This document shows positions 1 through 64,000 of a DNA stretch of 64,000 bases, piece after piece (positions within the stretch are counted from its first letter, which is position 1; each line of letters begins with the position of its first letter). Below the pieces are notes generated by a model that did no database searches, had not been told where the DNA came from, and saw only the letters and a list, made by a program, of their open reading frames with translations. The position numbers and the translations under genes are program-made. The stretch covers positions 44,255-108,254 of the forward strand of contig NZ_KB893721.1 of assembly GCF_000374165.1 (NCBI RefSeq), given 5' to 3'. Source of the stretch: Parafrankia elaeagni (lineage in GTDB: Bacteria; Actinomycetota; Actinomycetes; Frankiales; Frankiaceae).

Positions 1-436
1 CACCGAGGACGTCGAGTGCGTCCAGCGCCACCTGCGACGAGCGGCAGAAGACACGCTCGGCCACCGACACGGCCGCCGCGCCACCGTACCGGGCGACCTC
101 CGGCTCGTAGGGAACCGGACGGATCCGGCCCCCCGCGCCCGGGCTCCCGGCCCACCGCGCAAGGTCGGCGGCCACCGCCTCGGGGCCCGCCCCACGGAAT
201 CGGATCCGCACATGTGTGCCCTCGTCGGTGTGACGGACGAAGAACCACTCGTCGACCGCGCCGCAGCTCCGCAGCGCGGACATGCGCTGACGAAGCGTCT
301 CGGTGAGGAATGCGTCGACCAGCTCCGTCTCGCGGTGCAGCTCCGTCTGGTCGCGGCGAGGGTCGTGGGCCCCGTCGTGGGCCCCGTCGTGGGCCCGGTC
401 GTGGTTCAGGTGGTAGTGCAGGCCGTGCCAGATCAC
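1..436 (-). CDS. Thiopeptide-type biosynthesis protein (LanB elimination domain), partial
   Basis: This partial protein is read by translating the minus strand from a GTG at 436; it runs off the left edge. It starts VIWHGLHYHL and contains WFFVRHTDEGTHVRIRFRG (about residues 60-80) and YEPEVARYGG followed by an AERVF segment. These are hallmarks of the SpaB C-terminal / thiopeptide-type bacteriocin family, which removes glutamate from glutamylated Ser/Thr to leave dehydroamino acids. The GTG overlaps the TGA of the upstream dehydratase (GTGA), so the two are probably translationally coupled. Together they form a split LanB, as in thiopeptide and linear azol(in)e pathways. A 12-bp repeat encodes a DGAH repeat near the N terminus. 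Precursor peptide and other maturation enzymes would lie further left. Confidence 0.8.
   Translation of the reverse strand, partial: MIWHGLHYHLNHDRAHDGAHDGAHDPRRDQTELHRETELVDAFLTETLRQRMSALRSCGAVDEWFFVRHTDEGTHVRIRFRGAGPEAVAADLARWAGSPGAGGRIRPVPYEPEVARYGGAAAVSVAERVFCRSSQVALDALDVLG
362..397. repeat. 12-bp tandem repeat (x3) in coding sequence
   Basis: Three copies of GTCGTGGGCCCC (last base of copy 3 differs). On the minus strand they encode repeated Asp-Gly-Ala-His in the partial LanB elimination protein, between the N-terminal strand and the conserved core. Confidence 0.8.
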
Positions 437-3270
437 CAGGCCCGCCGATAGGTCTCGATCATGATCTCGGTGGCGCGCTGACCTGCGGCGGGCGCCGGCA
501 GCGCCTCCTCGACCACGACACCGCCCGGGTGACGCGCCAGCAGCCGGCCCAGCGCCCGGGCGTGCAGGACGGAGCCGAAATCCACGAACTGCGGTTTCGG
601 CAGCTCGCCGCGCACCGGCTCACCATCGCCCACCGGGAGCACGACGACCTTCTCCGGCAGCTGCAGCAGGCTCCGCCACCGCAGAGCGGTTCCCACCGGC
701 GGACCCGGTTCCGCGGCGAGATCGTCGGCCCACGCCCGCACCATTCGGGCCGAAAGCGTCCACCGGGCACGGGCGAGCACCACGGCCCGGTGACGCAGCC
801 GCCGCCGGTGCGTCACCGGGCCCAGCGCCGTCTCGAGCCGCGAGGGTGGGCTGAGCGTGTCGGCGAGCTCCACCTGGCCGCAGCCAAGATCGGCCACCAG
901 GGGCAGCAGCCTGTCCGGCAGCGTCAACGGCTGCAGAAAGCCCAGGTAGAGAAGGTCCAGGTACCGACCGGTGGCGGTGTGCCGCAGTCGGAGCAGGTCC
1001 TGCTCCGGGTCGTGGACGAGGCACAGGTCGTCAGGCCGGATCGTCCCCCACGCCGGATCGTCGGACACCTCCTCGACGGGCGCACGGACGTCCCCGGCCA
1101 GGTCGGCGGCCCCGCCGCCAGCCGTGGCGCCGGCGCTGTCACCGAGAAGCGGGTGCAGGTTGGCGTTGAAGCCGCACACCGGCCGCAGCTGGGCGAACCG
1201 CGCATTCGAACCGAGTGTGCCGCGCACCTGCGCCGCCACGGCGCCGAGCGCCTGCGGGCCGAACGCGGGGAGAAACCGGCTCGTGAACCGGCCCCAGCCG
1301 CCCTGCACGGCGTTCACGCACAGCACGGTGCCCAGCGCAGTGGTCATCGGCTGCGCGAACACGGCGTAGGACGCCGGGCGGTTACCCAACCAGACCGGCA
1401 GCCGCCGGGCGGCCTCGTCCAGCACGTGGTCCGGGAGAACCACCTCCTCGGCCTCCGGCTCGGCGGCCGCGACCGCGGCCGCGAGACGTCCCAGCTCCGC
1501 GCGCAGGCTCGCCAGCTGCGGGCTCGTCGCCTGGCTCCACAGGCGGGCGTACTCGCCGCCGAACGCGACGACGTCCGCGCACGTCCCGCCCGCGCCGAAC
1601 CGCTCGACGAACAGGTCCCGCGCGGCGCGGCGCAGCAGCGAGTACCGGTCGAAGATCTCGAACAGCGGCGTCACCCGGGCCAGATCACCGCGGACCAGCC
1701 GCCCGTGACGCTCCCCGAGGGTGAGGACGCCGTCCAGCGTCACATCCTCCGTCAGCGGCGCGGAGTCGGCGGCCGCGGCCAGCGTCGCCGCAGGTGCAGG
1801 GCCGGGCGCGGGGGCGGGGCCGGGCGCGGGGCCGGACGCAGGTGCGGCGGCGCGGGTAGCCGCAGCGGCCAGTGCGGCGTCCCAGGCGTGGCGCAGCCGC
1901 GCCAGCTCGGCTGGTCGCCGCCCGGCCGGGGTCGCCGCGTAGGCGCGCGTCCGGCGGTCGAGGTCGGCGAGGGTTCCCGCCATCTCCGTCGCAGCCGTTG
2001 CTGTCTCCGCCGCCGTGGTCGACGAAGCGATGCCGCCGAACCAGGTCGCAAGCGCGCCGAGGCAGTCGAACTCCTGGGGGTCCACGGGTGCGCACGGCTG
2101 CAGCAGCCCCGCCCGGACCAGACTCGCGACGTATCTCCCGGCCGCCGCGCGCGCCTGTTCCGGCGGGCCGGCCATGCGCACGGCCAGCGCGGCGGTGACC
2201 TCCGCGAGCTGGACGACACCGCTTCCGGCACGGTCGAGGACGAGCCGCAGCGGCCCGGTCAGCGGCAGGGCGAGATCCTGCTCGCCCGCGATCGCCTTCG
2301 GGTCGTCCGCGGGTGTCGGCCGGCGGAAACGCAGCCTCCCGCCGTCGACCCGCAGTCCCGACGCGAGCCGATGACCGAAGTGCTCGTTCAGGTCGGGCCA
2401 TCCCACCAGCTGCACGATCAGGCGGTCGACGAGATGGCGGTCCGGCCGGGCGACGGCGCGGGCGTGGACATCCTGCCCGATACGCAGGCCCGCTCCGATG
2501 ATCGCGTCGTCCCCGGTGCGGACGACATCCCAGGCGGGCATGGCACGCCCGGAGTCCGCGGCCGTCGAGGGCCCGGTGGGCTCGTCCTCGTCGGCCCAGC
2601 GGCCCCATCCCACCAGGGTGAACCAGGACAGCGGGCTCGTTCTTGTCGTCGCCCGCAGGGCGTAGCGCAGCACCGTGTGCTCGGACTTGCGGCAGCGCTC
2701 GTCGGGCCGGCCGCCCTGCTCGGCCGTGCGGCTCACCGCTCGCAGCAGGTTCTCGCTGATGGTGGCGACCGCCCGCCGCAGTGGCTCCGCCCGGCAGAGC
2801 TCAGCCAGTACGGCCCGCTCGGCGGCGAGAACGGCAGGGGCCCGCTCGGTGAGGTCGGCAATGAGGGTGTCGATCTCGCCCCGGGCCTGCAGCCAGGCGG
2901 ACGCGAGAGGCGGGAGATCCGGCACGGCGGCGAGCGTCGCCTGCAGTGCCGGCCGAGACGACCGGCAGTTGTGGACGTCGCGGCGCAGCGAGACGAGAGC
3001 GCGGCGGTGCCCGGCCGCGGATCCGGCGTCACCGGGACAGGCGCCGACGCGGTCGTGCAGCACGGCTGCCAGCGACTCGGAATGCTCGGCACACCAGCGA
3101 AGCCGCTCGACCAGCCGGGCGCTGTGCCGCCGAAACTCCTCGACGAGCCGTGGGTCTGCCGGCGGGGCAAGAGCGGACACCCGCACCACCGCGCAGGGCG
3201 CGACGGAAACAGCACAGACGATCCCTGAGCGCGCATCGGGACCGGGCGATTCTACAACACCGAACACCAT
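433..3270 (-). CDS. Lantibiotic dehydratase, glutamylation domain (split LanB)
   Basis: A 945-residue protein of the LanB N-terminal family, which uses glutamyl-tRNA to glutamylate Ser/Thr of a RiPP precursor. About residues 190-220 hold the conserved block with K, R and the segment YALRATTRTSPLSWF, the local version of the family's R-x-TPFGLF motif. The extreme C terminus ends before the elimination domain, which is a separate downstream gene overlapping by GTGA. The ATG at 3270 is preceded by GGAGGGG at good spacing. A long Ala/Pro-rich stretch (coding 1750-1860) looks like a low-complexity linker. Length fits a stand-alone glutamylation protein. The product class (lanthipeptide, thiopeptide or other dehydrated RiPP) cannot be told from this edge. 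Confidence 0.82.
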   Translation of the reverse strand: MVFGVVESPGPDARSGIVCAVSVAPCAVVRVSALAPPADPRLVEEFRRHSARLVERLRWCAEHSESLAAVLHDRVGACPGDAGSAAGHRRALVSLRRDVHNCRSSRPALQATLAAVPDLPPLASAWLQARGEIDTLIADLTERAPAVLAAERAVLAELCRAEPLRRAVATISENLLRAVSRTAEQGGRPDERCRKSEHTVLRYALRATTRTSPLSWFTLVGWGRWADEDEPTGPSTAADSGRAMPAWDVVRTGDDAIIGAGLRIGQDVHARAVARPDRHLVDRLIVQLVGWPDLNEHFGHRLASGLRVDGGRLRFRRPTPADDPKAIAGEQDLALPLTGPLRLVLDRAGSGVVQLAEVTAALAVRMAGPPEQARAAAGRYVASLVRAGLLQPCAPVDPQEFDCLGALATWFGGIASSTTAAETATAATEMAGTLADLDRRTRAYAATPAGRRPAELARLRHAWDAALAAAATRAAAPASGPAPGPAPAPGPAPAATLAAAADSAPLTEDVTLDGVLTLGERHGRLVRGDLARVTPLFEIFDRYSLLRRAARDLFVERFGAGGTCADVVAFGGEYARLWSQATSPQLASLRAELGRLAAAVAAAEPEAEEVVLPDHVLDEAARRLPVWLGNRPASYAVFAQPMTTALGTVLCVNAVQGGWGRFTSRFLPAFGPQALGAVAAQVRGTLGSNARFAQLRPVCGFNANLHPLLGDSAGATAGGGAADLAGDVRAPVEEVSDDPAWGTIRPDDLCLVHDPEQDLLRLRHTATGRYLDLLYLGFLQPLTLPDRLLPLVADLGCGQVELADTLSPPSRLETALGPVTHRRRLRHRAVVLARARWTLSARMVRAWADDLAAEPGPPVGTALRWRSLLQLPEKVVVLPVGDGEPVRGELPKPQFVDFGSVLHARALGRLLARHPGGVVVEEALPAPAAGQRATEIMIETYRRAW

Positions 3271-3470
3271 CCGTCATCCCCTCCACCCAGGGCCCGACAG
3301 GCTTCTCTGCATCTTTCCCGCGCCCTCGCAAGCATCCGGCAACGGAATACCTGGTTACAGGACCGGCTCATCCGAGGGAAGCATTTAGTTCCGGCATCGA
3401 CAACAAGAACAACCAGCCATTCTTTGGAGGTCGGTCCGGCGCAGGCGGAACCCGCCGGTACAACAATAGA
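3271..3470. promoter_or_regulatory. Divergent promoter region, dehydratase / SARP
   Basis: A 200-bp spacer between divergently transcribed genes, with slightly lower GC than the flanks. It must hold both promoters. I see no clear SARP-type direct repeats and none of the AT-rich CTAGA operators that mark the rest of the window. Confidence 0.4.
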
Positions 3471-5843
3471 ATGCTCCGCATACACCCGGCGTACACGCCA
3501 GGTACAGGCCGTGACGCATCCGCGCCGGGCGTGCGCTTCGACCTGCTCGGGCCGTTGGTGGTGCGCCACGACGATCGTCCCCTGCGGCTGGGCTCGGTGA
3601 AGCAGCGCCTGCTGCTGGCCACTCTGCTGGCCCGGCCGAACGAGGCCGTCCGCATCGCGGAGCTGACCCGCGCGCTGTGGGCCGGCGAGCCGCCACCCTC
3701 GGCGGCGGCGAACCTGCGCACGTACGTGCTCGGGATCCGCCGCACGGTGGGCGCCCGGGACGGCGCGGCCCGGCTGCCGGCCACGGCCGGCGGTTACCTG
3801 CTCCGGGTGGAGAACGGCGAGCGCGACGTCGACCGCTTCGACGCCGCCGCCACCCGCGGCCGGGCCTGCCTCGACGCCGGCGACGCCCCCGCGGCCGAAG
3901 CCGAGCTGTCCCGCGCGCTGGCTCACTGGCGGGGCGCGCCTCTCGACGGCCTACCGCTCCCCACGTGCCTGGAGCCGTGGGCGGGCCGGCTTCTGGAGCG
4001 GCGCCTGCTCGTCGAGGAGGACCACGCCGAGGCCATGCTGGCCCTGGGCGCCGACAGCGAGGCCGTCCGCTGCCTGCGGCCCCTGGTGGAGAGCCATCCG
4101 CTGCGGCAGCGGGCGTGGGGGCAGCTCATGCTGGGCCTGTACCGGGTGGGTGACGTGGCGGGCGCGCTCGAGGCGTTCCGGCAGGCGCGGACGGCCCTCG
4201 CCGAGCAGGCGGGCCTGGACCCCGGGCCGGAGCTGACCCGGCTCCACGACGACATCCTGCACAACAGCCCGACCCTGGCCGAACGGGGCAGAGCGCATCC
4301 GCACCGTTGTTCGGGGGCGGCCCCGGACCTCGGGTGGTTCGAGCTGCCGCCCGCGGTGGAGCCGCTCGTCGGCCGCCGGAGCGACCTCGCCACCCTGCTC
4401 TCCTGGGCCGGGGGCGCCGAAGGCCCGGTGATCGCCCTGCACGGCCCGGGTGGGGTGGGAAAGTCAGCGCTGGCCGTGCACGCCGCCCGCGCGACGGCCG
4501 CGTCCTTCCCCGGCGGGGCGTTGTACGCCGACCTTCGTGGCGCCGACACCGACCATGATCCAGCACGGCCCGCCGAGGCACTCGGACGCTTCCTGCGAGC
4601 GCTGGGCGTCCCCGACGGAGCCGTGCCCCCCGACGTCGACGAGGCTGCCGCCGCCTACCGCCGTGAGCTCGCCGGCCGTCGCGTGCTGGTCGTTCTCGAC
4701 AACGCCCACAACGCCGCGCAGGTCGCCCCGCTGCTGCCCGCCGATCCGACCTGCGCGGTCGTCGTCACCAGCCGGCGGCGGCTGGCGACCCTGTCCCGCG
4801 CGCGGCATTTCGCGGTCGAGCCGCTCACCGCGGAGGACTCCGCCGCCCTGCTCGCCGCCGCCGGTGCCGGCCCGCGCGCGACGGCCGAGCCGGCGGCGGC
4901 CCGGCGCCTGGCCGGGCTGTGCGGCCATCTCCCGCTGGCACTGTGCGCCGCCGCGGCCCGGCTGGCCAGCCGGCCGCAGTGGTCACTGGGCGCGTTCGCC
5001 GACCGGCTGGGCGACCCCACCCAGCGTCTCGACGAGCTCTGCTACGACGACCTGTGTGTACGCGACGCACTGCGGCCGGCCTACACGGCGCTGCGCAACG
5101 GCACCGAACACGAGCGCCTGTCCGCCCGGGCCTTCCGCCTGCTCGGAGTGGTACCGGTCTCGACGATCACTGTCGGAGCCGCCGCGGCGCTCGTCGGCCG
5201 GCCGCCCGACCGGACCAGGCGCCTGCTCGACACCCTCGCCGACCACCGGCTGCTCGAACCGCACCAGGCGGGCCGCTACGTCCTCCCCGAACTGCCGCAG
5301 ATCTACGCGCACGAACGGGCCCGGGACGAGGAGACCACGGCGGAGCGCGATGCGGCGCTGCGCCGCCTGACACAGGCCTATCTCGCGGTCGCCGAACATA
5401 CCGAGGGCCTGGCCCAGGCCGACGGACCACCGCCACTGCCGGCACCCTCCCCCACGCCCGCGGCCTCCCCCACGCCCGCGGCCTCCCTCGCCCTGCCGGC
5501 GACCGCCACGGACGTGACCCGCTGGCTCGCTGCGGAACACCGCACCGTCGGCCAGCTTGTCGCCCGGGCCGGCGGCGCCGGGGGCGACCTGCCGGAGCTC
5601 GCCGTCCGGCTCGCCCGGGCCTGCGGCGGTCTGTGCGCCCGACACGGACACCCGGCCAGAGCGCGCGCGCTGATCGACGGGGCGGTCGACCTCGCCGAGC
5701 GGCTCGGTCTGACCGACCAGCACATCGCTGCCCTGTTCGACCGCGCCCGCCTCCGCGCCGCCGGCGGAGACGTCCACGGAGCACTCACCGACCTGCTCGA
5801 CTGCGCCCGTACCGTGGATCACTCGGAGCCTCTGCGGCGGTGA
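3471..5843 (+). CDS. SARP-family transcriptional activator with NB-ARC ATPase domain (AfsR-like)
   Basis: A 790-residue pathway activator. Residues ~20-110 are the OmpR-like winged helix (FDLLGPLVV start, then SVKQRLLLATLLA and a LRTYVLGIRR recognition region). Residues ~115-260 form the bacterial transcriptional activator (BTAD) domain, including LRPLVESHPLRQRAWGQLM. Next is an NB-ARC P-loop (HGPGGVGKSALAV) with a Walker B-like VLVVLDN, a winged-helix region and a short helical C terminus. Full AfsR proteins are longer and carry more TPRs, so this is a medium SARP. No Shine-Dalgarno precedes ATG 3471; an in-frame GTG at 3531 (VRFDLLGPL) is an alternative start. Being divergent from the LanB pair, it is probably the activator of that RiPP cluster. 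Confidence 0.85.
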   Translation: MLRIHPAYTPGTGRDASAPGVRFDLLGPLVVRHDDRPLRLGSVKQRLLLATLLARPNEAVRIAELTRALWAGEPPPSAAANLRTYVLGIRRTVGARDGAARLPATAGGYLLRVENGERDVDRFDAAATRGRACLDAGDAPAAEAELSRALAHWRGAPLDGLPLPTCLEPWAGRLLERRLLVEEDHAEAMLALGADSEAVRCLRPLVESHPLRQRAWGQLMLGLYRVGDVAGALEAFRQARTALAEQAGLDPGPELTRLHDDILHNSPTLAERGRAHPHRCSGAAPDLGWFELPPAVEPLVGRRSDLATLLSWAGGAEGPVIALHGPGGVGKSALAVHAARATAASFPGGALYADLRGADTDHDPARPAEALGRFLRALGVPDGAVPPDVDEAAAAYRRELAGRRVLVVLDNAHNAAQVAPLLPADPTCAVVVTSRRRLATLSRARHFAVEPLTAEDSAALLAAAGAGPRATAEPAAARRLAGLCGHLPLALCAAAARLASRPQWSLGAFADRLGDPTQRLDELCYDDLCVRDALRPAYTALRNGTEHERLSARAFRLLGVVPVSTITVGAAAALVGRPPDRTRRLLDTLADHRLLEPHQAGRYVLPELPQIYAHERARDEETTAERDAALRRLTQAYLAVAEHTEGLAQADGPPPLPAPSPTPAASPTPAASLALPATATDVTRWLAAEHRTVGQLVARAGGAGGDLPELAVRLARACGGLCARHGHPARARALIDGAVDLAERLGLTDQHIAALFDRARLRAAGGDVHGALTDLLDCARTVDHSEPLRR

Positions 5844-5931
5844 GCCGGGGTGTGGTGACGGAACAGCTCCGCCATGGCAGGGTGCCAGACGGTCCCGCTG
5901 CCCGAGGTCAGCCCGTCGTGACGGGTTCACC

Positions 5932-5950
5932 AAAAATCTCTAGATGTATG
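5932..5950. promoter_or_regulatory. Operator site 1 (FCD regulon), upstream of FCD regulator 1
   Basis: AAATCT-CT-AGATGT is an imperfect inverted repeat with 2-bp spacing in an otherwise GC-rich gap. It lies about 100 bp before the start of the first FCD regulator, suggesting autoregulation. It belongs to the family of sites listed through the window. Confidence 0.6.
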
Positions 5951-6045
5951 AAGTGCGAGACCGTGCGATCACACGTGGACACGGAGGGCCAATCCTCGCG
6001 GCCCGGTAGGCTGGGCGGACCGCGGACACTCAGAGAAGGTCGATC

Positions 6046-6825
6046 ATGGTGGCCCAGCCGAGAAAAGCACAGAATCGCGACCGGGCCGCACTGCGCGAAA
6101 AGCCCCAGCGCATTGCTGACGAGCTTCGTCAGCTCATCGTCCAGGGCGAGCTTTCGGAGGGCGAGTCCCTCGGCCACGAGCCGGACCTGGTCGAGCGTTT
6201 CGGGGTTTCCCGCCCGTCCCTGCGCGAAGCCCTGCGCATACTCGAGACCGAGGGTCTGATCTCGGTCAGGCGCGGTGTTCTCGGCGGAATCGTCGTCCAT
6301 CAGCCGGACCAGCGGATGACGGCCCGCACCGCGGCGCTCGTGCTCCAGGCCCGCAACGTGCCGCTCGCGGACGTCCACGCCGCCCGCAGCCTGCTCGAAC
6401 CTGTCGCCGTGCGCATCATCGCCTCGGCGCGGGATCACAGCTCCGCGGCCGCCGAGCTCCGGCGGCTCAGCGCCGAGCAACTCGAGGTGATCGACGACCC
6501 CGAGGCGTTCGGAAACGCCAACTCGCGCTTTCACGCCCGCCTCGTCGAACTGGCCGGGAATCAGACCCTCGGCATTGTCGCCGAAATGCTCAACGAGATC
6601 GTCGCCCGAGCCGTCGCGGCGGTCAGCCAGCCCGAGGGCGGGAAGGACACCACGGAAACGCGGCTGCGAGGGCTCCGTTCCCAGGCCCGGCTGGCGGCGC
6701 TTGTCGAGGCGGGCGACGCAGCCGGTGCCGAGGAGCACTGGAAGGAGCACATGACGATCGTGGGAAAGGTGCTCCTCACCCAGGGCGCCCGTACGGTCAT
6801 CGACCTGATGCAGCACCACTACTGA
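6046..6825 (+). CDS. GntR-family transcriptional regulator, FCD (FadR) subfamily, copy 1
   Basis: 259 residues. A winged helix lies at ~20-90 (IADELRQLIVQGELSEG; EPDLVERFGVSRPSLREALR is the helix-turn-helix), then the FCD all-helical effector domain at ~105-240 with Asp and His metal/ligand positions, including RFHARLVELAGN. It is very similar along its whole length to the regulator at 45099-45875, so the two are paralogues. FCD repressors usually sense carboxylic acids or acyl-CoA intermediates. An operator-like site lies upstream. It stands alone, convergent with the next crotonase gene. I infer that it controls the dispersed AT-rich operators; only the domain family is directly visible. 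Confidence 0.9.
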   Translation: MVAQPRKAQNRDRAALREKPQRIADELRQLIVQGELSEGESLGHEPDLVERFGVSRPSLREALRILETEGLISVRRGVLGGIVVHQPDQRMTARTAALVLQARNVPLADVHAARSLLEPVAVRIIASARDHSSAAAELRRLSAEQLEVIDDPEAFGNANSRFHARLVELAGNQTLGIVAEMLNEIVARAVAAVSQPEGGKDTTETRLRGLRSQARLAALVEAGDAAGAEEHWKEHMTIVGKVLLTQGARTVIDLMQHHY

Positions 6826-6860
6826 GGCCACCGCGAGTGCGGCCACCGGGAGCAGCCGGC

Positions 6861-6896
6861 GGGGCAGTTGACGGGGCAGTTGACGGGGCAGTTGAC
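6861..6896. repeat. 12-bp tandem repeat (x3), intergenic
   Basis: Three perfect copies of GGGGCAGTTGAC lie in the short gap between the convergent FCD regulator and crotonase genes. The repeat itself has no hairpin, but the gap contains GC-rich dyads that could stop transcription. Confidence 0.85.
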
Positions 6897-6910
6897 GGAG
6901 CCGCCGAGGG

Positions 6911-7729
6911 TCAGCGTCCCTCGAAGAGGGGCGGGCGGCGCTCGACGTAGGCCGCCAGCGCCTCCCGCATGTCCCGGGTGTGGACGTTCACCGTCTGCGC
7001 CAGCGCCTCGACCTCGAGCGCCTGGGCGAGGGACGACGTCCCGGCGGCGGCCAGCGCGCGCTTGGTCATGGACAGCGCCACCGGCGGCCCGGCGGCGATG
7101 CTGTCGGCGATCTCGCGCACCGCGGCGTCGAGGCGCGCCGCGGGCACGACCGCGTTCACGAAGCCGATCTCTGCCGCCTCGGTCCCGCTGAGCATCCTCG
7201 CGGTGTAGGCGAGCTCCTTCGCTCTGTGCACACCGATCCGCTGGCGCAGCAGCCAGGAGGTGCCGAAGTCGAGGCTGAGGCCCCGCCTGGCGAAGATCAG
7301 CGAGAACCGGGCCGTCCGGGCGCACCAGGTGAGGTCGGCGGCCAGCGCCAGGCCCAGGCCGGCACCGACGCACAGGCCGTCGACCTTGGCCACGACCGGC
7401 ACCGGACAGTCGTGGACCGCCAGCACCACGTCAGCCAGGACCCGCATGTTGTCCAGGTTGTGCGGCGGCGCCCCGCTCCCGTTCGACGGGCGCTCGCCGC
7501 GGGCGCCACCGAGGTCCGCTCCGGCGCAGAAGTCACCGCCGGCGCCGGTGAGGATGACGGCGCGGGCACCCGAGAAGGCGACGTCCCGGAAGGTACGTCC
7601 GAGCGCCACCCACATGTCGCCCGTACAGGCGTTCTTCGACTCCGGCCGGTCGATCGTGACGGTCACGACGAATCCGTCCCGGTCAGCCCGGATGTTCGGG
7701 TGGTACGACGGGGGAGACTCTTGCGTCAT
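6911..7729 (-). CDS. Enoyl-CoA hydratase/isomerase-family protein (crotonase 1)
   Basis: A 272-residue crotonase. The oxyanion-hole segments FCAGADLGG (~residue 80) and GLCVGAGLGL (~125) are clear, followed by FARRGLSLDFGTSW. The two glutamates of classical hydratases (GGGxE and PExxxG) are absent; Asp lies in the SLDFG position, as in a large actinobacterial subgroup whose chemistry is often unknown. The start is placed at ATG 7729 because a strong promoter (TTGACG, 17 bp, TAGATA) puts transcription initiation almost exactly on that codon; ATG 7735 is also in frame. It is divergent from the acyl-CoA synthetase at 7820 and shares operator 2 with it. Confidence 0.88.
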   Translation of the reverse strand: MTQESPPSYHPNIRADRDGFVVTVTIDRPESKNACTGDMWVALGRTFRDVAFSGARAVILTGAGGDFCAGADLGGARGERPSNGSGAPPHNLDNMRVLADVVLAVHDCPVPVVAKVDGLCVGAGLGLALAADLTWCARTARFSLIFARRGLSLDFGTSWLLRQRIGVHRAKELAYTARMLSGTEAAEIGFVNAVVPAARLDAAVREIADSIAAGPPVALSMTKRALAAAGTSSLAQALEVEALAQTVNVHTRDMREALAAYVERRPPLFEGR

Positions 7730-7733
7730 GGAC

Positions 7734-7750
7734 ATATATCTAGAGATATT
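7734..7750. promoter_or_regulatory. Operator site 2 overlapping a -10 box (divergent crotonase 1 / ligase 1)
   Basis: ATATCT-AG-AGATAT is a perfect 6+2+6 palindrome. On the minus strand TAGATA inside it is the -10 of a promoter whose -35 TTGACG lies exactly 17 bp upstream; the predicted start point is ATG 7729. A bound repressor would cover the -10 box. The same site lies 70 bp before the divergent ligase gene. Confidence 0.75.
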
Positions 7751-7819
7751 GGACGGACACGTCAACCGGACAACCTGCGAGCGCGAGCCCGACCTGCGCC
7801 CGGGGTGAGGGAGAACCGC

Positions 7820-9580
7820 GTGACAGCACAGGAGTGGTCGTTACCCGCCGTGCTCGACGTCGTCACCGACGTGGCCCCCGACCGTGACATGCTGGTGTCG
7901 GCCACCACGCGCCGAAGCTACGCGCAGGTGCGGGACCGCACCCGGCATCTCGCCGCCCACTTCCGGCAGCACGGGCTCGGCGTGCGACGCGAACGCCGCG
8001 AGCTGCGGCGCTGGGAGTGCGGCCAGAGCACCGTGGCGCTCGTGATGTCGAACTGCCCCGAGTACCTCGAGGCGATGATCGGGGCCTTCCGCGCCCGGGC
8101 GGTGCCGTTCAACGTCAACCACCACTACGCCCCGCGGGAGATCGGCGCGCTGCTGGGCCAGGTCGGCGCCGACGCCGTGGTGTACCACCGGCGGCTGGGC
8201 CCGAAGATCGCTCAGGCGGCCCGGTTCGACACCCGGCTCGACACCCGGCTCGGCACCCGGTTCGACACCCGGCTCGACACCCGGCTCGGCACCCGGTTCG
8301 ACACCCGGCTCGACACCCGGCTCGACACCCAGCCTGGCGGGACCCTCGACGGGCTGCTGCTGATCGACGTCGACGACGGCTCCGGCGTCGCCCCCCTGCC
8401 GGGCAGCACCCCGTTCCCTTCGGCGGTGGCCGGCGCCGAGGGAGTCCACGACCTCCCGGTACCGTCACCCGACGACCTCTACCTCGTCTGCACCGGCGGC
8501 ACGACCGGGACCCCGAAGGGCGTGCTGTGGCGTCAGGGGGACGTCTACGTCTCCGCCACGGGCGGGGTCGACGGAGCCACCCGCGACGTCATCGCGGAGA
8601 TCGCCGAGGCCGGGGCGGGCGTCTGGTTCGCGGCTCCCCCGCTGATGCACGGCGCCTCGCAGTGGACCGCGTTCGCCGGGCTCGTCAACGGCGGCACGGT
8701 CGTCCTGCACGACGACTCCCGGCCGTTCGACGCGCGGGAGATTCTGCGGACCGTCGAGCGCGAGCGGGTGACGATGATGTCGATCGTGGGCGACGCCTAC
8801 GCCCGGCCGCTGATGGACGAGATCAGCGCCGGCTCCTACGACCTGGCCTCGCTGGTGCGGCTCGGCACCGGCGGTGCGACGACCAGCGCCGGGCTCAAGC
8901 AGGCGCTGCTCGACCTGCTGCCCCAGCTCACCGTCGTCGACGGGTACGGGGCGTCCGAAACGGGCGGGATGGCGTTCGGGACGTCGACGTCGGGCAGGCC
9001 GGCGCATCGGTTCAGGCTCTCCGCGGGTGCGGCGGTGCTGTCGGCGGACCGGTCCCGCTTCCTCGACCCTTCGGACGACGAGGTCGGCTGGACGGCACGG
9101 GTCGGCCGGATCCCACTCGGCTACCTCGGCGACCGGGTGCGCACGGAGCAGACCTTCCCGCTCGTCGACGGCCGGCGGACCTCGGTTCCCGGGGACCGTG
9201 CCCACTACAACAGCGACGGCGACATCATCGTGCTCGGACGGGACGCGATGGTCGTCAACACCGGCGGCGAGAAGGTGTTCGTCGAGGAGGTGGAGGAGGT
9301 CCTTCGGCAGCACCCCGACATCCTCGACGCGCTCGTCGTCGGGCGGCCGAACGACCGCTACGGCGAGGAGGTGGTCGCGCTCGTCCAGCTCCGGGCAGGT
9401 ACGCAGTTGTCCCCCGCCTCGGTCCGTGAGCACGTCGCCGGCCAGGTCGCACGGTTCAAGGCGCCCCGGGCCGTGCTGCTGTGCCCGCGGATCGGCCGCC
9501 ACGTCACCGGCAAGGCCGACTACATCTGGGCCCGGCGGGCGGCTCTCGAGGCGGTGTCCGCCACCGTGCCGACAACCTGA
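7820..9580 (+). CDS. Acyl-CoA synthetase (ANL superfamily, ligase 1)
   Basis: A 586-residue ATP-dependent acid:CoA ligase. The P-loop-like A3 motif is CTGGTTGTPKGVLW (~residue 235); the A5 motif is GYGASETGG (~375); the C-terminal hinge and lysine region has GRDAMVVNTGGEKVFVEEVE (~480) and GKADYIWAR at the end. GTG 7820 is preceded by GAGGGAGAA. An unusual insertion at residues ~135-170 is made of RFDT/RLDT/RLGT repeats encoded by a 12-bp tandem repeat. It is divergent from crotonase 1 through a shared operator. It activates a carboxylic acid as CoA thioester at pathway entry; the substrate is not deducible. Confidence 0.88.
   Translation: MTAQEWSLPAVLDVVTDVAPDRDMLVSATTRRSYAQVRDRTRHLAAHFRQHGLGVRRERRELRRWECGQSTVALVMSNCPEYLEAMIGAFRARAVPFNVNHHYAPREIGALLGQVGADAVVYHRRLGPKIAQAARFDTRLDTRLGTRFDTRLDTRLGTRFDTRLDTRLDTQPGGTLDGLLLIDVDDGSGVAPLPGSTPFPSAVAGAEGVHDLPVPSPDDLYLVCTGGTTGTPKGVLWRQGDVYVSATGGVDGATRDVIAEIAEAGAGVWFAAPPLMHGASQWTAFAGLVNGGTVVLHDDSRPFDAREILRTVERERVTMMSIVGDAYARPLMDEISAGSYDLASLVRLGTGGATTSAGLKQALLDLLPQLTVVDGYGASETGGMAFGTSTSGRPAHRFRLSAGAAVLSADRSRFLDPSDDEVGWTARVGRIPLGYLGDRVRTEQTFPLVDGRRTSVPGDRAHYNSDGDIIVLGRDAMVVNTGGEKVFVEEVEEVLRQHPDILDALVVGRPNDRYGEEVVALVQLRAGTQLSPASVREHVAGQVARFKAPRAVLLCPRIGRHVTGKADYIWARRAALEAVSATVPTT
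8222..8329. repeat. 12-bp tandem repeat with 36-bp higher order, in ligase 1
   Basis: Nine 12-bp units alternate CGGTTCGACACC, CGGCTCGACACC and CGGCTCGGCACC, arranged as two full 36-bp triplets plus a third variant triplet. They stay in frame and encode a charged Arg-x-Asp/Gly-Thr array in the N-terminal domain of the acyl-CoA synthetase. Confidence 0.92.
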
Positions 9581-9587
9581 CGGGTCC

Positions 9588-9613
9588 GCGGGGCGGCCGG
9601 GCGGCCGCCCCGC
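9588..9613. terminator. Bidirectional hairpin between convergent genes
   Basis: GCGGGGCGGCC, loop GGGC, then the exact reverse complement: a perfect 11-bp stem in the 41-bp gap between the 3' ends of ligase 1 and ACAD 1. There is no T-run, as is common in actinobacteria. Confidence 0.65.
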
Positions 9614-9621
9614 AGGTCGGG

Positions 9622-11055
9622 CTACTCCCGGGCCGACGACCAGCCACGGGCGTCCCGCAGCACCTCCCGGAACGGCTTGCCGCTGTCGAAGGACGGTTCG
9701 CGGGGGAGGCCGAGCACCCGCTCGCCGATGCTGTTGCGCTGCATCTCGTTGGTTCCACCGGCGATCGACATGAAGCGGCTGTTGAGGAAGCCGACCGCGG
9801 CTTTCGGCCCAGGGCTGTCGCCGGGCCGCTCGTCCCGGTTCACGGCGTCCCCGTGCGCTCCGTCCGCGCCCATGGTTTCCCAGTTCACGGCGTCCGCGCC
9901 GCCGATGCGCATGGCGATGTCGGCGCGGATCGGGTCGTGGACGCCGCTGACCAGCTTGGCGTAGGAGGCGAGGTGCAGCGCCTGGGCGGGATCCGTCCGC
10001 ATCCGCGCGCCGAGCCGCCCGAGCAACGCCCGGCGTGCCACGTCGTCGACGTGGGCGCGCACGATCAGGTCGCGGGTGAGCGGGTCGGCGAGCCGGCCGG
10101 CGGCCCGGGCGAGCTCGACGAGGTCGGGCGCGACACCCGTCGAGGCCCGGGTGGTGCGGGTGGTGCGGGTGCCGTGGCTGAGCCCTCCCCCGCGTTCGAA
10201 CATCAGCATGGTCTGGGCGACGGTCCAGCCGTCGTTCACCTGGCCGATGACGTCACCGTCGCCGAGCACGACGTCGTCGAAGAACTCCTGGCAGAACTCG
10301 GCGTCGCCGGTGATCTGTCTGATCCGCTCCACGGTCACGCCGGGAGCGGTGACGGGGACGGCGAACCACGTCAGCCCACGGTGCTTGGGCACATCCCAGT
10401 CGGTGCGGGCGAGGCACATGCCCCAGTCGGCGTAGTAGGCCCCGCTGCTCCAGATCTTCGACCCGTTGAGGACCCACCCGTCGCCGGAACGGACCGCCCG
10501 GGTGCGCACACCGGCGAGGTCCGACCCGGCCTCCGGCTCGGAGAAGAACTGCACGAACAGCTCCTCGCCGGCGAGGATCCTCGGGATGTGCCGGCGCAGG
10601 AAGTCCGCCGACGCGTGCGCGAGCATCGTCATGGCGCACACGCCGAACGTGGTGCCGCCGGCTATGCCCAGGTCGGGCAGCCGGTAGCCGCGCGCCTCCT
10701 GCCCGAAGGCGCGTTCGTACTCCGGTCCGAGGCCCTGGCCGCCGTACTCGCGCGGCCAGGTGATCCCCGCGTACCCGGCCTCGTACAACCGGCGCTGCAG
10801 CGCACGCCCGGCCGCGATCGCGGCCGGATCGGTGTCGCCCCTGCGGAGGCCTGAAACCTGGCCCCGCTCGAGGTTCGCCTCGATCCAGGCCCGGGCCCGG
10901 GCCCGGTACTCGTCGAGAGCCGGCGCCGGGACCTCGCGGCCCGGCGCCGCGCTGTCGCCATGTTCCGGCGCCCTGTTGTCGCCGTCGCCGTCGCCGTCGC
11001 CGTCGTCGCGCTCCGCTGCCGCGTCACTGTCGTGCTCCGCCGCGATGTCCCGCAT
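9622..11055 (-). CDS. Acyl-CoA dehydrogenase, large-chain type (ACAD 1)
   Basis: A 477-residue FAD-dependent acyl-CoA dehydrogenase. It shows PREYGGQGL in the N-terminal helical domain, QFFSEPEAGSDLAG and WVLNGSKIWSSGA in the beta domain, and AGGTNEMQRNSIGERVLGLPRE at the C terminus (FAD/adenine-binding loop). The N terminus (first ~45 residues) is an acidic low-complexity extension with an (Asp-Gly) repeat. ATG 11055 overlaps the upstream TGA (TGATG), so it is coupled to ACAD 2. Adjacent ACAD pairs of this kind form heterotetramers in steroid side-chain oxidation; I infer the same here. It is the last gene of the operon 14690-9622. Confidence 0.9.
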   Translation of the reverse strand: MRDIAAEHDSDAAAERDDGDGDGDGDNRAPEHGDSAAPGREVPAPALDEYRARARAWIEANLERGQVSGLRRGDTDPAAIAAGRALQRRLYEAGYAGITWPREYGGQGLGPEYERAFGQEARGYRLPDLGIAGGTTFGVCAMTMLAHASADFLRRHIPRILAGEELFVQFFSEPEAGSDLAGVRTRAVRSGDGWVLNGSKIWSSGAYYADWGMCLARTDWDVPKHRGLTWFAVPVTAPGVTVERIRQITGDAEFCQEFFDDVVLGDGDVIGQVNDGWTVAQTMLMFERGGGLSHGTRTTRTTRASTGVAPDLVELARAAGRLADPLTRDLIVRAHVDDVARRALLGRLGARMRTDPAQALHLASYAKLVSGVHDPIRADIAMRIGGADAVNWETMGADGAHGDAVNRDERPGDSPGPKAAVGFLNSRFMSIAGGTNEMQRNSIGERVLGLPREPSFDSGKPFREVLRDARGWSSARE

Positions 11056-12245
11056 CAGCCGACTCCGATCCGCTCGCCCAGCCGGGCGCGGTGCCACTGC
11101 GCCGAGCCGAACGCCACCGCGTCCGCCGCGAGGCGCCTCATGAACAGGTGGTGGTCGTGCTCCCAGGTGTAACCGACCCCGCCGAAGACCTGGAAACAGC
11201 CATGGGCCAGCTCGACTCCGTGCTCGGCGACGAAGGCCTTCGCGGCATGCGCGAGATCCACCCCGTCACGGGCGCCGGAACCGGGCGGCCCTGAGCCAGA
11301 CGAGCCGGAACCTAGCGACTCCGCGGCGGCGGACACCACGGCCTTCGCCATCTCGAGGGAGAGGCTCAGGTCTGCGAGCAGGTGCTTGACCGCCTGGAAC
11401 GAGCCGATCGGCCGTCCGAAGGCGATACGTGTCCCGGCGTGTTCGACGGCTGCCTCGAGGTCATGGTGCATCGCCCCGACCGACTCCGCGGCGGTGAGGA
11501 CCGCGGCGATCCCGACCTGCCACTCGAACCGCGCCGCGGTCGCGTCGCCCGGCACTCCGAGCACCGCGTCCGCGCCCACCCGGACATCGTGAAACCGCGC
11601 CGCGCCCGGCCGACGGGTGATGTCCAGGCTCGCCATCCGCCGTGTCTGGACTCCGGGCGTATCCGCGGCGACCAGGAACTGCGTCAGCCCACGCGGCCCG
11701 TGCGCGGTGACGGCCAGCAGGTCGCAGTCGGCCACGTCCGGTACGTGCCGGACGTCCCCGTCGAGGCGGAAGCCGCCGCCATCGTCCTCGGCCGCGACGA
11801 TCTCGCCGGCTCCCGGCGTCAGCCCGGCGACGTCGCCCACCACCCACGTCGCCCGGGCCCGGCCGGCCACCAGCCCGGCGAGGGCCTCGCGGCGCCTCGG
11901 GCCCTCGGCCGCCAGCAGGTGGGCGACGACGTTCGCCGCGGCGAACGGGCCGGGCTGCAGGACGGCGCCCCGCTCGGCGGCGACCGCCGCCGCGTCCAGC
12001 AGGCCGTTGCCCGACACGGTGCCGCCGCCGTGCTCCTCGCCAACCAGCATCCCGAACCAGCCGAGCGAGCCCGCGGCCTCGTGGTAGCGCGCGTCTGGTC
12101 CACCCGCGCCCACAGCGAGTCCGCCTTCGCCCGCGGCGAGCTCGCGGACCGACGGCAGCGGCATCGTCCGCTCGATGAACCGGGAGCTGGAGTCGAGGAG
12201 CAGCTCCTGCTCGGGCGTCGCGGACGCCAGCAGCCCGACGCTCAT
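11055..12245 (-). CDS. Acyl-CoA dehydrogenase, partner subunit type (ACAD 2)
   Basis: A 396-residue acyl-CoA dehydrogenase-like protein. It has GMLVGEEHGGGTVSGNGLLD in the N-terminal domain, a poorly conserved middle domain and a C-terminal helical domain with FGRPIGSFQAVKHLLADL and FGGVGYTWEHDHHLFMRR. Its sequence type is that of the non-identical partner subunit in two-gene ACADs. ATG 12245 overlaps the TGA of the upstream crotonase by ATGA, and its own stop overlaps the ATG of ACAD 1. A Gly/Ser/Pro-rich insertion lies near residue 320. Confidence 0.88.
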   Translation of the reverse strand: MSVGLLASATPEQELLLDSSSRFIERTMPLPSVRELAAGEGGLAVGAGGPDARYHEAAGSLGWFGMLVGEEHGGGTVSGNGLLDAAAVAAERGAVLQPGPFAAANVVAHLLAAEGPRRREALAGLVAGRARATWVVGDVAGLTPGAGEIVAAEDDGGGFRLDGDVRHVPDVADCDLLAVTAHGPRGLTQFLVAADTPGVQTRRMASLDITRRPGAARFHDVRVGADAVLGVPGDATAARFEWQVGIAAVLTAAESVGAMHHDLEAAVEHAGTRIAFGRPIGSFQAVKHLLADLSLSLEMAKAVVSAAAESLGSGSSGSGPPGSGARDGVDLAHAAKAFVAEHGVELAHGCFQVFGGVGYTWEHDHHLFMRRLAADAVAFGSAQWHRARLGERIGVG

Positions 12246-13144
12246 GCGCCGGTGAACCCTGGCTCGCGGCGCTCGGCGAAGGCCCGGAAGCCCTCCCGCG
12301 CATCCATCGTGGTGTAGGCGATGTGCTGGGCCCGCGCCTCGTCCTCCACCGCCCGCTCGAACGTGGCCGAGTCGCTCGCGTCCAGCAGCCGTTTGATCAG
12401 GCTGAGCGCGGTCGTCGGCCCGGCGGCCAGCCGACGGCCCCACGCGGTGGCGACCTTCGTCAGCTCGCCGGCCGGCACGACCTCGTTGACCAGGCCCCAC
12501 GCCAGCGCGTCCCGGGCGCCCACCCAGTCGCCGAACAGGGCCATCTGCTTCGCCCGGCGCAGCCCGATCTGGCGGGGCAGGCTCCAGGACGTCCCGCCGT
12601 CCAGGGAAAGGCCTCGTCTGGCGAACACCTCGCAGAACCGGGCCCGGTCGCTGGCGACGACAAGGTCGCAGGCGAGCACCAGGCCGAGCGAGACGCCGAC
12701 GGCGACGCCGTCCACCGCCGCGATGGTCGGCTTCGGCAGCCGGTGCAGCCGGTTGACGATGTCGCCCGCCGTGCGCATCTCGTGCAGGATCGCCTGCCGG
12801 GGTCCGGAAAGCCCGCGGGCCTCGTCCCCCCCGCCCGTGGCTGCGCCCGCGTCCGTGCCCGTGCCCGTGGCCGTGGCCGTGGCCGTGGCCGTGGCCGTGG
12901 CCGTGGCCGTGGCCGTGGCCGCGCGCGCGCCGCCGCGCGCGCCGCCGGTCAGGTCGGCGCCCGAGGAGAAGTTCCCACCGGCGCCGGTCAGCAGGAGCGC
13001 CCGGTCGGCCGGGTTCCGGGCGACCTCGGTCAGCACCCGGTCGAGGTCGGCCCAGCTGGCCCCGTCCAGCGCGTTCTTCTTCTCCGGGCGGTTGAAGACA
13101 ACCGTGACCAGGCCGTCACTGCGTTCGACGAGCGTCGAATCCAT
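12242..13144 (-). CDS. Enoyl-CoA hydratase/isomerase-family protein (crotonase 2)
   Basis: A 300-residue crotonase with FSSGADLTGG, GVAVGVSLGLVLACD and FARRGLSLDGGTSW. It is the same subgroup as crotonase 1, without the hydratase Glu pair. The loop after GADL carries a run of about ten Ala-Thr dipeptides encoded by a 6-bp repeat, a position where crotonases tolerate insertions. The start is ATG 13144 (MDSTLVERSDG), preceded by GGAGGA; a longer reading from 13193 would translate through operator 3 and is less likely. It is second in an operon after ligase 2. Confidence 0.87.
   Translation of the reverse strand: MDSTLVERSDGLVTVVFNRPEKKNALDGASWADLDRVLTEVARNPADRALLLTGAGGNFSSGADLTGGARGGARAATATATATATATATATATGTGTDAGAATGGGDEARGLSGPRQAILHEMRTAGDIVNRLHRLPKPTIAAVDGVAVGVSLGLVLACDLVVASDRARFCEVFARRGLSLDGGTSWSLPRQIGLRRAKQMALFGDWVGARDALAWGLVNEVVPAGELTKVATAWGRRLAAGPTTALSLIKRLLDASDSATFERAVEDEARAQHIAYTTMDAREGFRAFAERREPGFTGA
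12855..12921. repeat. 6-bp tandem repeat (about 10 copies) in crotonase 2
   Basis: A run of CGTGGC units (GCC-ACG on the coding strand) encodes an Ala-Thr dipeptide array in a surface loop. Unit length is a multiple of three, so copy-number change would not break the frame. Confidence 0.9.
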
Positions 13145-13167
13145 CGGGTCCTCCGTCCAACCGGAAT

Positions 13168-13182
13168 CAATATAGATATTTT
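13168..13182. promoter_or_regulatory. Operator site 3, between ligase 2 and crotonase 2
   Basis: CAATATAGATATTTT, one AGATAT half-site and a weak partner, immediately after the stop codon of ligase 2 and about 25 bp before crotonase 2. It may control an internal promoter of the operon. Confidence 0.5.
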
Positions 13183-14690
13183 CAGTCGACATGATCGCTC
13201 GAGGCCGAGACCGAGGCCAACCAGCCTTCGAGCACACGCCGGAGGACCTTGCCCATCGGGTTGCGCGGCAGCTCGCCGACGGTCTCCAGGCGTTCCGGGC
13301 ACTTGTGGCGGGCCAGTCCCTCGGCCTGGCAGTGCGCGACGAGAACGGCCAGCGGGACGTCGTGACCCGGCCGGACCACGACGACGGCGCAGATCCGCTC
13401 GCCGGTCCGCTCGTCCGGCACGCCGACGACCGCGACGTCGCGCACCGCCGGGTGCCGGGCCAGCACCCCCTCCACCTCCGCCGCCGAGATGGTCTCCGCG
13501 TTGCGGATGACGACCTCCTTGCGGCGGCCCCGCACCCGCACCCGACCCTGCTCGTCGACATCGCCGAGGTCACCCGTCCGCAGCCAGCCGTCGGCGTCGA
13601 AGGCCTCGGCGTCGAGCCCGGCGTCCGCGTAGCCGAGGAAGCACTGGGGGCCCTTCAGCCGCAGTTCGCCGTCGACGACCCGTACCCGGACGCCGGCAGC
13701 CGGCCGGCCGACCGTGGTGCCGGGCTCGGCGTCGGTCGACCTCTCGCTGGTGGCCACCGGGAACTCGGTGAGACCCCAGGAGCCCACGACTCCGGGCACC
13801 CCGAGGACCTGCGCGACCTCCCGGTTCACGGGCTCCGGTGTCGCCGCGCCGCCGCCCACGCAGGCGCGCAGCGCCGGGAAGAGAGGATCTCCTCCGTGGC
13901 GGCGCTGCGCCGCCAGATAGGCGTGGAAGAAGGGCGTCGCGGAGCCGAGGACCGTCGGCCGGTGGGCGGCCATCCGCTCCGGTGTCACAGCCGGGTCGAA
14001 CACGTCGAACAGAACCAGCGTCCCGCCGGTCCGCAGCGCCGCCGCGAGCATCGAGACCCCGCCGATGTGGGCGATCGGCCAGGCGATCGGGTACACGTCC
14101 CCGGCGCCGAAACCGAGCCCGTCGACGACACCGGCCGACGAGGCGATCACCGAGGCGTCGGAGTGCCGGACGCCCTTCGGGTCGGCGGTGGTGCCGGAGG
14201 AGTAGTAGATCCACCGGCACTCGTCAGCCCGGGCGGGGGCGGGGGGCAGGCTCGCGGGGTCGCCCGCCGGCAGCCAAAGCGCCGGCCCGGGCGGGCCGTC
14301 GAGGTCCAGTGCCAGTACCTCGGGCCCGAGCGACCTGGCCATCGCGCCGTGACCGAAGCCGTGCCACGACTCGGACACGATGACCAGGCGCGCCGAGACC
14401 TGCCGCACGATGAACCCGACCTCCCGGTGGCGGAACACGGGAATCACCGGGTTCTGGACCACCCCGAGCCGCGCGCAGGCCGCCATGACCACCGCCGCCT
14501 CGAGCGTCGTGGGCAGCTGCCAGCACACGACGTCGCCCGGGCCCACCCCACGCCCGCGCAGGCCCGCCGCCGTGCGGACGGCCGCGTCGCGCAGGGCTGC
14601 CGTGGTCAGCGACCGGCCGTGGTCGTCCGCCAGCACGACGGCGTCCGGCGCGCGCCGGGCGGCGTCGTCGAGCAGGCCCCAGAACGTCAC
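13182..14690 (-). CDS. Acyl-CoA synthetase (ANL superfamily, ligase 2)
   Basis: A 502-residue AMP-forming acid:CoA ligase. It shows IYYSSGTTADPKGVRH (A3, ~residue 160), GSWGLTEFPVATSE (A5, ~300), WLRTGDLGDVDEQGRVRV (A7/A8) and RNAETISAAEVE, with the catalytic Lys near the end in NPMGKVLRR. Its start codon is GTG with GGGGAGGA six bases upstream. First gene of the minus-strand operon ligase 2, crotonase 2, ACAD 2, ACAD 1, with divergent transcription of the solute-binding lipoprotein. The linkage suggests uptake and CoA activation of the same acid are co-regulated. Confidence 0.9.
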   Translation of the reverse strand: MTFWGLLDDAARRAPDAVVLADDHGRSLTTAALRDAAVRTAAGLRGRGVGPGDVVCWQLPTTLEAAVVMAACARLGVVQNPVIPVFRHREVGFIVRQVSARLVIVSESWHGFGHGAMARSLGPEVLALDLDGPPGPALWLPAGDPASLPPAPARADECRWIYYSSGTTADPKGVRHSDASVIASSAGVVDGLGFGAGDVYPIAWPIAHIGGVSMLAAALRTGGTLVLFDVFDPAVTPERMAAHRPTVLGSATPFFHAYLAAQRRHGGDPLFPALRACVGGGAATPEPVNREVAQVLGVPGVVGSWGLTEFPVATSERSTDAEPGTTVGRPAAGVRVRVVDGELRLKGPQCFLGYADAGLDAEAFDADGWLRTGDLGDVDEQGRVRVRGRRKEVVIRNAETISAAEVEGVLARHPAVRDVAVVGVPDERTGERICAVVVVRPGHDVPLAVLVAHCQAEGLARHKCPERLETVGELPRNPMGKVLRRVLEGWLASVSASSDHVD

Positions 14691-14994
14691 GTCGCGGTCC
14701 TCCCCTGCACCCGTCCGGTGCGTGCGTGGGCACGCCGGCGGCCACCGGCCGTCGCCGGTGGCACCTCCTGGCCATCGTCTCGCCTGGAGGCTAGAAAAGT
14801 CTAGATGTATTACCTAGACTCCGCGATCAGGTACCAGGAAGCCGGATGCGCCTGCCGACGGCCGGCGCATCCTCCGGGATCTCCGGTGGCACCGGAGCCG
14901 GGCGAGCGCGGCCGCTCTCTCCCGATCCGCCGGCGCTGATGACCGGCGACGTCTCAGCGCGGCCATCCGGCCGCCCATCACGCAGGGACAGATC
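14691..14994. other. Divergent intergenic region, ligase 2 / solute-binding lipoprotein
   Basis: A 304-bp region without a credible gene. It contains operator 4 and, nearer to ligase 2, a perfect 9-bp dyad (GCCACCGGC, CGTC, reverse complement; 14741-14762) that would lie in the leader of the ligase mRNA. Confidence 0.6.
14795..14820. promoter_or_regulatory. Operator site 4, composite dyad
   Basis: AAAAGTCT-AGATGTATT matches the zero-spacing class of site; overlapping it, AGTCTAG at 14798-14804 and CTAGACT at 14814-14820 form a second, perfect 7-bp inverted repeat. Two overlapping dyads suggest two repressor dimers or cooperative binding between divergent genes. Confidence 0.65.
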
Positions 14995-16278
14995 ATGGAA
15001 CTGAGCACGCGGACAGGCAGCTTATGGACCCGCTCTCGCAGGCGCGGGCTGGTGGCGACGGCACTCACCGCGCTGGCACTCGCCGGCGCGGCGTGCGGCG
15101 GAGGCGACTCCGACCCGGGCCCGACGGACGATGGCGGCATCGACCGCTCGCTGCTCGGCCCGAGCCGGCCGGCCGGCGGCGCGCCGGTCAAGGTCGGCTT
15201 CATCAGCGACGGCAGCACACCGGCCTTCGACAACACGATCCAGATCGACGCCGCCGTCGCGATGACGAAGTACCTCAACGAGCACGCCGGGGGCATCGGC
15301 GGACGTCCGATCGAGCTGGTGACCTGCGAGACCGCGGCCGACCCCAGCCGGGCGGCGGACTGCGCGACCGACTTCGTCCAGGCCGACGTGACGATCACGG
15401 TCGCGGGCGAGTCGACGGCCATGGGAACGGCGTGGAAGCCACTGCACGACGCCGGTATCCCGATCTTCGTCTACGCCACCACCGAGCAGGCGGCCATTCT
15501 CGACCGGGACTCCACGTTCGCGCTGGCGGACCAGATCGCGGGCCTGGCGGGGATGCCGATCACCGTGGCCAGGGAGAACAATCTGCCGAAGGTGACCGTC
15601 GTCGGCGTCGACGTGCCCGTGGTCACCGGGTTCTACGACGCCATCGGCGACCAGGTCTTCGGCGATGCCGGTCTGGAGCTGGAGGTGGTCGCCATCCCGC
15701 CCGACCAGGCGGACCTCAGCCCGCAGATGATCCGGATCGCGGGCGGCGGGCCGACCGAGGTGCACATCATCGGCGGCGACGCCTTCTGTATCGCGGCGTT
15801 CAACGGGCTGCGGGCGGCAAGCTTCGACGGGCCGGTCAGCGTCGTCAACCAGTGCGTCTCCGACAGCTCGAAGTCCGCCCTCGGCGACGCGCTCGAAGGC
15901 GTGTACGCGTCGGCACCGTTCGCGATCGACGACCACGAGAACCCGGACCTGCGCCGGTGGCGCGCGATCGTGGACGCCTACGACGAGAACGACATCGACA
16001 TGAGCAACTCGATGGGCTCCACTATCTTCGTCACGATGACGGCGCTGAGCCGGGCGCTCGACGGCTTCACCGGGGAGGTCACCCCCGCCCGCATCATCGA
16101 GAAGATCCGCTCCGCGCCGGAGCTGCCGTTGCCGGCCGCGCCGGGCCTGACCTTCCACTGTGACGGCCAGGCCAACCCGCTCGTGCCGGCCGCCTGCACC
16201 CGAGGCGGGCTGATGACGACCCTCGACGCGGAGGGCAGCCCGACACTGCCCTACAAGCCGTTCGGCGACGAGGGCTGA
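14995..16278 (+). CDS. ABC-transporter solute-binding lipoprotein (branched-chain amino acid type)
   Basis: A 427-residue periplasmic-binding-protein fold of the leucine/urea receptor family. It has a basic N terminus, a hydrophobic stretch and a lipobox ending ALAGAAC (Cys ~34), so it is anchored outside the membrane. The mature part begins KVGFISDGSTPAFDN and carries two lobes. No permease or ATPase genes lie beside it, so it would feed a transporter encoded elsewhere. It heads a plus-strand operon with the P450 and the kinase and lies opposite ligase 2 across operator 4, which suggests capture of the pathway substrate. Confidence 0.85.
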   Translation: MELSTRTGSLWTRSRRRGLVATALTALALAGAACGGGDSDPGPTDDGGIDRSLLGPSRPAGGAPVKVGFISDGSTPAFDNTIQIDAAVAMTKYLNEHAGGIGGRPIELVTCETAADPSRAADCATDFVQADVTITVAGESTAMGTAWKPLHDAGIPIFVYATTEQAAILDRDSTFALADQIAGLAGMPITVARENNLPKVTVVGVDVPVVTGFYDAIGDQVFGDAGLELEVVAIPPDQADLSPQMIRIAGGGPTEVHIIGGDAFCIAAFNGLRAASFDGPVSVVNQCVSDSSKSALGDALEGVYASAPFAIDDHENPDLRRWRAIVDAYDENDIDMSNSMGSTIFVTMTALSRALDGFTGEVTPARIIEKIRSAPELPLPAAPGLTFHCDGQANPLVPAACTRGGLMTTLDAEGSPTLPYKPFGDEG

Positions 16279-16314
16279 GAACCGGCCCCGTCCATGCCAC
16301 CGGAAGGACTGAAC

Positions 16315-17532
16315 GTGGATCTCGACGAGGCGGGCAGCGTCTTCACCGACCCGACGGCGTACGCGGACGAGAAGCGGTTCCACGCCGCGACGGCGCTGCT
16401 GCGCCGCCACTCACCCGTGCACCGGGTCACCTCGGACGGCTTCGCGCCGTTCTGGGCGGTCACCCGGTACGAGGACGTCATGGCGATCTCCCGGGACGCG
16501 CAGGTGTGGCACAACGCGCCGCGGACAGCCGTCAGCCAGGACCCGAGCGCGCCCGCCCCACCGGTGCGCACGCTGGTGCAGATGGACGCGCCGGACCACC
16601 CGGTCTACCGGGGCGTCAGTGCCGACTGGTTCAAGCCGGCCGGTGTCCGGCGGCTGTCCGACCGCATCGCCCAGCTCGCGAAACGTTTCGTCGACCACAT
16701 GGCGGACCTCGGCGGCGAATGCGACTTCGTCACGGACGTCGCCGCGCACTATCCGCTGTACGTCATCCTCTCCCTCCTCGGGCTGCCCGAGGAGGACTTC
16801 CCCCGGATGCTGACACTCACCCAGGAGCTGTTCGGCACCGACGACGTGGACCTCGCCCGCAACCCGGGCGACACCGCCGCCCTGGAGACCCTGCTGGACT
16901 TCTTCCAGTACTTCCAGACAGTGATCGCGAACCGCCGCGCGACGCCGAGCGACGACCTGGGCTCGGTGATCGCCAACGCCGCGGTCGACGGCGAGCAGAT
17001 CGGCGAACTGGAGGCGGTCGGGTACTACGTCCTGATCGCCACCGCCGGGCACGACACGACGAGCGCGGCGATCTCGGGCGGGCTGCACGCGCTGCTCGAG
17101 CACCCGGACCAGTGGCGGCGACTGTCCGACGATCCGGGCCTGGTACCCACCGCGGTCGAGGAGATGATCCGCTGGGTCTCCCCCGTCAAGCACTTCATGC
17201 GGACCGCGGCCGAGGACACCGTCGTGCGCGGCGTCCCGATCGCGGCCGGCGAGGCGGTGCTGCTGTCCTACCCGTCGGCCAACCGGGACGAGGACGTCTT
17301 CGCCGACCCCGGCGCGTTCGACGTGGCCCGGACCCCGAACAAGCACGTCGGCTTCGGCTTCGGCGCCCACTACTGCCTCGGCACCCACCTCGCCCGGCTG
17401 GAGGGCCGTGCCCTCTACAACGAGCTGGTGCCACGCCTGCGCGAGGTCGAACTGGCCGGTGTACCCGAGTACATGCGGACCCTGTTCGTCGGCGGGCCCA
17501 AGCGTCTCCCCATCCGCTACACGATTTCCTGA
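16315..17532 (+). CDS. Cytochrome P450
   Basis: A 405-residue soluble bacterial P450. The I-helix oxygen-activation motif AGHDTTS (~residue 243), the ExxR helix (EEMIRW, ~282) and the heme-binding loop GFGFGAHYCLGTHLARLE with the Cys ligand (~353) are all present. GTG 16315 is preferred because GGAAGG precedes it; ATG 16294 is an in-frame alternative without a ribosome site. It needs ferredoxin and reductase from elsewhere. Between a solute-binding lipoprotein and a kinase in the regulon, it probably hydroxylates the growth substrate. The CYP family cannot be fixed by eye. Confidence 0.92.
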   Translation: MDLDEAGSVFTDPTAYADEKRFHAATALLRRHSPVHRVTSDGFAPFWAVTRYEDVMAISRDAQVWHNAPRTAVSQDPSAPAPPVRTLVQMDAPDHPVYRGVSADWFKPAGVRRLSDRIAQLAKRFVDHMADLGGECDFVTDVAAHYPLYVILSLLGLPEEDFPRMLTLTQELFGTDDVDLARNPGDTAALETLLDFFQYFQTVIANRRATPSDDLGSVIANAAVDGEQIGELEAVGYYVLIATAGHDTTSAAISGGLHALLEHPDQWRRLSDDPGLVPTAVEEMIRWVSPVKHFMRTAAEDTVVRGVPIAAGEAVLLSYPSANRDEDVFADPGAFDVARTPNKHVGFGFGAHYCLGTHLARLEGRALYNELVPRLREVELAGVPEYMRTLFVGGPKRLPIRYTIS

Positions 17533-17550
17533 GTACTCCGGAGGCCAGGC

Positions 17551-18663
17551 ATGACCGAGTCGGCGGGCAGAACGCTGGAGTGGATCGTCGACGACCCCGG
17601 CGAGGTCACTCCCGAGTGGATGACCGACGCCCTGCGCCGCGGTGGCACCGACGCCGAGGTCGTCGGGCTGCGCCACCAACCCGTCGGAGGCGGCCAGCTC
17701 AGTTCCAGCCACCGTTTTCACCTGGATGTCCGGCCCGGCGGCACCGACCCGGCTCCCTCGTCGGTGGTACTCAAGCTGGCCGCCGGCTCCCCCGAGGGCC
17801 GGGGCCAGATCGTCCCCGGCTACCGCAGCGAGGTGGGCTACTACACCAGGTTCGCCCCGGGCGCCCGGATCCGGGTCCCCCGGTGCTGGAGCGCCGCGAT
17901 CACCGCCGACGGCAGGACCTTCACGCTGGTGCTCGAGGACGCGCACCCGGCGCTGCCGGGCCTGCAGGTGGACGGCTGCGGCATCCCCGAGGCCGAGGCC
18001 GCGTTACGCAACCTCGCCGGCCTGCACGGCCCGTTCTGGAACACCGACGGGCTCGCCGACGGCGCCGACTGGCTGCGCCGGACGGACGAGGCCGGTTTCG
18101 GCTTCCTCGGCGAGGTCCTCGCCGCGGCCATGGTGCCGTTCCTCGACCGGTTCCGGGACCGGTTCCGGGACCGGCTCCCCCCGGCCGACGCGGACACGCT
18201 GCGCCGGACGGTCGACCACTTCGCCCGGTGGGGCCGGCAGGTCTGCACCCGCCACACCCTCATCCACGGCGACTACCGGCTCGACAACCTGCTGTTCGCC
18301 GGGTCCCACGAGGTGATGGCGGTCGACTGGCAGTCGCTCGAGATCGGCTTCGCCGGCCGCGACGTCGCCTACTTCCTGTCCACCGCACTGCCGCCCGCGG
18401 TCCGGCGGGCTCAGGAGAACACCCTGGTTCGCGCCTATCACGAGCGGCTCGTCCAGATGGGGGTCGACGACTACCCGCTTGAGGAGTGCTTCCGGGACTA
18501 CCGGCTCGGAACCCCGCAGGCACCGCTGCTCACCGTGCTCGGCTGCGTCTACGCGACCAACGAGCCCACCGAGAGCTCCGACCGGATGTTCCTCTCGATG
18601 ATCACGAATGCGTGCAGCGCCATCCGCGACCTCGGCACCCTGGAGCTGCTCGGCAGCCGATGA
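17551..18663 (+). CDS. Aminoglycoside phosphotransferase-like kinase
   Basis: A 370-residue protein-kinase-like small-molecule kinase. It has VVLKLAAG (putative ATP Lys), the Brenner motif LIHGDYRLDNLLF (~residue 240) and VDWQ as the DFG equivalent. It resembles the ecdysteroid-kinase-like/APH relatives that often sit in acyl-CoA catabolic clusters rather than true resistance enzymes. Just after the P450, it could phosphorylate the alcohol made there; that is inference. A 12-bp repeat encodes an Arg-Asp-Arg-Phe array near residue 200. It converges with ACAD 3. Confidence 0.8.
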   Translation: MTESAGRTLEWIVDDPGEVTPEWMTDALRRGGTDAEVVGLRHQPVGGGQLSSSHRFHLDVRPGGTDPAPSSVVLKLAAGSPEGRGQIVPGYRSEVGYYTRFAPGARIRVPRCWSAAITADGRTFTLVLEDAHPALPGLQVDGCGIPEAEAALRNLAGLHGPFWNTDGLADGADWLRRTDEAGFGFLGEVLAAAMVPFLDRFRDRFRDRLPPADADTLRRTVDHFARWGRQVCTRHTLIHGDYRLDNLLFAGSHEVMAVDWQSLEIGFAGRDVAYFLSTALPPAVRRAQENTLVRAYHERLVQMGVDDYPLEECFRDYRLGTPQAPLLTVLGCVYATNEPTESSDRMFLSMITNACSAIRDLGTLELLGSR

Positions 18664-18693
18664 TCAGAGTTGCTTCCCGACGCCAGCGCCCGG

Positions 18694-19860
18694 TCAGCCC
18701 GACGGGTGCTGGCTGCGGGGCAGACGGCAGGCCTGCTCGGCGATGATGTTGCGCTGGATCTCGCTGGTGCCCGCGTAGATCGCCGTGCCGAGCGAGAAGC
18801 GCAGGGCGTGCTCGATGCGGCCGTCGGCGAGCGCCGTGGGGTCGAGCCGGCTGCGCAGCGCGTCCGGCCCGACCAGCTCGGTCAGGTCCTCCGCCGCGTT
18901 GACCAGGGACTCGGTGCTGAACAGCTTCGACATCGGGCCCTCGGCCACCGGGACCTGGCCGGCGGCACTCATCCAGGTGGTCCGCAGCTCCAGCAGCTGG
19001 GCGACCTCGAGCGCCGTCGCCCAGCGACCGAGGCGCGCCTGCACGTCGGGCTCGTGCAGCCGACCGCCGGCGCGCGCCCAGCCCTCCACCGCCCCGAGCA
19101 GGCGGTCCAGGTGCGGGCTGAACGCCGCGGAGTGCTCGTCCTGGAGCGCGAGCATCAGCGCCCGCCACCCGCCGTCGACCTCGCCGATGCGCCAGCGGTC
19201 CTCGACCACCACCTCGCTGAGGAACACGATGTTCGTCCGCTCCCCGGAGAGGGTGTACACGGCCTGCACTTCGATGCCGGGCTGGTCGAGGCGCACCAGG
19301 AACATGGTGAGGCCGGCGTGCCGCGGGCCGTCCGGACGAGTGCCGGTGCGGGTGAGCAGGAAGATGTAGTCGGTGACGTGGCCGTTGGTCGTGAACATCT
19401 TCTGGCCGTCCACGATCCAGCGGTCGCCGTCGCGGCGGGCCCGGGTCCGCACACCGGCGACGTCGGAACCCGCCTCCGGTTCGGTCATGCCCAGCGCGAT
19501 GGTGAGCTCCCCGCGCAGGAACCGCGGGAGGATCTCGGCCCGCAGCTGTTCCGAGCCGACCACCCGGATGACGTTCGCGACCATCTCCGTGGTCGCCACC
19601 GCGTAGACCGGCGCCTCGGCCCTGGTCAGCTCCTCCTCCAGGACGTGGACCTCGTACGGGTTCAGCCGCCGGTGGCCGTCATCCCGTTCCCAGCCCGGGC
19701 CGACCCATCCGCGCTCGGCCAGCCGCCGGGCGAAGGCCGCGTCGTGCGACACGCCGCTGCGGTACACCCGGTCGTCGAGCTCGGGAGTCAGCTCCTGTGC
19801 GAGGAACTCCCGGACCTCGGCGCGGAACGCCGCCACGGACTCGTCCAGTTCGAAATCCAT
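18694..19860 (-). CDS. Acyl-CoA dehydrogenase (ACAD 3)
   Basis: A 388-residue ACAD beginning MDFELDESVAAFRAEV. It has LGMTEPEAGSDVAG and WIVDGQKMFTTNGH in the beta domain and YAGTSEIQRNIIAEQ at the C terminus. ATG 19860 follows the stop of ACAD 4 by five bases with GGAG nearby. It forms a heteromeric ACAD pair with ACAD 4, downstream of an amidohydrolase, in the minus-strand operon 22172-18694 controlled from operator 5. Confidence 0.9.
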   Translation of the reverse strand: MDFELDESVAAFRAEVREFLAQELTPELDDRVYRSGVSHDAAFARRLAERGWVGPGWERDDGHRRLNPYEVHVLEEELTRAEAPVYAVATTEMVANVIRVVGSEQLRAEILPRFLRGELTIALGMTEPEAGSDVAGVRTRARRDGDRWIVDGQKMFTTNGHVTDYIFLLTRTGTRPDGPRHAGLTMFLVRLDQPGIEVQAVYTLSGERTNIVFLSEVVVEDRWRIGEVDGGWRALMLALQDEHSAAFSPHLDRLLGAVEGWARAGGRLHEPDVQARLGRWATALEVAQLLELRTTWMSAAGQVPVAEGPMSKLFSTESLVNAAEDLTELVGPDALRSRLDPTALADGRIEHALRFSLGTAIYAGTSEIQRNIIAEQACRLPRSQHPSG

Positions 19861-19865
19861 TCTTC

Positions 19866-20978
<1,113 letters not shown>

Positions 20979-20987
20979 CGCGGGCCC

Positions 20988-22172
20988 TCAGAGTGCCGCG
21001 GGGCCGAGGAGCTCGAGCGCGTTGTCCCGCATGATCCTGCGCACCTCGGCCTCGTTGAAGCCGTCGAGCTCCTTGAGGAAGTCCAGCGGCTGTTCGAGCC
21101 CTTCGCCGTGCGGCCAGTCGGAGCCGAACAGCACCCGCTCCACACCGATGAGCTCGGCCAGCGCCGGCAGGTCCTCCTCGTAGTAGGGGGCCACCCAGAC
21201 ACTGCGGCGAATCGCCTCGAGCGGCTCCTCCGGGAAGTCCCACGGGGTCTGGTTCGCCTGCTTCTGAAGCCGCCTGACCAGCAGCGACACCCAGTCGGAG
21301 CCGTTCTCGATACTCGCGACGCGCAGGGTCGGGTGGCGGTGCAGGACCCCGTCGACGACGAGGGAGGCGACGGTGTCGTGGATGGCACGGTCGGAGACGA
21401 GAATCTTGCTCAGCGTGCTGACCTTGCCGTAGCCCTCGAAGTTGGCGGTCCCTCCCCACCTGGCGGTGAAGGCGTTGTAGCCGCTGTCCCCGAGATGGAA
21501 GGCCACCGGGATCGAGGCCTGCGCCAGCCTGGCCCAGACCGGGTCGTGCGCGCGGTCGCCCAGTGACCGCGACGTGCCGTGCCGGCCCGGCACCGGTGCG
21601 GGCCGGATGTGCACGATGCGGGCGCCCCGTTCGACGAGGCTGTCGAGCTCGGCCAGCGCCGCCTCCGGATCGGCCAGCGACAGCATCGGCGCGGACACGA
21701 GACGGCCCTGGTGGACGAAGCCCCAGTCCTCCTCGAGCCACCGGTTGAACGCCGACAGGCTCGCCATCGTCGCGTCCACGTCGTGCTTCAGCGCCTCCTC
21801 GACGCCACAGCCCAGGGTCGGGAACAGCAGGACGGCGTCGAGGCCCTGGCTCTCGGCCACCGCGGCGCGCTCGTCCCGGCCCTGGTACTCGACCTTGAGC
21901 GGCTCGACCTTCATCAGCGTCCTCGGGTCGACGCCGTCGGGCACCTGGCCGCGGAACAGCGGGTCGAGACAGCCGGGCACCACGATCGGGTTGAACGTCG
22001 GGTTCGGGATGAACCGGTTGACCCGCCCGCCGATGAGGATGTGCGTCCGCCTGCCCTCGGTGACGACCCGCACTCCCCGGTTCCTGAACCGGGGGTCGAG
22101 GTGCCGGGTGAACGCGTCGATCGACTCGTAGTAGTGGTTGTCGGCGTCGATCGCTCCGAAGTCGAGCTCCAT
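20988..22172 (-). CDS. Amidohydrolase family 2 protein (hydrolase/decarboxylase-like), copy 1
   Basis: A 394-residue TIM-barrel metal hydrolase. The N-terminal metal motif reads IDADNHYYE, where the paralogue at 47149 has FDADHHLYE, so one canonical His is replaced by Asn here. Other conserved blocks are FIPNPTFN, LFPTLG, FHLGDSGYN and the C-terminal FGSDWPHGEGL. ATG 22172 follows GGAGAGGA. Relatives include ACMSD-type decarboxylases and ring-opening hydrolases. It starts an operon with ACADs 4 and 3, so it probably acts on a pathway intermediate. Confidence 0.87.
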   Translation of the reverse strand: MELDFGAIDADNHYYESIDAFTRHLDPRFRNRGVRVVTEGRRTHILIGGRVNRFIPNPTFNPIVVPGCLDPLFRGQVPDGVDPRTLMKVEPLKVEYQGRDERAAVAESQGLDAVLLFPTLGCGVEEALKHDVDATMASLSAFNRWLEEDWGFVHQGRLVSAPMLSLADPEAALAELDSLVERGARIVHIRPAPVPGRHGTSRSLGDRAHDPVWARLAQASIPVAFHLGDSGYNAFTARWGGTANFEGYGKVSTLSKILVSDRAIHDTVASLVVDGVLHRHPTLRVASIENGSDWVSLLVRRLQKQANQTPWDFPEEPLEAIRRSVWVAPYYEEDLPALAELIGVERVLFGSDWPHGEGLEQPLDFLKELDGFNEAEVRRIMRDNALELLGPAAL

Positions 22173-22236
22173 CGCGCGTCCTCTCCGTCTCCGGTTCGCC
22201 CCCGCGGACCCCTCGGTCACCCGAAGTCTAGGCGAT

Positions 22237-22253
22237 AACATCTAAACTTTTCC
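22237..22253. promoter_or_regulatory. Operator site 5, upstream of amidohydrolase 1
   Basis: AACATCT-AAACTTTT, one strong half-site with a degenerate partner, about 65 bp upstream of the amidohydrolase start. Confidence 0.5.
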
Positions 22254-22412
22254 AGTCGCGGCCCGAGCCGTCCGGCTTGCCAGGACAGACGCACCATCCC
22301 CGCCGAACCTCCGCCCCGCTCGGACAGCCCGGTGGCGGCCAGCCGTCATCGGCCCCGTCGCGGCCTGGGCCGCCCGGCCCGCGCCTACCCGCCCACACCA
22401 TTACCTTGGCAT

Positions 22413-22429
22413 TAACATCTAGATATCTT
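22413..22429. promoter_or_regulatory. Operator site 6, upstream of the reductase remnant
   Basis: TAACATCT-AGATATCTT, zero-spacing class, about 60 bp before the GTG of the DapB-like gene. TTGGCA lies just upstream as a possible -35 element. Confidence 0.6.
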
Positions 22430-22489
22430 GCGTACCCGCGACCATGTGCCGGGCTCCGCCGGCAGTCGCGAGGGGACCGGGAGGTCACT

Positions 22490-23083
22490 GTGCTCCGAGT
22501 GATCCAGTGGGGGACGGGAAACGTGGGCCGCCATGCCGTCGCGGCGGTGCGTGGGCATCCCGACCTCAGGCTGGTGGGCACGCTGGTGTACATCTACCCG
22601 CGCAGTGCCGGCGACCGTGTCGTCGAGCGGCTCGAGGCCGCCTGCGTGGAGGGCGGCACGTCCTTCCACGGCACCGGCATCGAGCCCGGCTGGGCCGCCG
22701 AGGTGCTGCCGCTCGCCATGTCCCCGCTGTTCCGGCGGATCGACTCGCTGCTCGTCCAGGAGCTGCTCGACTACTCCACCTACGACAGCGCGGACATGCT
22801 CTTCGAGATCATGGGCTTCGGGCGGGCGCCCGGCGCCGCCGTGCCGATGTCCGACCCGGTGCTGGCCGGAAGCGTCTTCCGGGCACCGATCATGATGGTC
22901 GCCGACGGCCTCGGGGCCACCGGGGAGGACGAGGCCGACCAGGGTTGCCTCGGCACGGCGATGCACGCCGTGCACGCGATCGGGCCGGTCTGCCGGGCCG
23001 AGCCCGGGATACGCACCTTCCTCGACCTTCCGATGATCAACGGTCGGCACGTCTTCGGGGCGGAACAGGCCTGCTCCAGATAA
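22490..23083 (+). pseudogene. DapB-like (dihydrodipicolinate reductase-type) NAD(P)H dehydrogenase, internally deleted
   Basis: 197 residues with the Rossmann start RVIQWGTGNVGRHAV and the GGTSFHGTGIEPGWAAEVLPL segment typical of the ~350-residue reductase family found near catabolic genes. The text jumps from LRLVGTLVYI straight to YPRSAGDRVVERLEAAC, omitting most of the NAD domain, and again from ADGLGATGED to GCLGTAMHAVHAIGPVC, omitting a large part of the C-terminal domain. The frame is kept through both losses. GTG 22490 follows GGGAGG. It still has a regulon operator, but a working enzyme is unlikely. Confidence 0.72.
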
Positions 23084-23132
23084 CACGACTCACCCCGCCT
23101 GACCGGACGTCGTGGCCAGCCGCCGCGTCCTG

Positions 23133-23657
23133 TCACCTCGCGGTTGCCGTGGCGCGGTGGCGTGCCACGGCAGCCGTGTTCGCGCACCTGGCGGAGCAGT
23201 AGCTGCGGCGGCCGTTGCGCGACACGTCGACGAACGTCACCTCGCACCCCTCGCGTTCGCAGCGCCCGAGCCGGTCCGCACCGTCGCCGCAGATCACCTG
23301 GGCCAGCCCCGAACTCGTGATCGCCCTGATCCGCGCGACCACGCCGGAGTCGGGCATTCGGTAATGCAGGTGCGGACGCCCGTCGTGCGCGGAGATGTAC
23401 GGCGATCCGGTCGATTCCGCCAACAGGTCGTTGACCAGGCCATAGAGCCGGTTGCCCGCCGACAGGCCGAAACATGCGTTCAGCCGGTCGGCCCAGCGCA
23501 GCAGGTCGGCCCGCGCGGCATCGTTGTCGATCTCCGCCTCGGCCACCGCATGGCGCCGCAGAACCGCCCGCACCAGGTGCGCGGGCGCATTCCTCTCCAG
23601 ATTTGCCAGGTCAGCCGCCAGGTGAGCCCCGTGCATACTGTAATGGTTGAATTGCAC
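23133..23657 (-). CDS. CGNR zinc-finger transcriptional regulator (ABATE domain)
   Basis: About 174 residues. The N-terminal part (HYSMHGAHLAADLANL) matches ABATE-type stress/ligand domains, and the C terminus contains a C-x4-C plus C-x3-C cluster in RCEREGCEVTFVDVSRNGRRSYCSARC, ending in a basic ATVARHR-like segment (the CGNR finger; here the signature reads CANT). These proteins are one-component DNA-binding regulators. The GTG at 23657 is the chosen start; ATG 23636 is possible. It overlaps the leader of the divergent oxidase-exporter pair, which it may regulate. Confidence 0.8.
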   Translation of the reverse strand: MQFNHYSMHGAHLAADLANLERNAPAHLVRAVLRRHAVAEAEIDNDAARADLLRWADRLNACFGLSAGNRLYGLVNDLLAESTGSPYISAHDGRPHLHYRMPDSGVVARIRAITSSGLAQVICGDGADRLGRCEREGCEVTFVDVSRNGRRSYCSARCANTAAVARHRATATAR

Positions 23658-23720
23658 CTTGCCATTCCAGCACTCTCGGAGGCAGCACGCAATGCGCCGA
23701 CCGTCGGAGGAGCTGAGCCC

Positions 23721-24548
23721 GTGACAGTGATACACGCGGCGACTGGGAGCAACCTGAAGGACGCAGTCGAGAGGATGGCGATCTCGGTCTTCCAGCACAA
23801 GGCACTGCGGAACGACTTCTACGACCGGTGGACGACTCGGTCGCTGCCAGCGGAAGAGGTCAGGGTGTTCGCCATCGAATACCTGAGCAGAACCATCAGG
23901 ACGAGCGAGATGGTCGCGCTCTCCGCCGTGAACACGGTAGACCGGACCGCACGTGTAGAATGCGTTGAGAATCTATTTTCTGAATATGGGGGAGGAAATC
24001 CCGAGAAGGTCCATCTGACCCTTCTCGAAAATTTCCTCACGGATCTCCTCGGACGGGTTTCGGGGCGTCCTGTGACGATCGACGAACTTTACCGGGAGCC
24101 ACCGCTCACCAGCACTCGCTCCTTCAGTTCCGGGCAGCGCGAGCTCTTCACCTCGGGTGACCAGCGGGTCGTCCAGGGTGCCCTGCTGGCACAGGAGTGG
24201 CTGGCGTACTCGATGATGGTCAGGCTGTACGAGGGCGTTCGCAACTACAAGAGCTACTACAGCTCCGAAGAGGAGTTCCACGAGCGCTGCGAGTATTTTT
24301 ACGTCCACATCGGGGAGGCGGAGAAGGAGCACCGGATCCAGGCCGTCGAGTCCGCCTCCCAGGTATGCGCCGACCTCACGGACCTTGCCCGGGTCCAGGT
24401 CGGGTTCGACGGCTTCCTCGACCTGACCGTGGAGTACTGGCGGGGTGTGGTGGCCCGGATGCGCGAGGCGGGCGCCCCGGCGAGGGGTCTGGAGACCCGC
24501 GCCCATGCGGCCGCGGTTCCCGCTGCTCGGGTCCGCTGGCGACGCTGA
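23721..24548 (+). CDS. Heme-oxygenase-like diiron oxidase family protein (iron-containing redox enzyme)
   Basis: A 275-residue all-helical protein of the heme-oxygenase-like fold. It has ENLFSEYGGGNPEKVH (Glu and His ligands, ~residues 88-104), EWLAYSMMVRLYEG and FYVHIGEAEKEH (further His/Glu/His ligands, ~190-202). This matches the diiron group that includes desaturase-lyases and N-oxygenases of natural-product pathways. GTG 23721 has a strong GGAGGAG, which favours it over ATG 23643. It overlaps the next gene, an EamA exporter, by ~40 bp. No operator of the catabolic type lies upstream. Reaction and substrate unknown; a small amino-acid-derived product exported by the neighbour is a reasonable guess. 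Confidence 0.75.
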   Translation: MTVIHAATGSNLKDAVERMAISVFQHKALRNDFYDRWTTRSLPAEEVRVFAIEYLSRTIRTSEMVALSAVNTVDRTARVECVENLFSEYGGGNPEKVHLTLLENFLTDLLGRVSGRPVTIDELYREPPLTSTRSFSSGQRELFTSGDQRVVQGALLAQEWLAYSMMVRLYEGVRNYKSYYSSEEEFHERCEYFYVHIGEAEKEHRIQAVESASQVCADLTDLARVQVGFDGFLDLTVEYWRGVVARMREAGAPARGLETRAHAAAVPAARVRWRR

Positions 24549-25506
24549 CCTGCGGGGCCCGGCCGGCGGTCCGGACCGCGACCCGGACCGGCGCCAGGCC
24601 GGCGCCCGCCGCCGGTGGGTACCCGCGGGCCTCGTTCTCGCCCAGGTCCTGAGCCTGCAGTGCGGCGCCGCGGCAGCCAAGAACCTGTTCCCCGCCGCCG
24701 GCACCACCGCGACCGTGCTGATGCGCCTGTGGTTCGCCGCGCTGATCCTGCTGGCCCTGGCGCGACCGAACCTTCGCGGGGCCTGCGCCAGGGGCATTCG
24801 TCCGGTGGCCGCGCTGGGCTGCGTGATCGCGGCCATGAACATGGCGTACTTCCAGGCGGTGGCGCGCCTTCCCCTCGGTGTCGCGGCCGTACTGGAGCTA
24901 CTCGGCCCGCTCACCGTGGCGACCGTGCTGTCACGGAGCCGGACAGACGTTCTCGCGGCGGCGCTGGCCTTCGGCGGAATCACGCTGATCGCCTTTCCCG
25001 GCGGAGCGGGGGTCACCGCGGCCGGTCTGGCGCTGGGTCTGCTCGCAGCCGTGCTACGCGCCTCCTATGTGCTGCTGAGCGGACACGTCGGACGCGCGAC
25101 GGCGGACCTGTCAGGTCTCGCCGTCGCGCTCCTCGTCGGCGCATTCGTCTTCACGCCCTTCGCCCTGGTCTTCGGGGGCGTCGACCGCCTCGGCCACCCG
25201 AGGAACCTCGCCCTGGGCCTACTGGTCGCGGTCCTCTCCTCGGCACTGCCCTACACGCTCGACCTCCACACGCTGCGAAGAACCAGCGCCAGAGTGTTCG
25301 GTGTGCTGATCTGCCTGGGCCCCGCGGTCGGCGGAATCGTCGGCTACATCCTGCTGGGGGAACAGCTGAGCCCACGGCAGATGATCGCGGTTCTGCTCAT
25401 CACCACGGCTGCTTTTCTGGTCTCCCGCCAGAAGGGCGCGGTTCCAGGTCGAGCGGCTCCCGGCCCTGTGAAACACGAAGAAGGAAGCGACCGCATCCTG
25501 GCGTGA
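24505..25506 (+). CDS. EamA/RhtA-like transporter (DMT superfamily)
   Basis: A 333-residue membrane protein with about ten hydrophobic segments, two EamA repeats and the AKNLFPAAGTTATVLMRLWFA start typical of RhtA-like amino-acid exporters. Further signatures are AMNMAYFQAVARLPLG and EQLSPRQMIAVLLI near the end. The start is taken at ATG 24505, inside the 3' end of the diiron oxidase gene, so the two are translationally linked. The likely role is export of the oxidase product or of an amino acid. Confidence 0.85.
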   Translation: MRPRFPLLGSAGDADLRGPAGGPDRDPDRRQAGARRRWVPAGLVLAQVLSLQCGAAAAKNLFPAAGTTATVLMRLWFAALILLALARPNLRGACARGIRPVAALGCVIAAMNMAYFQAVARLPLGVAAVLELLGPLTVATVLSRSRTDVLAAALAFGGITLIAFPGGAGVTAAGLALGLLAAVLRASYVLLSGHVGRATADLSGLAVALLVGAFVFTPFALVFGGVDRLGHPRNLALGLLVAVLSSALPYTLDLHTLRRTSARVFGVLICLGPAVGGIVGYILLGEQLSPRQMIAVLLITTAAFLVSRQKGAVPGRAAPGPVKHEEGSDRILA

Positions 25507-25550
25507 CGCCGGGACGAACACCCGAGGAGCTGTGCACCCGACGGGCAGGG

Positions 25551-27014
25551 TCAACTTTCGAAGGGCAGCACGACCGTGCGGGTCTCGGTGTAGGCCTCGA
25601 CGCCTTCGGGGCCCATCTCACGGCCGATCCCGGACTGTCTGAACCCGCCGAACGGGCTGCGCGGCTCGACGATCGCGATCGAGTTGACCGTGCAGGTGCC
25701 GGTCCGGATCCGGCTGGCCAGCGCGACGCCGCGGGCGACGTCGGCGGTCCACACCGAGCCCGACAGGCCGTACTCGGAGTCGTTGGCGATGGCCGCCGCC
25801 TCGTCCTCGCCCTCGTACCGGATCACCGTCACCACCGGACCGAAGATCTCCTCCCGGGCGATCCGGCTGGCGTTGTCGACGTCGGCGAACAGCGTCGGCT
25901 CGACGTAGAAACCACTGTCGAGACCGACCGGGCGGCCGCCGCCGACGACGAGCCGGGCGGCACCGGCCCGGCCGTCGGCGATGTAGCCCTCGACCCGGTC
26001 GCGCTGGCGGGCCGAGACGAGCGGGCCGACGTCGGTGCCGGGGTCACGCGGGTCGCCGACGACCAGCGTGCGCACCTGCTCGGCCAGTGCGTCGACGACC
26101 TCGTCGTAGCGCGCGGCCGGGGCCAGGATGCGGCTCTGTGCGGCGCAGACCTGGCCGTTGTTCTGCAGCGCGGAATCGAGGAGCTGGGGGACGACGGTCG
26201 CCAGGTCTGCGTCGTCGAGAATGATCCCGGCCGACTTGCCGCCGAGCTCCAGCGTGCACCGTTTCACCAGCCCGCCGCAGGTGGCGCCGACCGTCCGACC
26301 GGCCGCGCTGCTCCCGGTGAAGGACACCTTGTCGACGCCCGGGTGGGCGACCAGGTACCGACCGAGGTCGGCGCCGCCGGGCAGCACGCTCACGACACCC
26401 GCCGGAATCCCGGCGTCGAGCAGCACCTCGGCGAGCAGGAACGAGCTCAGCGGCGCCTCCGGTGCCGGCTTCAGCACGATCGGGGCACCGGCGGCCAGCG
26501 CCGCGCCGAGCTTCATGCACGCGATGAAGATCGGCACGTTCCACGGCACGATCCCGGCCGACACCCCGACCGGCACCTTCTGCACCAGGCAGGGACCCAT
26601 CACCCCGGCCCGCTCCGCGGAGAAGGCGAACCGCTCGGCGACGTCGGCGAAGCCGTCCAGGATGAGCGCGGGGCTGATGGCCTGACCGAAGATCGAGAAC
26701 TTCGCCGGCGCGCCCATCTCGTCGGTGACCAGCGCGGCCAGCTCCTCCGCGCGGGCCTGCAGCCCACCGGACACCTTGCGGATCAGGCTGGCGCGTTCGG
26801 CGCCGGTGGTCGCCGCCCAGTCGCCGTCCGCCAGGACGGCCCGCGCCGCGGCGACGGCCGCGTCGGCGTCGGCCGGGCCGGCCGCCGGAACGGTGGCCAC
26901 GAGGCGCTGGTCGTGCGGCGAGCGGACCTCGATCCGGTCGGCCGAGATGGGCCTGCGCCAGCGGCCGCCGACGAGCAGCTGGTCGCGTTCGATCACATTG
27001 GTCACACCGGTCAC
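25551..27014 (-). CDS. Aldehyde dehydrogenase (NAD(P)-dependent)
   Basis: A 487-residue ALDH. It shows VPWNVPIFIACMKLGAAL (coenzyme site), FTGSSAAGR, LELGGKSAGIIL (general-base Glu) and NNGQVCAAQSRI with the catalytic Cys (~residue 300), then EEIFGPVVTV. GTG 27014 overlaps the ligase TGA by GTGA. It is the last gene of the operon alcohol dehydrogenase, ligase 3, ALDH, giving an alcohol to aldehyde to acid to acyl-CoA series. Confidence 0.93.
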   Translation of the reverse strand: MTGVTNVIERDQLLVGGRWRRPISADRIEVRSPHDQRLVATVPAAGPADADAAVAAARAVLADGDWAATTGAERASLIRKVSGGLQARAEELAALVTDEMGAPAKFSIFGQAISPALILDGFADVAERFAFSAERAGVMGPCLVQKVPVGVSAGIVPWNVPIFIACMKLGAALAAGAPIVLKPAPEAPLSSFLLAEVLLDAGIPAGVVSVLPGGADLGRYLVAHPGVDKVSFTGSSAAGRTVGATCGGLVKRCTLELGGKSAGIILDDADLATVVPQLLDSALQNNGQVCAAQSRILAPAARYDEVVDALAEQVRTLVVGDPRDPGTDVGPLVSARQRDRVEGYIADGRAGAARLVVGGGRPVGLDSGFYVEPTLFADVDNASRIAREEIFGPVVTVIRYEGEDEAAAIANDSEYGLSGSVWTADVARGVALASRIRTGTCTVNSIAIVEPRSPFGGFRQSGIGREMGPEGVEAYTETRTVVLPFES

Positions 27015-28552
27015 GAGGTTGCCTCCGGGGGCAGCAGGCGCCGCGCGACCTTGCCGGTCAGCAGGCGCGGCAGCTCGGCCAGGAACACGACCGAGCGGGG
27101 ACACTTGTAGTGGGCGACGCGGTCCCGCGCGAACGCGATGAGCTCCGCCGCCAGCGCCTCGGCGGCGTCGGCGTCGGCGGGGGGCACGGCCGGCTGGACG
27201 ACCGCGCGCACCGACTCGCCCATCTCCGCGTCCGGCACGCCGATCACGACGACGTCCGTGACGGCGGGGTGGAGAATCAGCACGTCCTCGACCTCGCGCG
27301 GGTAGACGTTCACCCCACCAGAGATGATCATGTTGGACACCCGGTCGGTGAGGTAGAGGTAGCCGTCCTCATCCACCCAGCCGACCTCGCCGAACGTGCC
27401 CCACCCGCGCTCGTCGAACGCGCCGGCCGTCTTCTCCGGGTCTCCGTGGTACGCGAACGGCCGGGCCACCTCGAAGTACACCCGGCCCTCGGTGCGCGGC
27501 GGCACCTCGTGGCCGTCCTCGTCGACGATGTGCACCGGTGCCAGCAGCGACCTGCCGACCGAGCCCGGATGGGCGAGCCACTCCTCCGGGCCGATGGCGC
27601 AGAAGCCGACGCCCTCACTGCCGGAGTAGTACTCGTGCACGATCGGCCCGAGCCAGTCCAGGACGGCCCGCTTGACCTCGGGCGGGCAGGGCGCCGCGGC
27701 GTGTACGAGCGTCCGCAGGCTGGAGAGGTCGAAGCGGGCCCGGTCCGCCTCGGGCAGCTTCAGCAGCCGGACGAGGTGCGTCGGGACCACCTGGACCAAC
27801 GTCACCCGGTGCCGCTCGACGAGCCGGAGGAACTCCAGCGCGTCGAACCGCTCGGTGGCGATCACCGTGCCGCCGAGCCGGTGCACAGCGGTGGCCCAGG
27901 CCAGCGGCGCGGCGTGGTAGAGCGGCGCCGGGCTCAGGTACCGCGTCGATTCATCGCCGCCGTACAGGAACCTCACCATCCCGGTGAAGGAGTCGGCCGC
28001 GCCGATCGGGCCCCCGGCACTCGCCGGCGTGATCCCCTTCGGCCGGCCGGTGGTGCCCGACGAGTAGAACATCCAGTTGCCCTCGCACTCGTCGTCGACC
28101 GGCGACGCCGGCTGGGCGCCGATCACCTCCTCGTACGCGTCGAACCCGTCGACCGGCCCGCCCACGGCGAGCCGCACCTTCAGCGCCGGGGCGTCGACCC
28201 CGGCAGCCACGGCAGCCACGTCGGCGCGGGGCGCGGACACGACCAGCGCGGCGGCACCGCAGTCGGCGACGATGTACCCGGCTTCGGCGGCGGACAGGTG
28301 CCAGTTGATCGGCGTCACCAGGAGGCCGGCCCGCAGCGCGGCCCAGACCACCTCGAAGTACTCCGTCCGGTTCTCCATCAGGACGGCGACGTGGCTGCCG
28401 ACGCCGAGCCCGGACGACCGCAGCGCGTGCGCCACCTGGTTCGATCGCCGTTCCAGCTCCCCGTACGACAGGACCCGGTCGCCGATGATCACGGCCGGCC
28501 GGTCCGGCGCGGACGCCGCGAACCGGCTCGGGTGGTCGATGTCCATGTCCAT
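27011..28552 (-). CDS. Acyl-CoA synthetase (ANL superfamily, ligase 3)
   Basis: A 513-residue ligase. It has MFYSSGTTGRPKGI (A3), EYYSGSEGVGFCAIG (A5), TFGEVGWVDEDGYLYLTDR (A7/A8), ISGGVNVYPREVEDV and a C-terminal LLTGKVARR with the catalytic Lys. It lies between the alcohol and aldehyde dehydrogenases, so the acid produced by ALDH is a likely substrate. ATG 28552 begins four bases after the preceding TGA. Confidence 0.92.
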   Translation of the reverse strand: MDMDIDHPSRFAASAPDRPAVIIGDRVLSYGELERRSNQVAHALRSSGLGVGSHVAVLMENRTEYFEVVWAALRAGLLVTPINWHLSAAEAGYIVADCGAAALVVSAPRADVAAVAAGVDAPALKVRLAVGGPVDGFDAYEEVIGAQPASPVDDECEGNWMFYSSGTTGRPKGITPASAGGPIGAADSFTGMVRFLYGGDESTRYLSPAPLYHAAPLAWATAVHRLGGTVIATERFDALEFLRLVERHRVTLVQVVPTHLVRLLKLPEADRARFDLSSLRTLVHAAAPCPPEVKRAVLDWLGPIVHEYYSGSEGVGFCAIGPEEWLAHPGSVGRSLLAPVHIVDEDGHEVPPRTEGRVYFEVARPFAYHGDPEKTAGAFDERGWGTFGEVGWVDEDGYLYLTDRVSNMIISGGVNVYPREVEDVLILHPAVTDVVVIGVPDAEMGESVRAVVQPAVPPADADAAEALAAELIAFARDRVAHYKCPRSVVFLAELPRLLTGKVARRLLPPEATS

Positions 28553-28555
28553 CGG

Positions 28556-29656
28556 TCAGATCCGCCCTGACGGGAGCAGGACGGGCTTGACGACCCTGCC
28601 GGACAGCGAGGCCTTCTCCGCCGTGTTGATCGCCTCGAGCGGGAAGGTCTCGATCAGCCGGTCGAACGGGAAGCGGCCGGCCCGCCACAGTTCGATGAGC
28701 CGCGGGATCATGACCTGCGGGTCGGCGCCGCCCTCGAGGATGCTCGAGATCCGCCGGCCGAGGAGATCCACCGGGCCGAAGGTGATCGGTTCGGTCTGGA
28801 GGCCCACCAGCCCGGCGTGCCCACCCGTCCGCAGCGCGGCGACGGCGGTCCCGATGACCGCGACGTTTCCGGTGGTGTCGAAGGTGAACCGGGCCCCACC
28901 ACCGGTGAGGTCCTGGATCCGGGAGACGAGGTCCGTGCCGGCTCCGTCCAGCACGTGAGTGGCACCGAGCTCGGTGGCGAGCGCCAGCCGGTGCGGGTGC
29001 AGGTCGACCGCGATGATCGGGCCGGCGCCGGCCACCCGCGCCGCCATGATCGCCGACAGGCCCACCGCACCGGCGCCGAACACGGCGATGCTGTCCCCCG
29101 CCCCGACGTCCAGGTCGACGAGCACCGAACCGGCACCGGTGAGGATGCCGCAGCCCAGCGGGCCCAGCTTCGCCAGCGGCAGGTCCCGGTCCACCACGAC
29201 GACGCCGCGCTGGGCGGCGACGCAGTGGGTCGCGAACGAGGACTGACCGAACCAGCGCGAGGCGATCTCGGCCCCGGCGGCGTCGCGGACACCGGTGGTG
29301 CCGTCCAGGCGGCGGCCGAAGAAGTTACGGAACAGGAACAGGTCGCAGTAGGGCGGGGCGCCGCGGCGGCAGCCCGGGCACTCCCCGCAGGAGTCGAACG
29401 AGAGCACCACGTGATCACCGACCAGCACCCGTTCCACGCCTTCGCCGACGGCCTCGACCACGCCGGCGCCCTCGTGCCCGGTGATGATCGGCGGCGGTGC
29501 CGGCACGCCCTCGCGTCTCGGCACGACGTCGGTATGGCACATGCCGGCGCCCACCACGCGGACCAGGACCTCGCCGGGTCCGGGTGGATCGAGCTCGACC
29601 TCCTCGAGCGCGTAGGGCCCGTCCGCCTGCCGGAGCACAGCCGCAGTCGCCTTCAT
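28556..29656 (-). CDS. Zinc-dependent alcohol dehydrogenase (MDR superfamily)
   Basis: A 366-residue zinc MDR. Catalytic zinc ligands lie in GAGMCHTD and GHEGAGVVEAVG, and the structural four-Cys cluster in SCGECPGCRRGAPPYC. The NAD domain has FGAGAVGLSAI. It resembles class III / aryl-alcohol dehydrogenases. ATG 29656 follows GGAGAG. Operator 7 and a good promoter (TTGAAA, 17 bp, TAGGGT) lie about 80-110 bp upstream. Confidence 0.92.
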   Translation of the reverse strand: MKATAAVLRQADGPYALEEVELDPPGPGEVLVRVVGAGMCHTDVVPRREGVPAPPPIITGHEGAGVVEAVGEGVERVLVGDHVVLSFDSCGECPGCRRGAPPYCDLFLFRNFFGRRLDGTTGVRDAAGAEIASRWFGQSSFATHCVAAQRGVVVVDRDLPLAKLGPLGCGILTGAGSVLVDLDVGAGDSIAVFGAGAVGLSAIMAARVAGAGPIIAVDLHPHRLALATELGATHVLDGAGTDLVSRIQDLTGGGARFTFDTTGNVAVIGTAVAALRTGGHAGLVGLQTEPITFGPVDLLGRRISSILEGGADPQVMIPRLIELWRAGRFPFDRLIETFPLEAINTAEKASLSGRVVKPVLLPSGRI

Positions 29657-29739
29657 CCCGCGCTCTCCAGTTCCCGTCGTCCGAGTTCCCGCCCGTCCGC
29701 CCACCGGTGGGTGTCCGGCACGCGGGCCGTTCACCCGGA

Positions 29740-29771
29740 ACCCTAAGATATAGATCTAGATATTTCAATAT
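29740..29771 (-). promoter_or_regulatory. Operator site 7 inside a promoter spacer
   Basis: Overlapping AGATCT-AGATAT and AGATAT elements form the densest site of the window. On the minus strand TTGAAA (-35) and TAGGGT (-10) are exactly 17 bp apart, with the operator filling the spacer: a classic repressor placement for the alcohol dehydrogenase operon. Confidence 0.72.
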
Positions 29772-29853
29772 CGACCGAAAGCCCGTGGACGCCAGCCCGG
29801 CGGGGTGAGCGCACCACCGGACGGCCAGGCCGGCGACGCCACTCGACCCGGGT

Positions 29854-29870
29854 TACATATAGACCTTTTA
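29854..29870. promoter_or_regulatory. Operator site 8 (weak), upstream of ACAD 5
   Basis: ACATATAGACCTTTTA, a degenerate member with one half-site, about 120 bp before ACAD 5. Confidence 0.35.
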
Positions 29871-29988
29871 CCCTCTGTGGGCGTAGGCTGCGCTCCCTGG
29901 ACACCCAGCGGCCCCACCGCCCGTCGGCCCCGCGGAGCAGCACCCGCACGGCGACGGCACCGACCTCGGGCACCGCCCCAGGAGGACG

Positions 29989-31188
29989 ATGTTCACCCAG
30001 ACCGCGGACCAGGACCTGCTCGGGAACACGACGGCGCAGTACCTGGAGGCGACCTATCCCCCGGCCCGCGTGCGCGAGCTCGCACGGCAGGACGAGACGT
30101 TCGACGGCACCCTGTGGAAGCAGGGTGCCGAGTTCGGTTGGACGACGCCCCTCGTCCCGGAGCACGCCGGCGGCGGTTCCGTCAGCGGCAACGGGTTGGC
30201 CGACCTGCTGGCGGTCGCCTTCCAGTTCGGCCGGCACGCCGCGCCGGGCCCGCTGATCGGGACGAACGTCGTCGCGGCGGCGCTCGGCCGGTGGGGCTCG
30301 GCGCAGCTGCACGGCGGCCCGCTCGCGGAGCTGCTCGACGGGGGCGCCACCGCCGCCTGGGGGCACTCGCCGCGGACCGGGCGGCGGGCTGGCGCACAGG
30401 TCCGGGCCGAACGCTCGGGCGACCGGTTCATCCTGGACGGCACCGTGCCCTGCGTCGAACGGGGAGGGCCGAACGGCTACCTCCTCGTCGCCGCCGGACC
30501 GGACGACACCACCACCACCACCGGCGGCGGCAGCGACGGCGACGGCGACGGCGACGGCGCGCGGTCGCACTTCCTCGTGCCGCTCGGCGCCCCCGGCGTG
30601 GAGACGGCGCCCCTCGACGGCGTCGACCTGACCCGCCGCTACCAGACGGTGACGCTGCGGGCGGTGACGGTGCCGGCATCCGCCCGGGTCGGTGAGCCGG
30701 GCACCGCCGACGAGCACGACGCCGCGCTGCTCGACCTCAGCGCCGTGCTGCAGGCCGGTGAGATCGTCGGGGCGACGCACCGCGCGTTCGAGCTGACCCT
30801 GCGCTGGGCGGAGGACCGTTACTCGTTCGGCCGCCCGCTCGGGTCGTACCAGGAGATCAAGCACCGGGTGGCCGACCTGCGCACCCAGCTGGAGGCGAGC
30901 GCGGCGGTCACCGAGCGCGCGGCCCGTCTGGTCGGCACCGGCCGCGCGGACGCCCGCACGTGGGCCACCACGGCCAAGGCCTACGTCGGACGGGTCGGGC
31001 CCGAGGCGATCCAGGACTGCATCCAGCTGCACGGCGGGATCGGCGTCACCTACGAGCACGACCTGCACCTCTACCTGCGCCGGGCGCTGGTGGACGCCCA
31101 GCTGTTCGGCACGCCGGCCTACTTCACCGAACGGCTCGTGCGCCTGGTCGAGGCCGCCGTGGACGACGACGGAGGACGAGCATCATGA
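29989..31188 (+). CDS. Acyl-CoA dehydrogenase, partner subunit type (ACAD 5)
   Basis: A 399-residue ACAD-like protein. It has GWTTPLVPEHAGGGSVSGNG in the N-terminal domain, FGRPLGSYQEIKHRVADL in the helical domain and LHGGIGVTYEHDLHLYLRR near the C terminus. It carries a short (Asp-Gly) repeat around residue 182. ATG follows AGGAGG. The end overlaps ACAD 6 by ATGA, giving the third heteromeric ACAD pair. Confidence 0.9.
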   Translation: MFTQTADQDLLGNTTAQYLEATYPPARVRELARQDETFDGTLWKQGAEFGWTTPLVPEHAGGGSVSGNGLADLLAVAFQFGRHAAPGPLIGTNVVAAALGRWGSAQLHGGPLAELLDGGATAAWGHSPRTGRRAGAQVRAERSGDRFILDGTVPCVERGGPNGYLLVAAGPDDTTTTTGGGSDGDGDGDGARSHFLVPLGAPGVETAPLDGVDLTRRYQTVTLRAVTVPASARVGEPGTADEHDAALLDLSAVLQAGEIVGATHRAFELTLRWAEDRYSFGRPLGSYQEIKHRVADLRTQLEASAAVTERAARLVGTGRADARTWATTAKAYVGRVGPEAIQDCIQLHGGIGVTYEHDLHLYLRRALVDAQLFGTPAYFTERLVRLVEAAVDDDGGRAS

Positions 31189-32432
31189 TCACAGTCGAGG
31201 AGTTCGCCGCGCGCGCCCGGACCTGGCTCGCCGAGAACATGCCGCCTGCCGATCCAGCCACCGCCGACTTCTTCCTCACCGCGACCCAGCGACCCGAGGC
31301 CGAGGAGCTGGCCCGCGTCGCCACCTGCCGCGAGCTGCAGCGCCGGCTGTTCGACGGCGGCTTCGCCGGCATCTGTGTGCCGGTGGAGTACGGCGGGCAG
31401 GGCCTGACACCGGCGCACCAGACCGCCTTCAACCGGGAGATCCGCGGCTACGACTACCCGGCGGAGATCCAGGCGTCGACGTTCATCCCGTGCCTGGCCG
31501 TGCTGCTGGAGTTCGGCACCTCCGAGCAGAAGCTGCGCCACATCCCGGCGATGCTGCGCGGCGAGGAGATCTGGGTCCAGCTCCTGTCGGAGCCGGGCGG
31601 CGGGTCGGACGCCGCCGGCGCGGTCACCACCGCGACCCGCGACGGCGACCGGTGGATCCTCAACGGCTCGAAGATCTGGACCACCTCCGCCTGGTACGGC
31701 GACTGGGCGCTGTGCCTGGCCCGCACGAACTGGGACGTCGGCAAGCACGCCGGGCTGACCGTGTTCAGCCTGCCGGCCGGCGCCCCGGGCGTCGACACCC
31801 ACCGGATCGAGCTGGTCAACGGCTCGCGGGAGTTCTGCCAGGAGTTCCTGACCGACGTCGTCGTGCCCGACCACGACCGCGTCGGTGACGTCGACGGCGG
31901 CTGGGGCGTCGTCACCCGCTGGCTGCACCACGAGCGGACCATCTCCGGGGGCTCGCCCTACGTCACCGGCAGCGGCAACCGGCCGAACGACGGCCCCTAC
32001 GAGCCCCGGGTGCTGGTCGAGGCCGCCCGGCGCCTCGGCACGATCGACGACAGCCGCACCCGGGACATCATCGGCGAGGGGCAGATCCTCGCCCTCGTCA
32101 CCCGCGCCCTCGTCGAGTCGGTCTCCCGCAAGATGGCCGCCGGTGCCCTCCCCCACCACGCCGCCGCCATGTGCCGGCTGTTCAGCGGCACCGCGACCAG
32201 CCGCCGCGCGGCGCTGGCGACGGAGCTGTGCGGTGACACCGGAGTGGTCTGGGCACCGGGCGACGAGGTCTCCGCCCAGGTCGCGCGCGGCTACCTGGTC
32301 CGCCAGGCGGCCTGTATCGGCGGCGGCACGACCGAGATGGCCCGCAACGTGATCAGCGAACGCCTGCTCGGCATGCCCCGCGAGGCACGTGCCGACACCG
32401 GCCCCTTCCGGGACGTCCCCCGCGGGCCGTAG
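31185..32432 (+). CDS. Acyl-CoA dehydrogenase, large-chain type (ACAD 6)
   Basis: A 415-residue FAD enzyme: VPVEYGGQGLTPAHQ, LLSEPGGGSDAAG, WILNGSKIWTTSAW and a C-terminal GGGTTEMARNVISERLLG. It is closely similar in layout to ACAD 1. ATG 31185 overlaps the TGA of ACAD 5. Confidence 0.91.
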   Translation: MITVEEFAARARTWLAENMPPADPATADFFLTATQRPEAEELARVATCRELQRRLFDGGFAGICVPVEYGGQGLTPAHQTAFNREIRGYDYPAEIQASTFIPCLAVLLEFGTSEQKLRHIPAMLRGEEIWVQLLSEPGGGSDAAGAVTTATRDGDRWILNGSKIWTTSAWYGDWALCLARTNWDVGKHAGLTVFSLPAGAPGVDTHRIELVNGSREFCQEFLTDVVVPDHDRVGDVDGGWGVVTRWLHHERTISGGSPYVTGSGNRPNDGPYEPRVLVEAARRLGTIDDSRTRDIIGEGQILALVTRALVESVSRKMAAGALPHHAAAMCRLFSGTATSRRAALATELCGDTGVVWAPGDEVSAQVARGYLVRQAACIGGGTTEMARNVISERLLGMPREARADTGPFRDVPRGP

Positions 32433-32540
32433 GCGGGCGGCGCCCCCTGACGTATCAGCGTCGCCCGGTCGCGAGCATCGCCTCGTACCCGCTCCCCCGT
32501 CTGACCTCGTCAGGCAGACCGATCGCGGCCTGCTTCCCGT

Positions 32541-32997
32541 GGCTCGCACCCGGTCAGCATCCGGCGAATCTGACACTGTGTCCGCTCTCTCGCCGCGGGG
32601 TCGTGTGTTGCGTTCGCGCGCATAAAGACCTCACCGTGTCCGTGCTCGCCGAACCCTTGACGGATCAAGCCCGTGAGGGTTCGCAACCCCTCGCAGACAG
32701 TGGACCCGAAGAGACACAACCCGCCCCTCAGTCCTCGGATGGGACCTCTCCGCACCCGGCGGGAACGACAGAAGTCCTGGTCAACGGCTTGATGGACCCT
32801 GGGGCATCACCGGCGGCGGTGTCGCACGACCACCCAGACCTGCCCCGCCATCCCACCGATGTCCACCTTCGCAGCCGTAACCGCCGAGTACAGCCGCGGA
32901 TGGACCACCGAGCCCCAGTCGGCCCGCCCGACCCCTCGCGGGACCATTTCTGACAGCACTGTCATCTCAGCCGGCGACGACGCCCGGTCGGCTGCGG
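32541..32997. repeat. Left arm of ~450-bp imperfect inverted repeat
   Basis: It matches the reverse complement of 33112-33560 nearly end to end with substitutions and small gaps. Exact blocks include 20 bp at 32613-32632 (partner 33477-33496) and 27 bp at 32688-32714 (partner 33394-33420). It lies between ACAD 6 and the luciferase-like oxidoreductase. Confidence 0.85.
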
Positions 32998-33111
32998 ACC
33001 ACGCATCGCCCCACCCGCAGCACGCCCCACCCGCAGTACGTCCCGCGACCTTTGCCCGCCTACGCAGCCCGGCGGGCGTGTGCGAGCGACCCGGCCCGGC
33101 GGCGGACAGCC

Positions 33112-33560
33112 CTCGGCCGACAGGACGTCGTTGCCGATGGAGGTGACAGCACCGTCTGAAACAGTCCCACCATCGGTCGGACGGGCCGGTGGACGTCGGG
33201 GCGGCCGGTCCGGGACGCCGCCCGGCGGTGGCGGCGTGGTGAGTGGACGTCGGTGGGCGGACGACGGCCGGCCAGGGTGGCCTGACGAGCCCGCAGCCCG
33301 TGGGGCGACGAGCTCGTCAGGCCGTTGACCAGGGCTTCTATCGCCCCCGCCGGTGGCGAGGAGGTCCCACGCCACGACTGGGGGCAGGTTGTATCTCTTC
33401 GGGTCCACTGTCTGCGAGGGCTTGCGGAATCCTCGTCACGTCGGTTCGTCAAGGGCCCGACCGGGACGGACACAGGGAGGTCTTTATGCGCGCGAACGGA
33501 ACACGTCACCTCGCGGCGGGGAACCGGACACGGCGTCAGATCCGCCGGACACGAGCTCCC
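33112..33560. repeat. Right arm of ~450-bp imperfect inverted repeat
   Basis: Partner of 32541-32997 in opposite orientation, about 115 bp away. The pair may be two diverged copies of one element inserted head to head, or a structure that folds as RNA or cruciform DNA. Edges are estimated by eye. Confidence 0.85.
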
Positions 33561-33632
33561 GGAAGCTGGGTCGCGATCGAGTGCCGGGGCGACTGCGTTG
33601 TCGCGCACAGCGCGGACGGGTCCGCTCCGCCT

Positions 33633-34718
33633 TCAGGCCAGCCGGCCCGGGTTGGCCGGCTGGCCGGTCACCGACAGCGGCCGGATCTTCCGGTAGGCCT
33701 CCACCACCGGGGCGACCTCGGTGGGTGAGACGCCGTGCAGGATCACGCCGGTGGCGCCCAGGCCGAACTGGCGGACGACGGCCGCCGCGCTCTCCTCGGC
33801 CGTCCCGGTCGCGCTCGCCGCGAGCCACTCGTCCGGGAGCAGGGTGGCGAGGTGCTCCAGCTGCCGGTCGTCGGCCTTCGCGTCGAACGCGCCGCGGAAG
33901 CCCTGGATGAGCTCGTCGGCCCGGAACCGGGCGAGCACCGCCGGGTCCCAGTCGTTGACCCGCACCAGGATGTCGCCGTAGCCGAGCAGGTAGGTGGCCA
34001 GCCGGCCCACCGTCCGGCGCAGCCGGTCCTGCGGTGCGACGTGGTCGCCGACGGTGGCGAGCACCGACCAGATCCGAATGCCGTCCGGGTCCCGGCCAGC
34101 CGCCCGGGCGCCGCGGCGGACCGCCTCGACCGAGTCCGTCAGCGCGCGGTCGGAGAAGTACGTGTGCAGCACGACCGCGTCCATGCAGCGGCCGGCGAGC
34201 TCAAGGCTCTTCGGGCCGAGCGCGGCCAGCAGGAGCGGCACGTCCTCGTCGAAGTCCGGGTCCTGGTGCAGGTACGGGTACTTTCCGGCGGGCCCGTCGT
34301 GGCCGAGGACCAGTTCGCCGTGCCAGAGCCGGCGCAGCAGCCCGGCCATGTCCTCGAGCTGGGCGCTGGTGACCGGGTTCAGCCCGACCGCGGTCCAGAA
34401 CCGGTCGAAGCCGCGCCCGAGCCCGAGCGCGAACCGCCCGCCGGTGAGCCGGTGCATGGTCGTCGCGAACGTCGCGGTGACCAGCGGGTGGCGGGTGTGG
34501 TGGTTGGTGGCCGCCGTCGCGATCCCGAGCGTCTCGGTGAGCGCGCCGGCGGCGCCGCACAGGGTCGCCGCGTCCTTCGTCGAGAAACGCTCGGAGACGA
34601 AGGCCGCGCCCAGGCCCAGCTCCTCCCCCGCCCGGACCTCGGCGATCAGATCGCGCGGCGTGCCGGAGTGTCCGGGCAGGGTGTAGAAGCCGAGCTCGGT
34701 GAGTTGGTTGGTCGTCAC
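33633..34718 (-). CDS. Luciferase-like (LLM class) F420-dependent oxidoreductase
   Basis: A 361-residue TIM-barrel oxidoreductase: ELGFYTLPGHSGTPRD start, LGLGAAFVSERFSTKDAAT, ATAATNHHTRHPLVTA and LTGGRFALGLGRGFDR. The pattern is that of mycobacterial/Frankia-type F420 enzymes rather than FMN luciferases, though the cofactor is inferred. The start codon is GTG 34718 with AGGGAGA upstream, 12 bp after the amidohydrolase. It is the last gene of the minus-strand operon beginning near 40607. Confidence 0.85.
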   Translation of the reverse strand: MTTNQLTELGFYTLPGHSGTPRDLIAEVRAGEELGLGAAFVSERFSTKDAATLCGAAGALTETLGIATAATNHHTRHPLVTATFATTMHRLTGGRFALGLGRGFDRFWTAVGLNPVTSAQLEDMAGLLRRLWHGELVLGHDGPAGKYPYLHQDPDFDEDVPLLLAALGPKSLELAGRCMDAVVLHTYFSDRALTDSVEAVRRGARAAGRDPDGIRIWSVLATVGDHVAPQDRLRRTVGRLATYLLGYGDILVRVNDWDPAVLARFRADELIQGFRGAFDAKADDRQLEHLATLLPDEWLAASATGTAEESAAAVVRQFGLGATGVILHGVSPTEVAPVVEAYRKIRPLSVTGQPANPGRLA

Positions 34719-34730
34719 GCCGTAGTCTCC

Positions 34731-35561
34731 CTACTGGCCCGGCTTGCGTGGCACGAAGAAGAAGGACTGGGCGTTGTCGTGGAGCCAGGCCTGGCGGACG
34801 TCGTCGGCCAGGTCGAGGTTGGCGACCTCCCCTGTACAGCGGGACATGGACAGGACCGGGTGGTCCGAGGCGAAGATGATCCGGTCACGGCCACGGGTGG
34901 ACAGGTAGTGCAGCAACGACGCCGGCAGCCGTTTCGGGGACCACGCCGACGTCATCAGCCGCAGGTTGCGATACTTGATCATCATTCGAATCGCGGTGTC
35001 CCACCACGGGTCGGCACCGTGGATCATGCACAGCCGCAGCTCCGGGAACCGGATGCAGACCCGGTCGAGATGGATCGGGTTCTGCGGCTCCGCGGGGATG
35101 GGCGGCCCTGGGATGCCCGTGTTGACGCACAGCGGCAGGTCGAGCTCGCAGCACTTGGTGTACAGCGGGTAGTAGACCGCGTCGCTGGGCGGGTACATTC
35201 CGTCCCCCCAGAAGCTCGGCCCGACCGTGGCGTAGGCGACCGGGTGGTCCCGGACGAACGACTCCAGCGCGCGCAGCGCGCGCATGGGACGCAGCAGGTC
35301 GAAACCGCCGATCCCGAGCGCGAAGCGGTCCGGGCGCTCCTCGGCGTAGCGCCGGGCCCGGTCGTCCTTCCGCCCCACCCTGGAGATCAGGATCGCCCGC
35401 TCGACGCCGGCCGCGTCCATCGCGTCGACCAGCTCGGGAAGTTCCGGGCTGCGCAGGAAGTCCGCGCCGCCTTTGAAGTAGTCCTCCTTCACCCGGATCA
35501 TCCAGTCGGGCGGCGCGGTGTCCCCCATGTCCACGTTGACCAGGCAATCGATGGCTTTCAC
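34731..35561 (-). CDS. Amidohydrolase family 2 protein, copy 2
   Basis: A 276-residue metal-dependent hydrolase/decarboxylase-like barrel. It starts MKAIDCLVNVDMGD (again lacking the usual HxH), with LCVNTGIPGPPIP, MIHGADPWWD and FASDHPVLSMSRC for later strands. It is shorter than copies 1 and 3. The GTG start overlaps the ligase TAG by one base. Confidence 0.85.
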   Translation of the reverse strand: MKAIDCLVNVDMGDTAPPDWMIRVKEDYFKGGADFLRSPELPELVDAMDAAGVERAILISRVGRKDDRARRYAEERPDRFALGIGGFDLLRPMRALRALESFVRDHPVAYATVGPSFWGDGMYPPSDAVYYPLYTKCCELDLPLCVNTGIPGPPIPAEPQNPIHLDRVCIRFPELRLCMIHGADPWWDTAIRMMIKYRNLRLMTSAWSPKRLPASLLHYLSTRGRDRIIFASDHPVLSMSRCTGEVANLDLADDVRQAWLHDNAQSFFFVPRKPGQ

Positions 35562-36132
35562 TATGACCTCGTCTTCCGGAAGCCGGGGGTGCCCTCCGCG
35601 GCGAGGAGGCGGCGGAGCGCGTCGATGTCGACCTTTCCGCTGGCCAGCCGCGGCACCCGGTGGGGGTCGCTGACCAGCAGCCAGCGAGTGGGGATCTTGA
35701 AGCTGCTCAGGTGGGCCCGGGCCTGTCTGGTCAGTTCGTCCAACTCGTCCAGGTCGTCCAGGTCGTCCAGGTCGTCGAACGAGCGGGCGACGACGACCGC
35801 CGCGACCTCCCGCGCGCCCCCGGCACCCGGTCCGGCTTCGGCTTCGGCGCCGCCGTCGGGAGCAGCAGCGGCGATGTCGGTGACGTAGGCGTCGGTGACG
35901 CCGGGCAGCGCGCGCAGGACCGCCTCGACCTCCATCGGGTAGACCGTCGCGCCGCGGATCTTGACCATGTCGTCGAGGCGGCCTCGGTACCAGAGGTAGC
36001 CGTCGGCGTCGAGCAGGCCGCGGTCGGCGGTGGGGTAGAACCCGTCGGCGTCGAAGACGTCCGCACGGTGCCGGCCGGCGATGCCGCGCATGACGTTCGG
36101 CCCGCGCAGCCGGATCTCACCCTCGGTGCCCG

Positions 36133-36140
36133 GGGGGGGA
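36133..36140. other. Homopolymer G8 at frameshift point
   Basis: Eight consecutive G (C on the coding strand) at the exact position where ligase 4 changes frame. See ligase 4. Confidence 0.8.
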
Positions 36141-37240
36141 GGGCGGCGCCGGTCTCGGGGTCGGCGATGCGCGCCTCGACACCGGTGAACGGCCGGCCGC
36201 AGCTACCGTGCTTGTCGGCGGGCAGGTCGGTGTCGAGCGGCGAACCGCAGTAGGGCCCGAACGTCTCGGTCATCCCGAACAGGTTGGCCCGGGCGCCCGG
36301 CGCCGGCCGCGTCGCCGGCGGCAGCACCGCGCCGAGGCTCGCCGGCCGCAACGCCGACAGGTCGGTGGCGGCGAACGCCGGATGCGCGGCGAGGCGCGCC
36401 GCCTGGTCGGGCCAGCCGCGGAACAGCGTCACCCGCTCGCGTTCGAGGAACCGCAGCGTGCGGGCCGGTTCCGGTACGGCCTCGGTGAGCAGGGTGGCGC
36501 CGGCGACGAGCACCGAGAGCAGCCCGCCACCGAACCCGCCGGTCCAGAAGAACGGCATCGGGATGTAGAGCCGTTCGCCCCGCCCGATGCGGCGGCTGTC
36601 CAGGCTCGACGCGACGGCCCGCAGCCCGCCGCCGTGCGTGTGGAGCACTCCCTTCGGGGCGCCGCGGCTGCCCGAGGTGAACAGCACGACCAGGTCGTCG
36701 GCCGGCCGGACGGCACGGCCGAGCGCCTCGACGACCGGGGCCGGTGCGGCGCCCGTGGGCAGTTCGTCCGAGGACCAGATCCAGCGCAGTGACGGGACGT
36801 CCGGGTGCGGGCGTCCGCGTCGAACCTGTTCGGTCAGGGCGGGCGCCACCGAGGCCAGCTCGTCGAGATGGTCACGGCCACGCAGCCGCGGCACCACGAC
36901 CAGGTGGGTGACGGCGGCGACGCGCAGCTGGGCGAGCAGCTCCGGTGGCCGCAGCAGGGTGCTCAGCGGGACGAGCACCGCCCCGACCCGCATCACCGCC
37001 GCCGCGGCGGTCGCCCACCCGATGCCGTTGGGCATCACCAGGCCGACCCTGCTGCCCTTCGTGACGCCGGCGGCGACCAGCCGCCCGGCCAGGGCCTGGC
37101 TGGCGTCGTCGAGCCCGGCGTAGGTGATCTCGTCGTCGTCGCTGACGAACGCCTGGACGCCGCCGTCGAGACGCCGCCGGAGCGCGAGCAGCGCCGGAAC
37201 GGTCAGCTCGCCCGGCAGCACCGGCAGCACCGGCTCGCCG

Positions 37241-37300
37241 GACGGGACGAGGTCGGACGGGACGAGGTCGGACGGGACGAGGTCGGACGGGACGGGGTCG
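37241..37300. repeat. 15-bp tandem repeat (x4) at the N terminus of ligase 4
   Basis: Four copies of GACGGGACGAGGTCG (last with one change) encode a Pro-Ser-Asp-Leu-Val repeat near the start of ligase 4. Confidence 0.92.
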
Positions 37301-37309
37301 GGCGGAGTC

Positions 37310-38980
37310 TCATCCGGCGGCACGGAGCAGCTCCCTGAGCGCGGCGGCGTCGATCTTGCCGCTGGACATCGTCGGCACCTCGTCGTCGGCGATCGGCACG
37401 ATGCGCCGGGGAACCTTGTAGGCGGACAGCCGTTCGGCCAGCTGGCGGCGCAGCCCGGCGGGGTCGACCGTCCGCCCCGGGGGCACCCGGACCGCCGCGG
37501 CGACGATCTGCCCGCGGTCCGCGTCCGGCAGGCCGACGACGTACGCGGTCAGCCCGGCGACGTCCCGGATGGCGGCCTCGACCTCGACCGGCGAGACGTT
37601 GGCACCGGCCGTCTTGATGACGTCGCCACCGCGGCCCCTGAAGTAGAAGAACCCCTCGTCGTCGACGACGAACAGGTCACCGGAGTGGTACCAGCCGTCG
37701 GCGTCGAACGCCTCGTGCCGTTCCCGCCCGTAGTAGCCCTCCATCAGGAACGGGCCCCGCAGCCACAGCTCCCCCACCTCACCCGCGCCGAGCACCCGCC
37801 CGTCCTCGGGGTCGACGACCCGGGCCTCGAACCCCGGCGCCGGACGCCCGAACGAGCCGCGCCGGTGTTCGGGCTGGTCGCCCTCGTCCTCGCTGACCAG
37901 GCACACGCTGCCGGTCTCGGTCATGCCCAGCATCTGGTGACGCAGGCCCGGGTCCGCCGGCCGGACGTCGCTCGGCATGATCGCGTAGAGGTTCCCGCGG
38001 CGGATCGACGAGAGGTCGCGGCGGGCGAACGTCGGGTCGGCGGGCAGGCCCGCCACCGACTGGGCATAGCCGTTGACCATCGTCGGACGCTCGCGCTCGA
38101 GCACGTCGAGCACGCCCGCGGCGCTCGCCGCGTTGGAGCACACCAGCCGGCCGCCGGCCAGCAGCGTGCCGAGCAGGGCGTAGGCGAACCCGCCGATCCA
38201 GAAGAACGGCGAGTTCGAGAACAGCACGTCGTCGTCGGTGTAGCGGCGGATCTCGTTCAGGTTCGCGAGGTGGCGGATCAGGGCGCCGTGGGTGTGGATC
38301 ACACCCTTCGGCGCGCTTGTCGACCCGGACGTGTGCACGATCACGAGCCGGTCGCTCGCGTGCACCGCGTCCTCGGCGGCGCGGGCGAGGTCCTCGCCCA
38401 CCTCGGCGCCCCAGCTCAGCAGGGCGGGCACCGACCAGGCGGGGCCAGCGCCGCCCCCGACGCCGGCGGCCGTGCCCGGCCCGAGCCCGGCATCCGCCGG
38501 CGCACCGACGAAGACGTGCCGAAGTACCGGCATGGACGGGGCGAGCAGAGGCGGTGCCGTGGCCGCGGCGAGCTCGGGGACCGCGTCCCGCAGCGCCGCC
38601 AGATAGTCATGGGAGCGATGGGACCGTGCGCTCAGCAGCACCCCGATGTCGGCGCTGCGCAGCAGGGTCCGCAGCTCGGCGCCGGTGGAGAAGGTGCTCA
38701 GCGGCACGCTCACCGCGCCGATCCGCGCCGCGGCGAGCCAGCCGACGACGAACTCGCTCCCGTTCGGGTGCAGGAGACCGACGTGGGTGCCCTTGCCGGC
38801 CCCCAGCGACAGCAGGCTACGGGCGAGCGCCCGCGACCGCCGGTCGGCCTCGGCGTAGGTGAGCACGTCCTCGTCGCAGGTGAGCAGGACCCGCGGGCCG
38901 TACCGGTCGGCCTGCGCACGCAGCAGGGCCGGGACGGTCAGGGGTGTCCCGTCCCCGGCGTCGACGGTCGTGGCGATCAT
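37310..38980 (-). CDS. Acyl-CoA synthetase (ANL superfamily, ligase 5)
   Basis: A 556-residue ligase similar in style to ligase 4. It has VHTSGSTSAPKGVIHTH (A3), QMLGMTETGSVC (A5), WYHSGDLFVVDDEGFFYFRGR (A7/A8), IKTAGANVSPVEVE and SSGKIDAAALRE. ATG 38980 overlaps the thioesterase TGA by ATGA, so translation is coupled. Two neighbouring ligases of this subfamily suggest activation of two different intermediates. Confidence 0.9.
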   Translation of the reverse strand: MIATTVDAGDGTPLTVPALLRAQADRYGPRVLLTCDEDVLTYAEADRRSRALARSLLSLGAGKGTHVGLLHPNGSEFVVGWLAAARIGAVSVPLSTFSTGAELRTLLRSADIGVLLSARSHRSHDYLAALRDAVPELAAATAPPLLAPSMPVLRHVFVGAPADAGLGPGTAAGVGGGAGPAWSVPALLSWGAEVGEDLARAAEDAVHASDRLVIVHTSGSTSAPKGVIHTHGALIRHLANLNEIRRYTDDDVLFSNSPFFWIGGFAYALLGTLLAGGRLVCSNAASAAGVLDVLERERPTMVNGYAQSVAGLPADPTFARRDLSSIRRGNLYAIMPSDVRPADPGLRHQMLGMTETGSVCLVSEDEGDQPEHRRGSFGRPAPGFEARVVDPEDGRVLGAGEVGELWLRGPFLMEGYYGRERHEAFDADGWYHSGDLFVVDDEGFFYFRGRGGDVIKTAGANVSPVEVEAAIRDVAGLTAYVVGLPDADRGQIVAAAVRVPPGRTVDPAGLRRQLAERLSAYKVPRRIVPIADDEVPTMSSGKIDAAALRELLRAAG

Positions 38981-39753
38981 GACTGTGCCCGGCGTGGTGA
39001 GGCCCAGCGTGGTGAGACGGCCGGTAGCCGGGCCCGGTCGCCCTTGACCGCGTCCAGCTCCGCCTCGCACAGCACGACGTCACCGGCCGGGTTGCCGCCC
39101 ACCTGGCCGCCCACCTGGCCGGCCAGCAGCCGGCCGGTGGTCCTGATCCGCGGCCCGTCGGCCGACCGGGCCAGCACGAAGCGCAGATCGGTGCGCAGCG
39201 GGGTGGGCCGCCGGTAGCGCAGCGCGAGCCCCGCCGTCTTCCCGGCCAGGCCGAGGTCGCAGTTGTGGTGCTGGATCACCGCGTCGAAGAACAGGGCGAG
39301 AAAGCCCCCGTGTACCAGGCCCGGCGGGCCCTCGTAGGCGATCGGGAAGTTGACCGTGCCCTCCGCGTGGTCGCCGTCGACGGCGATCTCGTAGTCGGGA
39401 AAGCAGGGGTTGAAGGCGCCGATGTGGCGGGAGTGGTCCAGGTAGGCACGGCCGGCGCCGTCCACCGCCGCGCCGACGCGGGGCACCGGATCGGCCGGAA
39501 CAGACCGGCCCAGCCGCCGCTGTGCCACATCGAGGGCGGCGAGCAGGTCGTCGACCGCGGGGTCGGGATGCTCGAGTGTGAGCAGGAGACTGATGACCTG
39601 CCGTAATCGGTCCGCCGCCACGACGGTCTGCGGGAGCGGCTCGACGCCGAACGTCCAGGGCGGGGCGGGTGCCGGCGCCGCCGGGATCGCCGGGATCGCC
39701 GGGGCAGCCGGGGCAGCCGGAGCAGCCGGAGCAGCCGGGGTCAGGTCGGTCAC
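38977..39753 (-). CDS. PaaI-like acyl-CoA thioesterase (hotdog fold)
   Basis: 258 residues. The first ~35 are Ala/Pro/Ile repeats encoded by a short tandem array (about 39685-39745). The hotdog domain (~120-230) has the core EGPPGLVHGGFLALFFDAV with the HGG loop, and LALRYRRPTPLRTDLRF. GTG 39753 overlaps the crotonase 3 stop (GTGA). It would release free acid or remove stalled thioesters. Confidence 0.83.
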   Translation of the reverse strand: MTDLTPAAPAAPAAPAAPAIPAIPAAPAPAPPWTFGVEPLPQTVVAADRLRQVISLLLTLEHPDPAVDDLLAALDVAQRRLGRSVPADPVPRVGAAVDGAGRAYLDHSRHIGAFNPCFPDYEIAVDGDHAEGTVNFPIAYEGPPGLVHGGFLALFFDAVIQHHNCDLGLAGKTAGLALRYRRPTPLRTDLRFVLARSADGPRIRTTGRLLAGQVGGQVGGNPAGDVVLCEAELDAVKGDRARLPAVSPRWASPRRAQS

Positions 39754-40607
39754 CGAAGCCTCCACGGCCGCCCTGCTGTCGGACTCCCGTTCGGCGTGCC
39801 ACCCCCGCCGCCCGCGCCACCCCTGCCGCCCACGCTGTCCGTGACCGGCTCGCCGGCGTCCGCCTCCGCCTGGGCCATCCCGACAGGGTTGCCGAGCCGG
39901 GTGTAGATGAGCGACTGCTCCATCGCCGCGCGGTACGGCCGGTCCAGCGACTCCCAGATCGCGCGCACGGTTCCCTGGGTGGCGGCCGACGGTTTGCGCG
40001 CGATCCCCGCCGCGATCTCGTGTGCCCGCTCCCAGAGCCGCGGACGATCCACGACCTCGGTCACCAGGCCGATGCGCAGGGCGGTCTGGGCCGAGACCCG
40101 CTCGTCGTTGCCCGACAGCGCGATCCGCAGCGTCTCCGCCAGCCCGATCTTCCGCATCAGCCCGATCGGTTCCACCGCGCACACCCGGCCGTGGGTGACA
40201 TGCGAGTCGAAGAACGTGGCGTCCGACGAGCAGATCACGACGTCGGCCTCGTTCAGGAAGTAGAACGCGCCGGCGGTGCAGATACCCTGCACCGCACACA
40301 CCACGGGCTTCCAGCACTTCTGCCACTTCGGGCTGAGCAGCTCGCCCGGGTCCTCGTGGTTCCACACGTCCTCGGGCTGGCCGTAGGGCTTCTTCACGTC
40401 CAGCCCGGCGCAGAACGCCCGGTCACCCGCGGCCCGCAGCACCACCGCGTGCACCTGCGGGTCCAGTTTCACCCGCTGCCACACATCGCGGATCTCGCCG
40501 CACATCCGCCGGTCGAAGGCGTTCAGCACCTCGGGCCGGTCCAGGGTGATCGTCGCGACCCGGTCGGGGCCCGTCTCATACCGGATGGTCGAGTAGGTCG
40601 ACGTCAT
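39750..40607 (-). CDS. Enoyl-CoA hydratase/isomerase-family protein (crotonase 3)
   Basis: A 285-residue crotonase with FCAGLDVKKPYG and GICTAGAFYFLNEADVV; the substrate loop is FFDSHVTHGRVCAVEP, without the classical Glu positions. A Gly-rich low-complexity tail follows ADAGEPVTD. The start at ATG 40607 is clear in frame but its ribosome site is weak. First gene of a seven-gene minus-strand operon (crotonase 3, thioesterase, ligases 5 and 4, amidohydrolase 2, luciferase-like enzyme) with operator 9 upstream. Confidence 0.88.
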   Translation of the reverse strand: MTSTYSTIRYETGPDRVATITLDRPEVLNAFDRRMCGEIRDVWQRVKLDPQVHAVVLRAAGDRAFCAGLDVKKPYGQPEDVWNHEDPGELLSPKWQKCWKPVVCAVQGICTAGAFYFLNEADVVICSSDATFFDSHVTHGRVCAVEPIGLMRKIGLAETLRIALSGNDERVSAQTALRIGLVTEVVDRPRLWERAHEIAAGIARKPSAATQGTVRAIWESLDRPYRAAMEQSLIYTRLGNPVGMAQAEADAGEPVTDSVGGRGGAGGGGGTPNGSPTAGRPWRLR

Positions 40608-40666
40608 CTGTGCTGCCACTGGGCCCCCTGTCGGTGTACCGCAGCGATGGTAGCGCGCAGACCACA

Positions 40667-40684
40667 AAATATATAGATATATGA
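40667..40684. promoter_or_regulatory. Operator site 9, upstream of the crotonase 3 operon
   Basis: AAATAT-AT-AGATAT, two-base spacing class, ~60 bp before crotonase 3. Confidence 0.6.
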
Positions 40685-40823
40685 AGAGACGGGCACGCGC
40701 CCGATCGGCGGCTTTCCCTCCGACCCTCAGCCCCCAGAACACGTTTGTCCACCGGTCCGACCCTCGCCAGGACCTACGACCCACACGCACGCCACCGGAC
40801 GGGCCGTCCCGCCGCGCGACGCC

Positions 40824-40865
40824 GACTCCGGAGCCTCCCCGACTCCGGAGCCTCCCCGACTCCGG
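40824..40865. repeat. 17-bp tandem repeat (x2.5), intergenic
   Basis: GACTCCGGAGCCTCCCC repeated twice plus a partial third copy, midway between operators 9 and 10. Confidence 0.9.
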
Positions 40866-40966
40866 ACTGGGCGACCGGCTGCCACGGCGGACGGGTCCGG
40901 GCGATCTCCTGCCCGGACCCGTCCGGGCCGCCTCCCGACCGGCGGGAACCACCGCAACCACCAGTG

Positions 40967-40985
40967 GTATATATCTATAGATTTA
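40967..40985. promoter_or_regulatory. Operator site 10, upstream of SDR
   Basis: ATATCT-AT-AGATTT, two-base spacing class, ~50 bp before the SDR start. Confidence 0.65.
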
Positions 40986-41033
40986 GGCTAGGCTTCGGCC
41001 GAGTTGTCCCGATGGGCACAGGGAGGAAACAGG

Positions 41034-41795
41034 GTGGAGCTGAAGGGGTTGCGGGCGGTCGTCGTGGGCGGCGCGTCCGGAATGGCCAGGGCAACAGCCG
41101 AGCTGATCACGACCCGTGGTGGGCGGGCGGCGATCCTGGACCAGGAAAGCAGCGACGGCGCGGCGGTCGCCAAGGAGCTGAAGGGCAGTTTCCACGTCTG
41201 CGACGTCACCGACTTCGCGGGGATGGAAGGCGTTCTCGAGACCGCGGTGGCCACGCTGGACGGCATCGACGTCGTCGTGAACACCGCCGGTGGGGCGACT
41301 CCCGGGCGCACACTGGGCAAGGACGGCCCGCTGCCGATCGAGGCGTTCCAGAAGGTCATCGATCTCAACCTGACGGGCACCTTCAACGTGGCCCGCCTCG
41401 CCGCATGGCACATGAGCCGCAACACTCCGAACGCCGACGGCGAACGAGGCGTGATCATCAACACCGCGTCGATCGCCGCGTTCGAGGGGCAGGTCGGGCA
41501 GATCGCCTACACCGCGTCGAAGGGCGGGGTGGCTGCCATGAGCCTGACGATGGCCCGCGAGCTCGGTTCGCTGGGAATCCGGGTCAACGCCATCGCACCG
41601 AGCCTGTTCCACACCGGTCTGACCCAGGGCATTCCCGAGGAGTACGAGAAGGTCCTCACCAAGGACGCCGCCTTCCCGAGACGGATGGGGCGTCCCGAGG
41701 AGTACGCGCGCCTCGCCCAGGGCATCATCGAGAACCCGATGCTCAACGGCTCCACCATCCGCCTCGACGGCGGCCAGCGCTTCGCCCCGAAGTAG
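41034..41795 (+). CDS. Short-chain dehydrogenase/reductase (3-hydroxyacyl-CoA dehydrogenase-like)
   Basis: A 253-residue SDR. It has VVVGGASGMARATAE (coenzyme loop), CDVTDFAGME, VNTAGGATPG, INTASIAAFEGQ and the active-site YTASKGG, ending with LDGGQRF. The length and IAAFEGQVGQIAY segment resemble type-10 17beta-HSD/3-hydroxyacyl-CoA dehydrogenases, which would fit the third step of a beta-oxidation round. GTG 41034 follows GGGAGGA. Operon with crotonase 4. Confidence 0.9.
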   Translation: MELKGLRAVVVGGASGMARATAELITTRGGRAAILDQESSDGAAVAKELKGSFHVCDVTDFAGMEGVLETAVATLDGIDVVVNTAGGATPGRTLGKDGPLPIEAFQKVIDLNLTGTFNVARLAAWHMSRNTPNADGERGVIINTASIAAFEGQVGQIAYTASKGGVAAMSLTMARELGSLGIRVNAIAPSLFHTGLTQGIPEEYEKVLTKDAAFPRRMGRPEEYARLAQGIIENPMLNGSTIRLDGGQRFAPK

Positions 41796-41802
41796 GCCGG
41801 CG

Positions 41803-42552
41803 ATGAGCATTCTGACCGAGCTCGTCGACGGCTCGCTCGTCGTCACCATCAACCGCCCCGAGGCCCGCAACGCCCTCAACGGCGAGGTGGGCCAGGGCCT
41901 CGCCGACGCGCTCACCCGCGCGGACGGCGACGACGGAGTACGCAGCGTCGTCCTCACCGGCGCCGGCGACCGTACCTTCTGCGCCGGCCTCGACCTGAAA
42001 GCGCTCTCCAGGGGTGAGAACCTCGCACCCGTCATGCAGGCCCTCGACGGCCTGCGTGACTTCCGGAAGCCTCTGCTGGCCGCGGTGAACGGCAGCTGCC
42101 TCGGCGGCGGCTTCGAGATCATGATGCACTGTGACCTGGTCATCGCCGCGGCCGGTACGAACTTCGGCCTCCCGGAGGTCAGACGCGGTCTGCTCGCCGC
42201 GGGCGGGGGCACCCGGCTGCCGCTGCGGCTGCCGATCGCCCGCGCGCTCGAGCTGGCGCTCACCGGCGACCCCATCCCCGCGGAGCAGGCCCTGGACTGG
42301 GGCCTCGTCAACCGGGTGGTGCCCCGGGACGAACTGCTGCCGGCCACCCTGGAGCTCGCCGGCCGCGTCAACGCCAACGCCCCACTCGCGCTGCAGGCCA
42401 CGAAACGCCTCCTGCGCGGCGAGCTCGGGGACGACGCGGCGGCGATGAAGACGGCGCTGGCCTCGATGGCGGATCTCATGGCCTCGGAGGACGCCCAGGA
42501 GGGCGGCCGGGCCTTCGCCGAGAAGCGGCCGCCGGTGTGGAAGGGACGCTGA
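41803..42552 (+). CDS. Enoyl-CoA hydratase (crotonase 4)
   Basis: A 249-residue crotonase that keeps both catalytic glutamates: GGGFEIMMHCD and LPEVRRGLLAAGGG, with FCAGLDLKAL for the oxyanion hole. It is the only one of the eight crotonases here with the full Glu pair, so it is the best candidate for a true 2-enoyl-CoA hydratase. ATG lies seven bases after the SDR stop. Confidence 0.92.
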   Translation: MSILTELVDGSLVVTINRPEARNALNGEVGQGLADALTRADGDDGVRSVVLTGAGDRTFCAGLDLKALSRGENLAPVMQALDGLRDFRKPLLAAVNGSCLGGGFEIMMHCDLVIAAAGTNFGLPEVRRGLLAAGGGTRLPLRLPIARALELALTGDPIPAEQALDWGLVNRVVPRDELLPATLELAGRVNANAPLALQATKRLLRGELGDDAAAMKTALASMADLMASEDAQEGGRAFAEKRPPVWKGR

Positions 42553-42602
42553 GCCAACGGCGCCGCGCGCGGGGCGTGGCGGGAGCCACCGCCAGCACAG
42601 CA

Positions 42603-43183
42603 GTGAGAACACATCCGGACCAGGGGCGCGGCGCCGACAAAGGCCGGGCCGGAACATCGGCCCGCTACGTTCTCTGCTGGGTCCTCGCGGGCTTGTGGGT
42701 GGTTGTTTCCGCGGTGTCGTGGGTGCCGGCGGTCCCGACACCCTCCCCCGTCCTGGACGCCCTCGCGCCGCTCGCCCTGCTGGGATTCGTGGTCGCCCAC
42801 GCCTCGCTCGCCGTCGGATGGCAGGGCCTCGCCGTCTACGTCGCGACGAGCTACGTCGTCGCCCTCGCGTTCGAGGCCACGAGCATCGCCGTCGGCTTCC
42901 CGTTCGGCTACTACATTCACCACACCGAAGGTCCGCGACTCTTCGACGTTCCCGTCGTCGTCCCCCTGGGCTATGTCGTCTACGGCTGGATCGCCTGGAC
43001 TCTCGCGGGACTCATCACCCGGGCCGGCCCGCAGGCCGGATCCCGCGCGCACCGCGTCGTCACCCCCGTCGTGGCGCCCTTCGTCCTCGCCGGCTGGGAC
43101 TTCGGTTATGACGCGATCGGGTCGACCGTCCGCGATCTGTACACCTACCGGGACCCGAGCGGCTTCATGGGCGTTCCGCTGGG
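42603..43183 (+). pseudogene. Carotenoid biosynthesis (CruF/DUF422-like) membrane protein, 3'-truncated
   Basis: A hydrophobic protein with several membrane segments and the family end region PFVLAGWDFGYDAIGSTVRD and YRDPSGFMGVPL. In intact family members this is followed by a further membrane-rich ~80-100 residues; here it stops and the reading frame enters antisense sequence of a monooxygenase gene. GTG 42603 is the most likely start, with an in-frame GTG at 42537 inside crotonase 4. The gene is judged broken. Confidence 0.7.
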
Positions 43184-43663
43184 GGCCGAGAGGATCCCGG
43201 TCGCGGCGACGACGAACGGGGCGACGAACAGCTCGCCGGCGGCGGTCTCCACCAGCCACGAGGCGTCATCCTCGTCGAACGTCATCGCGACGGCCCTGGT
43301 GTCGAACCGGATGCCGCGGCGCAGGTCGAGCCGGTCGGCGACGAAGTTCAGGTAGGCCTCGATCTCCGGCTGCCCGGGCAGGAGCTCCGTCCAGCTCCAC
43401 TCCTGCTGGAGCTCGGCGGAGAAGCTGTAGGAGTACTCGACGCTCTCGATGTCGCAGCGGGCGCCCGGGTAGCGGTTGAACAGCCAGGTCCCACCGACCC
43501 TGTCGGCCGCCTCGAGGACCAGCACCCGCAGCCCCTGCTCGCGGAGCCGGTGGAGCGAGTACAGCCCGGAGAAGCCCGCGCCCACCACGATCGCGTCATA
43601 CCGCCGAGCTTCGGAACTCCACGGCAGAAGAGCCCGCGTCCGCATCGTCGTCCCGTCGCTCAC
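43184..43663 (-). pseudogene. Baeyer-Villiger-type flavin monooxygenase, N-terminal fragment
   Basis: About the first 160 residues of a ~500-600-residue class B monooxygenase: YDAIVVGAGFSGLYSLHRLR (FAD GxGxxG), GGTWLFNRYPGARCDIES and VVAATGILSAP. It ends exactly where the carotenoid-hydratase-like gene from the other strand begins, so the NADPH domain and the FxGxxxHTxxW fingerprint are missing. The GTG at 43663 is best placed for GAGGG; ATG 43645 and GTG 43669 are alternatives. Operator 11 still precedes it, so its intact ancestor was in the regulon. Confidence 0.8.
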
Positions 43664-43696
43664 TGTCACGCCCTCACCGACCTCCCGACGCACCCC

Positions 43697-43714
43697 GATA
43701 GATATAGATATTTC
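43697..43714. promoter_or_regulatory. Operator site 11, upstream of the broken monooxygenase
   Basis: AGATAT-AGATAT with flanking T-rich bases, ~35 bp upstream of the monooxygenase fragment. Confidence 0.55.
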
Positions 43715-43807
43715 AGGTCGACCACCGGGGCGTCGAGGGCCGATCACCGAAGGCGCACCGCGCTGCGGACGGCGGACAGCGGATCGCGGGGTCGCGGGGT
43801 CGCGGGG

Positions 43808-44980
43808 TCAGAGCACTTCCACGACCATCGCCGCGCCCATGCCGCCGCCCGCGCACATCGACACGACGCCGAGCGCGTTCCCGCGCCGCCGCAGCTCGTG
43901 CACCATGGTCACGACCATGCGGGCGCCGGTGGCCGCGATCGGGTGGCCGAGGCTCGCCCCGCTGCCGTTCACGTTGACCGCCTCCGGGCTGATCCCCAGC
44001 TTGCGGATGGTGGCGACCGAGACCGAGCAGAACGCCTCGTTGACCTCGAAGAGGTCGATGTCGGCGAGGGTGAGCCCGGCCCGGTCGAGCGCCTTCGGGA
44101 TGGCCAGTGACGGCCCGAGTCCGGTCAGCGCGGGAGCCACCCCGACCGACGCCCACGACCGGATCCGGGCCAGCGGGGCGAGCCCGTGCGCGGCCGCGTA
44201 CTCACCGCTGGTCAGCGTGACCGCGGCCGCCGCGTCGTTCAGGCCGGCCGCGTTCCCGGCGGTCACGGTCGCGTCCGGCAGCTCGGGGTGCAGTAACGGC
44301 AGCTGGGCGAGCCGCTCGACGGTGGTGCCGCGCCGGGGGAACTCGTCGGTGTCGAACACCGTGGTGGTGCCATCAGCCCGGGTCACCCGGACCGGCACGA
44401 TCTGGTCGGCGAAGTAGCCCCCGTCGATCGAGGCGATCGCCTGGGCGTGGCTGTAGGCGGCCCACCCGTCGACATCGAGCCGGGTGAGGCCCAGCTCGCG
44501 GGCGGTGTTCTCGCCGACCGTGATCGCCATGTCGAAGGCGGGGGCGTCCGAGGTCTCCGGGTGCGACGCCGACACCCAGGTCACCGGCTTCCCGTCCGGC
44601 CCCTTCCGGGTGCTGGCCATCGCGTTGTTGCTCAGGCTCTCCGTGCCGCCGGCGATGACGACCCGGTCCATGCCTGCGCGGATGCTGCCCGCGGCGATCG
44701 CGACGGCGCTCAGTCCCCCGGCGCAGTGCTGGTTGGTCGCGACCCCGGCGATGTCGTCCAGGCCGAGCCGCACCGCGACGTTGCGGGCGATGACTCCGCC
44801 ACCCTGATATGCCTCGGCGAGCACAAGGTTGTCGACCTCGCGCGCCGGCACACCGCTGCGTTCCAGCACGGCGGGCACCACGACCTCGGCGAGCCCGAAG
44901 GCGTCGAGTCCGACGAGTGTCCCCTTGCGGGCGCGGCCGATGGGCGTGCGTGCGGTCGAGACGATGACGGCCTCGGTCAT
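43808..44980 (-). CDS. Thiolase (acetyl-CoA acyltransferase)
   Basis: A 390-residue thiolase. It has the acyl-binding Cys in TNQHCAGGLSAV (~residue 88), NEAFC, the His motif GHPIAATGAR and a second Cys in MCAGGGMGAA near the end: a complete catalytic set. ATG 44980 follows GGAG. It is divergent from FCD regulator 2, with operator 12 between. It is the only thiolase in the window and would perform the final cleavage of the beta-oxidation rounds. Confidence 0.95.
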   Translation of the reverse strand: MTEAVIVSTARTPIGRARKGTLVGLDAFGLAEVVVPAVLERSGVPAREVDNLVLAEAYQGGGVIARNVAVRLGLDDIAGVATNQHCAGGLSAVAIAAGSIRAGMDRVVIAGGTESLSNNAMASTRKGPDGKPVTWVSASHPETSDAPAFDMAITVGENTARELGLTRLDVDGWAAYSHAQAIASIDGGYFADQIVPVRVTRADGTTTVFDTDEFPRRGTTVERLAQLPLLHPELPDATVTAGNAAGLNDAAAAVTLTSGEYAAAHGLAPLARIRSWASVGVAPALTGLGPSLAIPKALDRAGLTLADIDLFEVNEAFCSVSVATIRKLGISPEAVNVNGSGASLGHPIAATGARMVVTMVHELRRRGNALGVVSMCAGGGMGAAMVVEVL

Positions 44981-45073
44981 GGCGGACTCCGTAAGTTGTC
45001 AGACGGCTCGGGCGGCGGCGCGGAAGACAGCGCGGGCCCGGCATCGCCGGGCGCGAACGAACAGCCTTCCTCG

Positions 45074-45092
45074 AAACATCTAGAGATATAAT
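45074..45092 (+). promoter_or_regulatory. Operator site 12 and leaderless promoter of FCD regulator 2
   Basis: ACATCT-AG-AGATAT, two-base spacing class. Its right end contains a perfect TATAAT (45087-45092); seven bases later is the GTG start of the regulator, so transcription probably begins at the start codon. The operator would give autorepression and also lies ~95 bp before the thiolase. Confidence 0.75.
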
Positions 45093-45098
45093 CGGCCC

Positions 45099-45875
45099 GT
45101 GGTCGAGCCAGGAGAGGCACGGGACGGGGTTCGGCGCACCGTCCGGGAGAAGCCTCAGCAGATCGCCGACGAGATCCGTCGGCTCATCGTCCAGGGGGAT
45201 CTGACCGAGGGTGATTCGCTCGGGCGGGAGCCCGAGCTGGTCGAGCGGTTCGCCGTCTCCCGCCCGTCGATGCGGGAGGCACTGCGCATCCTCGAGGCGG
45301 AGGGTCTGATCTCGGTCCGACGGGGGGCGCTGGGCGGGGTCGTCGTGCACCGGCCGGACGAGCGGATGACCGCGCGTACGGCCGCACTCCTGCTCCAGGC
45401 GCGCGGCGTGCCGCTCATGGACGTCCACAACGCCCGCAGCATGATCGAGCCGGTGGCCGTCCGGCTGGTGGCCGGCTCGCGCGCCCGCCGGTCCGCGGCC
45501 GCCGAACTGCGCCGGCTCAGCGCCGACCAGCTGGAGGCCATCGAGGATCCCGAGGCGTTCGGGCGCGCCAACGCGCGCTTCCACGCCCGCCTCGTGGAGC
45601 TGGCCGGCAACCAGACGCTCAGCATCGTCGCCGAGATGCTCAGCGAGGTTCTCGCCCGGGCGGTCACCGCGGCCAGCCGGCCCGACCCGACCCGGGACGC
45701 CGAGGCCACACGCATGCGCGGCCTGCGCTCGCAGGCGCGTCTGGCGGCACTCGTCGAGGCGGGTGACGCCGCGGCGGCCGAGAAGCACTGGGCGGAGCAC
45801 ATGGCGGTGGTCGGCCAGGTGATGATCTCCCAACACGCGAAGACCGTGATCGATCTGATGCGACACGACTACTGA
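45099..45875 (+). CDS. GntR-family transcriptional regulator, FCD (FadR) subfamily, copy 2
   Basis: 258 residues, paralogous to the regulator at 6046 across the whole protein (shared EPxLVERF, VSRPSxREALRIL, RMTARTAAL, FHARLVELAGNQTL and LRGLRSQARLAALVEAGDAA-like blocks). The recognition-helix region is almost identical between the two copies, so both probably read the same DNA sites, while differences in the FCD domain could give different ligands. GTG 45099 is the start, with a TATAAT box just upstream and no leader. Confidence 0.92.
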   Translation: MVEPGEARDGVRRTVREKPQQIADEIRRLIVQGDLTEGDSLGREPELVERFAVSRPSMREALRILEAEGLISVRRGALGGVVVHRPDERMTARTAALLLQARGVPLMDVHNARSMIEPVAVRLVAGSRARRSAAAELRRLSADQLEAIEDPEAFGRANARFHARLVELAGNQTLSIVAEMLSEVLARAVTAASRPDPTRDAEATRMRGLRSQARLAALVEAGDAAAAEKHWAEHMAVVGQVMISQHAKTVIDLMRHDY

Positions 45876-45977
45876 GCCCTCCACCATCCGAGCCCTCCAC
45901 CATCGATCCGTCAGCCCGTCAGCCCGTCAGCCCCTCCAGGAACGCGACCGCCGGGCCGGCGCGGCCCGCATGATCGA

Positions 45978-46832
45978 CTACTTGTCGATCCGGGCCTTCA
46001 TCTCGTCCAGCAACATGAGGACCGGCAGCCCCGACTCGCTGAGCGCATGGCCGTGGCCGGTCTGGTGGATGTCGAACACGGACTGCACGGCCGCGTAGAA
46101 GCCCTGCACGTCGAGGGTCTGGTTGACCGCCCGCTTCGCCTGCCGCAACGCGAACGGGTGCATCCGGGCGATCTGCCCGGCCAGCTCCCGGGCGGCCGGG
46201 CGCAGCCCGTCGAGCGGCACCACCCGGTTGACCATCCCGGCCCGCTCGGCCTCGTGGGCGTCCATCTTCCGGCCGGTGAACAGCAGTTCCTTGGCCTTAC
46301 GGGCGCCCAGCTCCCAGGTGTGGCCGTGGTACTCGACCCCGCCGATGCCCATGTTGACCACCGGGTCGGAAAAGGTCGCGTTGTCCGCCGCGAGGATCAG
46401 GTCGCACGGCCAGCACAGCAGCAGGCCACCCGAGATGCACACGCCCTGCACCGCGGCGATGGATGGCTTCGGCACGTTGCGCCAGCGCAGCGAGTACTCC
46501 AGGAACCGCCTCGCCTCGATCTCGTAGATCCCGGCGAGGGTCCAGCTCGGCGGCCGACCGTTACCGCTGCCCCCGCCACGCGCGCCAGCAGCCGCACCGG
46601 CAGCCGCGTCGTCGGCGGGGCCGACGCTTCTGATGTCGTGCCCGGCGGAGAAGTGCCGGCCGTTGGCCTGCAGAATGATCACTCGGACGTCCGGGTCCTC
46701 GGCCGCCCGCCGCCAGGCCTCGTCGAGCTCGTCGAGCAGCTCGAGCGTCTGCGCGTTCGCCGCCCGCGGCCGGTTGAGCGTGATCGTCGCGATCCGCTCG
46801 GCCGCCTCGTACTCGATGAAGCTCTCGCTCAC
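45978..46832 (-). CDS. Enoyl-CoA hydratase/isomerase-family protein (crotonase 5)
   Basis: A 284-residue crotonase: FSAGHDIRSVG in the oxyanion region, GVCISGGLLLCWPCD and SDPVVNMGIGGVEY, again without the usual Glu pair. A long Ala/Gly-rich insertion follows the GHD motif. GTG 46832 follows GAGGAG. Operator 13 lies ~100 bp upstream. The short convergent gap to FCD regulator 2 (45876-45977) has duplicated GAGCCCTCCACCATC and CGTCAGCC units. Confidence 0.87.
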   Translation of the reverse strand: MSESFIEYEAAERIATITLNRPRAANAQTLELLDELDEAWRRAAEDPDVRVIILQANGRHFSAGHDIRSVGPADDAAAGAAAGARGGGSGNGRPPSWTLAGIYEIEARRFLEYSLRWRNVPKPSIAAVQGVCISGGLLLCWPCDLILAADNATFSDPVVNMGIGGVEYHGHTWELGARKAKELLFTGRKMDAHEAERAGMVNRVVPLDGLRPAARELAGQIARMHPFALRQAKRAVNQTLDVQGFYAAVQSVFDIHQTGHGHALSESGLPVLMLLDEMKARIDK

Positions 46833-46930
46833 GAACGCGCTCCTCACTCGACTCCGGACCTGGTCGGCGGCCCTGGGGCGACCTCGTGGGCCGGCCCCCC
46901 GGATCCACATCTCGCGTCAACCAGCCAACC

Positions 46931-46950
46931 AAATATATCTAGATGTTATG
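46931..46950. promoter_or_regulatory. Operator site 13, upstream of crotonase 5
   Basis: ATATCT-AGATGT with AT flanks; zero-spacing class. Confidence 0.65.
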
Positions 46951-47081
46951 GGTGACGCCACGGCATGACCAGCGGCACCCCGACACCCCGGCCGCCCGGC
47001 CGCCCGGCCCGCAGGGCCGACCACGGGGCTCCGGGGACCGCACCCGCAGGGTTGCGCCACCCGACCAGGCGGCCGTACCTT

Positions 47082-47100
47082 CATTATCTAGATATTTAGG
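47082..47100. promoter_or_regulatory. Operator site 14, upstream of amidohydrolase 3
   Basis: TTATCT-AGATATTT, zero-spacing class, ~50 bp before the amidohydrolase. Confidence 0.65.
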
Positions 47101-47148
47101 AACCCACGCGCTGCTATCAGCTCCCACAGAGAGTGACAGGTTCGGATC

Positions 47149-48357
47149 ATGACCCCGACCCTCGACTTCCCGGTGTTCGACGCCGACCACCACCTCTACG
47201 AGACGCAGGACGCGTTCACCCGGCACCTCCCGGCACAGCACCGGGACCTGTTCCGCTTCGTCGAGCTGAACGGCCGGAAGAAGCTCGTCGTCCGCAACCT
47301 CCTCACCGAGTTCATCCCGAACCCGACCTTCGATGTCGTCGCCCGCCCCGGCGCCCACATGGCCTTCTACGCCGGCGACAACCCGGAGGGGAAGTCGCTG
47401 CGCGAGCTCACCGGGAAGCCGATGCGCAGCATTCCCGCCTTCCGGGAGCCGAAGGCCCGGCTGACGGTGCTCGACGAGCAGGGCGTGCATGCCTGCCTGC
47501 TGTTCCCGACCCTCGCCAGCCTCGTCGAGGAACGGTTACGCGACGACCCGGCGCTGACCCAGGTGGCCATCCGCGCCTTCAACGAATGGCTCCACGACGA
47601 CTGGGGCTACAACCACGCCGACCGCATCATCACGACGCCGATCGTCTCGCCCTGCGACGTGGACGGCGGCATCGCCGAGCTCGACCGGGTCCTGGGCCGC
47701 GGCGCCCGTGCCATCCTCGTGCGGCCCGCCCCCGTGGCCGGCCTGCGCGGCCCCCGCTCGCCCTTCCTCCCCGAGTTCGACCCGTTCTGGGCCCGTGTCC
47801 AGGAGGCCGGCGTCCTCGTCGCGCTGCACGCCTCCGACAGCGGCTACCAGGACTACCTCAACACCTGGGAAGGGGGCAGCGGAGAGTACGTCGCGTTCCG
47901 CCCCAGAACCTTCGCCCACGTCGCCGACGGCGGCCGCACCATTCAGGACACGCTCGCCTCCGCCATCTGCCATGGCATGCTCGACCGCTTCCCCCGAATA
48001 CGGCTCATCAGCGTCGAGAACGGCGGCAGCTGGGTCGGGGTCCTCGCCCGCAACCTCGAGCTCGCCTGGAAGAAGATGCCCGGGGAGTTCCCCACCCACC
48101 CGCTCGACGTCCTCCGGCGCAACATCTGGATCAACCCGTTCTGGGAGGATTCCTTCGAGGGCCTGATCTCCCTCATGGGCCCCGACCGCGTCTGTTTCGG
48201 CTCCGACTATCCGCACCCCGAAGGCCTCGCCGAGCCGCTCTCCTTCACCCGGCAGCTCACAGGCCTTCCCCCTGCCGACATCGAGCGGATCATGTCGGCC
48301 AACATGTTCGAGCTTCTCGACCTCCCGCGGCCGGCTCCCACCGGCGCGACGGTGTGA
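47149..48357 (+). CDS. Amidohydrolase family 2 protein, copy 3
   Basis: A 402-residue barrel hydrolase closely related to copy 1. It has FDADHHLYE (metal motif with both His-type positions kept), FIPNPTFDV, LLFPTLAS, LHASDSGYQDY, SVENGGSW and FGSDYPHPEGL with the late Asp. First gene of the plus-strand operon amidohydrolase 3, ACAD 7, crotonase 6, ligase 6, (IS), ACAD 8. Confidence 0.9.
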   Translation: MTPTLDFPVFDADHHLYETQDAFTRHLPAQHRDLFRFVELNGRKKLVVRNLLTEFIPNPTFDVVARPGAHMAFYAGDNPEGKSLRELTGKPMRSIPAFREPKARLTVLDEQGVHACLLFPTLASLVEERLRDDPALTQVAIRAFNEWLHDDWGYNHADRIITTPIVSPCDVDGGIAELDRVLGRGARAILVRPAPVAGLRGPRSPFLPEFDPFWARVQEAGVLVALHASDSGYQDYLNTWEGGSGEYVAFRPRTFAHVADGGRTIQDTLASAICHGMLDRFPRIRLISVENGGSWVGVLARNLELAWKKMPGEFPTHPLDVLRRNIWINPFWEDSFEGLISLMGPDRVCFGSDYPHPEGLAEPLSFTRQLTGLPPADIERIMSANMFELLDLPRPAPTGATV

Positions 48358-48409
48358 CGGTGTGGCAACTCCGACGTTCCCGGCAGCCGACGGCAGGTGA
48401 TGGCGTTCC

Positions 48410-49429
48410 ATGCAGTTCCGCCTCGACGAGGACCAGCTGGCGATGCGCGACGCCGTCCGGGCATTCTGCTCGGACAGGTTCGGCCACGGTGACATCGCGA
48501 CCCGTGAGGGCAGCCCCAGCGGGCCCGGCCTGTGGACGGCGCTCGCCGAGCTCGGTGTGCTGGGCGTCCTCTCCGACGGGGCCGCCGCCGGCGTCGGCAT
48601 CGTCGAGGCCACCCTCGCGTTCGAGCAGTTCGGCGAGCATCTCGCCGGTGGGCCGGTGCTGTGGTCGACCCTCGCCGCGCCGTTCGTCCCCGGCGCCGCC
48701 GAGGGGAAGGTCCGGGTCGCCGGTGTCGAGCTGACAGCTGGCGCCTCCGGCCCGGTGGTCGTCGAGCACGCCGCCGACTGCGACGTGCTCCTGGTGCTGC
48801 GCGACGACCGGCTGGAGGTGTGCCCGCGCGCCGCGCTTCCACCACCCGTGGACGGCACGCCCCTCGACCCGCTGACACCTGTCGCCGTGTTCGGCCACCT
48901 CCCCGCAGGCCGGGTGATCGGCGGGGCGGCGGACGCCCGGCGGCTGCGGCGCTCAGGGGAGATCCTCAGCGCCGCGATGCTGGTCGGCGTCGCCCAGGGA
49001 GCGCTCGACACCGCCCGCCGCCACGCGCTCGAACGGGTGCAGTTCGGTGTTCCCGTCGGCTCGTTCCAGGCCGTCAAGCACCTGCTCGCCGACATGTACG
49101 TGCGGGTGGAGCTCGCGCGGTCGGCGACCTACGCCGCCGCCGCCACCGCGGCCGACCCACGGGCCGGTGACGCGGAGCGCGCCGCGAACACCGCGAAGCT
49201 GCTGGCCGGCGAGGCCGGCATCGCCAACGGCCGCACAGCCGTGCAGGTCCTCGGCGGTATGGGCTTCACCTGGGACATGCTCCCGCACTACTTCCTGAAG
49301 CGGGCCTGGGTCCTCGAGAACGGGTTCGGCACCGCCGCCTGGCACGCCGCCCGGCTCGGTGCCGCGGTCGGCGAGGAGGTCGGCGAGGATGCCGGGGGCA
49401 AGGTCGGGAGCGACCTCGCCCTGTCGTGA
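48410..49429 (+). CDS. Acyl-CoA dehydrogenase, partner subunit type (ACAD 7)
   Basis: A 339-residue ACAD-like protein, short for the family because the beta domain is reduced: FRLDEDQLAMRDAVRAF at the N terminus, FGVPVGSFQAVKHLLADMY and LGGMGFTWDMLPHYFLKR at the C terminus. It probably pairs with ACAD 8, from which it is now separated by two genes and an insertion element. Confidence 0.88.
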   Translation: MQFRLDEDQLAMRDAVRAFCSDRFGHGDIATREGSPSGPGLWTALAELGVLGVLSDGAAAGVGIVEATLAFEQFGEHLAGGPVLWSTLAAPFVPGAAEGKVRVAGVELTAGASGPVVVEHAADCDVLLVLRDDRLEVCPRAALPPPVDGTPLDPLTPVAVFGHLPAGRVIGGAADARRLRRSGEILSAAMLVGVAQGALDTARRHALERVQFGVPVGSFQAVKHLLADMYVRVELARSATYAAAATAADPRAGDAERAANTAKLLAGEAGIANGRTAVQVLGGMGFTWDMLPHYFLKRAWVLENGFGTAAWHAARLGAAVGEEVGEDAGGKVGSDLALS

Positions 49430-49488
49430 GCGAGCGCCGGCACCGGCTCAGTCCCCCGCCGGCCGGTTGAGCGAGAGGTAGTAGTCCC

Positions 49489-50292
49489 ATGGGATTCGAG
49501 ACGATTCGCTACCAGGTCGAGGACCGGGTGGCCACGATCACCTTCGACCGGCCCGAGGCGCTCAACGCGCTGAGCCCGGCGATGGTCCGGGAGCTGCGGC
49601 AGGCGTACGCCGACGCCGAGGCCGACGACGGCGTCTGGATCCTGCTCGTGACCGGCAACGGCCGGGCGTTCTGCGCTGGTGCCGATGTCACCGAGATCCC
49701 CGACGACGGGCGGGTCGTCTACGACGAGCCGTATCTGTCGACGTTCCCGCAGTGGGAGGCTCCGCAGGAGGGCACGCCCCCGTTCCGGACCATGACCAAG
49801 CCGATCCTCACCGCGGTGAACGGCCTGTGCTGCGGTGCCGGGCTCGACCTCGTCACCACCGGCGACATCGTCATCGCCTCCGACCGGGCCGAGTTCTTCG
49901 ACCCGCACGTCAGCATCGGTCTGGTCTCCGGCCGGGAGGTGGTGCGCCTCGCCCGCGCCCTGCCGATCAACATCGCCATGCGGATGGCGCTGATGGGCCG
50001 GCACGAGCGGATGAGCGCACAGCGCGCCTACGACCTGGGCCTGGTCTCCGAGGTCGTCGCGCACGACCGGCTGCTCGAGCGGGCCCGGGAGATCGCGCAC
50101 ACCGTCAACCGCAACGCACCGCTGGCCGTGCGCGGCACCCGCCTCGCCATCCGCCGGGGCCGCGACCTTCCACTGTACGAGGCCGAGGTGATGGCCGAGG
50201 CGTTCCGGGAGCGGGTGGTCCGCACCGAGGATGCCAAGGAGGGCCCGCGTGCCTTCGTCGAGAAACGCCAGCCGGACTGGAAGTGCGAATGA
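49489..50292 (+). CDS. Enoyl-CoA hydratase/isomerase-family protein (crotonase 6)
   Basis: A 267-residue crotonase: FCAGADVTEIPD, GLCCGAGLDLVTTGD and FFDPHVSIGLVSGREV; the two hydratase Glu are replaced (Asp and others). It ends with RAFVEKRQPDWK. Its TGA overlaps the ATG of ligase 6. Confidence 0.9.
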   Translation: MGFETIRYQVEDRVATITFDRPEALNALSPAMVRELRQAYADAEADDGVWILLVTGNGRAFCAGADVTEIPDDGRVVYDEPYLSTFPQWEAPQEGTPPFRTMTKPILTAVNGLCCGAGLDLVTTGDIVIASDRAEFFDPHVSIGLVSGREVVRLARALPINIAMRMALMGRHERMSAQRAYDLGLVSEVVAHDRLLERAREIAHTVNRNAPLAVRGTRLAIRRGRDLPLYEAEVMAEAFRERVVRTEDAKEGPRAFVEKRQPDWKCE

Positions 50293-51818
50293 CCCACCAC
50301 GGGACGGCCGAGCTGCCCGCGCTCAGCGAACGCATCGGGAAGGTGCTGGCCCTCGACCCGTCGGCGCCCGCCGTCGAGTTCGAGCGCCACTGGCACACCT
50401 GGGGCGAGCTGGCCGCGGCGGCCGACGCGGTCGCGCCGCTGGTACGGCCGGGCGAACGCGTCGCCCTGCTGCTGCGCAACCGGCCGCCGCAGCTCGGCCT
50501 GCTCCTCGGCCTGCTCCGGGCCGGTGCCTGCGTGGTCGCCGTCAACCCCGGGCGCGGAGCCGAGCGGGTCCGCGCCGACCTCGGCTCCCTCGCCGTCGCG
50601 ACCGTCGCCGGCGGACGGGCCGATCTGGCCGCCCTGGCGCCGCGGGCGCGCCGGCTCGGCAGCGACGAGCTCGGAGTCGTCACCGGCAGCGGGTCGCCTC
50701 CGGGCACCGGCGGCGGGTCGGCTCCGGGCACCGCCGACCCGCGCCCCGGGGTCGCCGTCGAGATGCTCACCAGCGGGACGACCGGACCGCCCAAGCGGGT
50801 CCCGCTGGCCTACGAGACCTTCCGGCGGGTGCTCGCCGGGGCCCGGCACTACGAACGCAGCCCCGACTCCGGCCTTCGGCTGCGCCGGGGCGTGGTCATC
50901 GTGAACGCGCCGCTGGTGCACCTCGGCGGGCTGTTCCGGATCCTGCAGTGCGTCAACGACGGCCGCGCGTTCTGCCTGCTCGAACGCTTCCGCGTCGAGG
51001 AGTGGGCGGACGCCGTGCGCCGCCACCGGCCCTCGACCGTCAGCCTGGTCCCGGCCGCGCTGCGGATGGTCCTCGACTCCGACCTCGGTCCCACCGACCT
51101 GTCCGGTGTGCGGTCGGTGATCTCGGGTACCGCCCCGCTGGCGCCCGAGGACGCCGACGCCTTCCAGGCGAGGTTCGGCGTGCCGGTGCTGACCTCGTAC
51201 GCGGCGACCGAGTTCGGCGGCGGCGTCGCCGGCTGGAACCTCGCCGACCACGAGCGGTACTGGACGGCGAAGCACGGCAGCGTCGGGCGGGCCCACGCCG
51301 GCTGCGCGCTGCGCGTGGTCGACCCGGACACCGGCGCACCTCGGGAGCCGGACGAACCGGGCCTGCTGGAGGTCCGGGCGGCGCAGCTCGGCGACGACAG
51401 CGGCTGGACCCGCACCACCGACCTCGCCCGCCTCGACACCGACGGCTTTCTGTGGATTCTCGGCCGGGCCGACCAGGCGATCATCCGCGGGGGCTTCAAG
51501 ATCCTGCCGGACGACGTGCGCACCGCCCTGGAACGCGACCCGCGCGTGCGCGGCGCCGCCGTGGTCGGCCACCCCGACGCCCGCCTCGGGGCCGTTCCGG
51601 TGGCCGCGGTCGAGCCGCGCCCCGGGGTCACGGTGAGCGCCGAGGATCTCCTGGCGGCGGCAGCCGGCGTCCTGGCTCGCTACGAGCTGCCGACTCGGCT
51701 GCGGGTCGTCGAGGCGCTGCCGCGGACGCCCTCGGGCAAGGTCGATCTGGCCGCCGTGCGCGAACTGTTCACCCAGTCACCCAGCAGCACTGAACTGAGC
51801 AGCCCGGAGCACCCCTGA
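50289..51818 (+). CDS. Acyl-CoA synthetase (ANL superfamily, ligase 6)
   Basis: A 509-residue ligase. It has EMLTSGTTGPPKRVPL (A3), TSYAATEFGGGVAG (A5), RTTDLARLDTDGFLWILGR (A7/A8), RGGFKILPDDVR and TPSGKVDLAAVRE (catalytic Lys). ATG 50289 overlaps crotonase 6 by ATGA. A short Gly/Ser/Pro repeat lies at ~residue 140. After its stop, GGAGGAG at 51825-51831 has no start codon because an IS200/IS605 element begins immediately after. Confidence 0.9.
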   Translation: MTHHGTAELPALSERIGKVLALDPSAPAVEFERHWHTWGELAAAADAVAPLVRPGERVALLLRNRPPQLGLLLGLLRAGACVVAVNPGRGAERVRADLGSLAVATVAGGRADLAALAPRARRLGSDELGVVTGSGSPPGTGGGSAPGTADPRPGVAVEMLTSGTTGPPKRVPLAYETFRRVLAGARHYERSPDSGLRLRRGVVIVNAPLVHLGGLFRILQCVNDGRAFCLLERFRVEEWADAVRRHRPSTVSLVPAALRMVLDSDLGPTDLSGVRSVISGTAPLAPEDADAFQARFGVPVLTSYAATEFGGGVAGWNLADHERYWTAKHGSVGRAHAGCALRVVDPDTGAPREPDEPGLLEVRAAQLGDDSGWTRTTDLARLDTDGFLWILGRADQAIIRGGFKILPDDVRTALERDPRVRGAAVVGHPDARLGAVPVAAVEPRPGVTVSAEDLLAAAAGVLARYELPTRLRVVEALPRTPSGKVDLAAVRELFTQSPSSTELSSPEHP

Positions 51819-51870
51819 ACAGCCGGAGGAGCACGGTGTGACTACTCCGACGGCTGAAGCCGCCGGCTTC

Positions 51871-52704
51871 TCAGGCCGCTTGGGTGGCCTGACGGGCCAG
51901 TCCGGCCCGGAGGATGTTGACGGCCGCGTTCACGTCAGCGTGTGCTGTGTACTCACACGCCACACAGAGGAACACCCCCCATCTCGCGCCCAGAATCGAC
52001 GTGTTCAGTCCCGTCTCGGCGGCCTGCCCGTTGGGCAGGAACGCCCCCGGCCGGTCGGGGTCGGGTCTCGGGGCGGCCCTGCGGGTCATGTTCCCGACCC
52101 GCAGGGCTTCCACGGCGATCAGGTCGTGCTCGCGGACCAGCCCGAGGGCGGTCTTGTGGGCGAGGTCGAGCCGCTGCCGGCGCACCGTGCCGTGCAGCGC
52201 GGCGACCCGCGCCACCGCCTTCCGTCTCCGCGCCGACCCCCGCTTCTTCCGCGCCAGCCTCCGCTGCGCGCGGGCAAGCCGGTCGGCCACCGCGGCGAGG
52301 TAGCGGGGGTTGCCGATGTGCCGGCCGTCGGAGGTAGTCGCCAGCGATGCCACCTCCAGGTCCACCCCGACCACCGCGCCGGTGACCGGCAGCGGCGCGG
52401 CGGGCACGTCGTCACAGGAGAGGACCACATACCAGCGGCAGCCCTCCCGCTTGACGCTGATCGTCTTGACGGTGCCGAGTACCGGCCGGTGCTGGTTGAC
52501 CTTGACATGGCCGACGCCGCGGATCTCTTTGAGCTGAGCGGACTGGCCGCCATAGCGAACCGTTGTCCGGGACGGGTGCCGGTAGGCGTCACGGCGTTCC
52601 TGAAGCGCCGCGTTGTACAGCGCCCGGTGGCTGTTGAGCATCGCCGTGAACGCGGCTGCCTGCCTGACAGTCGGGCGGAGCTGGAACTTGAACGTCCGTC
52701 TCAC
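51871..52704 (-). pseudogene. tnpB: TnpB (IS605 OrfB) RNA-guided nuclease relic with two internal deletions
   Basis: 277 residues instead of ~400. The N-terminal TFKFQLRPTVRQ and HRALYNAAL are present, then the text jumps from SAQLKEIR to GVGHVKVNQHRP (about 60 residues lost). The RuvC residues remain: GVDLEV (Asp), IAVEAL (Glu) and HADVNAA (Asp). A second jump from ILGARWGVFL to CVACEYTAHADV removes ~50 residues including the first Cys pair of the zinc ribbon. Both losses keep the frame. GTG 52704 overlaps the tnpA stop. Guide-RNA-dependent cleavage is unlikely, but the nuclease triad has not been lost. Confidence 0.82.
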
Positions 52705-53150
52705 GGCCGCTCCCTGCGCCATGGACGCTCGTACCGGGTGTCGATGTACCGGCGCACCATGTCGGCGGAGACCACGCCGACAGTGACGACGAAGTACGAC
52801 CACGACCACAGGGTCGACAGCCGGGACCGCAGGTGCGGGAACTCGGCGCGTAGGACCCGGCTGGTGCATCCCTTGAACTGGTTGGCGACGTATGACGGGG
52901 AGTGCTTCGGATGAGCCCTGACGAACAGACGCACGTGATCCGGCATGACCTCCAGCGCGACGACGCCCCAGCCGTGTTCGGTGCATTTCTGTCGGATCAG
53001 CTCGTCGCGCCGGTCGCGGACCGGGCCGGTGAGCACGGGACGGCGGTACTTCGGGCACCACACGACGCGATATCCGAGGTCGTGGACGCCGCCCGCGCCC
53101 ACCGTCACCTGCCGCACCATGATCCGATTATGCCGGTGCCGCGCATCCAT
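52701..53150 (-). CDS. tnpA: TnpA, HUH Y1 transposase (IS200-like) with altered HUH motif
   Basis: 149 residues with LGYRVVWCPKYRRPVLTG and a full-length C-terminal helix containing the candidate nucleophilic Tyr (MVRRYIDTRY). The metal-binding motif that should read PDHVHLxV reads PDHVRLFV: the second His codon is CGT at 52929-52931. That His is a metal ligand in the HUH family, so catalysis is probably lost. ATG 53150 is chosen by family start pattern; ATG 53120 is possible. Confidence 0.82.
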   Translation of the reverse strand: MDARHRHNRIMVRQVTVGAGGVHDLGYRVVWCPKYRRPVLTGPVRDRRDELIRQKCTEHGWGVVALEVMPDHVRLFVRAHPKHSPSYVANQFKGCTSRVLRAEFPHLRSRLSTLWSWSYFVVTVGVVSADMVRRYIDTRYERPWRRERP

Positions 53151-53215
53151 CAGGGTTGCGGTCTGTACCCGGTTCCCCTCACGCCTGAAGGCGTCAGTCC
53201 CCTCGGGAGTCTCTG

Positions 53216-54406
53216 ATGGACCTGACCTACAGCGAGGAGGACGAAACGTTCCGCGCCGAGCTTCGCTGCTGGCTCGAGGTGGCGGTGCCCGACCACGGCC
53301 CGCCCCCACCCCCCGGTGACTGGCCGGCCCGACGCGCCTACGACACCGCCTGGCAGCGCAGGCTGTACGACGCCGGGTACGCCGGCCTGCACTGGCCCAG
53401 CCGGTTCGGCGGCCGTGGCCTGCCGGTCACCCAGCAACTCGTCTACCTGGAGGAGTACGCCCGCGCCGGCGCCCCGTACATCAGCGTCAACTTCGTCGGG
53501 ATGATGCACGCCGGCCCGACGCTGATCGCCGAGGGTACCGACGAGCAGCGGGCCTACCACCTGCCGCGCATCCTGCGCGGCGAACACGTCTGGTGCCAGG
53601 GTTTCTCCGAGCCGCAGGCCGGCTCCGACCTCGCCTCGCTGCGCACCAGCGCGGTCCGTGACGGCGACGACTACGTCGTCAACGGCCAGAAGATCTGGAG
53701 CACCCGGGCGCACGTGGCCGACTACGGCGAGCTGCTGGTCCGCACCGACCCCGACGCCCGCAGGCACCGCGGCATCAGCTGGCTCATCCTCGACATGCGC
53801 TCCCCCGGCGTCGAGGTCCGCCCGATGCGCACCATCGACGGCGAGAGCCACTTCTGCGAGGTGTTCCTCACCGACGTCCGGGTGCCCGTCACCAGTCTCG
53901 TCGGCGCGGAGAACGACGGGTGGCGGGTGACGAACGTGACCCTGCGCTTCGAGCGCGGCACCGCCTTCGCCCAGCACATCATCACCCTGCGCTCCCAGCT
54001 CCGGGACCTGGTCAGGGTGGCCAGGCTGGTACCGGGGCCGGGCGGCGGCACCGCCTGGGACGACCCGGCGCTGCGCTCGCACGTCGGCCGGCTGGAGGCG
54101 AACGCCGACGGTCTGTGGCGGATGGCCCAGCGGGGGATCACCGAGACGGAGGCCACCGGACTGCCCGCGCCCACCGGCTCGGCCGTCAAGCTGCGGTTCA
54201 GCGAGCTCAGCCAGGAGCTGAGCGAGCTCGCGGTCCGCGTACTCGGCCGCGCCGCGACGGGTGGCGTGCGGGCCGGCGGGGTGGACGGTGTCGAGACCGC
54301 CCGGGCCTATCTCTGGTCACTGCAGTACAGCATCGCGGCCGGCACCTCGCAGATCCAGCGCAATCTCATCGCCGAGCGGATCCTCGGGATGCCCCGCCCG
54401 GCCTGA
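53216..54406 (+). CDS. Acyl-CoA dehydrogenase, large-chain type (ACAD 8)
   Basis: A 396-residue ACAD. It has MDLTYSEEDETFRAELR, HWPSRFGGRGLPV, GFSEPQAGSDLAS, YVVNGQKIWSTRAH and AAGTSQIQRNLIAERILG. The start codon now lies only ~10-40 bp from the IS end, and its nearest ribosome-site-like sequence (CGGGAG) belongs to the element. It was probably the fifth gene of the operon starting at 47149 and the partner of ACAD 7. Confidence 0.9.
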   Translation: MDLTYSEEDETFRAELRCWLEVAVPDHGPPPPPGDWPARRAYDTAWQRRLYDAGYAGLHWPSRFGGRGLPVTQQLVYLEEYARAGAPYISVNFVGMMHAGPTLIAEGTDEQRAYHLPRILRGEHVWCQGFSEPQAGSDLASLRTSAVRDGDDYVVNGQKIWSTRAHVADYGELLVRTDPDARRHRGISWLILDMRSPGVEVRPMRTIDGESHFCEVFLTDVRVPVTSLVGAENDGWRVTNVTLRFERGTAFAQHIITLRSQLRDLVRVARLVPGPGGGTAWDDPALRSHVGRLEANADGLWRMAQRGITETEATGLPAPTGSAVKLRFSELSQELSELAVRVLGRAATGGVRAGGVDGVETARAYLWSLQYSIAAGTSQIQRNLIAERILGMPRPA

Positions 54407-54452
54407 CCTCCCACGCGCTGTCGAGGACGACCCACCACCGGAGGCCTCACCC

Positions 54453-54599
54453 GTGGTCGAGGAGTGGCACATGGACGTGGCCCTGCGCCGGCCGGGCACA
54501 CCGGGCGAGGTCGGCGACCTGTTCGCCTTCCTCCTGTCACCCCGCACGGGCTATCTCACCGGCGCCGTCATCAACATCGACGGCGGTACCCAGTTCTGA
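54453..54599 (+). pseudogene. SDR C-terminal fragment
   Basis: About 48 codons encoding the last part of a short-chain dehydrogenase: LRRPGTPGEVGDLFAFLLSP followed by a TGYLTGAVINIDGGTQF-like end, the classic SDR terminus. The Rossmann start, NAG and YxxxK motifs are missing, and the region upstream belongs to ACAD 8 and a short spacer. GTG 54453 preceded by GGAGG could start translation of the remnant, but no function is expected. Confidence 0.75.
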
Positions 54600-54662
54600 T
54601 CCGCCGCCCCGAATCCCTCTGCCGCCGGCCCCTGTCCGCCGACCCCTGTCGGTACCGCGGCC

Positions 54663-55463
54663 CTACCGCCCGCCGAAGTCCGGAGGGCGCCGTTCCCTGA
54701 AGGCCACGAGCCCCTCCCTGAAGTCAGCGGTGCGCGACGTCAGCTCGAGCGCGAACGCCTCGTCCTGCATCGCCTCCGCCAGCCCCAGCTCCAGCCCGCG
54801 GTTGACCAGGCGCTTGGTGAGCCCGACCGCGACCGTGGCGGCCTGCCCGAGCGTCTCGACCAGCTCCACGGCCGCGCTGTCCAGCTCGGCGTCAGGCACA
54901 GCCCGGTAGATGAGCCCCCACTCGGCGGCCTGGGCCCCTGACAGCCGCCGGCCGAGCAGCATCAGCTCCTTGGCCCGGGCGATGCCGACCAGCCGGGGCA
55001 GCAGCCAGGTCGCGCCACTGTCCGGGCTGAAGCCCCGGGTCAGGAACGGCTCCCAGAACCGGCTGCTCTCGGCGGCGACAGTGAAGTCGGCCGCGAGCGC
55101 GAGCTGGAACCCGAGGCCGGCGGCGTGGCCGCGGACGACGGCGACGACGGGCAGCTGCACCTCGGTGATGAGCTGGATGAGCCGGTGCGCCTGCAGCGCG
55201 GTGCGCCGCTGCACGCTGCCGGGGCGCGGCCGGGCGCCGCCGGCGGTGTTCGAGGCCACCCAGTCGGCGCCGGAGCAGAAGTCCGGGCCGCGGCTCTCGA
55301 TCACGACCACCCGGAGCGCGTCGTCGGTGGCCGCATCCTCGAGGGCACCGACGATCCGGCGCACCGCCGCGGCGTCGAGGGCGTTGCGGCGTTCCGGCCG
55401 GTCGAGGCCGATGCGCAGCACGCCGCCGTCCCGGTCGAGGCCGACCCCTGCCTCCGTCGTCAC
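54663..55463 (-). CDS. Enoyl-CoA hydratase/isomerase-family protein (crotonase 7)
   Basis: A 266-residue crotonase: FCSGADWVASNT, GHAAGLGFQLALAADF and FLTRGFSPDSGATW, the same Glu-less subgroup as crotonases 1 and 2. The GTG start at 55463 has GAGGGGG upstream. It is divergent from crotonase 8 across operator 15. Confidence 0.88.
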   Translation of the reverse strand: MTTEAGVGLDRDGGVLRIGLDRPERRNALDAAAVRRIVGALEDAATDDALRVVVIESRGPDFCSGADWVASNTAGGARPRPGSVQRRTALQAHRLIQLITEVQLPVVAVVRGHAAGLGFQLALAADFTVAAESSRFWEPFLTRGFSPDSGATWLLPRLVGIARAKELMLLGRRLSGAQAAEWGLIYRAVPDAELDSAAVELVETLGQAATVAVGLTKRLVNRGLELGLAEAMQDEAFALELTSRTADFREGLVAFRERRPPDFGGR

Positions 55464-55587
55464 CGACGACCCCCTCTTCTCGCCTGCGCCCGCGATGGTC
55501 TGGCCCCTGCAGCGGTCAGACCCGGGCGCCCCCGAAGGGGACTCGCCGAGGGTGACATGCATCGGTACGATGCTAACTCCCAGCCTG

Positions 55588-55608
55588 GAAATATCTAGAG
55601 ATATAGGA
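55588..55608. promoter_or_regulatory. Operator site 15, between crotonases 7 and 8
   Basis: ATATCT-AG-AGATAT, a perfect 6+2+6 palindrome identical in core to site 2. Confidence 0.75.
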
Positions 55609-55656
55609 TGGCGTCGCTGGATGGCGGGACTGTTCGATCAGCGAGAGGGAGAGCCC

Positions 55657-56538
55657 ATGAGCGACGGTCGTGTGCTGCTGGAACGCGACGAGGGGACAGG
55701 GATCGCCCGCCTCACGCTCGACAACCCCAGCCGCCGGAACGCGTACGACCCCGCGATGCGGGAACAGCTCGGCACCTACCTCGACGAGCTCGCGGTCGAT
55801 GACGCGATCAAGGTCGTCCACCTGCGCGGCACCAGCGGCGTCTTCAGCACCGGCGCCGACATGGCCAACGCCTACGCCTGGTACGGCGACGCCGCGAAGG
55901 ACTCCACCCGCCGACGTCCCAGCCAACGCCGGCGGCTGTCCGTCGACCGCAGATCGTTCAGCTTCTACCACAACTTTCTCGGCTACCCGAAAGCCACGAT
56001 CGCCGAGGTACAGGGCTTCGCGCTCGGCGGCGGCTTCGAACTCGCACTCATGGCCGACATCGCGATCGTCGCCGGTGACACCCGGATCGGGATGCCCGCG
56101 ACACGGTTCCTGGGCCCGGCCCTCGGCTCACTGCACATGTTCTTCTACCGGCTCGGCCCCGTCCTGGCACGCCGCCTGCTCCTCACCGGCGACATGATCC
56201 CCGCCAGTGACCTCGCCCACCTCTCGATCTTCACCGAGATCCTCGACAACGGCGACGACGTACACACCCGCGCCGACTGGTGGGCCCGCAAGCTCGCCCG
56301 CATGCCCGCCGACGGCATCGTCATCGCCAAGGAGGCCTTCCGCCTCGTCGAGCAGCTACAGGCCTACCAGGGCGAGGAGGTCGCCAGCTACCTCTTCCAC
56401 GCCTACGGCACCAATCTCCAGTTCCAGGACGACGAGTTCAACTTCGTCAGGACCCGCGCCGAACACGGCACGAAACGTGCCTTCCAGCTCCGCGACGAAC
56501 ACTTCGACCTCCCCAGCCCGGGAACGACGACCGGCTGA
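55657..56538 (+). CDS. Enoyl-CoA hydratase/isomerase-family protein (crotonase 8)
   Basis: A 293-residue crotonase: FSTGADMANAYAWYG, GFALGGGFELALMAD (first catalytic Glu kept) and IGMPATRFLGPALG (second Glu absent). ATG 55657 follows GAGAGGGAG at good spacing; in-frame ATG 55621 is an alternative. The C-terminal extension (RTRAEHGTKRAFQLRDEHF) is longer than in the others. Confidence 0.9.
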   Translation: MSDGRVLLERDEGTGIARLTLDNPSRRNAYDPAMREQLGTYLDELAVDDAIKVVHLRGTSGVFSTGADMANAYAWYGDAAKDSTRRRPSQRRRLSVDRRSFSFYHNFLGYPKATIAEVQGFALGGGFELALMADIAIVAGDTRIGMPATRFLGPALGSLHMFFYRLGPVLARRLLLTGDMIPASDLAHLSIFTEILDNGDDVHTRADWWARKLARMPADGIVIAKEAFRLVEQLQAYQGEEVASYLFHAYGTNLQFQDDEFNFVRTRAEHGTKRAFQLRDEHFDLPSPGTTTG

Positions 56539-56577
56539 CGGGCAACTGGCACGGCCGCCCCCGGCGGCACCGCGGGC

Positions 56578-56600
56578 CCGGCACGGCGGGCCCGTGCCGG
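56578..56600 (+). terminator. Hairpin downstream of crotonase 8
   Basis: CCGGCACGG, loop CGGGC, CCGTGCCGG: a perfect 9-bp stem 40 bp after the stop, followed by GC-rich sequence without a T-run. Confidence 0.55.
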
Positions 56601-56633
56601 ACGACGGCGCGCCGGACGACAGCGTCGCGGGCA

Positions 56634-56650
56634 CCTAAACATTTAGAGGG
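56634..56650. promoter_or_regulatory. Operator-like site 16 (orphan)
   Basis: AAACATTTAGAG differs by one base from the AAACATCTAGAG of site 12. It lies between the 3' end of crotonase 8 and the 3' end of the lipase gene, with no gene start nearby. Confidence 0.4.
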
Positions 56651-56675
56651 AAGGCGCCGACCGGGGGCGACGGTG

Positions 56676-58046
56676 CTAGCTGTAGTCGTTGAAGAGGACC
56701 GAGACCCGGTGCTCCGACGACGGGAACGCCGGCACGGCGATGACGTCGCGGTGGCCGTCGGTGTCGCGCTGCACGGATTCCAGGGTGATCGCCGTGTCGC
56801 CGGCCGGCAGGAAGACGTCCATGCCGGTCATGAAGACCACCGAGAAGAAGGCCGGTACCGGCGCGGTGAGATCTGTCCTGCGGTCCGTTCCGACGTCGGT
56901 GAGGAAGATGCCGATGGGCCGCTTCTGCCGGGGCGTGTTCGCGGGGTTCAGCAGGTTCGTCCCGTCGACGAGCAGCTGGTCGCTGCCTGATCCCTGGTCA
57001 CCCCACCATTCCCGGTATCGGCTGATGGTGATGTTGGTGTGGGCCGGTGCCGTCTCCATCCGCGCGCCGAGACCTTCACCGGGGCGGCTGGTGAGCAGTC
57101 GGATGAGCCTGTCGCTGCGCTGGAACGGCTGGAAGTAGAAGTGGTGGGTCGCCGCCCCCGGGCGCAGGACGGCGAACTCGTAGGATGCGCCGGCGCGGGC
57201 GGCGATCGGCCCGAAGGCGCCCTCGCCGCCGAGGGCGGTCGCGGCGACCGGGCTGCCGGGCCGACGCTTCCCGGTCGCGACCTCGACCTCGTAGACCTCC
57301 AGCCGGCCTTCACTCAGGCCGACGTTCGTCGGGAACAGCACTGCCCGGCCCGACAGCTGGATCATGCCGTCGGCAGTTGGTCGGATCTCGGTGGTGGCCG
57401 GCTTCCTGCCGGTGAAGAACTCGAACTCGGCCTCGAAGGTACGCGGTGACGTCACCGACTCGGTGTGCCCGAGTTCCGCGAACTGGACGTTGTTCGCCCC
57501 GACGATCCGGCGGGCCGGATCACCCTCGGCCCAGACCGCGAGTGTGGGCACCCCGCCGGGCGGCGCCTGGGCCGTGCGGCCATCCAGGTTGACGTAGTGC
57601 GCGACGCGCGCGGCCCGCTCCGGGCGACTGGTGAGGTAGTCCTGGCTGATCATGGTTCCCATCGAGTGCCCGACCAGCTCCACCTTGGCCGCGCCGGTCG
57701 CTGTGAGCAGGGCGTCGATGCGCGCGTCGATCCGGGTATGTACCTGCTCGGCCGTCTCCACCGTGAAGGTGGAATCCCAGTCGATCGCGTCGATGTGGCC
57801 GACCGGATAGCCGTTCGCGGCGAACCGGCGGGCCGGTGTCTCGAACTGCGCCCCCGAGCCGGCCCCGCCGTGCACGAACAGGATCGGCAGGCGAGACGGA
57901 TCGGCTGGCGGTTCTACCGGAGTGGCGGTCGGGACGGACGCCGGCGGCGCGGAGGAATCCGAACACGCGGCCGTTGCAGCCCCGGTCACCGCCATGGCCA
58001 GGAATGCACCGCATAACGCGAGGTACGACCTTCGAGCGCTGGGCAT
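56676..58046 (-). CDS. Alpha/beta-hydrolase lipoprotein (esterase/lipase-like, with C-terminal beta domain)
   Basis: 456 residues. The start MPSARRSYLALCGAFLAM with a lipobox ending TAAC (Cys ~25) indicates a secreted, lipid-anchored enzyme; GGAGGAG precedes ATG 58046. The catalytic domain shows ILFVHGGAGSGAQF (oxyanion loop) and VELVGHSMGTM (nucleophilic Ser, ~residue 125); the second half (~260-456) is a beta-rich domain seen in bacterial lipases and esterases of this type. No regulon operator at its start. It could release acyl groups outside the cell for the catabolic island. Confidence 0.85.
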   Translation of the reverse strand: MPSARRSYLALCGAFLAMAVTGAATAACSDSSAPPASVPTATPVEPPADPSRLPILFVHGGAGSGAQFETPARRFAANGYPVGHIDAIDWDSTFTVETAEQVHTRIDARIDALLTATGAAKVELVGHSMGTMISQDYLTSRPERAARVAHYVNLDGRTAQAPPGGVPTLAVWAEGDPARRIVGANNVQFAELGHTESVTSPRTFEAEFEFFTGRKPATTEIRPTADGMIQLSGRAVLFPTNVGLSEGRLEVYEVEVATGKRRPGSPVAATALGGEGAFGPIAARAGASYEFAVLRPGAATHHFYFQPFQRSDRLIRLLTSRPGEGLGARMETAPAHTNITISRYREWWGDQGSGSDQLLVDGTNLLNPANTPRQKRPIGIFLTDVGTDRRTDLTAPVPAFFSVVFMTGMDVFLPAGDTAITLESVQRDTDGHRDVIAVPAFPSSEHRVSVLFNDYS

Positions 58047-58318
58047 CGATTCTCCTCCACTGCTGGACGGGAGGGCACTTCGACGCCGATCCGGCCCACC
58101 CACGCGGACACACGCGAGGCCGAAACGTACAGTGCCCGGTTTCCGGCGGGCAACCACAATGACACGGTCGGGCATACCAGGCGACTCATACGCTCCGACC
58201 CTCCATCACCTTGGGCCCGCCTTCACTCACAGCCCCGAAGGGTCTTTCCAAAAGGCTCGCCATGGAATCGGGCGCGAAAAGTGTTCTCGACGGCGCCGCC
58301 GCGGCCGGCAGCAAGGCA

Positions 58319-58343
58319 GGCACCAGGCACCAGGCACCAGGCA
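58319..58343. repeat. 7-bp tandem repeat (x3.5)
   Basis: GGCACCA repeated three times plus GGCA. The unit is not a multiple of three, which argues against the surrounding open frame being a conserved gene. Confidence 0.85.
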
Positions 58344-58603
58344 TGGTGGCGGATCCGGGTGCGTTCCTGGCCGACCCCGTGGCGGCGATCGGCACACTAC
58401 GATCCGTATGTGAGGCCGGCGTCGACCTCGCCGCCGAGGAGCCGATCGCGTGCATCGAGGTGTACGTGCATCTGCGACGCGAGAAGCTCGCTGCCCGCGA
58501 CCTGCGGCCGGGTTCCCGACCGGGTGAGCGGGCCCGCGGGCCGAGTGTGACCAGTACCGCCCCGGTGAACACTGACGATTCGGAGATATGCATGATACAT
58601 ATA

Positions 58604-58618
58604 GTTGTGTAGTACAAC
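58604..58618. promoter_or_regulatory. GTTGT-N5-ACAAC inverted repeat upstream of MFS
   Basis: A perfect 5-bp dyad around GTAGT in an AT-rich stretch, ~17 bp before the MFS start codon, overlapping the expected promoter or leader. It is unlike the CTAGA sites and looks like a TetR/MarR-type operator; no such regulator gene is nearby. Confidence 0.55.
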
Positions 58619-58635
58619 GAAGTAGAGGAGGAAGC

Positions 58636-60159
58636 ATGGCTTCCGGCGAGGACACCGACCGCTCCACTCCGGTCGCCACCAGCCGCGCGGGCGATGTGTC
58701 GCACGTCAACGCGATCGTCGCGGTCCTGGGTGCGGTGGGCGTCGTCGTCGCGATGATGCAGACCCTGATGGTGCCGCTGCTCCCCGTGCTGCCATCGCTG
58801 CTGCACACGAGCTCGGCCGACGCCTCATGGGCGATCACGGGCACCCTGCTCGCCGCTGCCGTCGCCAACCCGGTGTTCGGTCGTCTGGGCGACCTCTACG
58901 GCAAGCGAAGCATGATCTTCGTCTCCGGCTCCGTGCTCGCCGTCGGCTCCGTGGTCTGTGCCCTGAGCAACACGCTGGTGCCGCTGGTCGTGGGCCGGTC
59001 GATGCAGGGCCTCGGGCTGGCGATCATCCCGCTGGGCATCAGCATCATGCGTGACCTGCTCCCCGCGAAGCGGCTCATCCCGGCGATGGCGCTGATGAGC
59101 TCGTCGCTCGGAATCGGCAGCGCCCTGGGTCTGCCGATCGCGGCGGCCGTCGCCCAGCAGGCCGACTGGCACGTGCTGTTCTGGACGTCCGCTGTCGCCG
59201 TCGTGCTTCTGATGGCGCTGGTGTGGCGGGTCGTGCCCGAATCACCGGTCCGGGGCTCGGGCCGGTTCGACCTGCCCGGTGCGGCCCTGCTCTCCACGGG
59301 CCTCGTCACCCTGTTGCTCGCCGTGTCGAAGGGAGGCACCTGGGGTTGGTCGAGTGGCACCACCCTGGGACTGTTCGCAACGTCGGCCGCCACCCTCGCC
59401 GGGTGGGGCTGGTGGGAGACCCGCGCCCCGGCTCCGCTCGTCGACCTGCGCACCACGATCCGGCGTCCGGTGCTGCTGACGAACATCGCCTCCGTCACGC
59501 TGGGCTTCGCGATGTACGCGAACTCGTTGATCAACCCGCAGTTGCTTCAACTCCCGAAGGCCACCGGCCACGGCCTCGGCCAGTCGCTACTCGCCACCGG
59601 GCTGTGGATGGCACCCGTGGGGCTGGTGATGATGGTCGTGTCGCCGCTGGCCGGCCGCCTGATCACCGCGCGTGGCCCGAAGATCTCTCTCGTCACCGGC
59701 TCGGCCGTCGTCGCGGGTGGTTACTGCCTCGCCATCGGACTCACCGGCAGCCCGCTGGGAGTCCTTCTCGTCAGCTGCGTCATCTGTGCCGGCGTCGCGC
59801 TGGCCTACGCGGCCCTGCCGACACTGATCATGCAGGCCGTTCCGGCCTCGGAGGGCGCCTCGGCCAACGGCCTCAACACCCTGATGCGCGCCATCGGAAC
59901 CTCGGCGGCGAGCGCGGTGATCGGCGTGGTACTGGCGAACATGACGATCCCCTACGGCCCGACGCAGGTGCCGTCCCTCGCAGGTCTGCACCTTGGCTAT
60001 CTGATCGGCGCCGCGGCCGCCCTCGCCGCCGGCCTTGTCGCCCTCGGCATCCCCGGTCGGGCGGCACCGGCACCGGCACCGAACCTCACCGTTCCGGAAC
60101 AGACCCGCTCCACGCCACAGGCCATCGCGCCGGCCGTGGCGATGGCCTCGAAGAACTGA
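58636..60159 (+). CDS. MFS transporter, DHA2-type (14 TM drug/H+ antiporter)
   Basis: A 507-residue membrane protein with about 14 hydrophobic helices. It shows SWAITGTLLAAAVANPVFGRL plus GDLYGKRSM (motif A), RSMQGLGLAIIPLGISIMRD (motif B/C region) and a late WMAPVGLVMMVVSPLAGRL. This matches the DHA2 group of efflux pumps for hydrophobic drugs. ATG 58636 has GAGGAG at good spacing. It is probably controlled by the dyad just upstream rather than by the FCD regulon. Confidence 0.92.
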   Translation: MASGEDTDRSTPVATSRAGDVSHVNAIVAVLGAVGVVVAMMQTLMVPLLPVLPSLLHTSSADASWAITGTLLAAAVANPVFGRLGDLYGKRSMIFVSGSVLAVGSVVCALSNTLVPLVVGRSMQGLGLAIIPLGISIMRDLLPAKRLIPAMALMSSSLGIGSALGLPIAAAVAQQADWHVLFWTSAVAVVLLMALVWRVVPESPVRGSGRFDLPGAALLSTGLVTLLLAVSKGGTWGWSSGTTLGLFATSAATLAGWGWWETRAPAPLVDLRTTIRRPVLLTNIASVTLGFAMYANSLINPQLLQLPKATGHGLGQSLLATGLWMAPVGLVMMVVSPLAGRLITARGPKISLVTGSAVVAGGYCLAIGLTGSPLGVLLVSCVICAGVALAYAALPTLIMQAVPASEGASANGLNTLMRAIGTSAASAVIGVVLANMTIPYGPTQVPSLAGLHLGYLIGAAAALAAGLVALGIPGRAAPAPAPNLTVPEQTRSTPQAIAPAVAMASKN

Positions 60160-60199
60160 GCCCCCGGCCCCGGCATCCCGCGATCAGGACCTCAGGAAC

Positions 60200-60424
60200 A
60201 CCCGCGGCCAAAGCGTCAGCCTTCGCCGAGCTGGAGAACACGCCCGGAGTTCCGGGGCTCGACCTGCCGGGGCTGGGCATCGCCTCACTCGCGCACCGCT
60301 TCGGCTGTCGGGGCGTCCGGGTCGACACCACGGGCGAACTCGAGAAGGAGCTCACCGTGGCTCTCATGACCGACACCCCACCGTCATTGTGGTCGAGACC
60401 CGGCCGCAGCACGCCGGCCTCTGA
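60200..60424 (+). pseudogene. ThDP-dependent decarboxylase (benzoylformate-decarboxylase-like), C-terminal remnant, frameshifted
   Basis: One frame gives VPGLDLPGLGIASLAHRFGC and RVDTTGELEKEL, matching the C-terminal end of ThDP decarboxylases of the benzoylformate/benzaldehyde-lyase type (typical text ENVPGLDxPGxDFxxLAxGYG). After ~60366 the frame shifts and ends TVIVVETRP, the expected final strand. No N-terminal or ThDP (GDG...N) motif exists upstream; the MFS gene is there instead. Confidence 0.72.
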
Positions 60425-60443
60425 CGCGCGCCGGTTCGCAGGG

Positions 60444-61703
60444 TCAGCCGTCGTGTCTGGTACCGCACCACTGCTCCTTCCCGTCGGGTCCGGGAACGAC
60501 CTCGTAGGCAGTGCCCGTGGCATTCACCTTCGCGAAGGTGAGACAGGTCGCCGGCCGTCCGCGATTGGCGCTCAGGTCCACACCACCTGGCATGAGACCG
60601 GCCGCCGGGTAGTCGGTGACTGACCGAAGCCCACGGTGGAACGCTTCTCGTGTCGGGCACTCGCCCGCCATTTCCAGGCCACGTACCAGCATGTCGGCCG
60701 CCACGTAGGAGCTGAGAACGGTGATCTGGTCCGGGTCCGGGGTCTCGGCCGCGTAGCGGGCCATCGTTTCCCGGAAATTTCTCAGGTTGGGTGATGCGGA
60801 GTCCCATGAAATATGGTCGAAGAAGGCCGTCGCGCCGGCCAGATCCGTCCCCGCCTCGGCGAGCAGGCGCTTGTCGTAGGCGACCGCGGACAGAACCGTC
60901 CGGTAGGTGACGTTGGCGGCGCGGGAGGCCCGGAGCAGCTCGCGCAGCCCGTCGATCGGAGTCTGGACAACGAGCACGTCGGCCTGGCTCGCCGCGATCC
61001 TGGCCACCACCTGTTCCGGAGAGCTCTGGCCCACCGTGTACGGGATACGCGCCACCAGCGCCACACCCTGGCCGCTCATACTTGCGATCATCTGATCGCT
61101 GAGGGCCTGCGACGGTTCCGACAGGGACTCTTCCACCACAGCAACCCTGGTACCACCCTGGGCGGCTGCGAACTCACCCAGAGTGCTCACGGTGCCGTTG
61201 GTCGAGTACAGGTAGTCAGGCGCGAACATGGTGTCGTAGTCGTTCCAGGCCGTCTCGGAGGCAAGGCCGACAACAGGGACACCGGCACCTGCCAGATAGC
61301 GGGCCGAACCCGACGCGGCTGTCGTGAGCTGCGCGACGCCGAACACGCCGCTGCGCTCCACGATTCTGCGTGCTGCGACATCGTTCCTCGAAGGTTGACC
61401 AGCGTCGTCGGCCAGCACGATCTCCAACTCGCGGCCGTGCACGCCTCCGGATTCGTTCGCCAGGGCGACCCGGGCCTCGAAACCACTGCGGGCGGCACTG
61501 AAGACGGAGCTCAGCGGGCCGGTAGCCGGATAGATCAGACCTATTTTCACCCGGTCGACGCCGACGCCCGGCGTGGTGCAGGGCGAGGCGGCGGGGGCTG
61601 GCGCGCTGTCAGCACTGCACCCGGCGCCCGCCAACAACATCATCGCGGCGGCCGACGCCACCACGACGCGCCGCCGGCGACTCGCGGTCAGCATCTCGGT
61701 CAT
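60444..61703 (-). CDS. ABC-transporter solute-binding lipoprotein, copy 2
   Basis: A 419-residue binding protein of the branched-chain amino acid receptor fold. It has an N-terminal basic stretch, a hydrophobic segment and a lipobox ending LLAGAGC (Cys ~31), followed by VKIGLIYPATGPLSSVF at the start of lobe 1. Only moderately similar to the copy at 14995, so not a recent duplicate. ATG 61703 is chosen as the longest start with a short signal; ATG 61694 is equally possible. No transport partners adjacent. No FCD-type operator was found upstream. Confidence 0.87.
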   Translation of the reverse strand: MTEMLTASRRRRVVVASAAAMMLLAGAGCSADSAPAPAASPCTTPGVGVDRVKIGLIYPATGPLSSVFSAARSGFEARVALANESGGVHGRELEIVLADDAGQPSRNDVAARRIVERSGVFGVAQLTTAASGSARYLAGAGVPVVGLASETAWNDYDTMFAPDYLYSTNGTVSTLGEFAAAQGGTRVAVVEESLSEPSQALSDQMIASMSGQGVALVARIPYTVGQSSPEQVVARIAASQADVLVVQTPIDGLRELLRASRAANVTYRTVLSAVAYDKRLLAEAGTDLAGATAFFDHISWDSASPNLRNFRETMARYAAETPDPDQITVLSSYVAADMLVRGLEMAGECPTREAFHRGLRSVTDYPAAGLMPGGVDLSANRGRPATCLTFAKVNATGTAYEVVPGPDGKEQWCGTRHDG

Positions 61704-62678
61704 CCAGCTAAGGTCTCGGACGGCAGACGGCACAGGCACCCAGAAACCTGGACCGGCGACGGCCCAGCGTACCGGTGACCTGTTGACGGGCGATGCCGCA
61801 GGCCGGCATCGAGAACCTCGCAGGTTTTCTTCCGATACATGGCGTCAGTATCCTTACTGCTGGAGAAATCGATCAAGACGGTGCGACTCAAGCTGGGCCG
61901 AGCATTCACGGGCGACTCTCGGGCAGTCGACGGGAACGTCCCACGCCACGGCACATCTCGCGATATCCGACGACTGTCACCGCAGCAGGATGCGACAGAG
62001 ACAGCAGCGGGCACATCGAAAGAACGACGCCTCGACATAGGAACACAGGCTTCGACAGCCGACATCTCGTCGACGAGATCGGTCGGTTGCCAATCAGTTT
62101 ACCCGTGCCCCTCCCGAGGGTGCTACCGACGACGTGAAGCATATTAGGCGGTCGCCAAAGGCGATGCGAGAATTTCTAGCACAGGTTCACGGGCGCGGCA
62201 AGACACACCCATGGGGACGCATCGACGTCATCCACGTCTCGGAGCTTTTCCGTCGCGAAGCCTCTGGGCCCGCCTCCACGATCGTGGGTTACCGGCCAGC
62301 CGGCTGGCATATCCGGCGGAGACGCCGTGGGTGACCCGTGAACGACCCGCTCGGCCCCGCCCTGACCTGGCAGTCCTCTCGCAGCCCCGGCGCATGGTCA
62401 GGTACGGAACGTCCGGATTCAGGACCCAGGATGGCAACAACACATGGCGATTTTTCAGGATCAGGCCAGGCGACGCCCCCAGGCTCACCGAGCCGGGTGG
62501 GCAGTAGACCCAGGCGAGTTCGTTAGGCCGGAGGGGGGTGGCGGCCTGCGGGAGATCGCTCCTACGCGCCCGGGTCACGCCCTACACTGACGAGCTCCCG
62601 GGCAGCGATGCGGCACGTGTCGCGGTGACACGTGCCGCGGAGCGGTGACGGGAGCACCCTCGAACGACGGGAGAACGA
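61704..62678. other. 975-bp region without a clear gene
   Basis: Somewhat lower GC than the rest. Short frames occur (for example 62134-62334 +) but none has a family signature or a convincing ribosome site. The only clear structure is the dyad near 62610. It may be a decayed segment at the edge of the island. Confidence 0.5.
62610..62638. promoter_or_regulatory. Perfect 12-bp inverted repeat upstream of the response regulator
   Basis: GCGGCACGTGTC, spacer GCGGT, exact reverse complement. It ends 40 bp before the response-regulator start. It could be an operator for the two-component system or a terminator; there is no T-run and no upstream gene, so operator is favoured. Confidence 0.5.
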
Positions 62679-62951
62679 ATGCGGGTGTTACTTGTCGAGG
62701 ACGACGTGCCACTCGCCGACGCGGTGACTCGGGCGCTGCGCCGGGAACGCTTTGCGGTCGATGTCGCCCACGACGGTGACACCGCGCTGGCGAAGATCTA
62801 CGTCGTCGACTACGAGATCGTCGTCCTGGACCGCGGCCTCCCCGGCCTGCACGGCGATGCCGTGTGTGAACGTATCGTGCACGACCGACAACCGAGCCGC
62901 ATTCTCATGCTCACCGCATCGGACAACGAAGTTATTCAGAAACTCTCTTGA
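62679..62951 (+). pseudogene. Two-component response regulator, truncated by an IS5-family insertion
   Basis: The first ~83 residues are a receiver domain: RVLLVEDD acidic pair, phospho-acceptor Asp in VVLDRGLPG (~residue 52) and LTAS for the switch Thr/Ser. Coding then enters the terminal repeat of the insertion sequence and stops within a few codons. The effector DNA-binding domain and the usual partner kinase are absent from the window. Confidence 0.88.
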
Positions 62952-64000
62952 TCCTCTCGAAGCTCAGTATTCGTTCGGATTGCTGTTCGTTGATTTTCTG
63001 GAGGCCGACGGCAGCCTGGACGTCGGCATCGATGCGACCGAGTTCGCTGCGGTGGCGGGTGGTGAGGATCCGCCAGTTCTTCGTGTGGGCGACTCCCCAT
63101 TCGGCGGCGACCCGGACGGACGCGAACGCGGTGTTGAGCTGCTTCTGCCAGCCGGGCAGGGGTGTTCCGGGCTTCTTTTTCAGCGGGGTGTGGAGGGTGG
63201 GTTCGCCTTCGTAGCCGAGGTCGGTCAGGCAGCCACCGGAACGGTGTACCACCCGTGTCCAGCCGGCTTCACGGAAGCAGTGCACATCATGCCAGCTTCC
63301 CGGGAAGGCACGGCTGGCTCCGAGGAGCCGCCCGTGCAGGTCGACGGCGAGTTGGACGTTGACGCCGTGGCGGCGGTGCTTGCCGGACAGAAGATCGTCG
63401 CGATGGTGCCAGGCGAACGTCGGGATCAGAGTCCCGTCGATCAGGCAGACCAGGCCCTTGACCTGCCGGGACAGGGCCTCGGTGGTGGTGCCGAGAGCGT
63501 CGGAGAGGAAGGTGACCATGATCTGGTGGTAGGTCCAGGCGGTACTGATCCCGATCCCGAAGTCCTCCGCGAGTTCCTGGTAGGTGGCGTTGCGCCGCAG
63601 CCGGCACAGGGCCAGCCGCAGAGCACCGACCAGATCGAGACCGCGGGGACGGCCCTGGGCACGATGCCAGTCGGGGAAGTGTCTCTCGGCCATCGCGACG
63701 ACGACGTCGGCGGCTTTCAGGCTCAGCCCGGGAAGTCGATACACTGGGAGCACCCTCTTCGTGGTCGATGTGTTTTCTTTGGTAAGACTCACATGCCACG
63801 AAGGGGGCCTCTCATGCCGGTACCGGGCGCGAGCTCCAGAAATCCTGGACGGAACGCGTAAGGATTTCCGGTTCGTTGCCGCCAGGGGGTTTCTGTCCGG
63901 GTTGCCCGTTTCCTGTTCCGGCGGAATTTTGGGCAGGGTCTGATCGAACCAGCTGATTATCGCATGCGAAACCGACTATTCCGAGTTTCGGAAAAACTCC
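62928..64000 (-). mobile_element. IS5-family insertion sequence
   Basis: It has one DDE transposase gene. Terminal inverted repeats are visible: GAAGTTATTCAGAAACTC at the left (62928-62945) and, at the right edge of the window, the complement of a GAGTTTCGGAA-containing segment reaching 64000 (about 15 of 18 positions match). Since the right repeat ends at the window edge, I cannot see the target duplication. The left repeat cuts a response regulator gene. The ~200 bp between 63800 and the right end contain no gene. Confidence 0.85.
62932..63792 (-). CDS. IS5-family DDE transposase
   Basis: A 286-residue DDE_Tnp_4-type transposase: an N-terminal helix-turn-helix (YQELAEDFGIGISTAWTY), catalytic Asp in LVCLIDGTLIP, second Asp in LTDLGYEGEPTL and Glu in AAEWGVAHTKNWRIL, so the DDE set looks intact. 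The GTG start at 63792 fits the family start; the 3' end of the gene reaches into the terminal repeat. The element appears complete and possibly active. Confidence 0.9.
   Translation of the reverse strand: MSLTKENTSTTKRVLPVYRLPGLSLKAADVVVAMAERHFPDWHRAQGRPRGLDLVGALRLALCRLRRNATYQELAEDFGIGISTAWTYHQIMVTFLSDALGTTTEALSRQVKGLVCLIDGTLIPTFAWHHRDDLLSGKHRRHGVNVQLAVDLHGRLLGASRAFPGSWHDVHCFREAGWTRVVHRSGGCLTDLGYEGEPTLHTPLKKKPGTPLPGWQKQLNTAFASVRVAAEWGVAHTKNWRILTTRHRSELGRIDADVQAAVGLQKINEQQSERILSFERIKRVSE

Follow-up and report, generated by a model that had tools for sequence, protein, structure and literature searches.

A palindrome shared by the catabolic units of a Frankiaceae gene island and its putative FCD-GntR regulators

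The AT-rich palindromes that stand upstream of catabolic genes in the 64,000-nucleotide stretch analyzed here (the window), from a soil bacterium related to Frankia, are very probably the operators of one regulon, read by a pair of FCD-GntR proteins that most likely repress about 36 catabolic genes. The sites are observed directly, as are their concentration in the window, their conservation, their intergenic position and their co-occurrence with the regulator gene. From these we infer that dimers of the two regulators (6046-6825 and 45099-45875) would bind WWAYATCTAGATRTWW, and that the bound dimers most likely repress genes that degrade a cyclic and possibly terpenoid-like compound by a CoA-dependent route. 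Release would follow when a pathway intermediate binds the FCD domain, and an acyl-CoA is our guess for that intermediate. The results point to an undescribed switch for the degradation of a compound. The regulator clade and its 16-bp code can serve as a sequence-only handle on a large catabolic system in Frankia relatives and some acidimicrobial genomes, and the operator allows regulon members to be listed anywhere in a genome. Additionally, it adds an unusual operator to the FadR subfamily, which should help models of protein-DNA recognition.

Number and placement of the palindrome

The motif scored was the 16-bp palindrome WWAYATCTAGATRTWW, and the sites 1 to 16 of the original prediction were taken as 16 dyads within 5932-56652. 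Allowing up to three mismatches, the window holds 17 matches against 0.03 expected from 100 dinucleotide-preserving shuffles; these are the 16 implied dyads and one extra at 58595, which confirms the dyads that the prediction had noted. All 17 lie outside called genes, bar two bases of the site at 7734, and the non-coding share of 5932-56650 is 10% by our gene calls. A half-site matrix, symmetrical by construction and trained on 45 distinct ATCTAGAT sites that all come from outside the window, recovers the same window sites. Thirteen of them fall in its strong class of at least 22 bits (5934, 7734, 13166, 14795, 22413, 29750, 40667, 40969, 43698, 45074, 46933, 47082 and 55589) and four are weak (22236 at 19.0 bits, 29853 at 17.2, 58595 at 16.5 and 56637 at 15.2). 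Conservation in the symmetrised matrix extends 8 bp either side of the dyad axis.

The whole genome has 15 places at up to two mismatches, with 12 in the window, which makes up 0.84% of the genome, and 36 places at up to three mismatches, with 17 in the window. A reversed control pattern gives 3 and 25 places, respectively. The shorter 12-mer occurs at 11 genome places at up to one mismatch, 9 of them inside the window; at two mismatches it is uninformative (107 genome places versus 131 for the control). The original prediction had placed the sites almost nowhere else. This holds for the strong sites (12 of 15 at up to two mismatches) but not for the 3-mismatch sites (17 of 36). A genome scan had been proposed as a check on the prediction, with equal frequency at unrelated genes as the outcome that would speak against it; the strong sites proved to be concentrated in the island instead. 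The motif is present upstream of all 19 units described below and rare elsewhere in the genome, and a palindromic operator near promoters, a trait of FCD/FadR regulators, is found here as a sequence pattern.

Half-sites spaced by 0 or 2 bp had been described as two classes. The pattern ATCTN{0,2}AGAT occurs at 39 places in the whole genome, divided into 6 with spacing 0 (4 in the window), 5 with spacing 1 (0 in the window) and 28 with spacing 2 (5 in the window). Each of the five window sites with spacing 2 is also a match to the ungapped 16-mer at one or two mismatches, so the two-class pattern is mostly one motif, and two strict spacing classes are ruled out; even-spaced matches alias each other because of the AT repeats. 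The 2-spaced form survives as a minority form, since spacing 1 is missing in the window and since, at the L027 equivalent of the regulator-2 site, the centre has changed but ATCT and AGAT have not. It may be that one paralogue serves the ungapped form and the other the form spaced by 2 bp.

Regulon units and promoter geometry

Gene calls with Pfam and NCBIfam matches give 36 regulon enzyme genes at 6911..56538, of which one encodes a substrate-binding protein and three appear broken. Together with the two regulator genes they make 19 units in our grouping, each with a site upstream, two of those sites being weak. The putative operator at 5934..5949 (1 mismatch) lies about 106 bp before regulator 1 and is kept at 14/16 positions in the related locus L017 and 11/16 in L016; its 2-spaced reading (5932-5949) scores higher. 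At 7734..7749 (1 mismatch; 18/18 in L016 and L017) a putative operator is common to a divergent ECH gene (6911-7735) and ligase gene (7820-9580). The ECH-ACAD-ACAD unit 13144-9622 (minus strand) is preceded by 13166..13181 (3 mismatches; 15/16 in L017), and 14795..14810 (2 mismatches; 16/16 in L017) is common to a divergent ligase gene (14690-13182, minus) and the binding protein/P450/kinase-like unit 15052-18663 (plus). A weak putative operator at 22236..22251 (3 mismatches), whose L018 counterpart scores higher (15/16), precedes the amidohydrolase-ACAD-ACAD unit 22172-18694 (minus), and 22413..22428 (1 mismatch) precedes the DapB-like gene at 22490 (plus), with 16/16 positions kept in L018 and 38/80 in its flanks.

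Further along, the candidate at 29750..29765 (1 mismatch) precedes the ADH-ligase-ALDH unit 29656-25551 (minus), and the weak one at 29853..29868 (3 mismatches) the ACAD pair 29989-32432 (plus). The minus-strand unit 40607-33633, which comprises ECH, thioesterase-like, amidohydrolase and F420-type LLM genes and two ligase genes, one of them divided between two frames, has its putative operator at 40667..40682 (1 mismatch), and the SDR-ECH unit 41034-42552 (plus) has one at 40969..40984 (2 mismatches), where the 2-spaced reading is higher. A truncated BVMO gene (43669-43145, minus) follows 43698..43713 (2 mismatches; 16/16 in L027). The site at 45074..45089 (1 mismatch) is common to the divergent thiolase gene 44980-43808 (minus) and regulator 2 (plus). 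Next come 46933..46948 (0 mismatches; 16/16 in L027) before the ECH gene 46847-45978 (minus) and 47082..47097 (2 mismatches; 16/16 in L027) before the amidohydrolase-ACAD-ECH-ligase-(IS)-ACAD unit 47149-54406 (plus). The last strong candidate, at 55589..55604 (1 mismatch; 18/18 in L021 and L094), is common to the divergent ECH genes 55562-54663 (minus) and 55657-56538 (plus). Site 16 had also been placed at a promoter, but 56637..56652 (3 mismatches) sits between convergent genes; L021 has a like element with that ECH gene on one side and a regulator gene on the other, and the window copy is probably a relic and not a working promoter site. Across 14 orthologous comparisons covering 11 sites, identity is 223/234 within sites versus 859/1120 in their flanks.

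The enzyme set suggests a cyclic, perhaps terpenoid-like substrate, and family and structure-sequence searches yielded no pathway name for it.

The dyads lie 6 to 250 bp from the start codons, and in four divergent regions one dyad serves both directions. Of the 19 units, 12 have a TAnnnT hexamer at a distance of 2-40 nt from the dyad centre, versus 5.6 in shuffles (p 0.0015), so that at these units the operator would lie at or just upstream of a -10-like hexamer; the other 7 of 19 have no TAnnnT within 40 nt. This geometry bears on the direction of control. It is unlikely, in our judgment, that the regulators activate, or that one represses and the other activates. In favor of activation, the FCD pair of Corynebacterium glutamicum represses most targets but, in the account given in PMC2230225, is regarded as an activator of ptsG, with its site centred at -60, and regulator 1 here has its nearest TAnnnT 67 nt past the dyad centre, with six other units showing none within 40 nt. 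However, the first TAnnnT of the 12 units starts 1-21 nt beyond the dyad centre, where polymerase should be blocked by a bound dimer.

The regulators and their co-occurrence with the motif

Regulator 1 (6046..6825, plus strand, 259 aa; Pfam GntR 1.4e-16, FCD 2.3e-13) and regulator 2 (45099..45875, plus strand, 258 aa; GntR 6.5e-16, FCD 3.2e-14) are 72% identical and fall in one clade of the tree. Both have the N-terminal GntR winged helix (PF00392; 60.4 and 58.2 bits, cut-off 27) and the C-terminal FCD domain (PF07729; 51.1 and 53.9 bits, cut-off 24.3). At position 28 of the HTH, in a numbering that we take to match E. coli FadR, the 19 relatives in the alignment all appear to have another residue in place of the usual Arg, Leu in one of them and Pro in the others. 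As predicted, both genes carry a site, at 5934 for regulator 1 and 45074 for regulator 2. The Pfam scan, which took in 48 of 49 called window genes, shows just two other regulator-like genes, one of SARP/BTAD type and one with a CGNR zinc finger, and neither belongs to the units.

The naming of this pair as the regulators gains support from related genomes. The FCD regulator is found in 15 of 36 genomes of the family, and the exact 12-bp core in 14 of those 15 versus 0 of the 21 others (Fisher 4e-9, to be read with two cautions: the family genomes are not independent and represent few independent gains, and the window itself supplied the motif and, with its relatives, the core). At up to two mismatches, the 16-mer has 286 places versus 33 for the control in the 15 regulator-bearing genomes, and 27 versus 41 in the 21 regulator-less ones. 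Searching the phylum for the core gives a background of 28 genomes among 396, with just one place in 23 of the 28, so enrichment was judged by the family test. Regulator and exact core coincide in G008, and the 12 other sampled members of its genus have neither. All 12 genomes of the phylum sample with an enzyme homologue but no regulator match, among the best at most 6 and at most 4 candidates scored per genome in the protein searches, also lack the exact core. On this sample we reject the reading that the motif goes with the enzymes and not with the regulator. The assignment is also supported by a one-strand run with the regulator last (G417, below) and by the absence from these promoters of canonical FadR-type palindromes. 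Also in its favor, seven partly overlapping stretches around this genome's other FCD paralogues have no exact core. Counting against it, G427 and G060 contain relatives of the regulator, at 52% and 41% identity, yet show no exact core.

Because the regulator is inherited along with the enzymes and the sites, some other protein that travels with them could bind the palindromes, which would still be the operators of one regulon, with the FCD proteins controlling something else. We think this quite unlikely. In its favor, the palindrome lacks the TKGT/ACMA boxes of the FadR subfamily, G035 has the enzymes and three 16-mer places with no regulator match in an assembly of 850 contigs, and two loci with a regulator gene, L019 and L023, show no site of at least 17 bits within 10 kb either side, so autoregulation is not universal. 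Against this, the SARP/BTAD and CGNR genes are not among the matches in the related loci, and in G417 it is the FCD gene that lies in the enzyme run, although blast with window proteins is blind to an unrelated regulator. FadR-subfamily exceptions with non-GT motifs, BioR and NanR, are also described in PMC4494728.

Reading by the FCD pair also fares better than two other accounts. That the dyads are promoter elements, e.g. of an alternative sigma factor, would fit their nearness to start codons, often abutting a TAnnnT, and the AT-rich DNA common at promoters. We nevertheless reject it as very improbable, given conservation over 8 bp each side of the axis (in a symmetrised matrix), the dyads that face both ways in four divergent regions, the variable distance to the start codon and the absence of the exact core from regulator-less family genomes. 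Chance clustering of AT-rich words, a concern where inspection of the window came before the choice of motif class, has a negligible probability and is refuted by the shuffles, the reversed control, the conservation and the recurrence in other genomes.

Known systems and gene order in relatives

Members of the FadR (FCD) subfamily of GntR share with our pair the winged helix and FCD domain, palindromic operators and, in divergent regions, pairs of sites of which one lies close to either operon (PMC4494728); here such double sites are 22236/22413, 29750/29853, 40667/40969 and 46933/47082. The subfamily consensus is given there as TKGT/ACMA, whereas WWAYATCTAGATRTWW has no GT/AC boxes: TKGT-N3-ACMA occurs 0 times in the window and TKGT-N2-ACMA once (8178, inside a gene), and none lies at a site. 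BioR of alphaproteobacteria is a FadR-subfamily repressor with an AT-rich non-GT palindrome, TTATMKATAA, and its two Paracoccus homologues bind the predicted sites, one before each gene (PMC4494728, PMC4554459). The BioR box has a different sequence, and its small biotin regulon belongs to another phylum; the window has 0 exact BioR boxes and, in the Pfam scan of 48 of its 49 called genes, no biotin families. GntR1 and GntR2 of C. glutamicum are likewise two FCD paralogues of an actinobacterium, 78% identical and with the same binding site, but they control gluconate genes from sites that match TNGTNNNACNA with 1-2 mismatches (PMC2230225). The nearest solved relative by sequence, PDB 2di3 (E 9.9e-18, GntR-family architecture), is LldR of C. 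glutamicum (PMC4494728), a far relative and a lactate regulator. No description of this palindrome or regulon turned up in the literature searched, most of it open-access. In the KstR and KstR2 steroid regulons of actinobacteria, one palindrome stands at many promoters of CoA-dependent ring-degradation genes; unlike the FCD pair, these are TetR-family regulators with other motifs.

Gene order gives a possible history of the regulon. The motif follows homologous genes across genomes, with L019, L023 and L065 as exceptions, and the same enzymes stand behind it in other orders in related loci. In G417 a run of eleven same-strand homologues, ending with the regulator, follows a single strong site, and the acidimicrobial L030 likewise has many of these genes and the regulator together in a run that a single strong operator precedes. 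The Frankiaceae genes are split into many units, most with their own operator or one common to a divergent neighbor. From this we infer the direction of change, an operon broken up in Frankiaceae with its control kept, which would make a tractable case of that process. The fuller account, which we regard as evenly balanced between right and wrong, is of a new FCD clade with a non-consensus palindrome and a regulon for a cyclic compound, in which a single ancestral operon gave about 19 units, each of which kept or gained an operator. The operator code, not the operon, would then hold the pathway together and could reach further unlinked targets, such as a limonene-epoxide-hydrolase-domain gene in G008, a molybdopterin oxidoreductase in G033 and an Rv3169-family gene on another contig of this genome. 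The extra window match, a weak candidate operator at 58595..58610 (3 mismatches), lies 25 bp before an MFS gene (58636, plus strand), and in L048 and L051 homologues of this gene (54%) and a strong site are 3-4 kb apart.

Palindromic sites in the catabolic region

The window occupies 44255-108254 of contig C52, which belongs to a 7.59 Mb genome in 135 contigs, and its GC content is about 64-76% in 2-kb steps. We called 49 genes in it and applied Pfam to 48 of these and NCBIfam to 20. From 5.9 to 56.6 kb these calls give two FCD-GntR genes (regulator 1, 6046-6825, and regulator 2, 45099-45875, both on the + strand) and 36 catabolic genes. The 36 comprise eight acyl-CoA dehydrogenases, eight enoyl-CoA hydratase/isomerases (ECH), six acyl-CoA ligases, three amidohydrolase-2 proteins, one thiolase, one SDR, one ADH, one ALDH, one P450, an F420-type LLM protein (TIGR03857 score above its cut-off), a thioesterase-like protein (PDB 2ov9, E 4e-15, plus matches to thioesterase superfamily members), a kinase-like protein, a binding protein, a DapB-like protein and a truncated Baeyer-Villiger-type monooxygenase gene.

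Loose dyads are over-represented in the window. A half-site matrix, symmetrical by construction, was built from 45 distinct ATCTAGAT sites in 39 loci outside the window, some of them picked by 12-mer search and several from close strains. Flanking conservation extends to AGATRTWW on each side, though the scan demanded only the 8-mer. Applied to the window, this matrix gives 13 strong and four weak sites, and the palindrome WWAYATCTAGATRTWW has 17 matches there at up to three mismatches against 0.03 expected, so the proposal of one operator-like family holds. None of the 17 predicted sites lies inside a called gene, except for two bases of one. The proposal that such sites occur almost nowhere else stands at up to two mismatches, where 12 of 15 places in the genome are in the window (the other three are on contigs C53, C14 and C70). 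It fails at up to three, where the window holds 17 of 36; the reversed control finds 25, so the weak places outside are mostly noise. Binomial values for the concentration are tiny, but since the motif was first noticed in this same window, conservation and the link to the regulator weigh more.

By our own call an Rv3169-family gene starts about 120 bp after the site on C53 (106227-106242), and an identical 16-mer is present on C32 of the family genome G017. A weak 17th candidate (within 58584-58660), beyond the 5932-56650 range first proposed, precedes an MFS exporter-like gene by 25 bp; at two other loci (L048 and L051) there are MFS homologues at 3-4 kb from a strong site.

Transcription units and site conservation

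Grouped by strand and spacing, the genes fall into 19 units, of which the regulators make up two, and an upstream site is found at all 19, as had been predicted for nearly every catabolic unit and both FCD-GntR genes. Fifteen sites lie upstream of these units, four being common to divergent pairs; four further divergent regions carry two sites apiece, each near its own gene. The apparently site-free stretch at 33.6-37.3 kb we assign to the far end of the unit that begins at 40607. Twelve of the 19 units have a TAnnnT -10-like hexamer 2-40 nt from the dyad centre, compared with 5.6 in same-segment shuffles (p 0.0015); seven units have none in this range, and that of regulator 1 is at 67 nt.

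In 14 orthologous comparisons covering 11 of the 17 sites, 223 of 234 site positions are identical versus 859 of 1120 in the 40+40 bp flanks, a difference biased in favour of the sites by choosing partners where a site had already been found; the poorest pair (5932 in L016, 11/16) was kept. The element at 56637 had been counted as a sixteenth promoter site and is probably not a working one, as it sits between convergent genes. In P. soli the same ECH gene is separated from a regulator gene by a similar element, and therefore the 56637 element is probably a remnant of a lost regulator promoter.

Link between the motif and the regulators

The scan of named genomes found regulator relatives at 18 loci, the closest named orthologues of regulator 1 being in Parafrankia (P. 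colletiae, 95%). Fifteen of these loci carry the 8-mer, a 2-spaced dyad or the half-site TAGATRTW, although some half-site matches look coding. The other three (L019, L023 and L024) have none of these; by matrix at 17 bits the first two still have no site and L024 has three. Among 36 family genomes, which are not independent samples, the regulator is in 15 (E up to 1e-60), and the core AYATCTAGATRT is in 14 of those and in 0 of the 21 others (reversed control, 4/36). At up to two mismatches the 16-bp palindrome has 286 places in the regulator-bearing genomes (median 19; control 33) and 27 in the regulator-less ones (median 0; control 41). Of the 13 sampled members of its genus, G008 alone has either the regulator or the exact core; in G018 the regulator comes with near-consensus sites only. 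For G035, which carries the enzymes and three 16-mer places, there is no regulator hit, so either its fragmented assembly misses the gene or the link is imperfect.

In the 396-genome phylum sample, where the protein searches were capped at 6 and 4 scored candidates in each genome, the regulator is found in four (our own, G417, G427 and G060) and the core in our own and G417. The 394-aa amidohydrolase (E up to 1e-100) is in 15, and the core is in 0 of the 12 of these that gave no regulator hit. A further genome, G231, has six copies of the core and no regulator hit; these are perhaps another protein's site.

In a 26-row tree the regulators form one clade (support 97/96) with acidimicrobial ones and the more distant G427 protein, and the two other FCD proteins of the window's genome that were placed in the tree fall outside it. 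The motif is missing from seven stretches, in part overlapping, that surround other FCD proteins of the window's genome. According to PMC4494728, the FadR subfamily operator is TKGT/ACMA, with NanR and BioR as exceptions, and an Arg at HTH position 28 is linked with a G in the TKGT box. The window palindrome does not match these boxes: TKGT-N3-ACMA is absent from the window, TKGT-N2-ACMA occurs once, within a gene, and the BioR box TTATMKATAA does not occur there. In all 19 aligned regulator rows the residue that we take to be position 28, by FadR numbering, appears to be Pro (Leu in one). This would lend mild support to an unusual operator, and only mild because the position match is presumed and Gly and Ser at further contacts follow the usual pattern. 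Two FCD paralogues with a common code, predicted here from sequence, have precedents in GntR1/GntR2 and in the BioR pair.

Gene order, substrate and disrupted genes

Elsewhere, homologues of these enzymes stand in different orders and on different contigs, and the motif precedes many of them. In G417 one strong site is followed by eleven homologues on one strand, the last of them the regulator, with a divergent ECH on the other side, and an Acidimicrobiia MAG (L030) is arranged similarly. In Frankiaceae the homologous genes are scattered over many units, which we read as the likely break-up of an operon with copies of its operator; the change may also have run from scattered units to a single run.

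The amidohydrolase at 20988-22172 resembles a hydrolase of solved structure that is uncharacterised (4dzi, E 1.6e-165). Its matches to PtmU3 and DitZ, both of which we take to be from terpenoid pathways, are far weaker. From these matches, together with the P450, ADH/ALDH, ligases and PimC/IpdE2-like dehydrogenases (both matches below cut-off), our best guess, itself rather doubtful, is that the substrate could be cyclic and terpenoid-like. Among the genes that follow sites elsewhere in relatives, one carries a limonene-epoxide-hydrolase domain (L064) and another encodes a full-length PtlE-like monooxygenase (L062); others are SDR genes and a molybdopterin oxidoreductase gene. The site at L065 stands before a lysozyme-like gene and seems unrelated.

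An IS200/IS605-type transposase pair (51871-53120) sits within one unit, between a ligase (50289-51818) and an acyl-CoA dehydrogenase (53216-54406). Three genes with longer homologues in relatives appear broken: the monooxygenase gene (43145-43669, cut short), the DapB-like gene (22490-23083, shortened) and a ligase (35561-37323, split across two frames). The site-free stretch at 433-5843, which encodes a lantibiotic-dehydratase-like protein and a SARP/BTAD protein, is perhaps a separate biosynthetic region. The stretch at 23133-25506, which holds genes for CGNR zinc-finger, haem-oxygenase-like and EamA proteins and is also without a site, has lower third-position GC and is perhaps an insertion.
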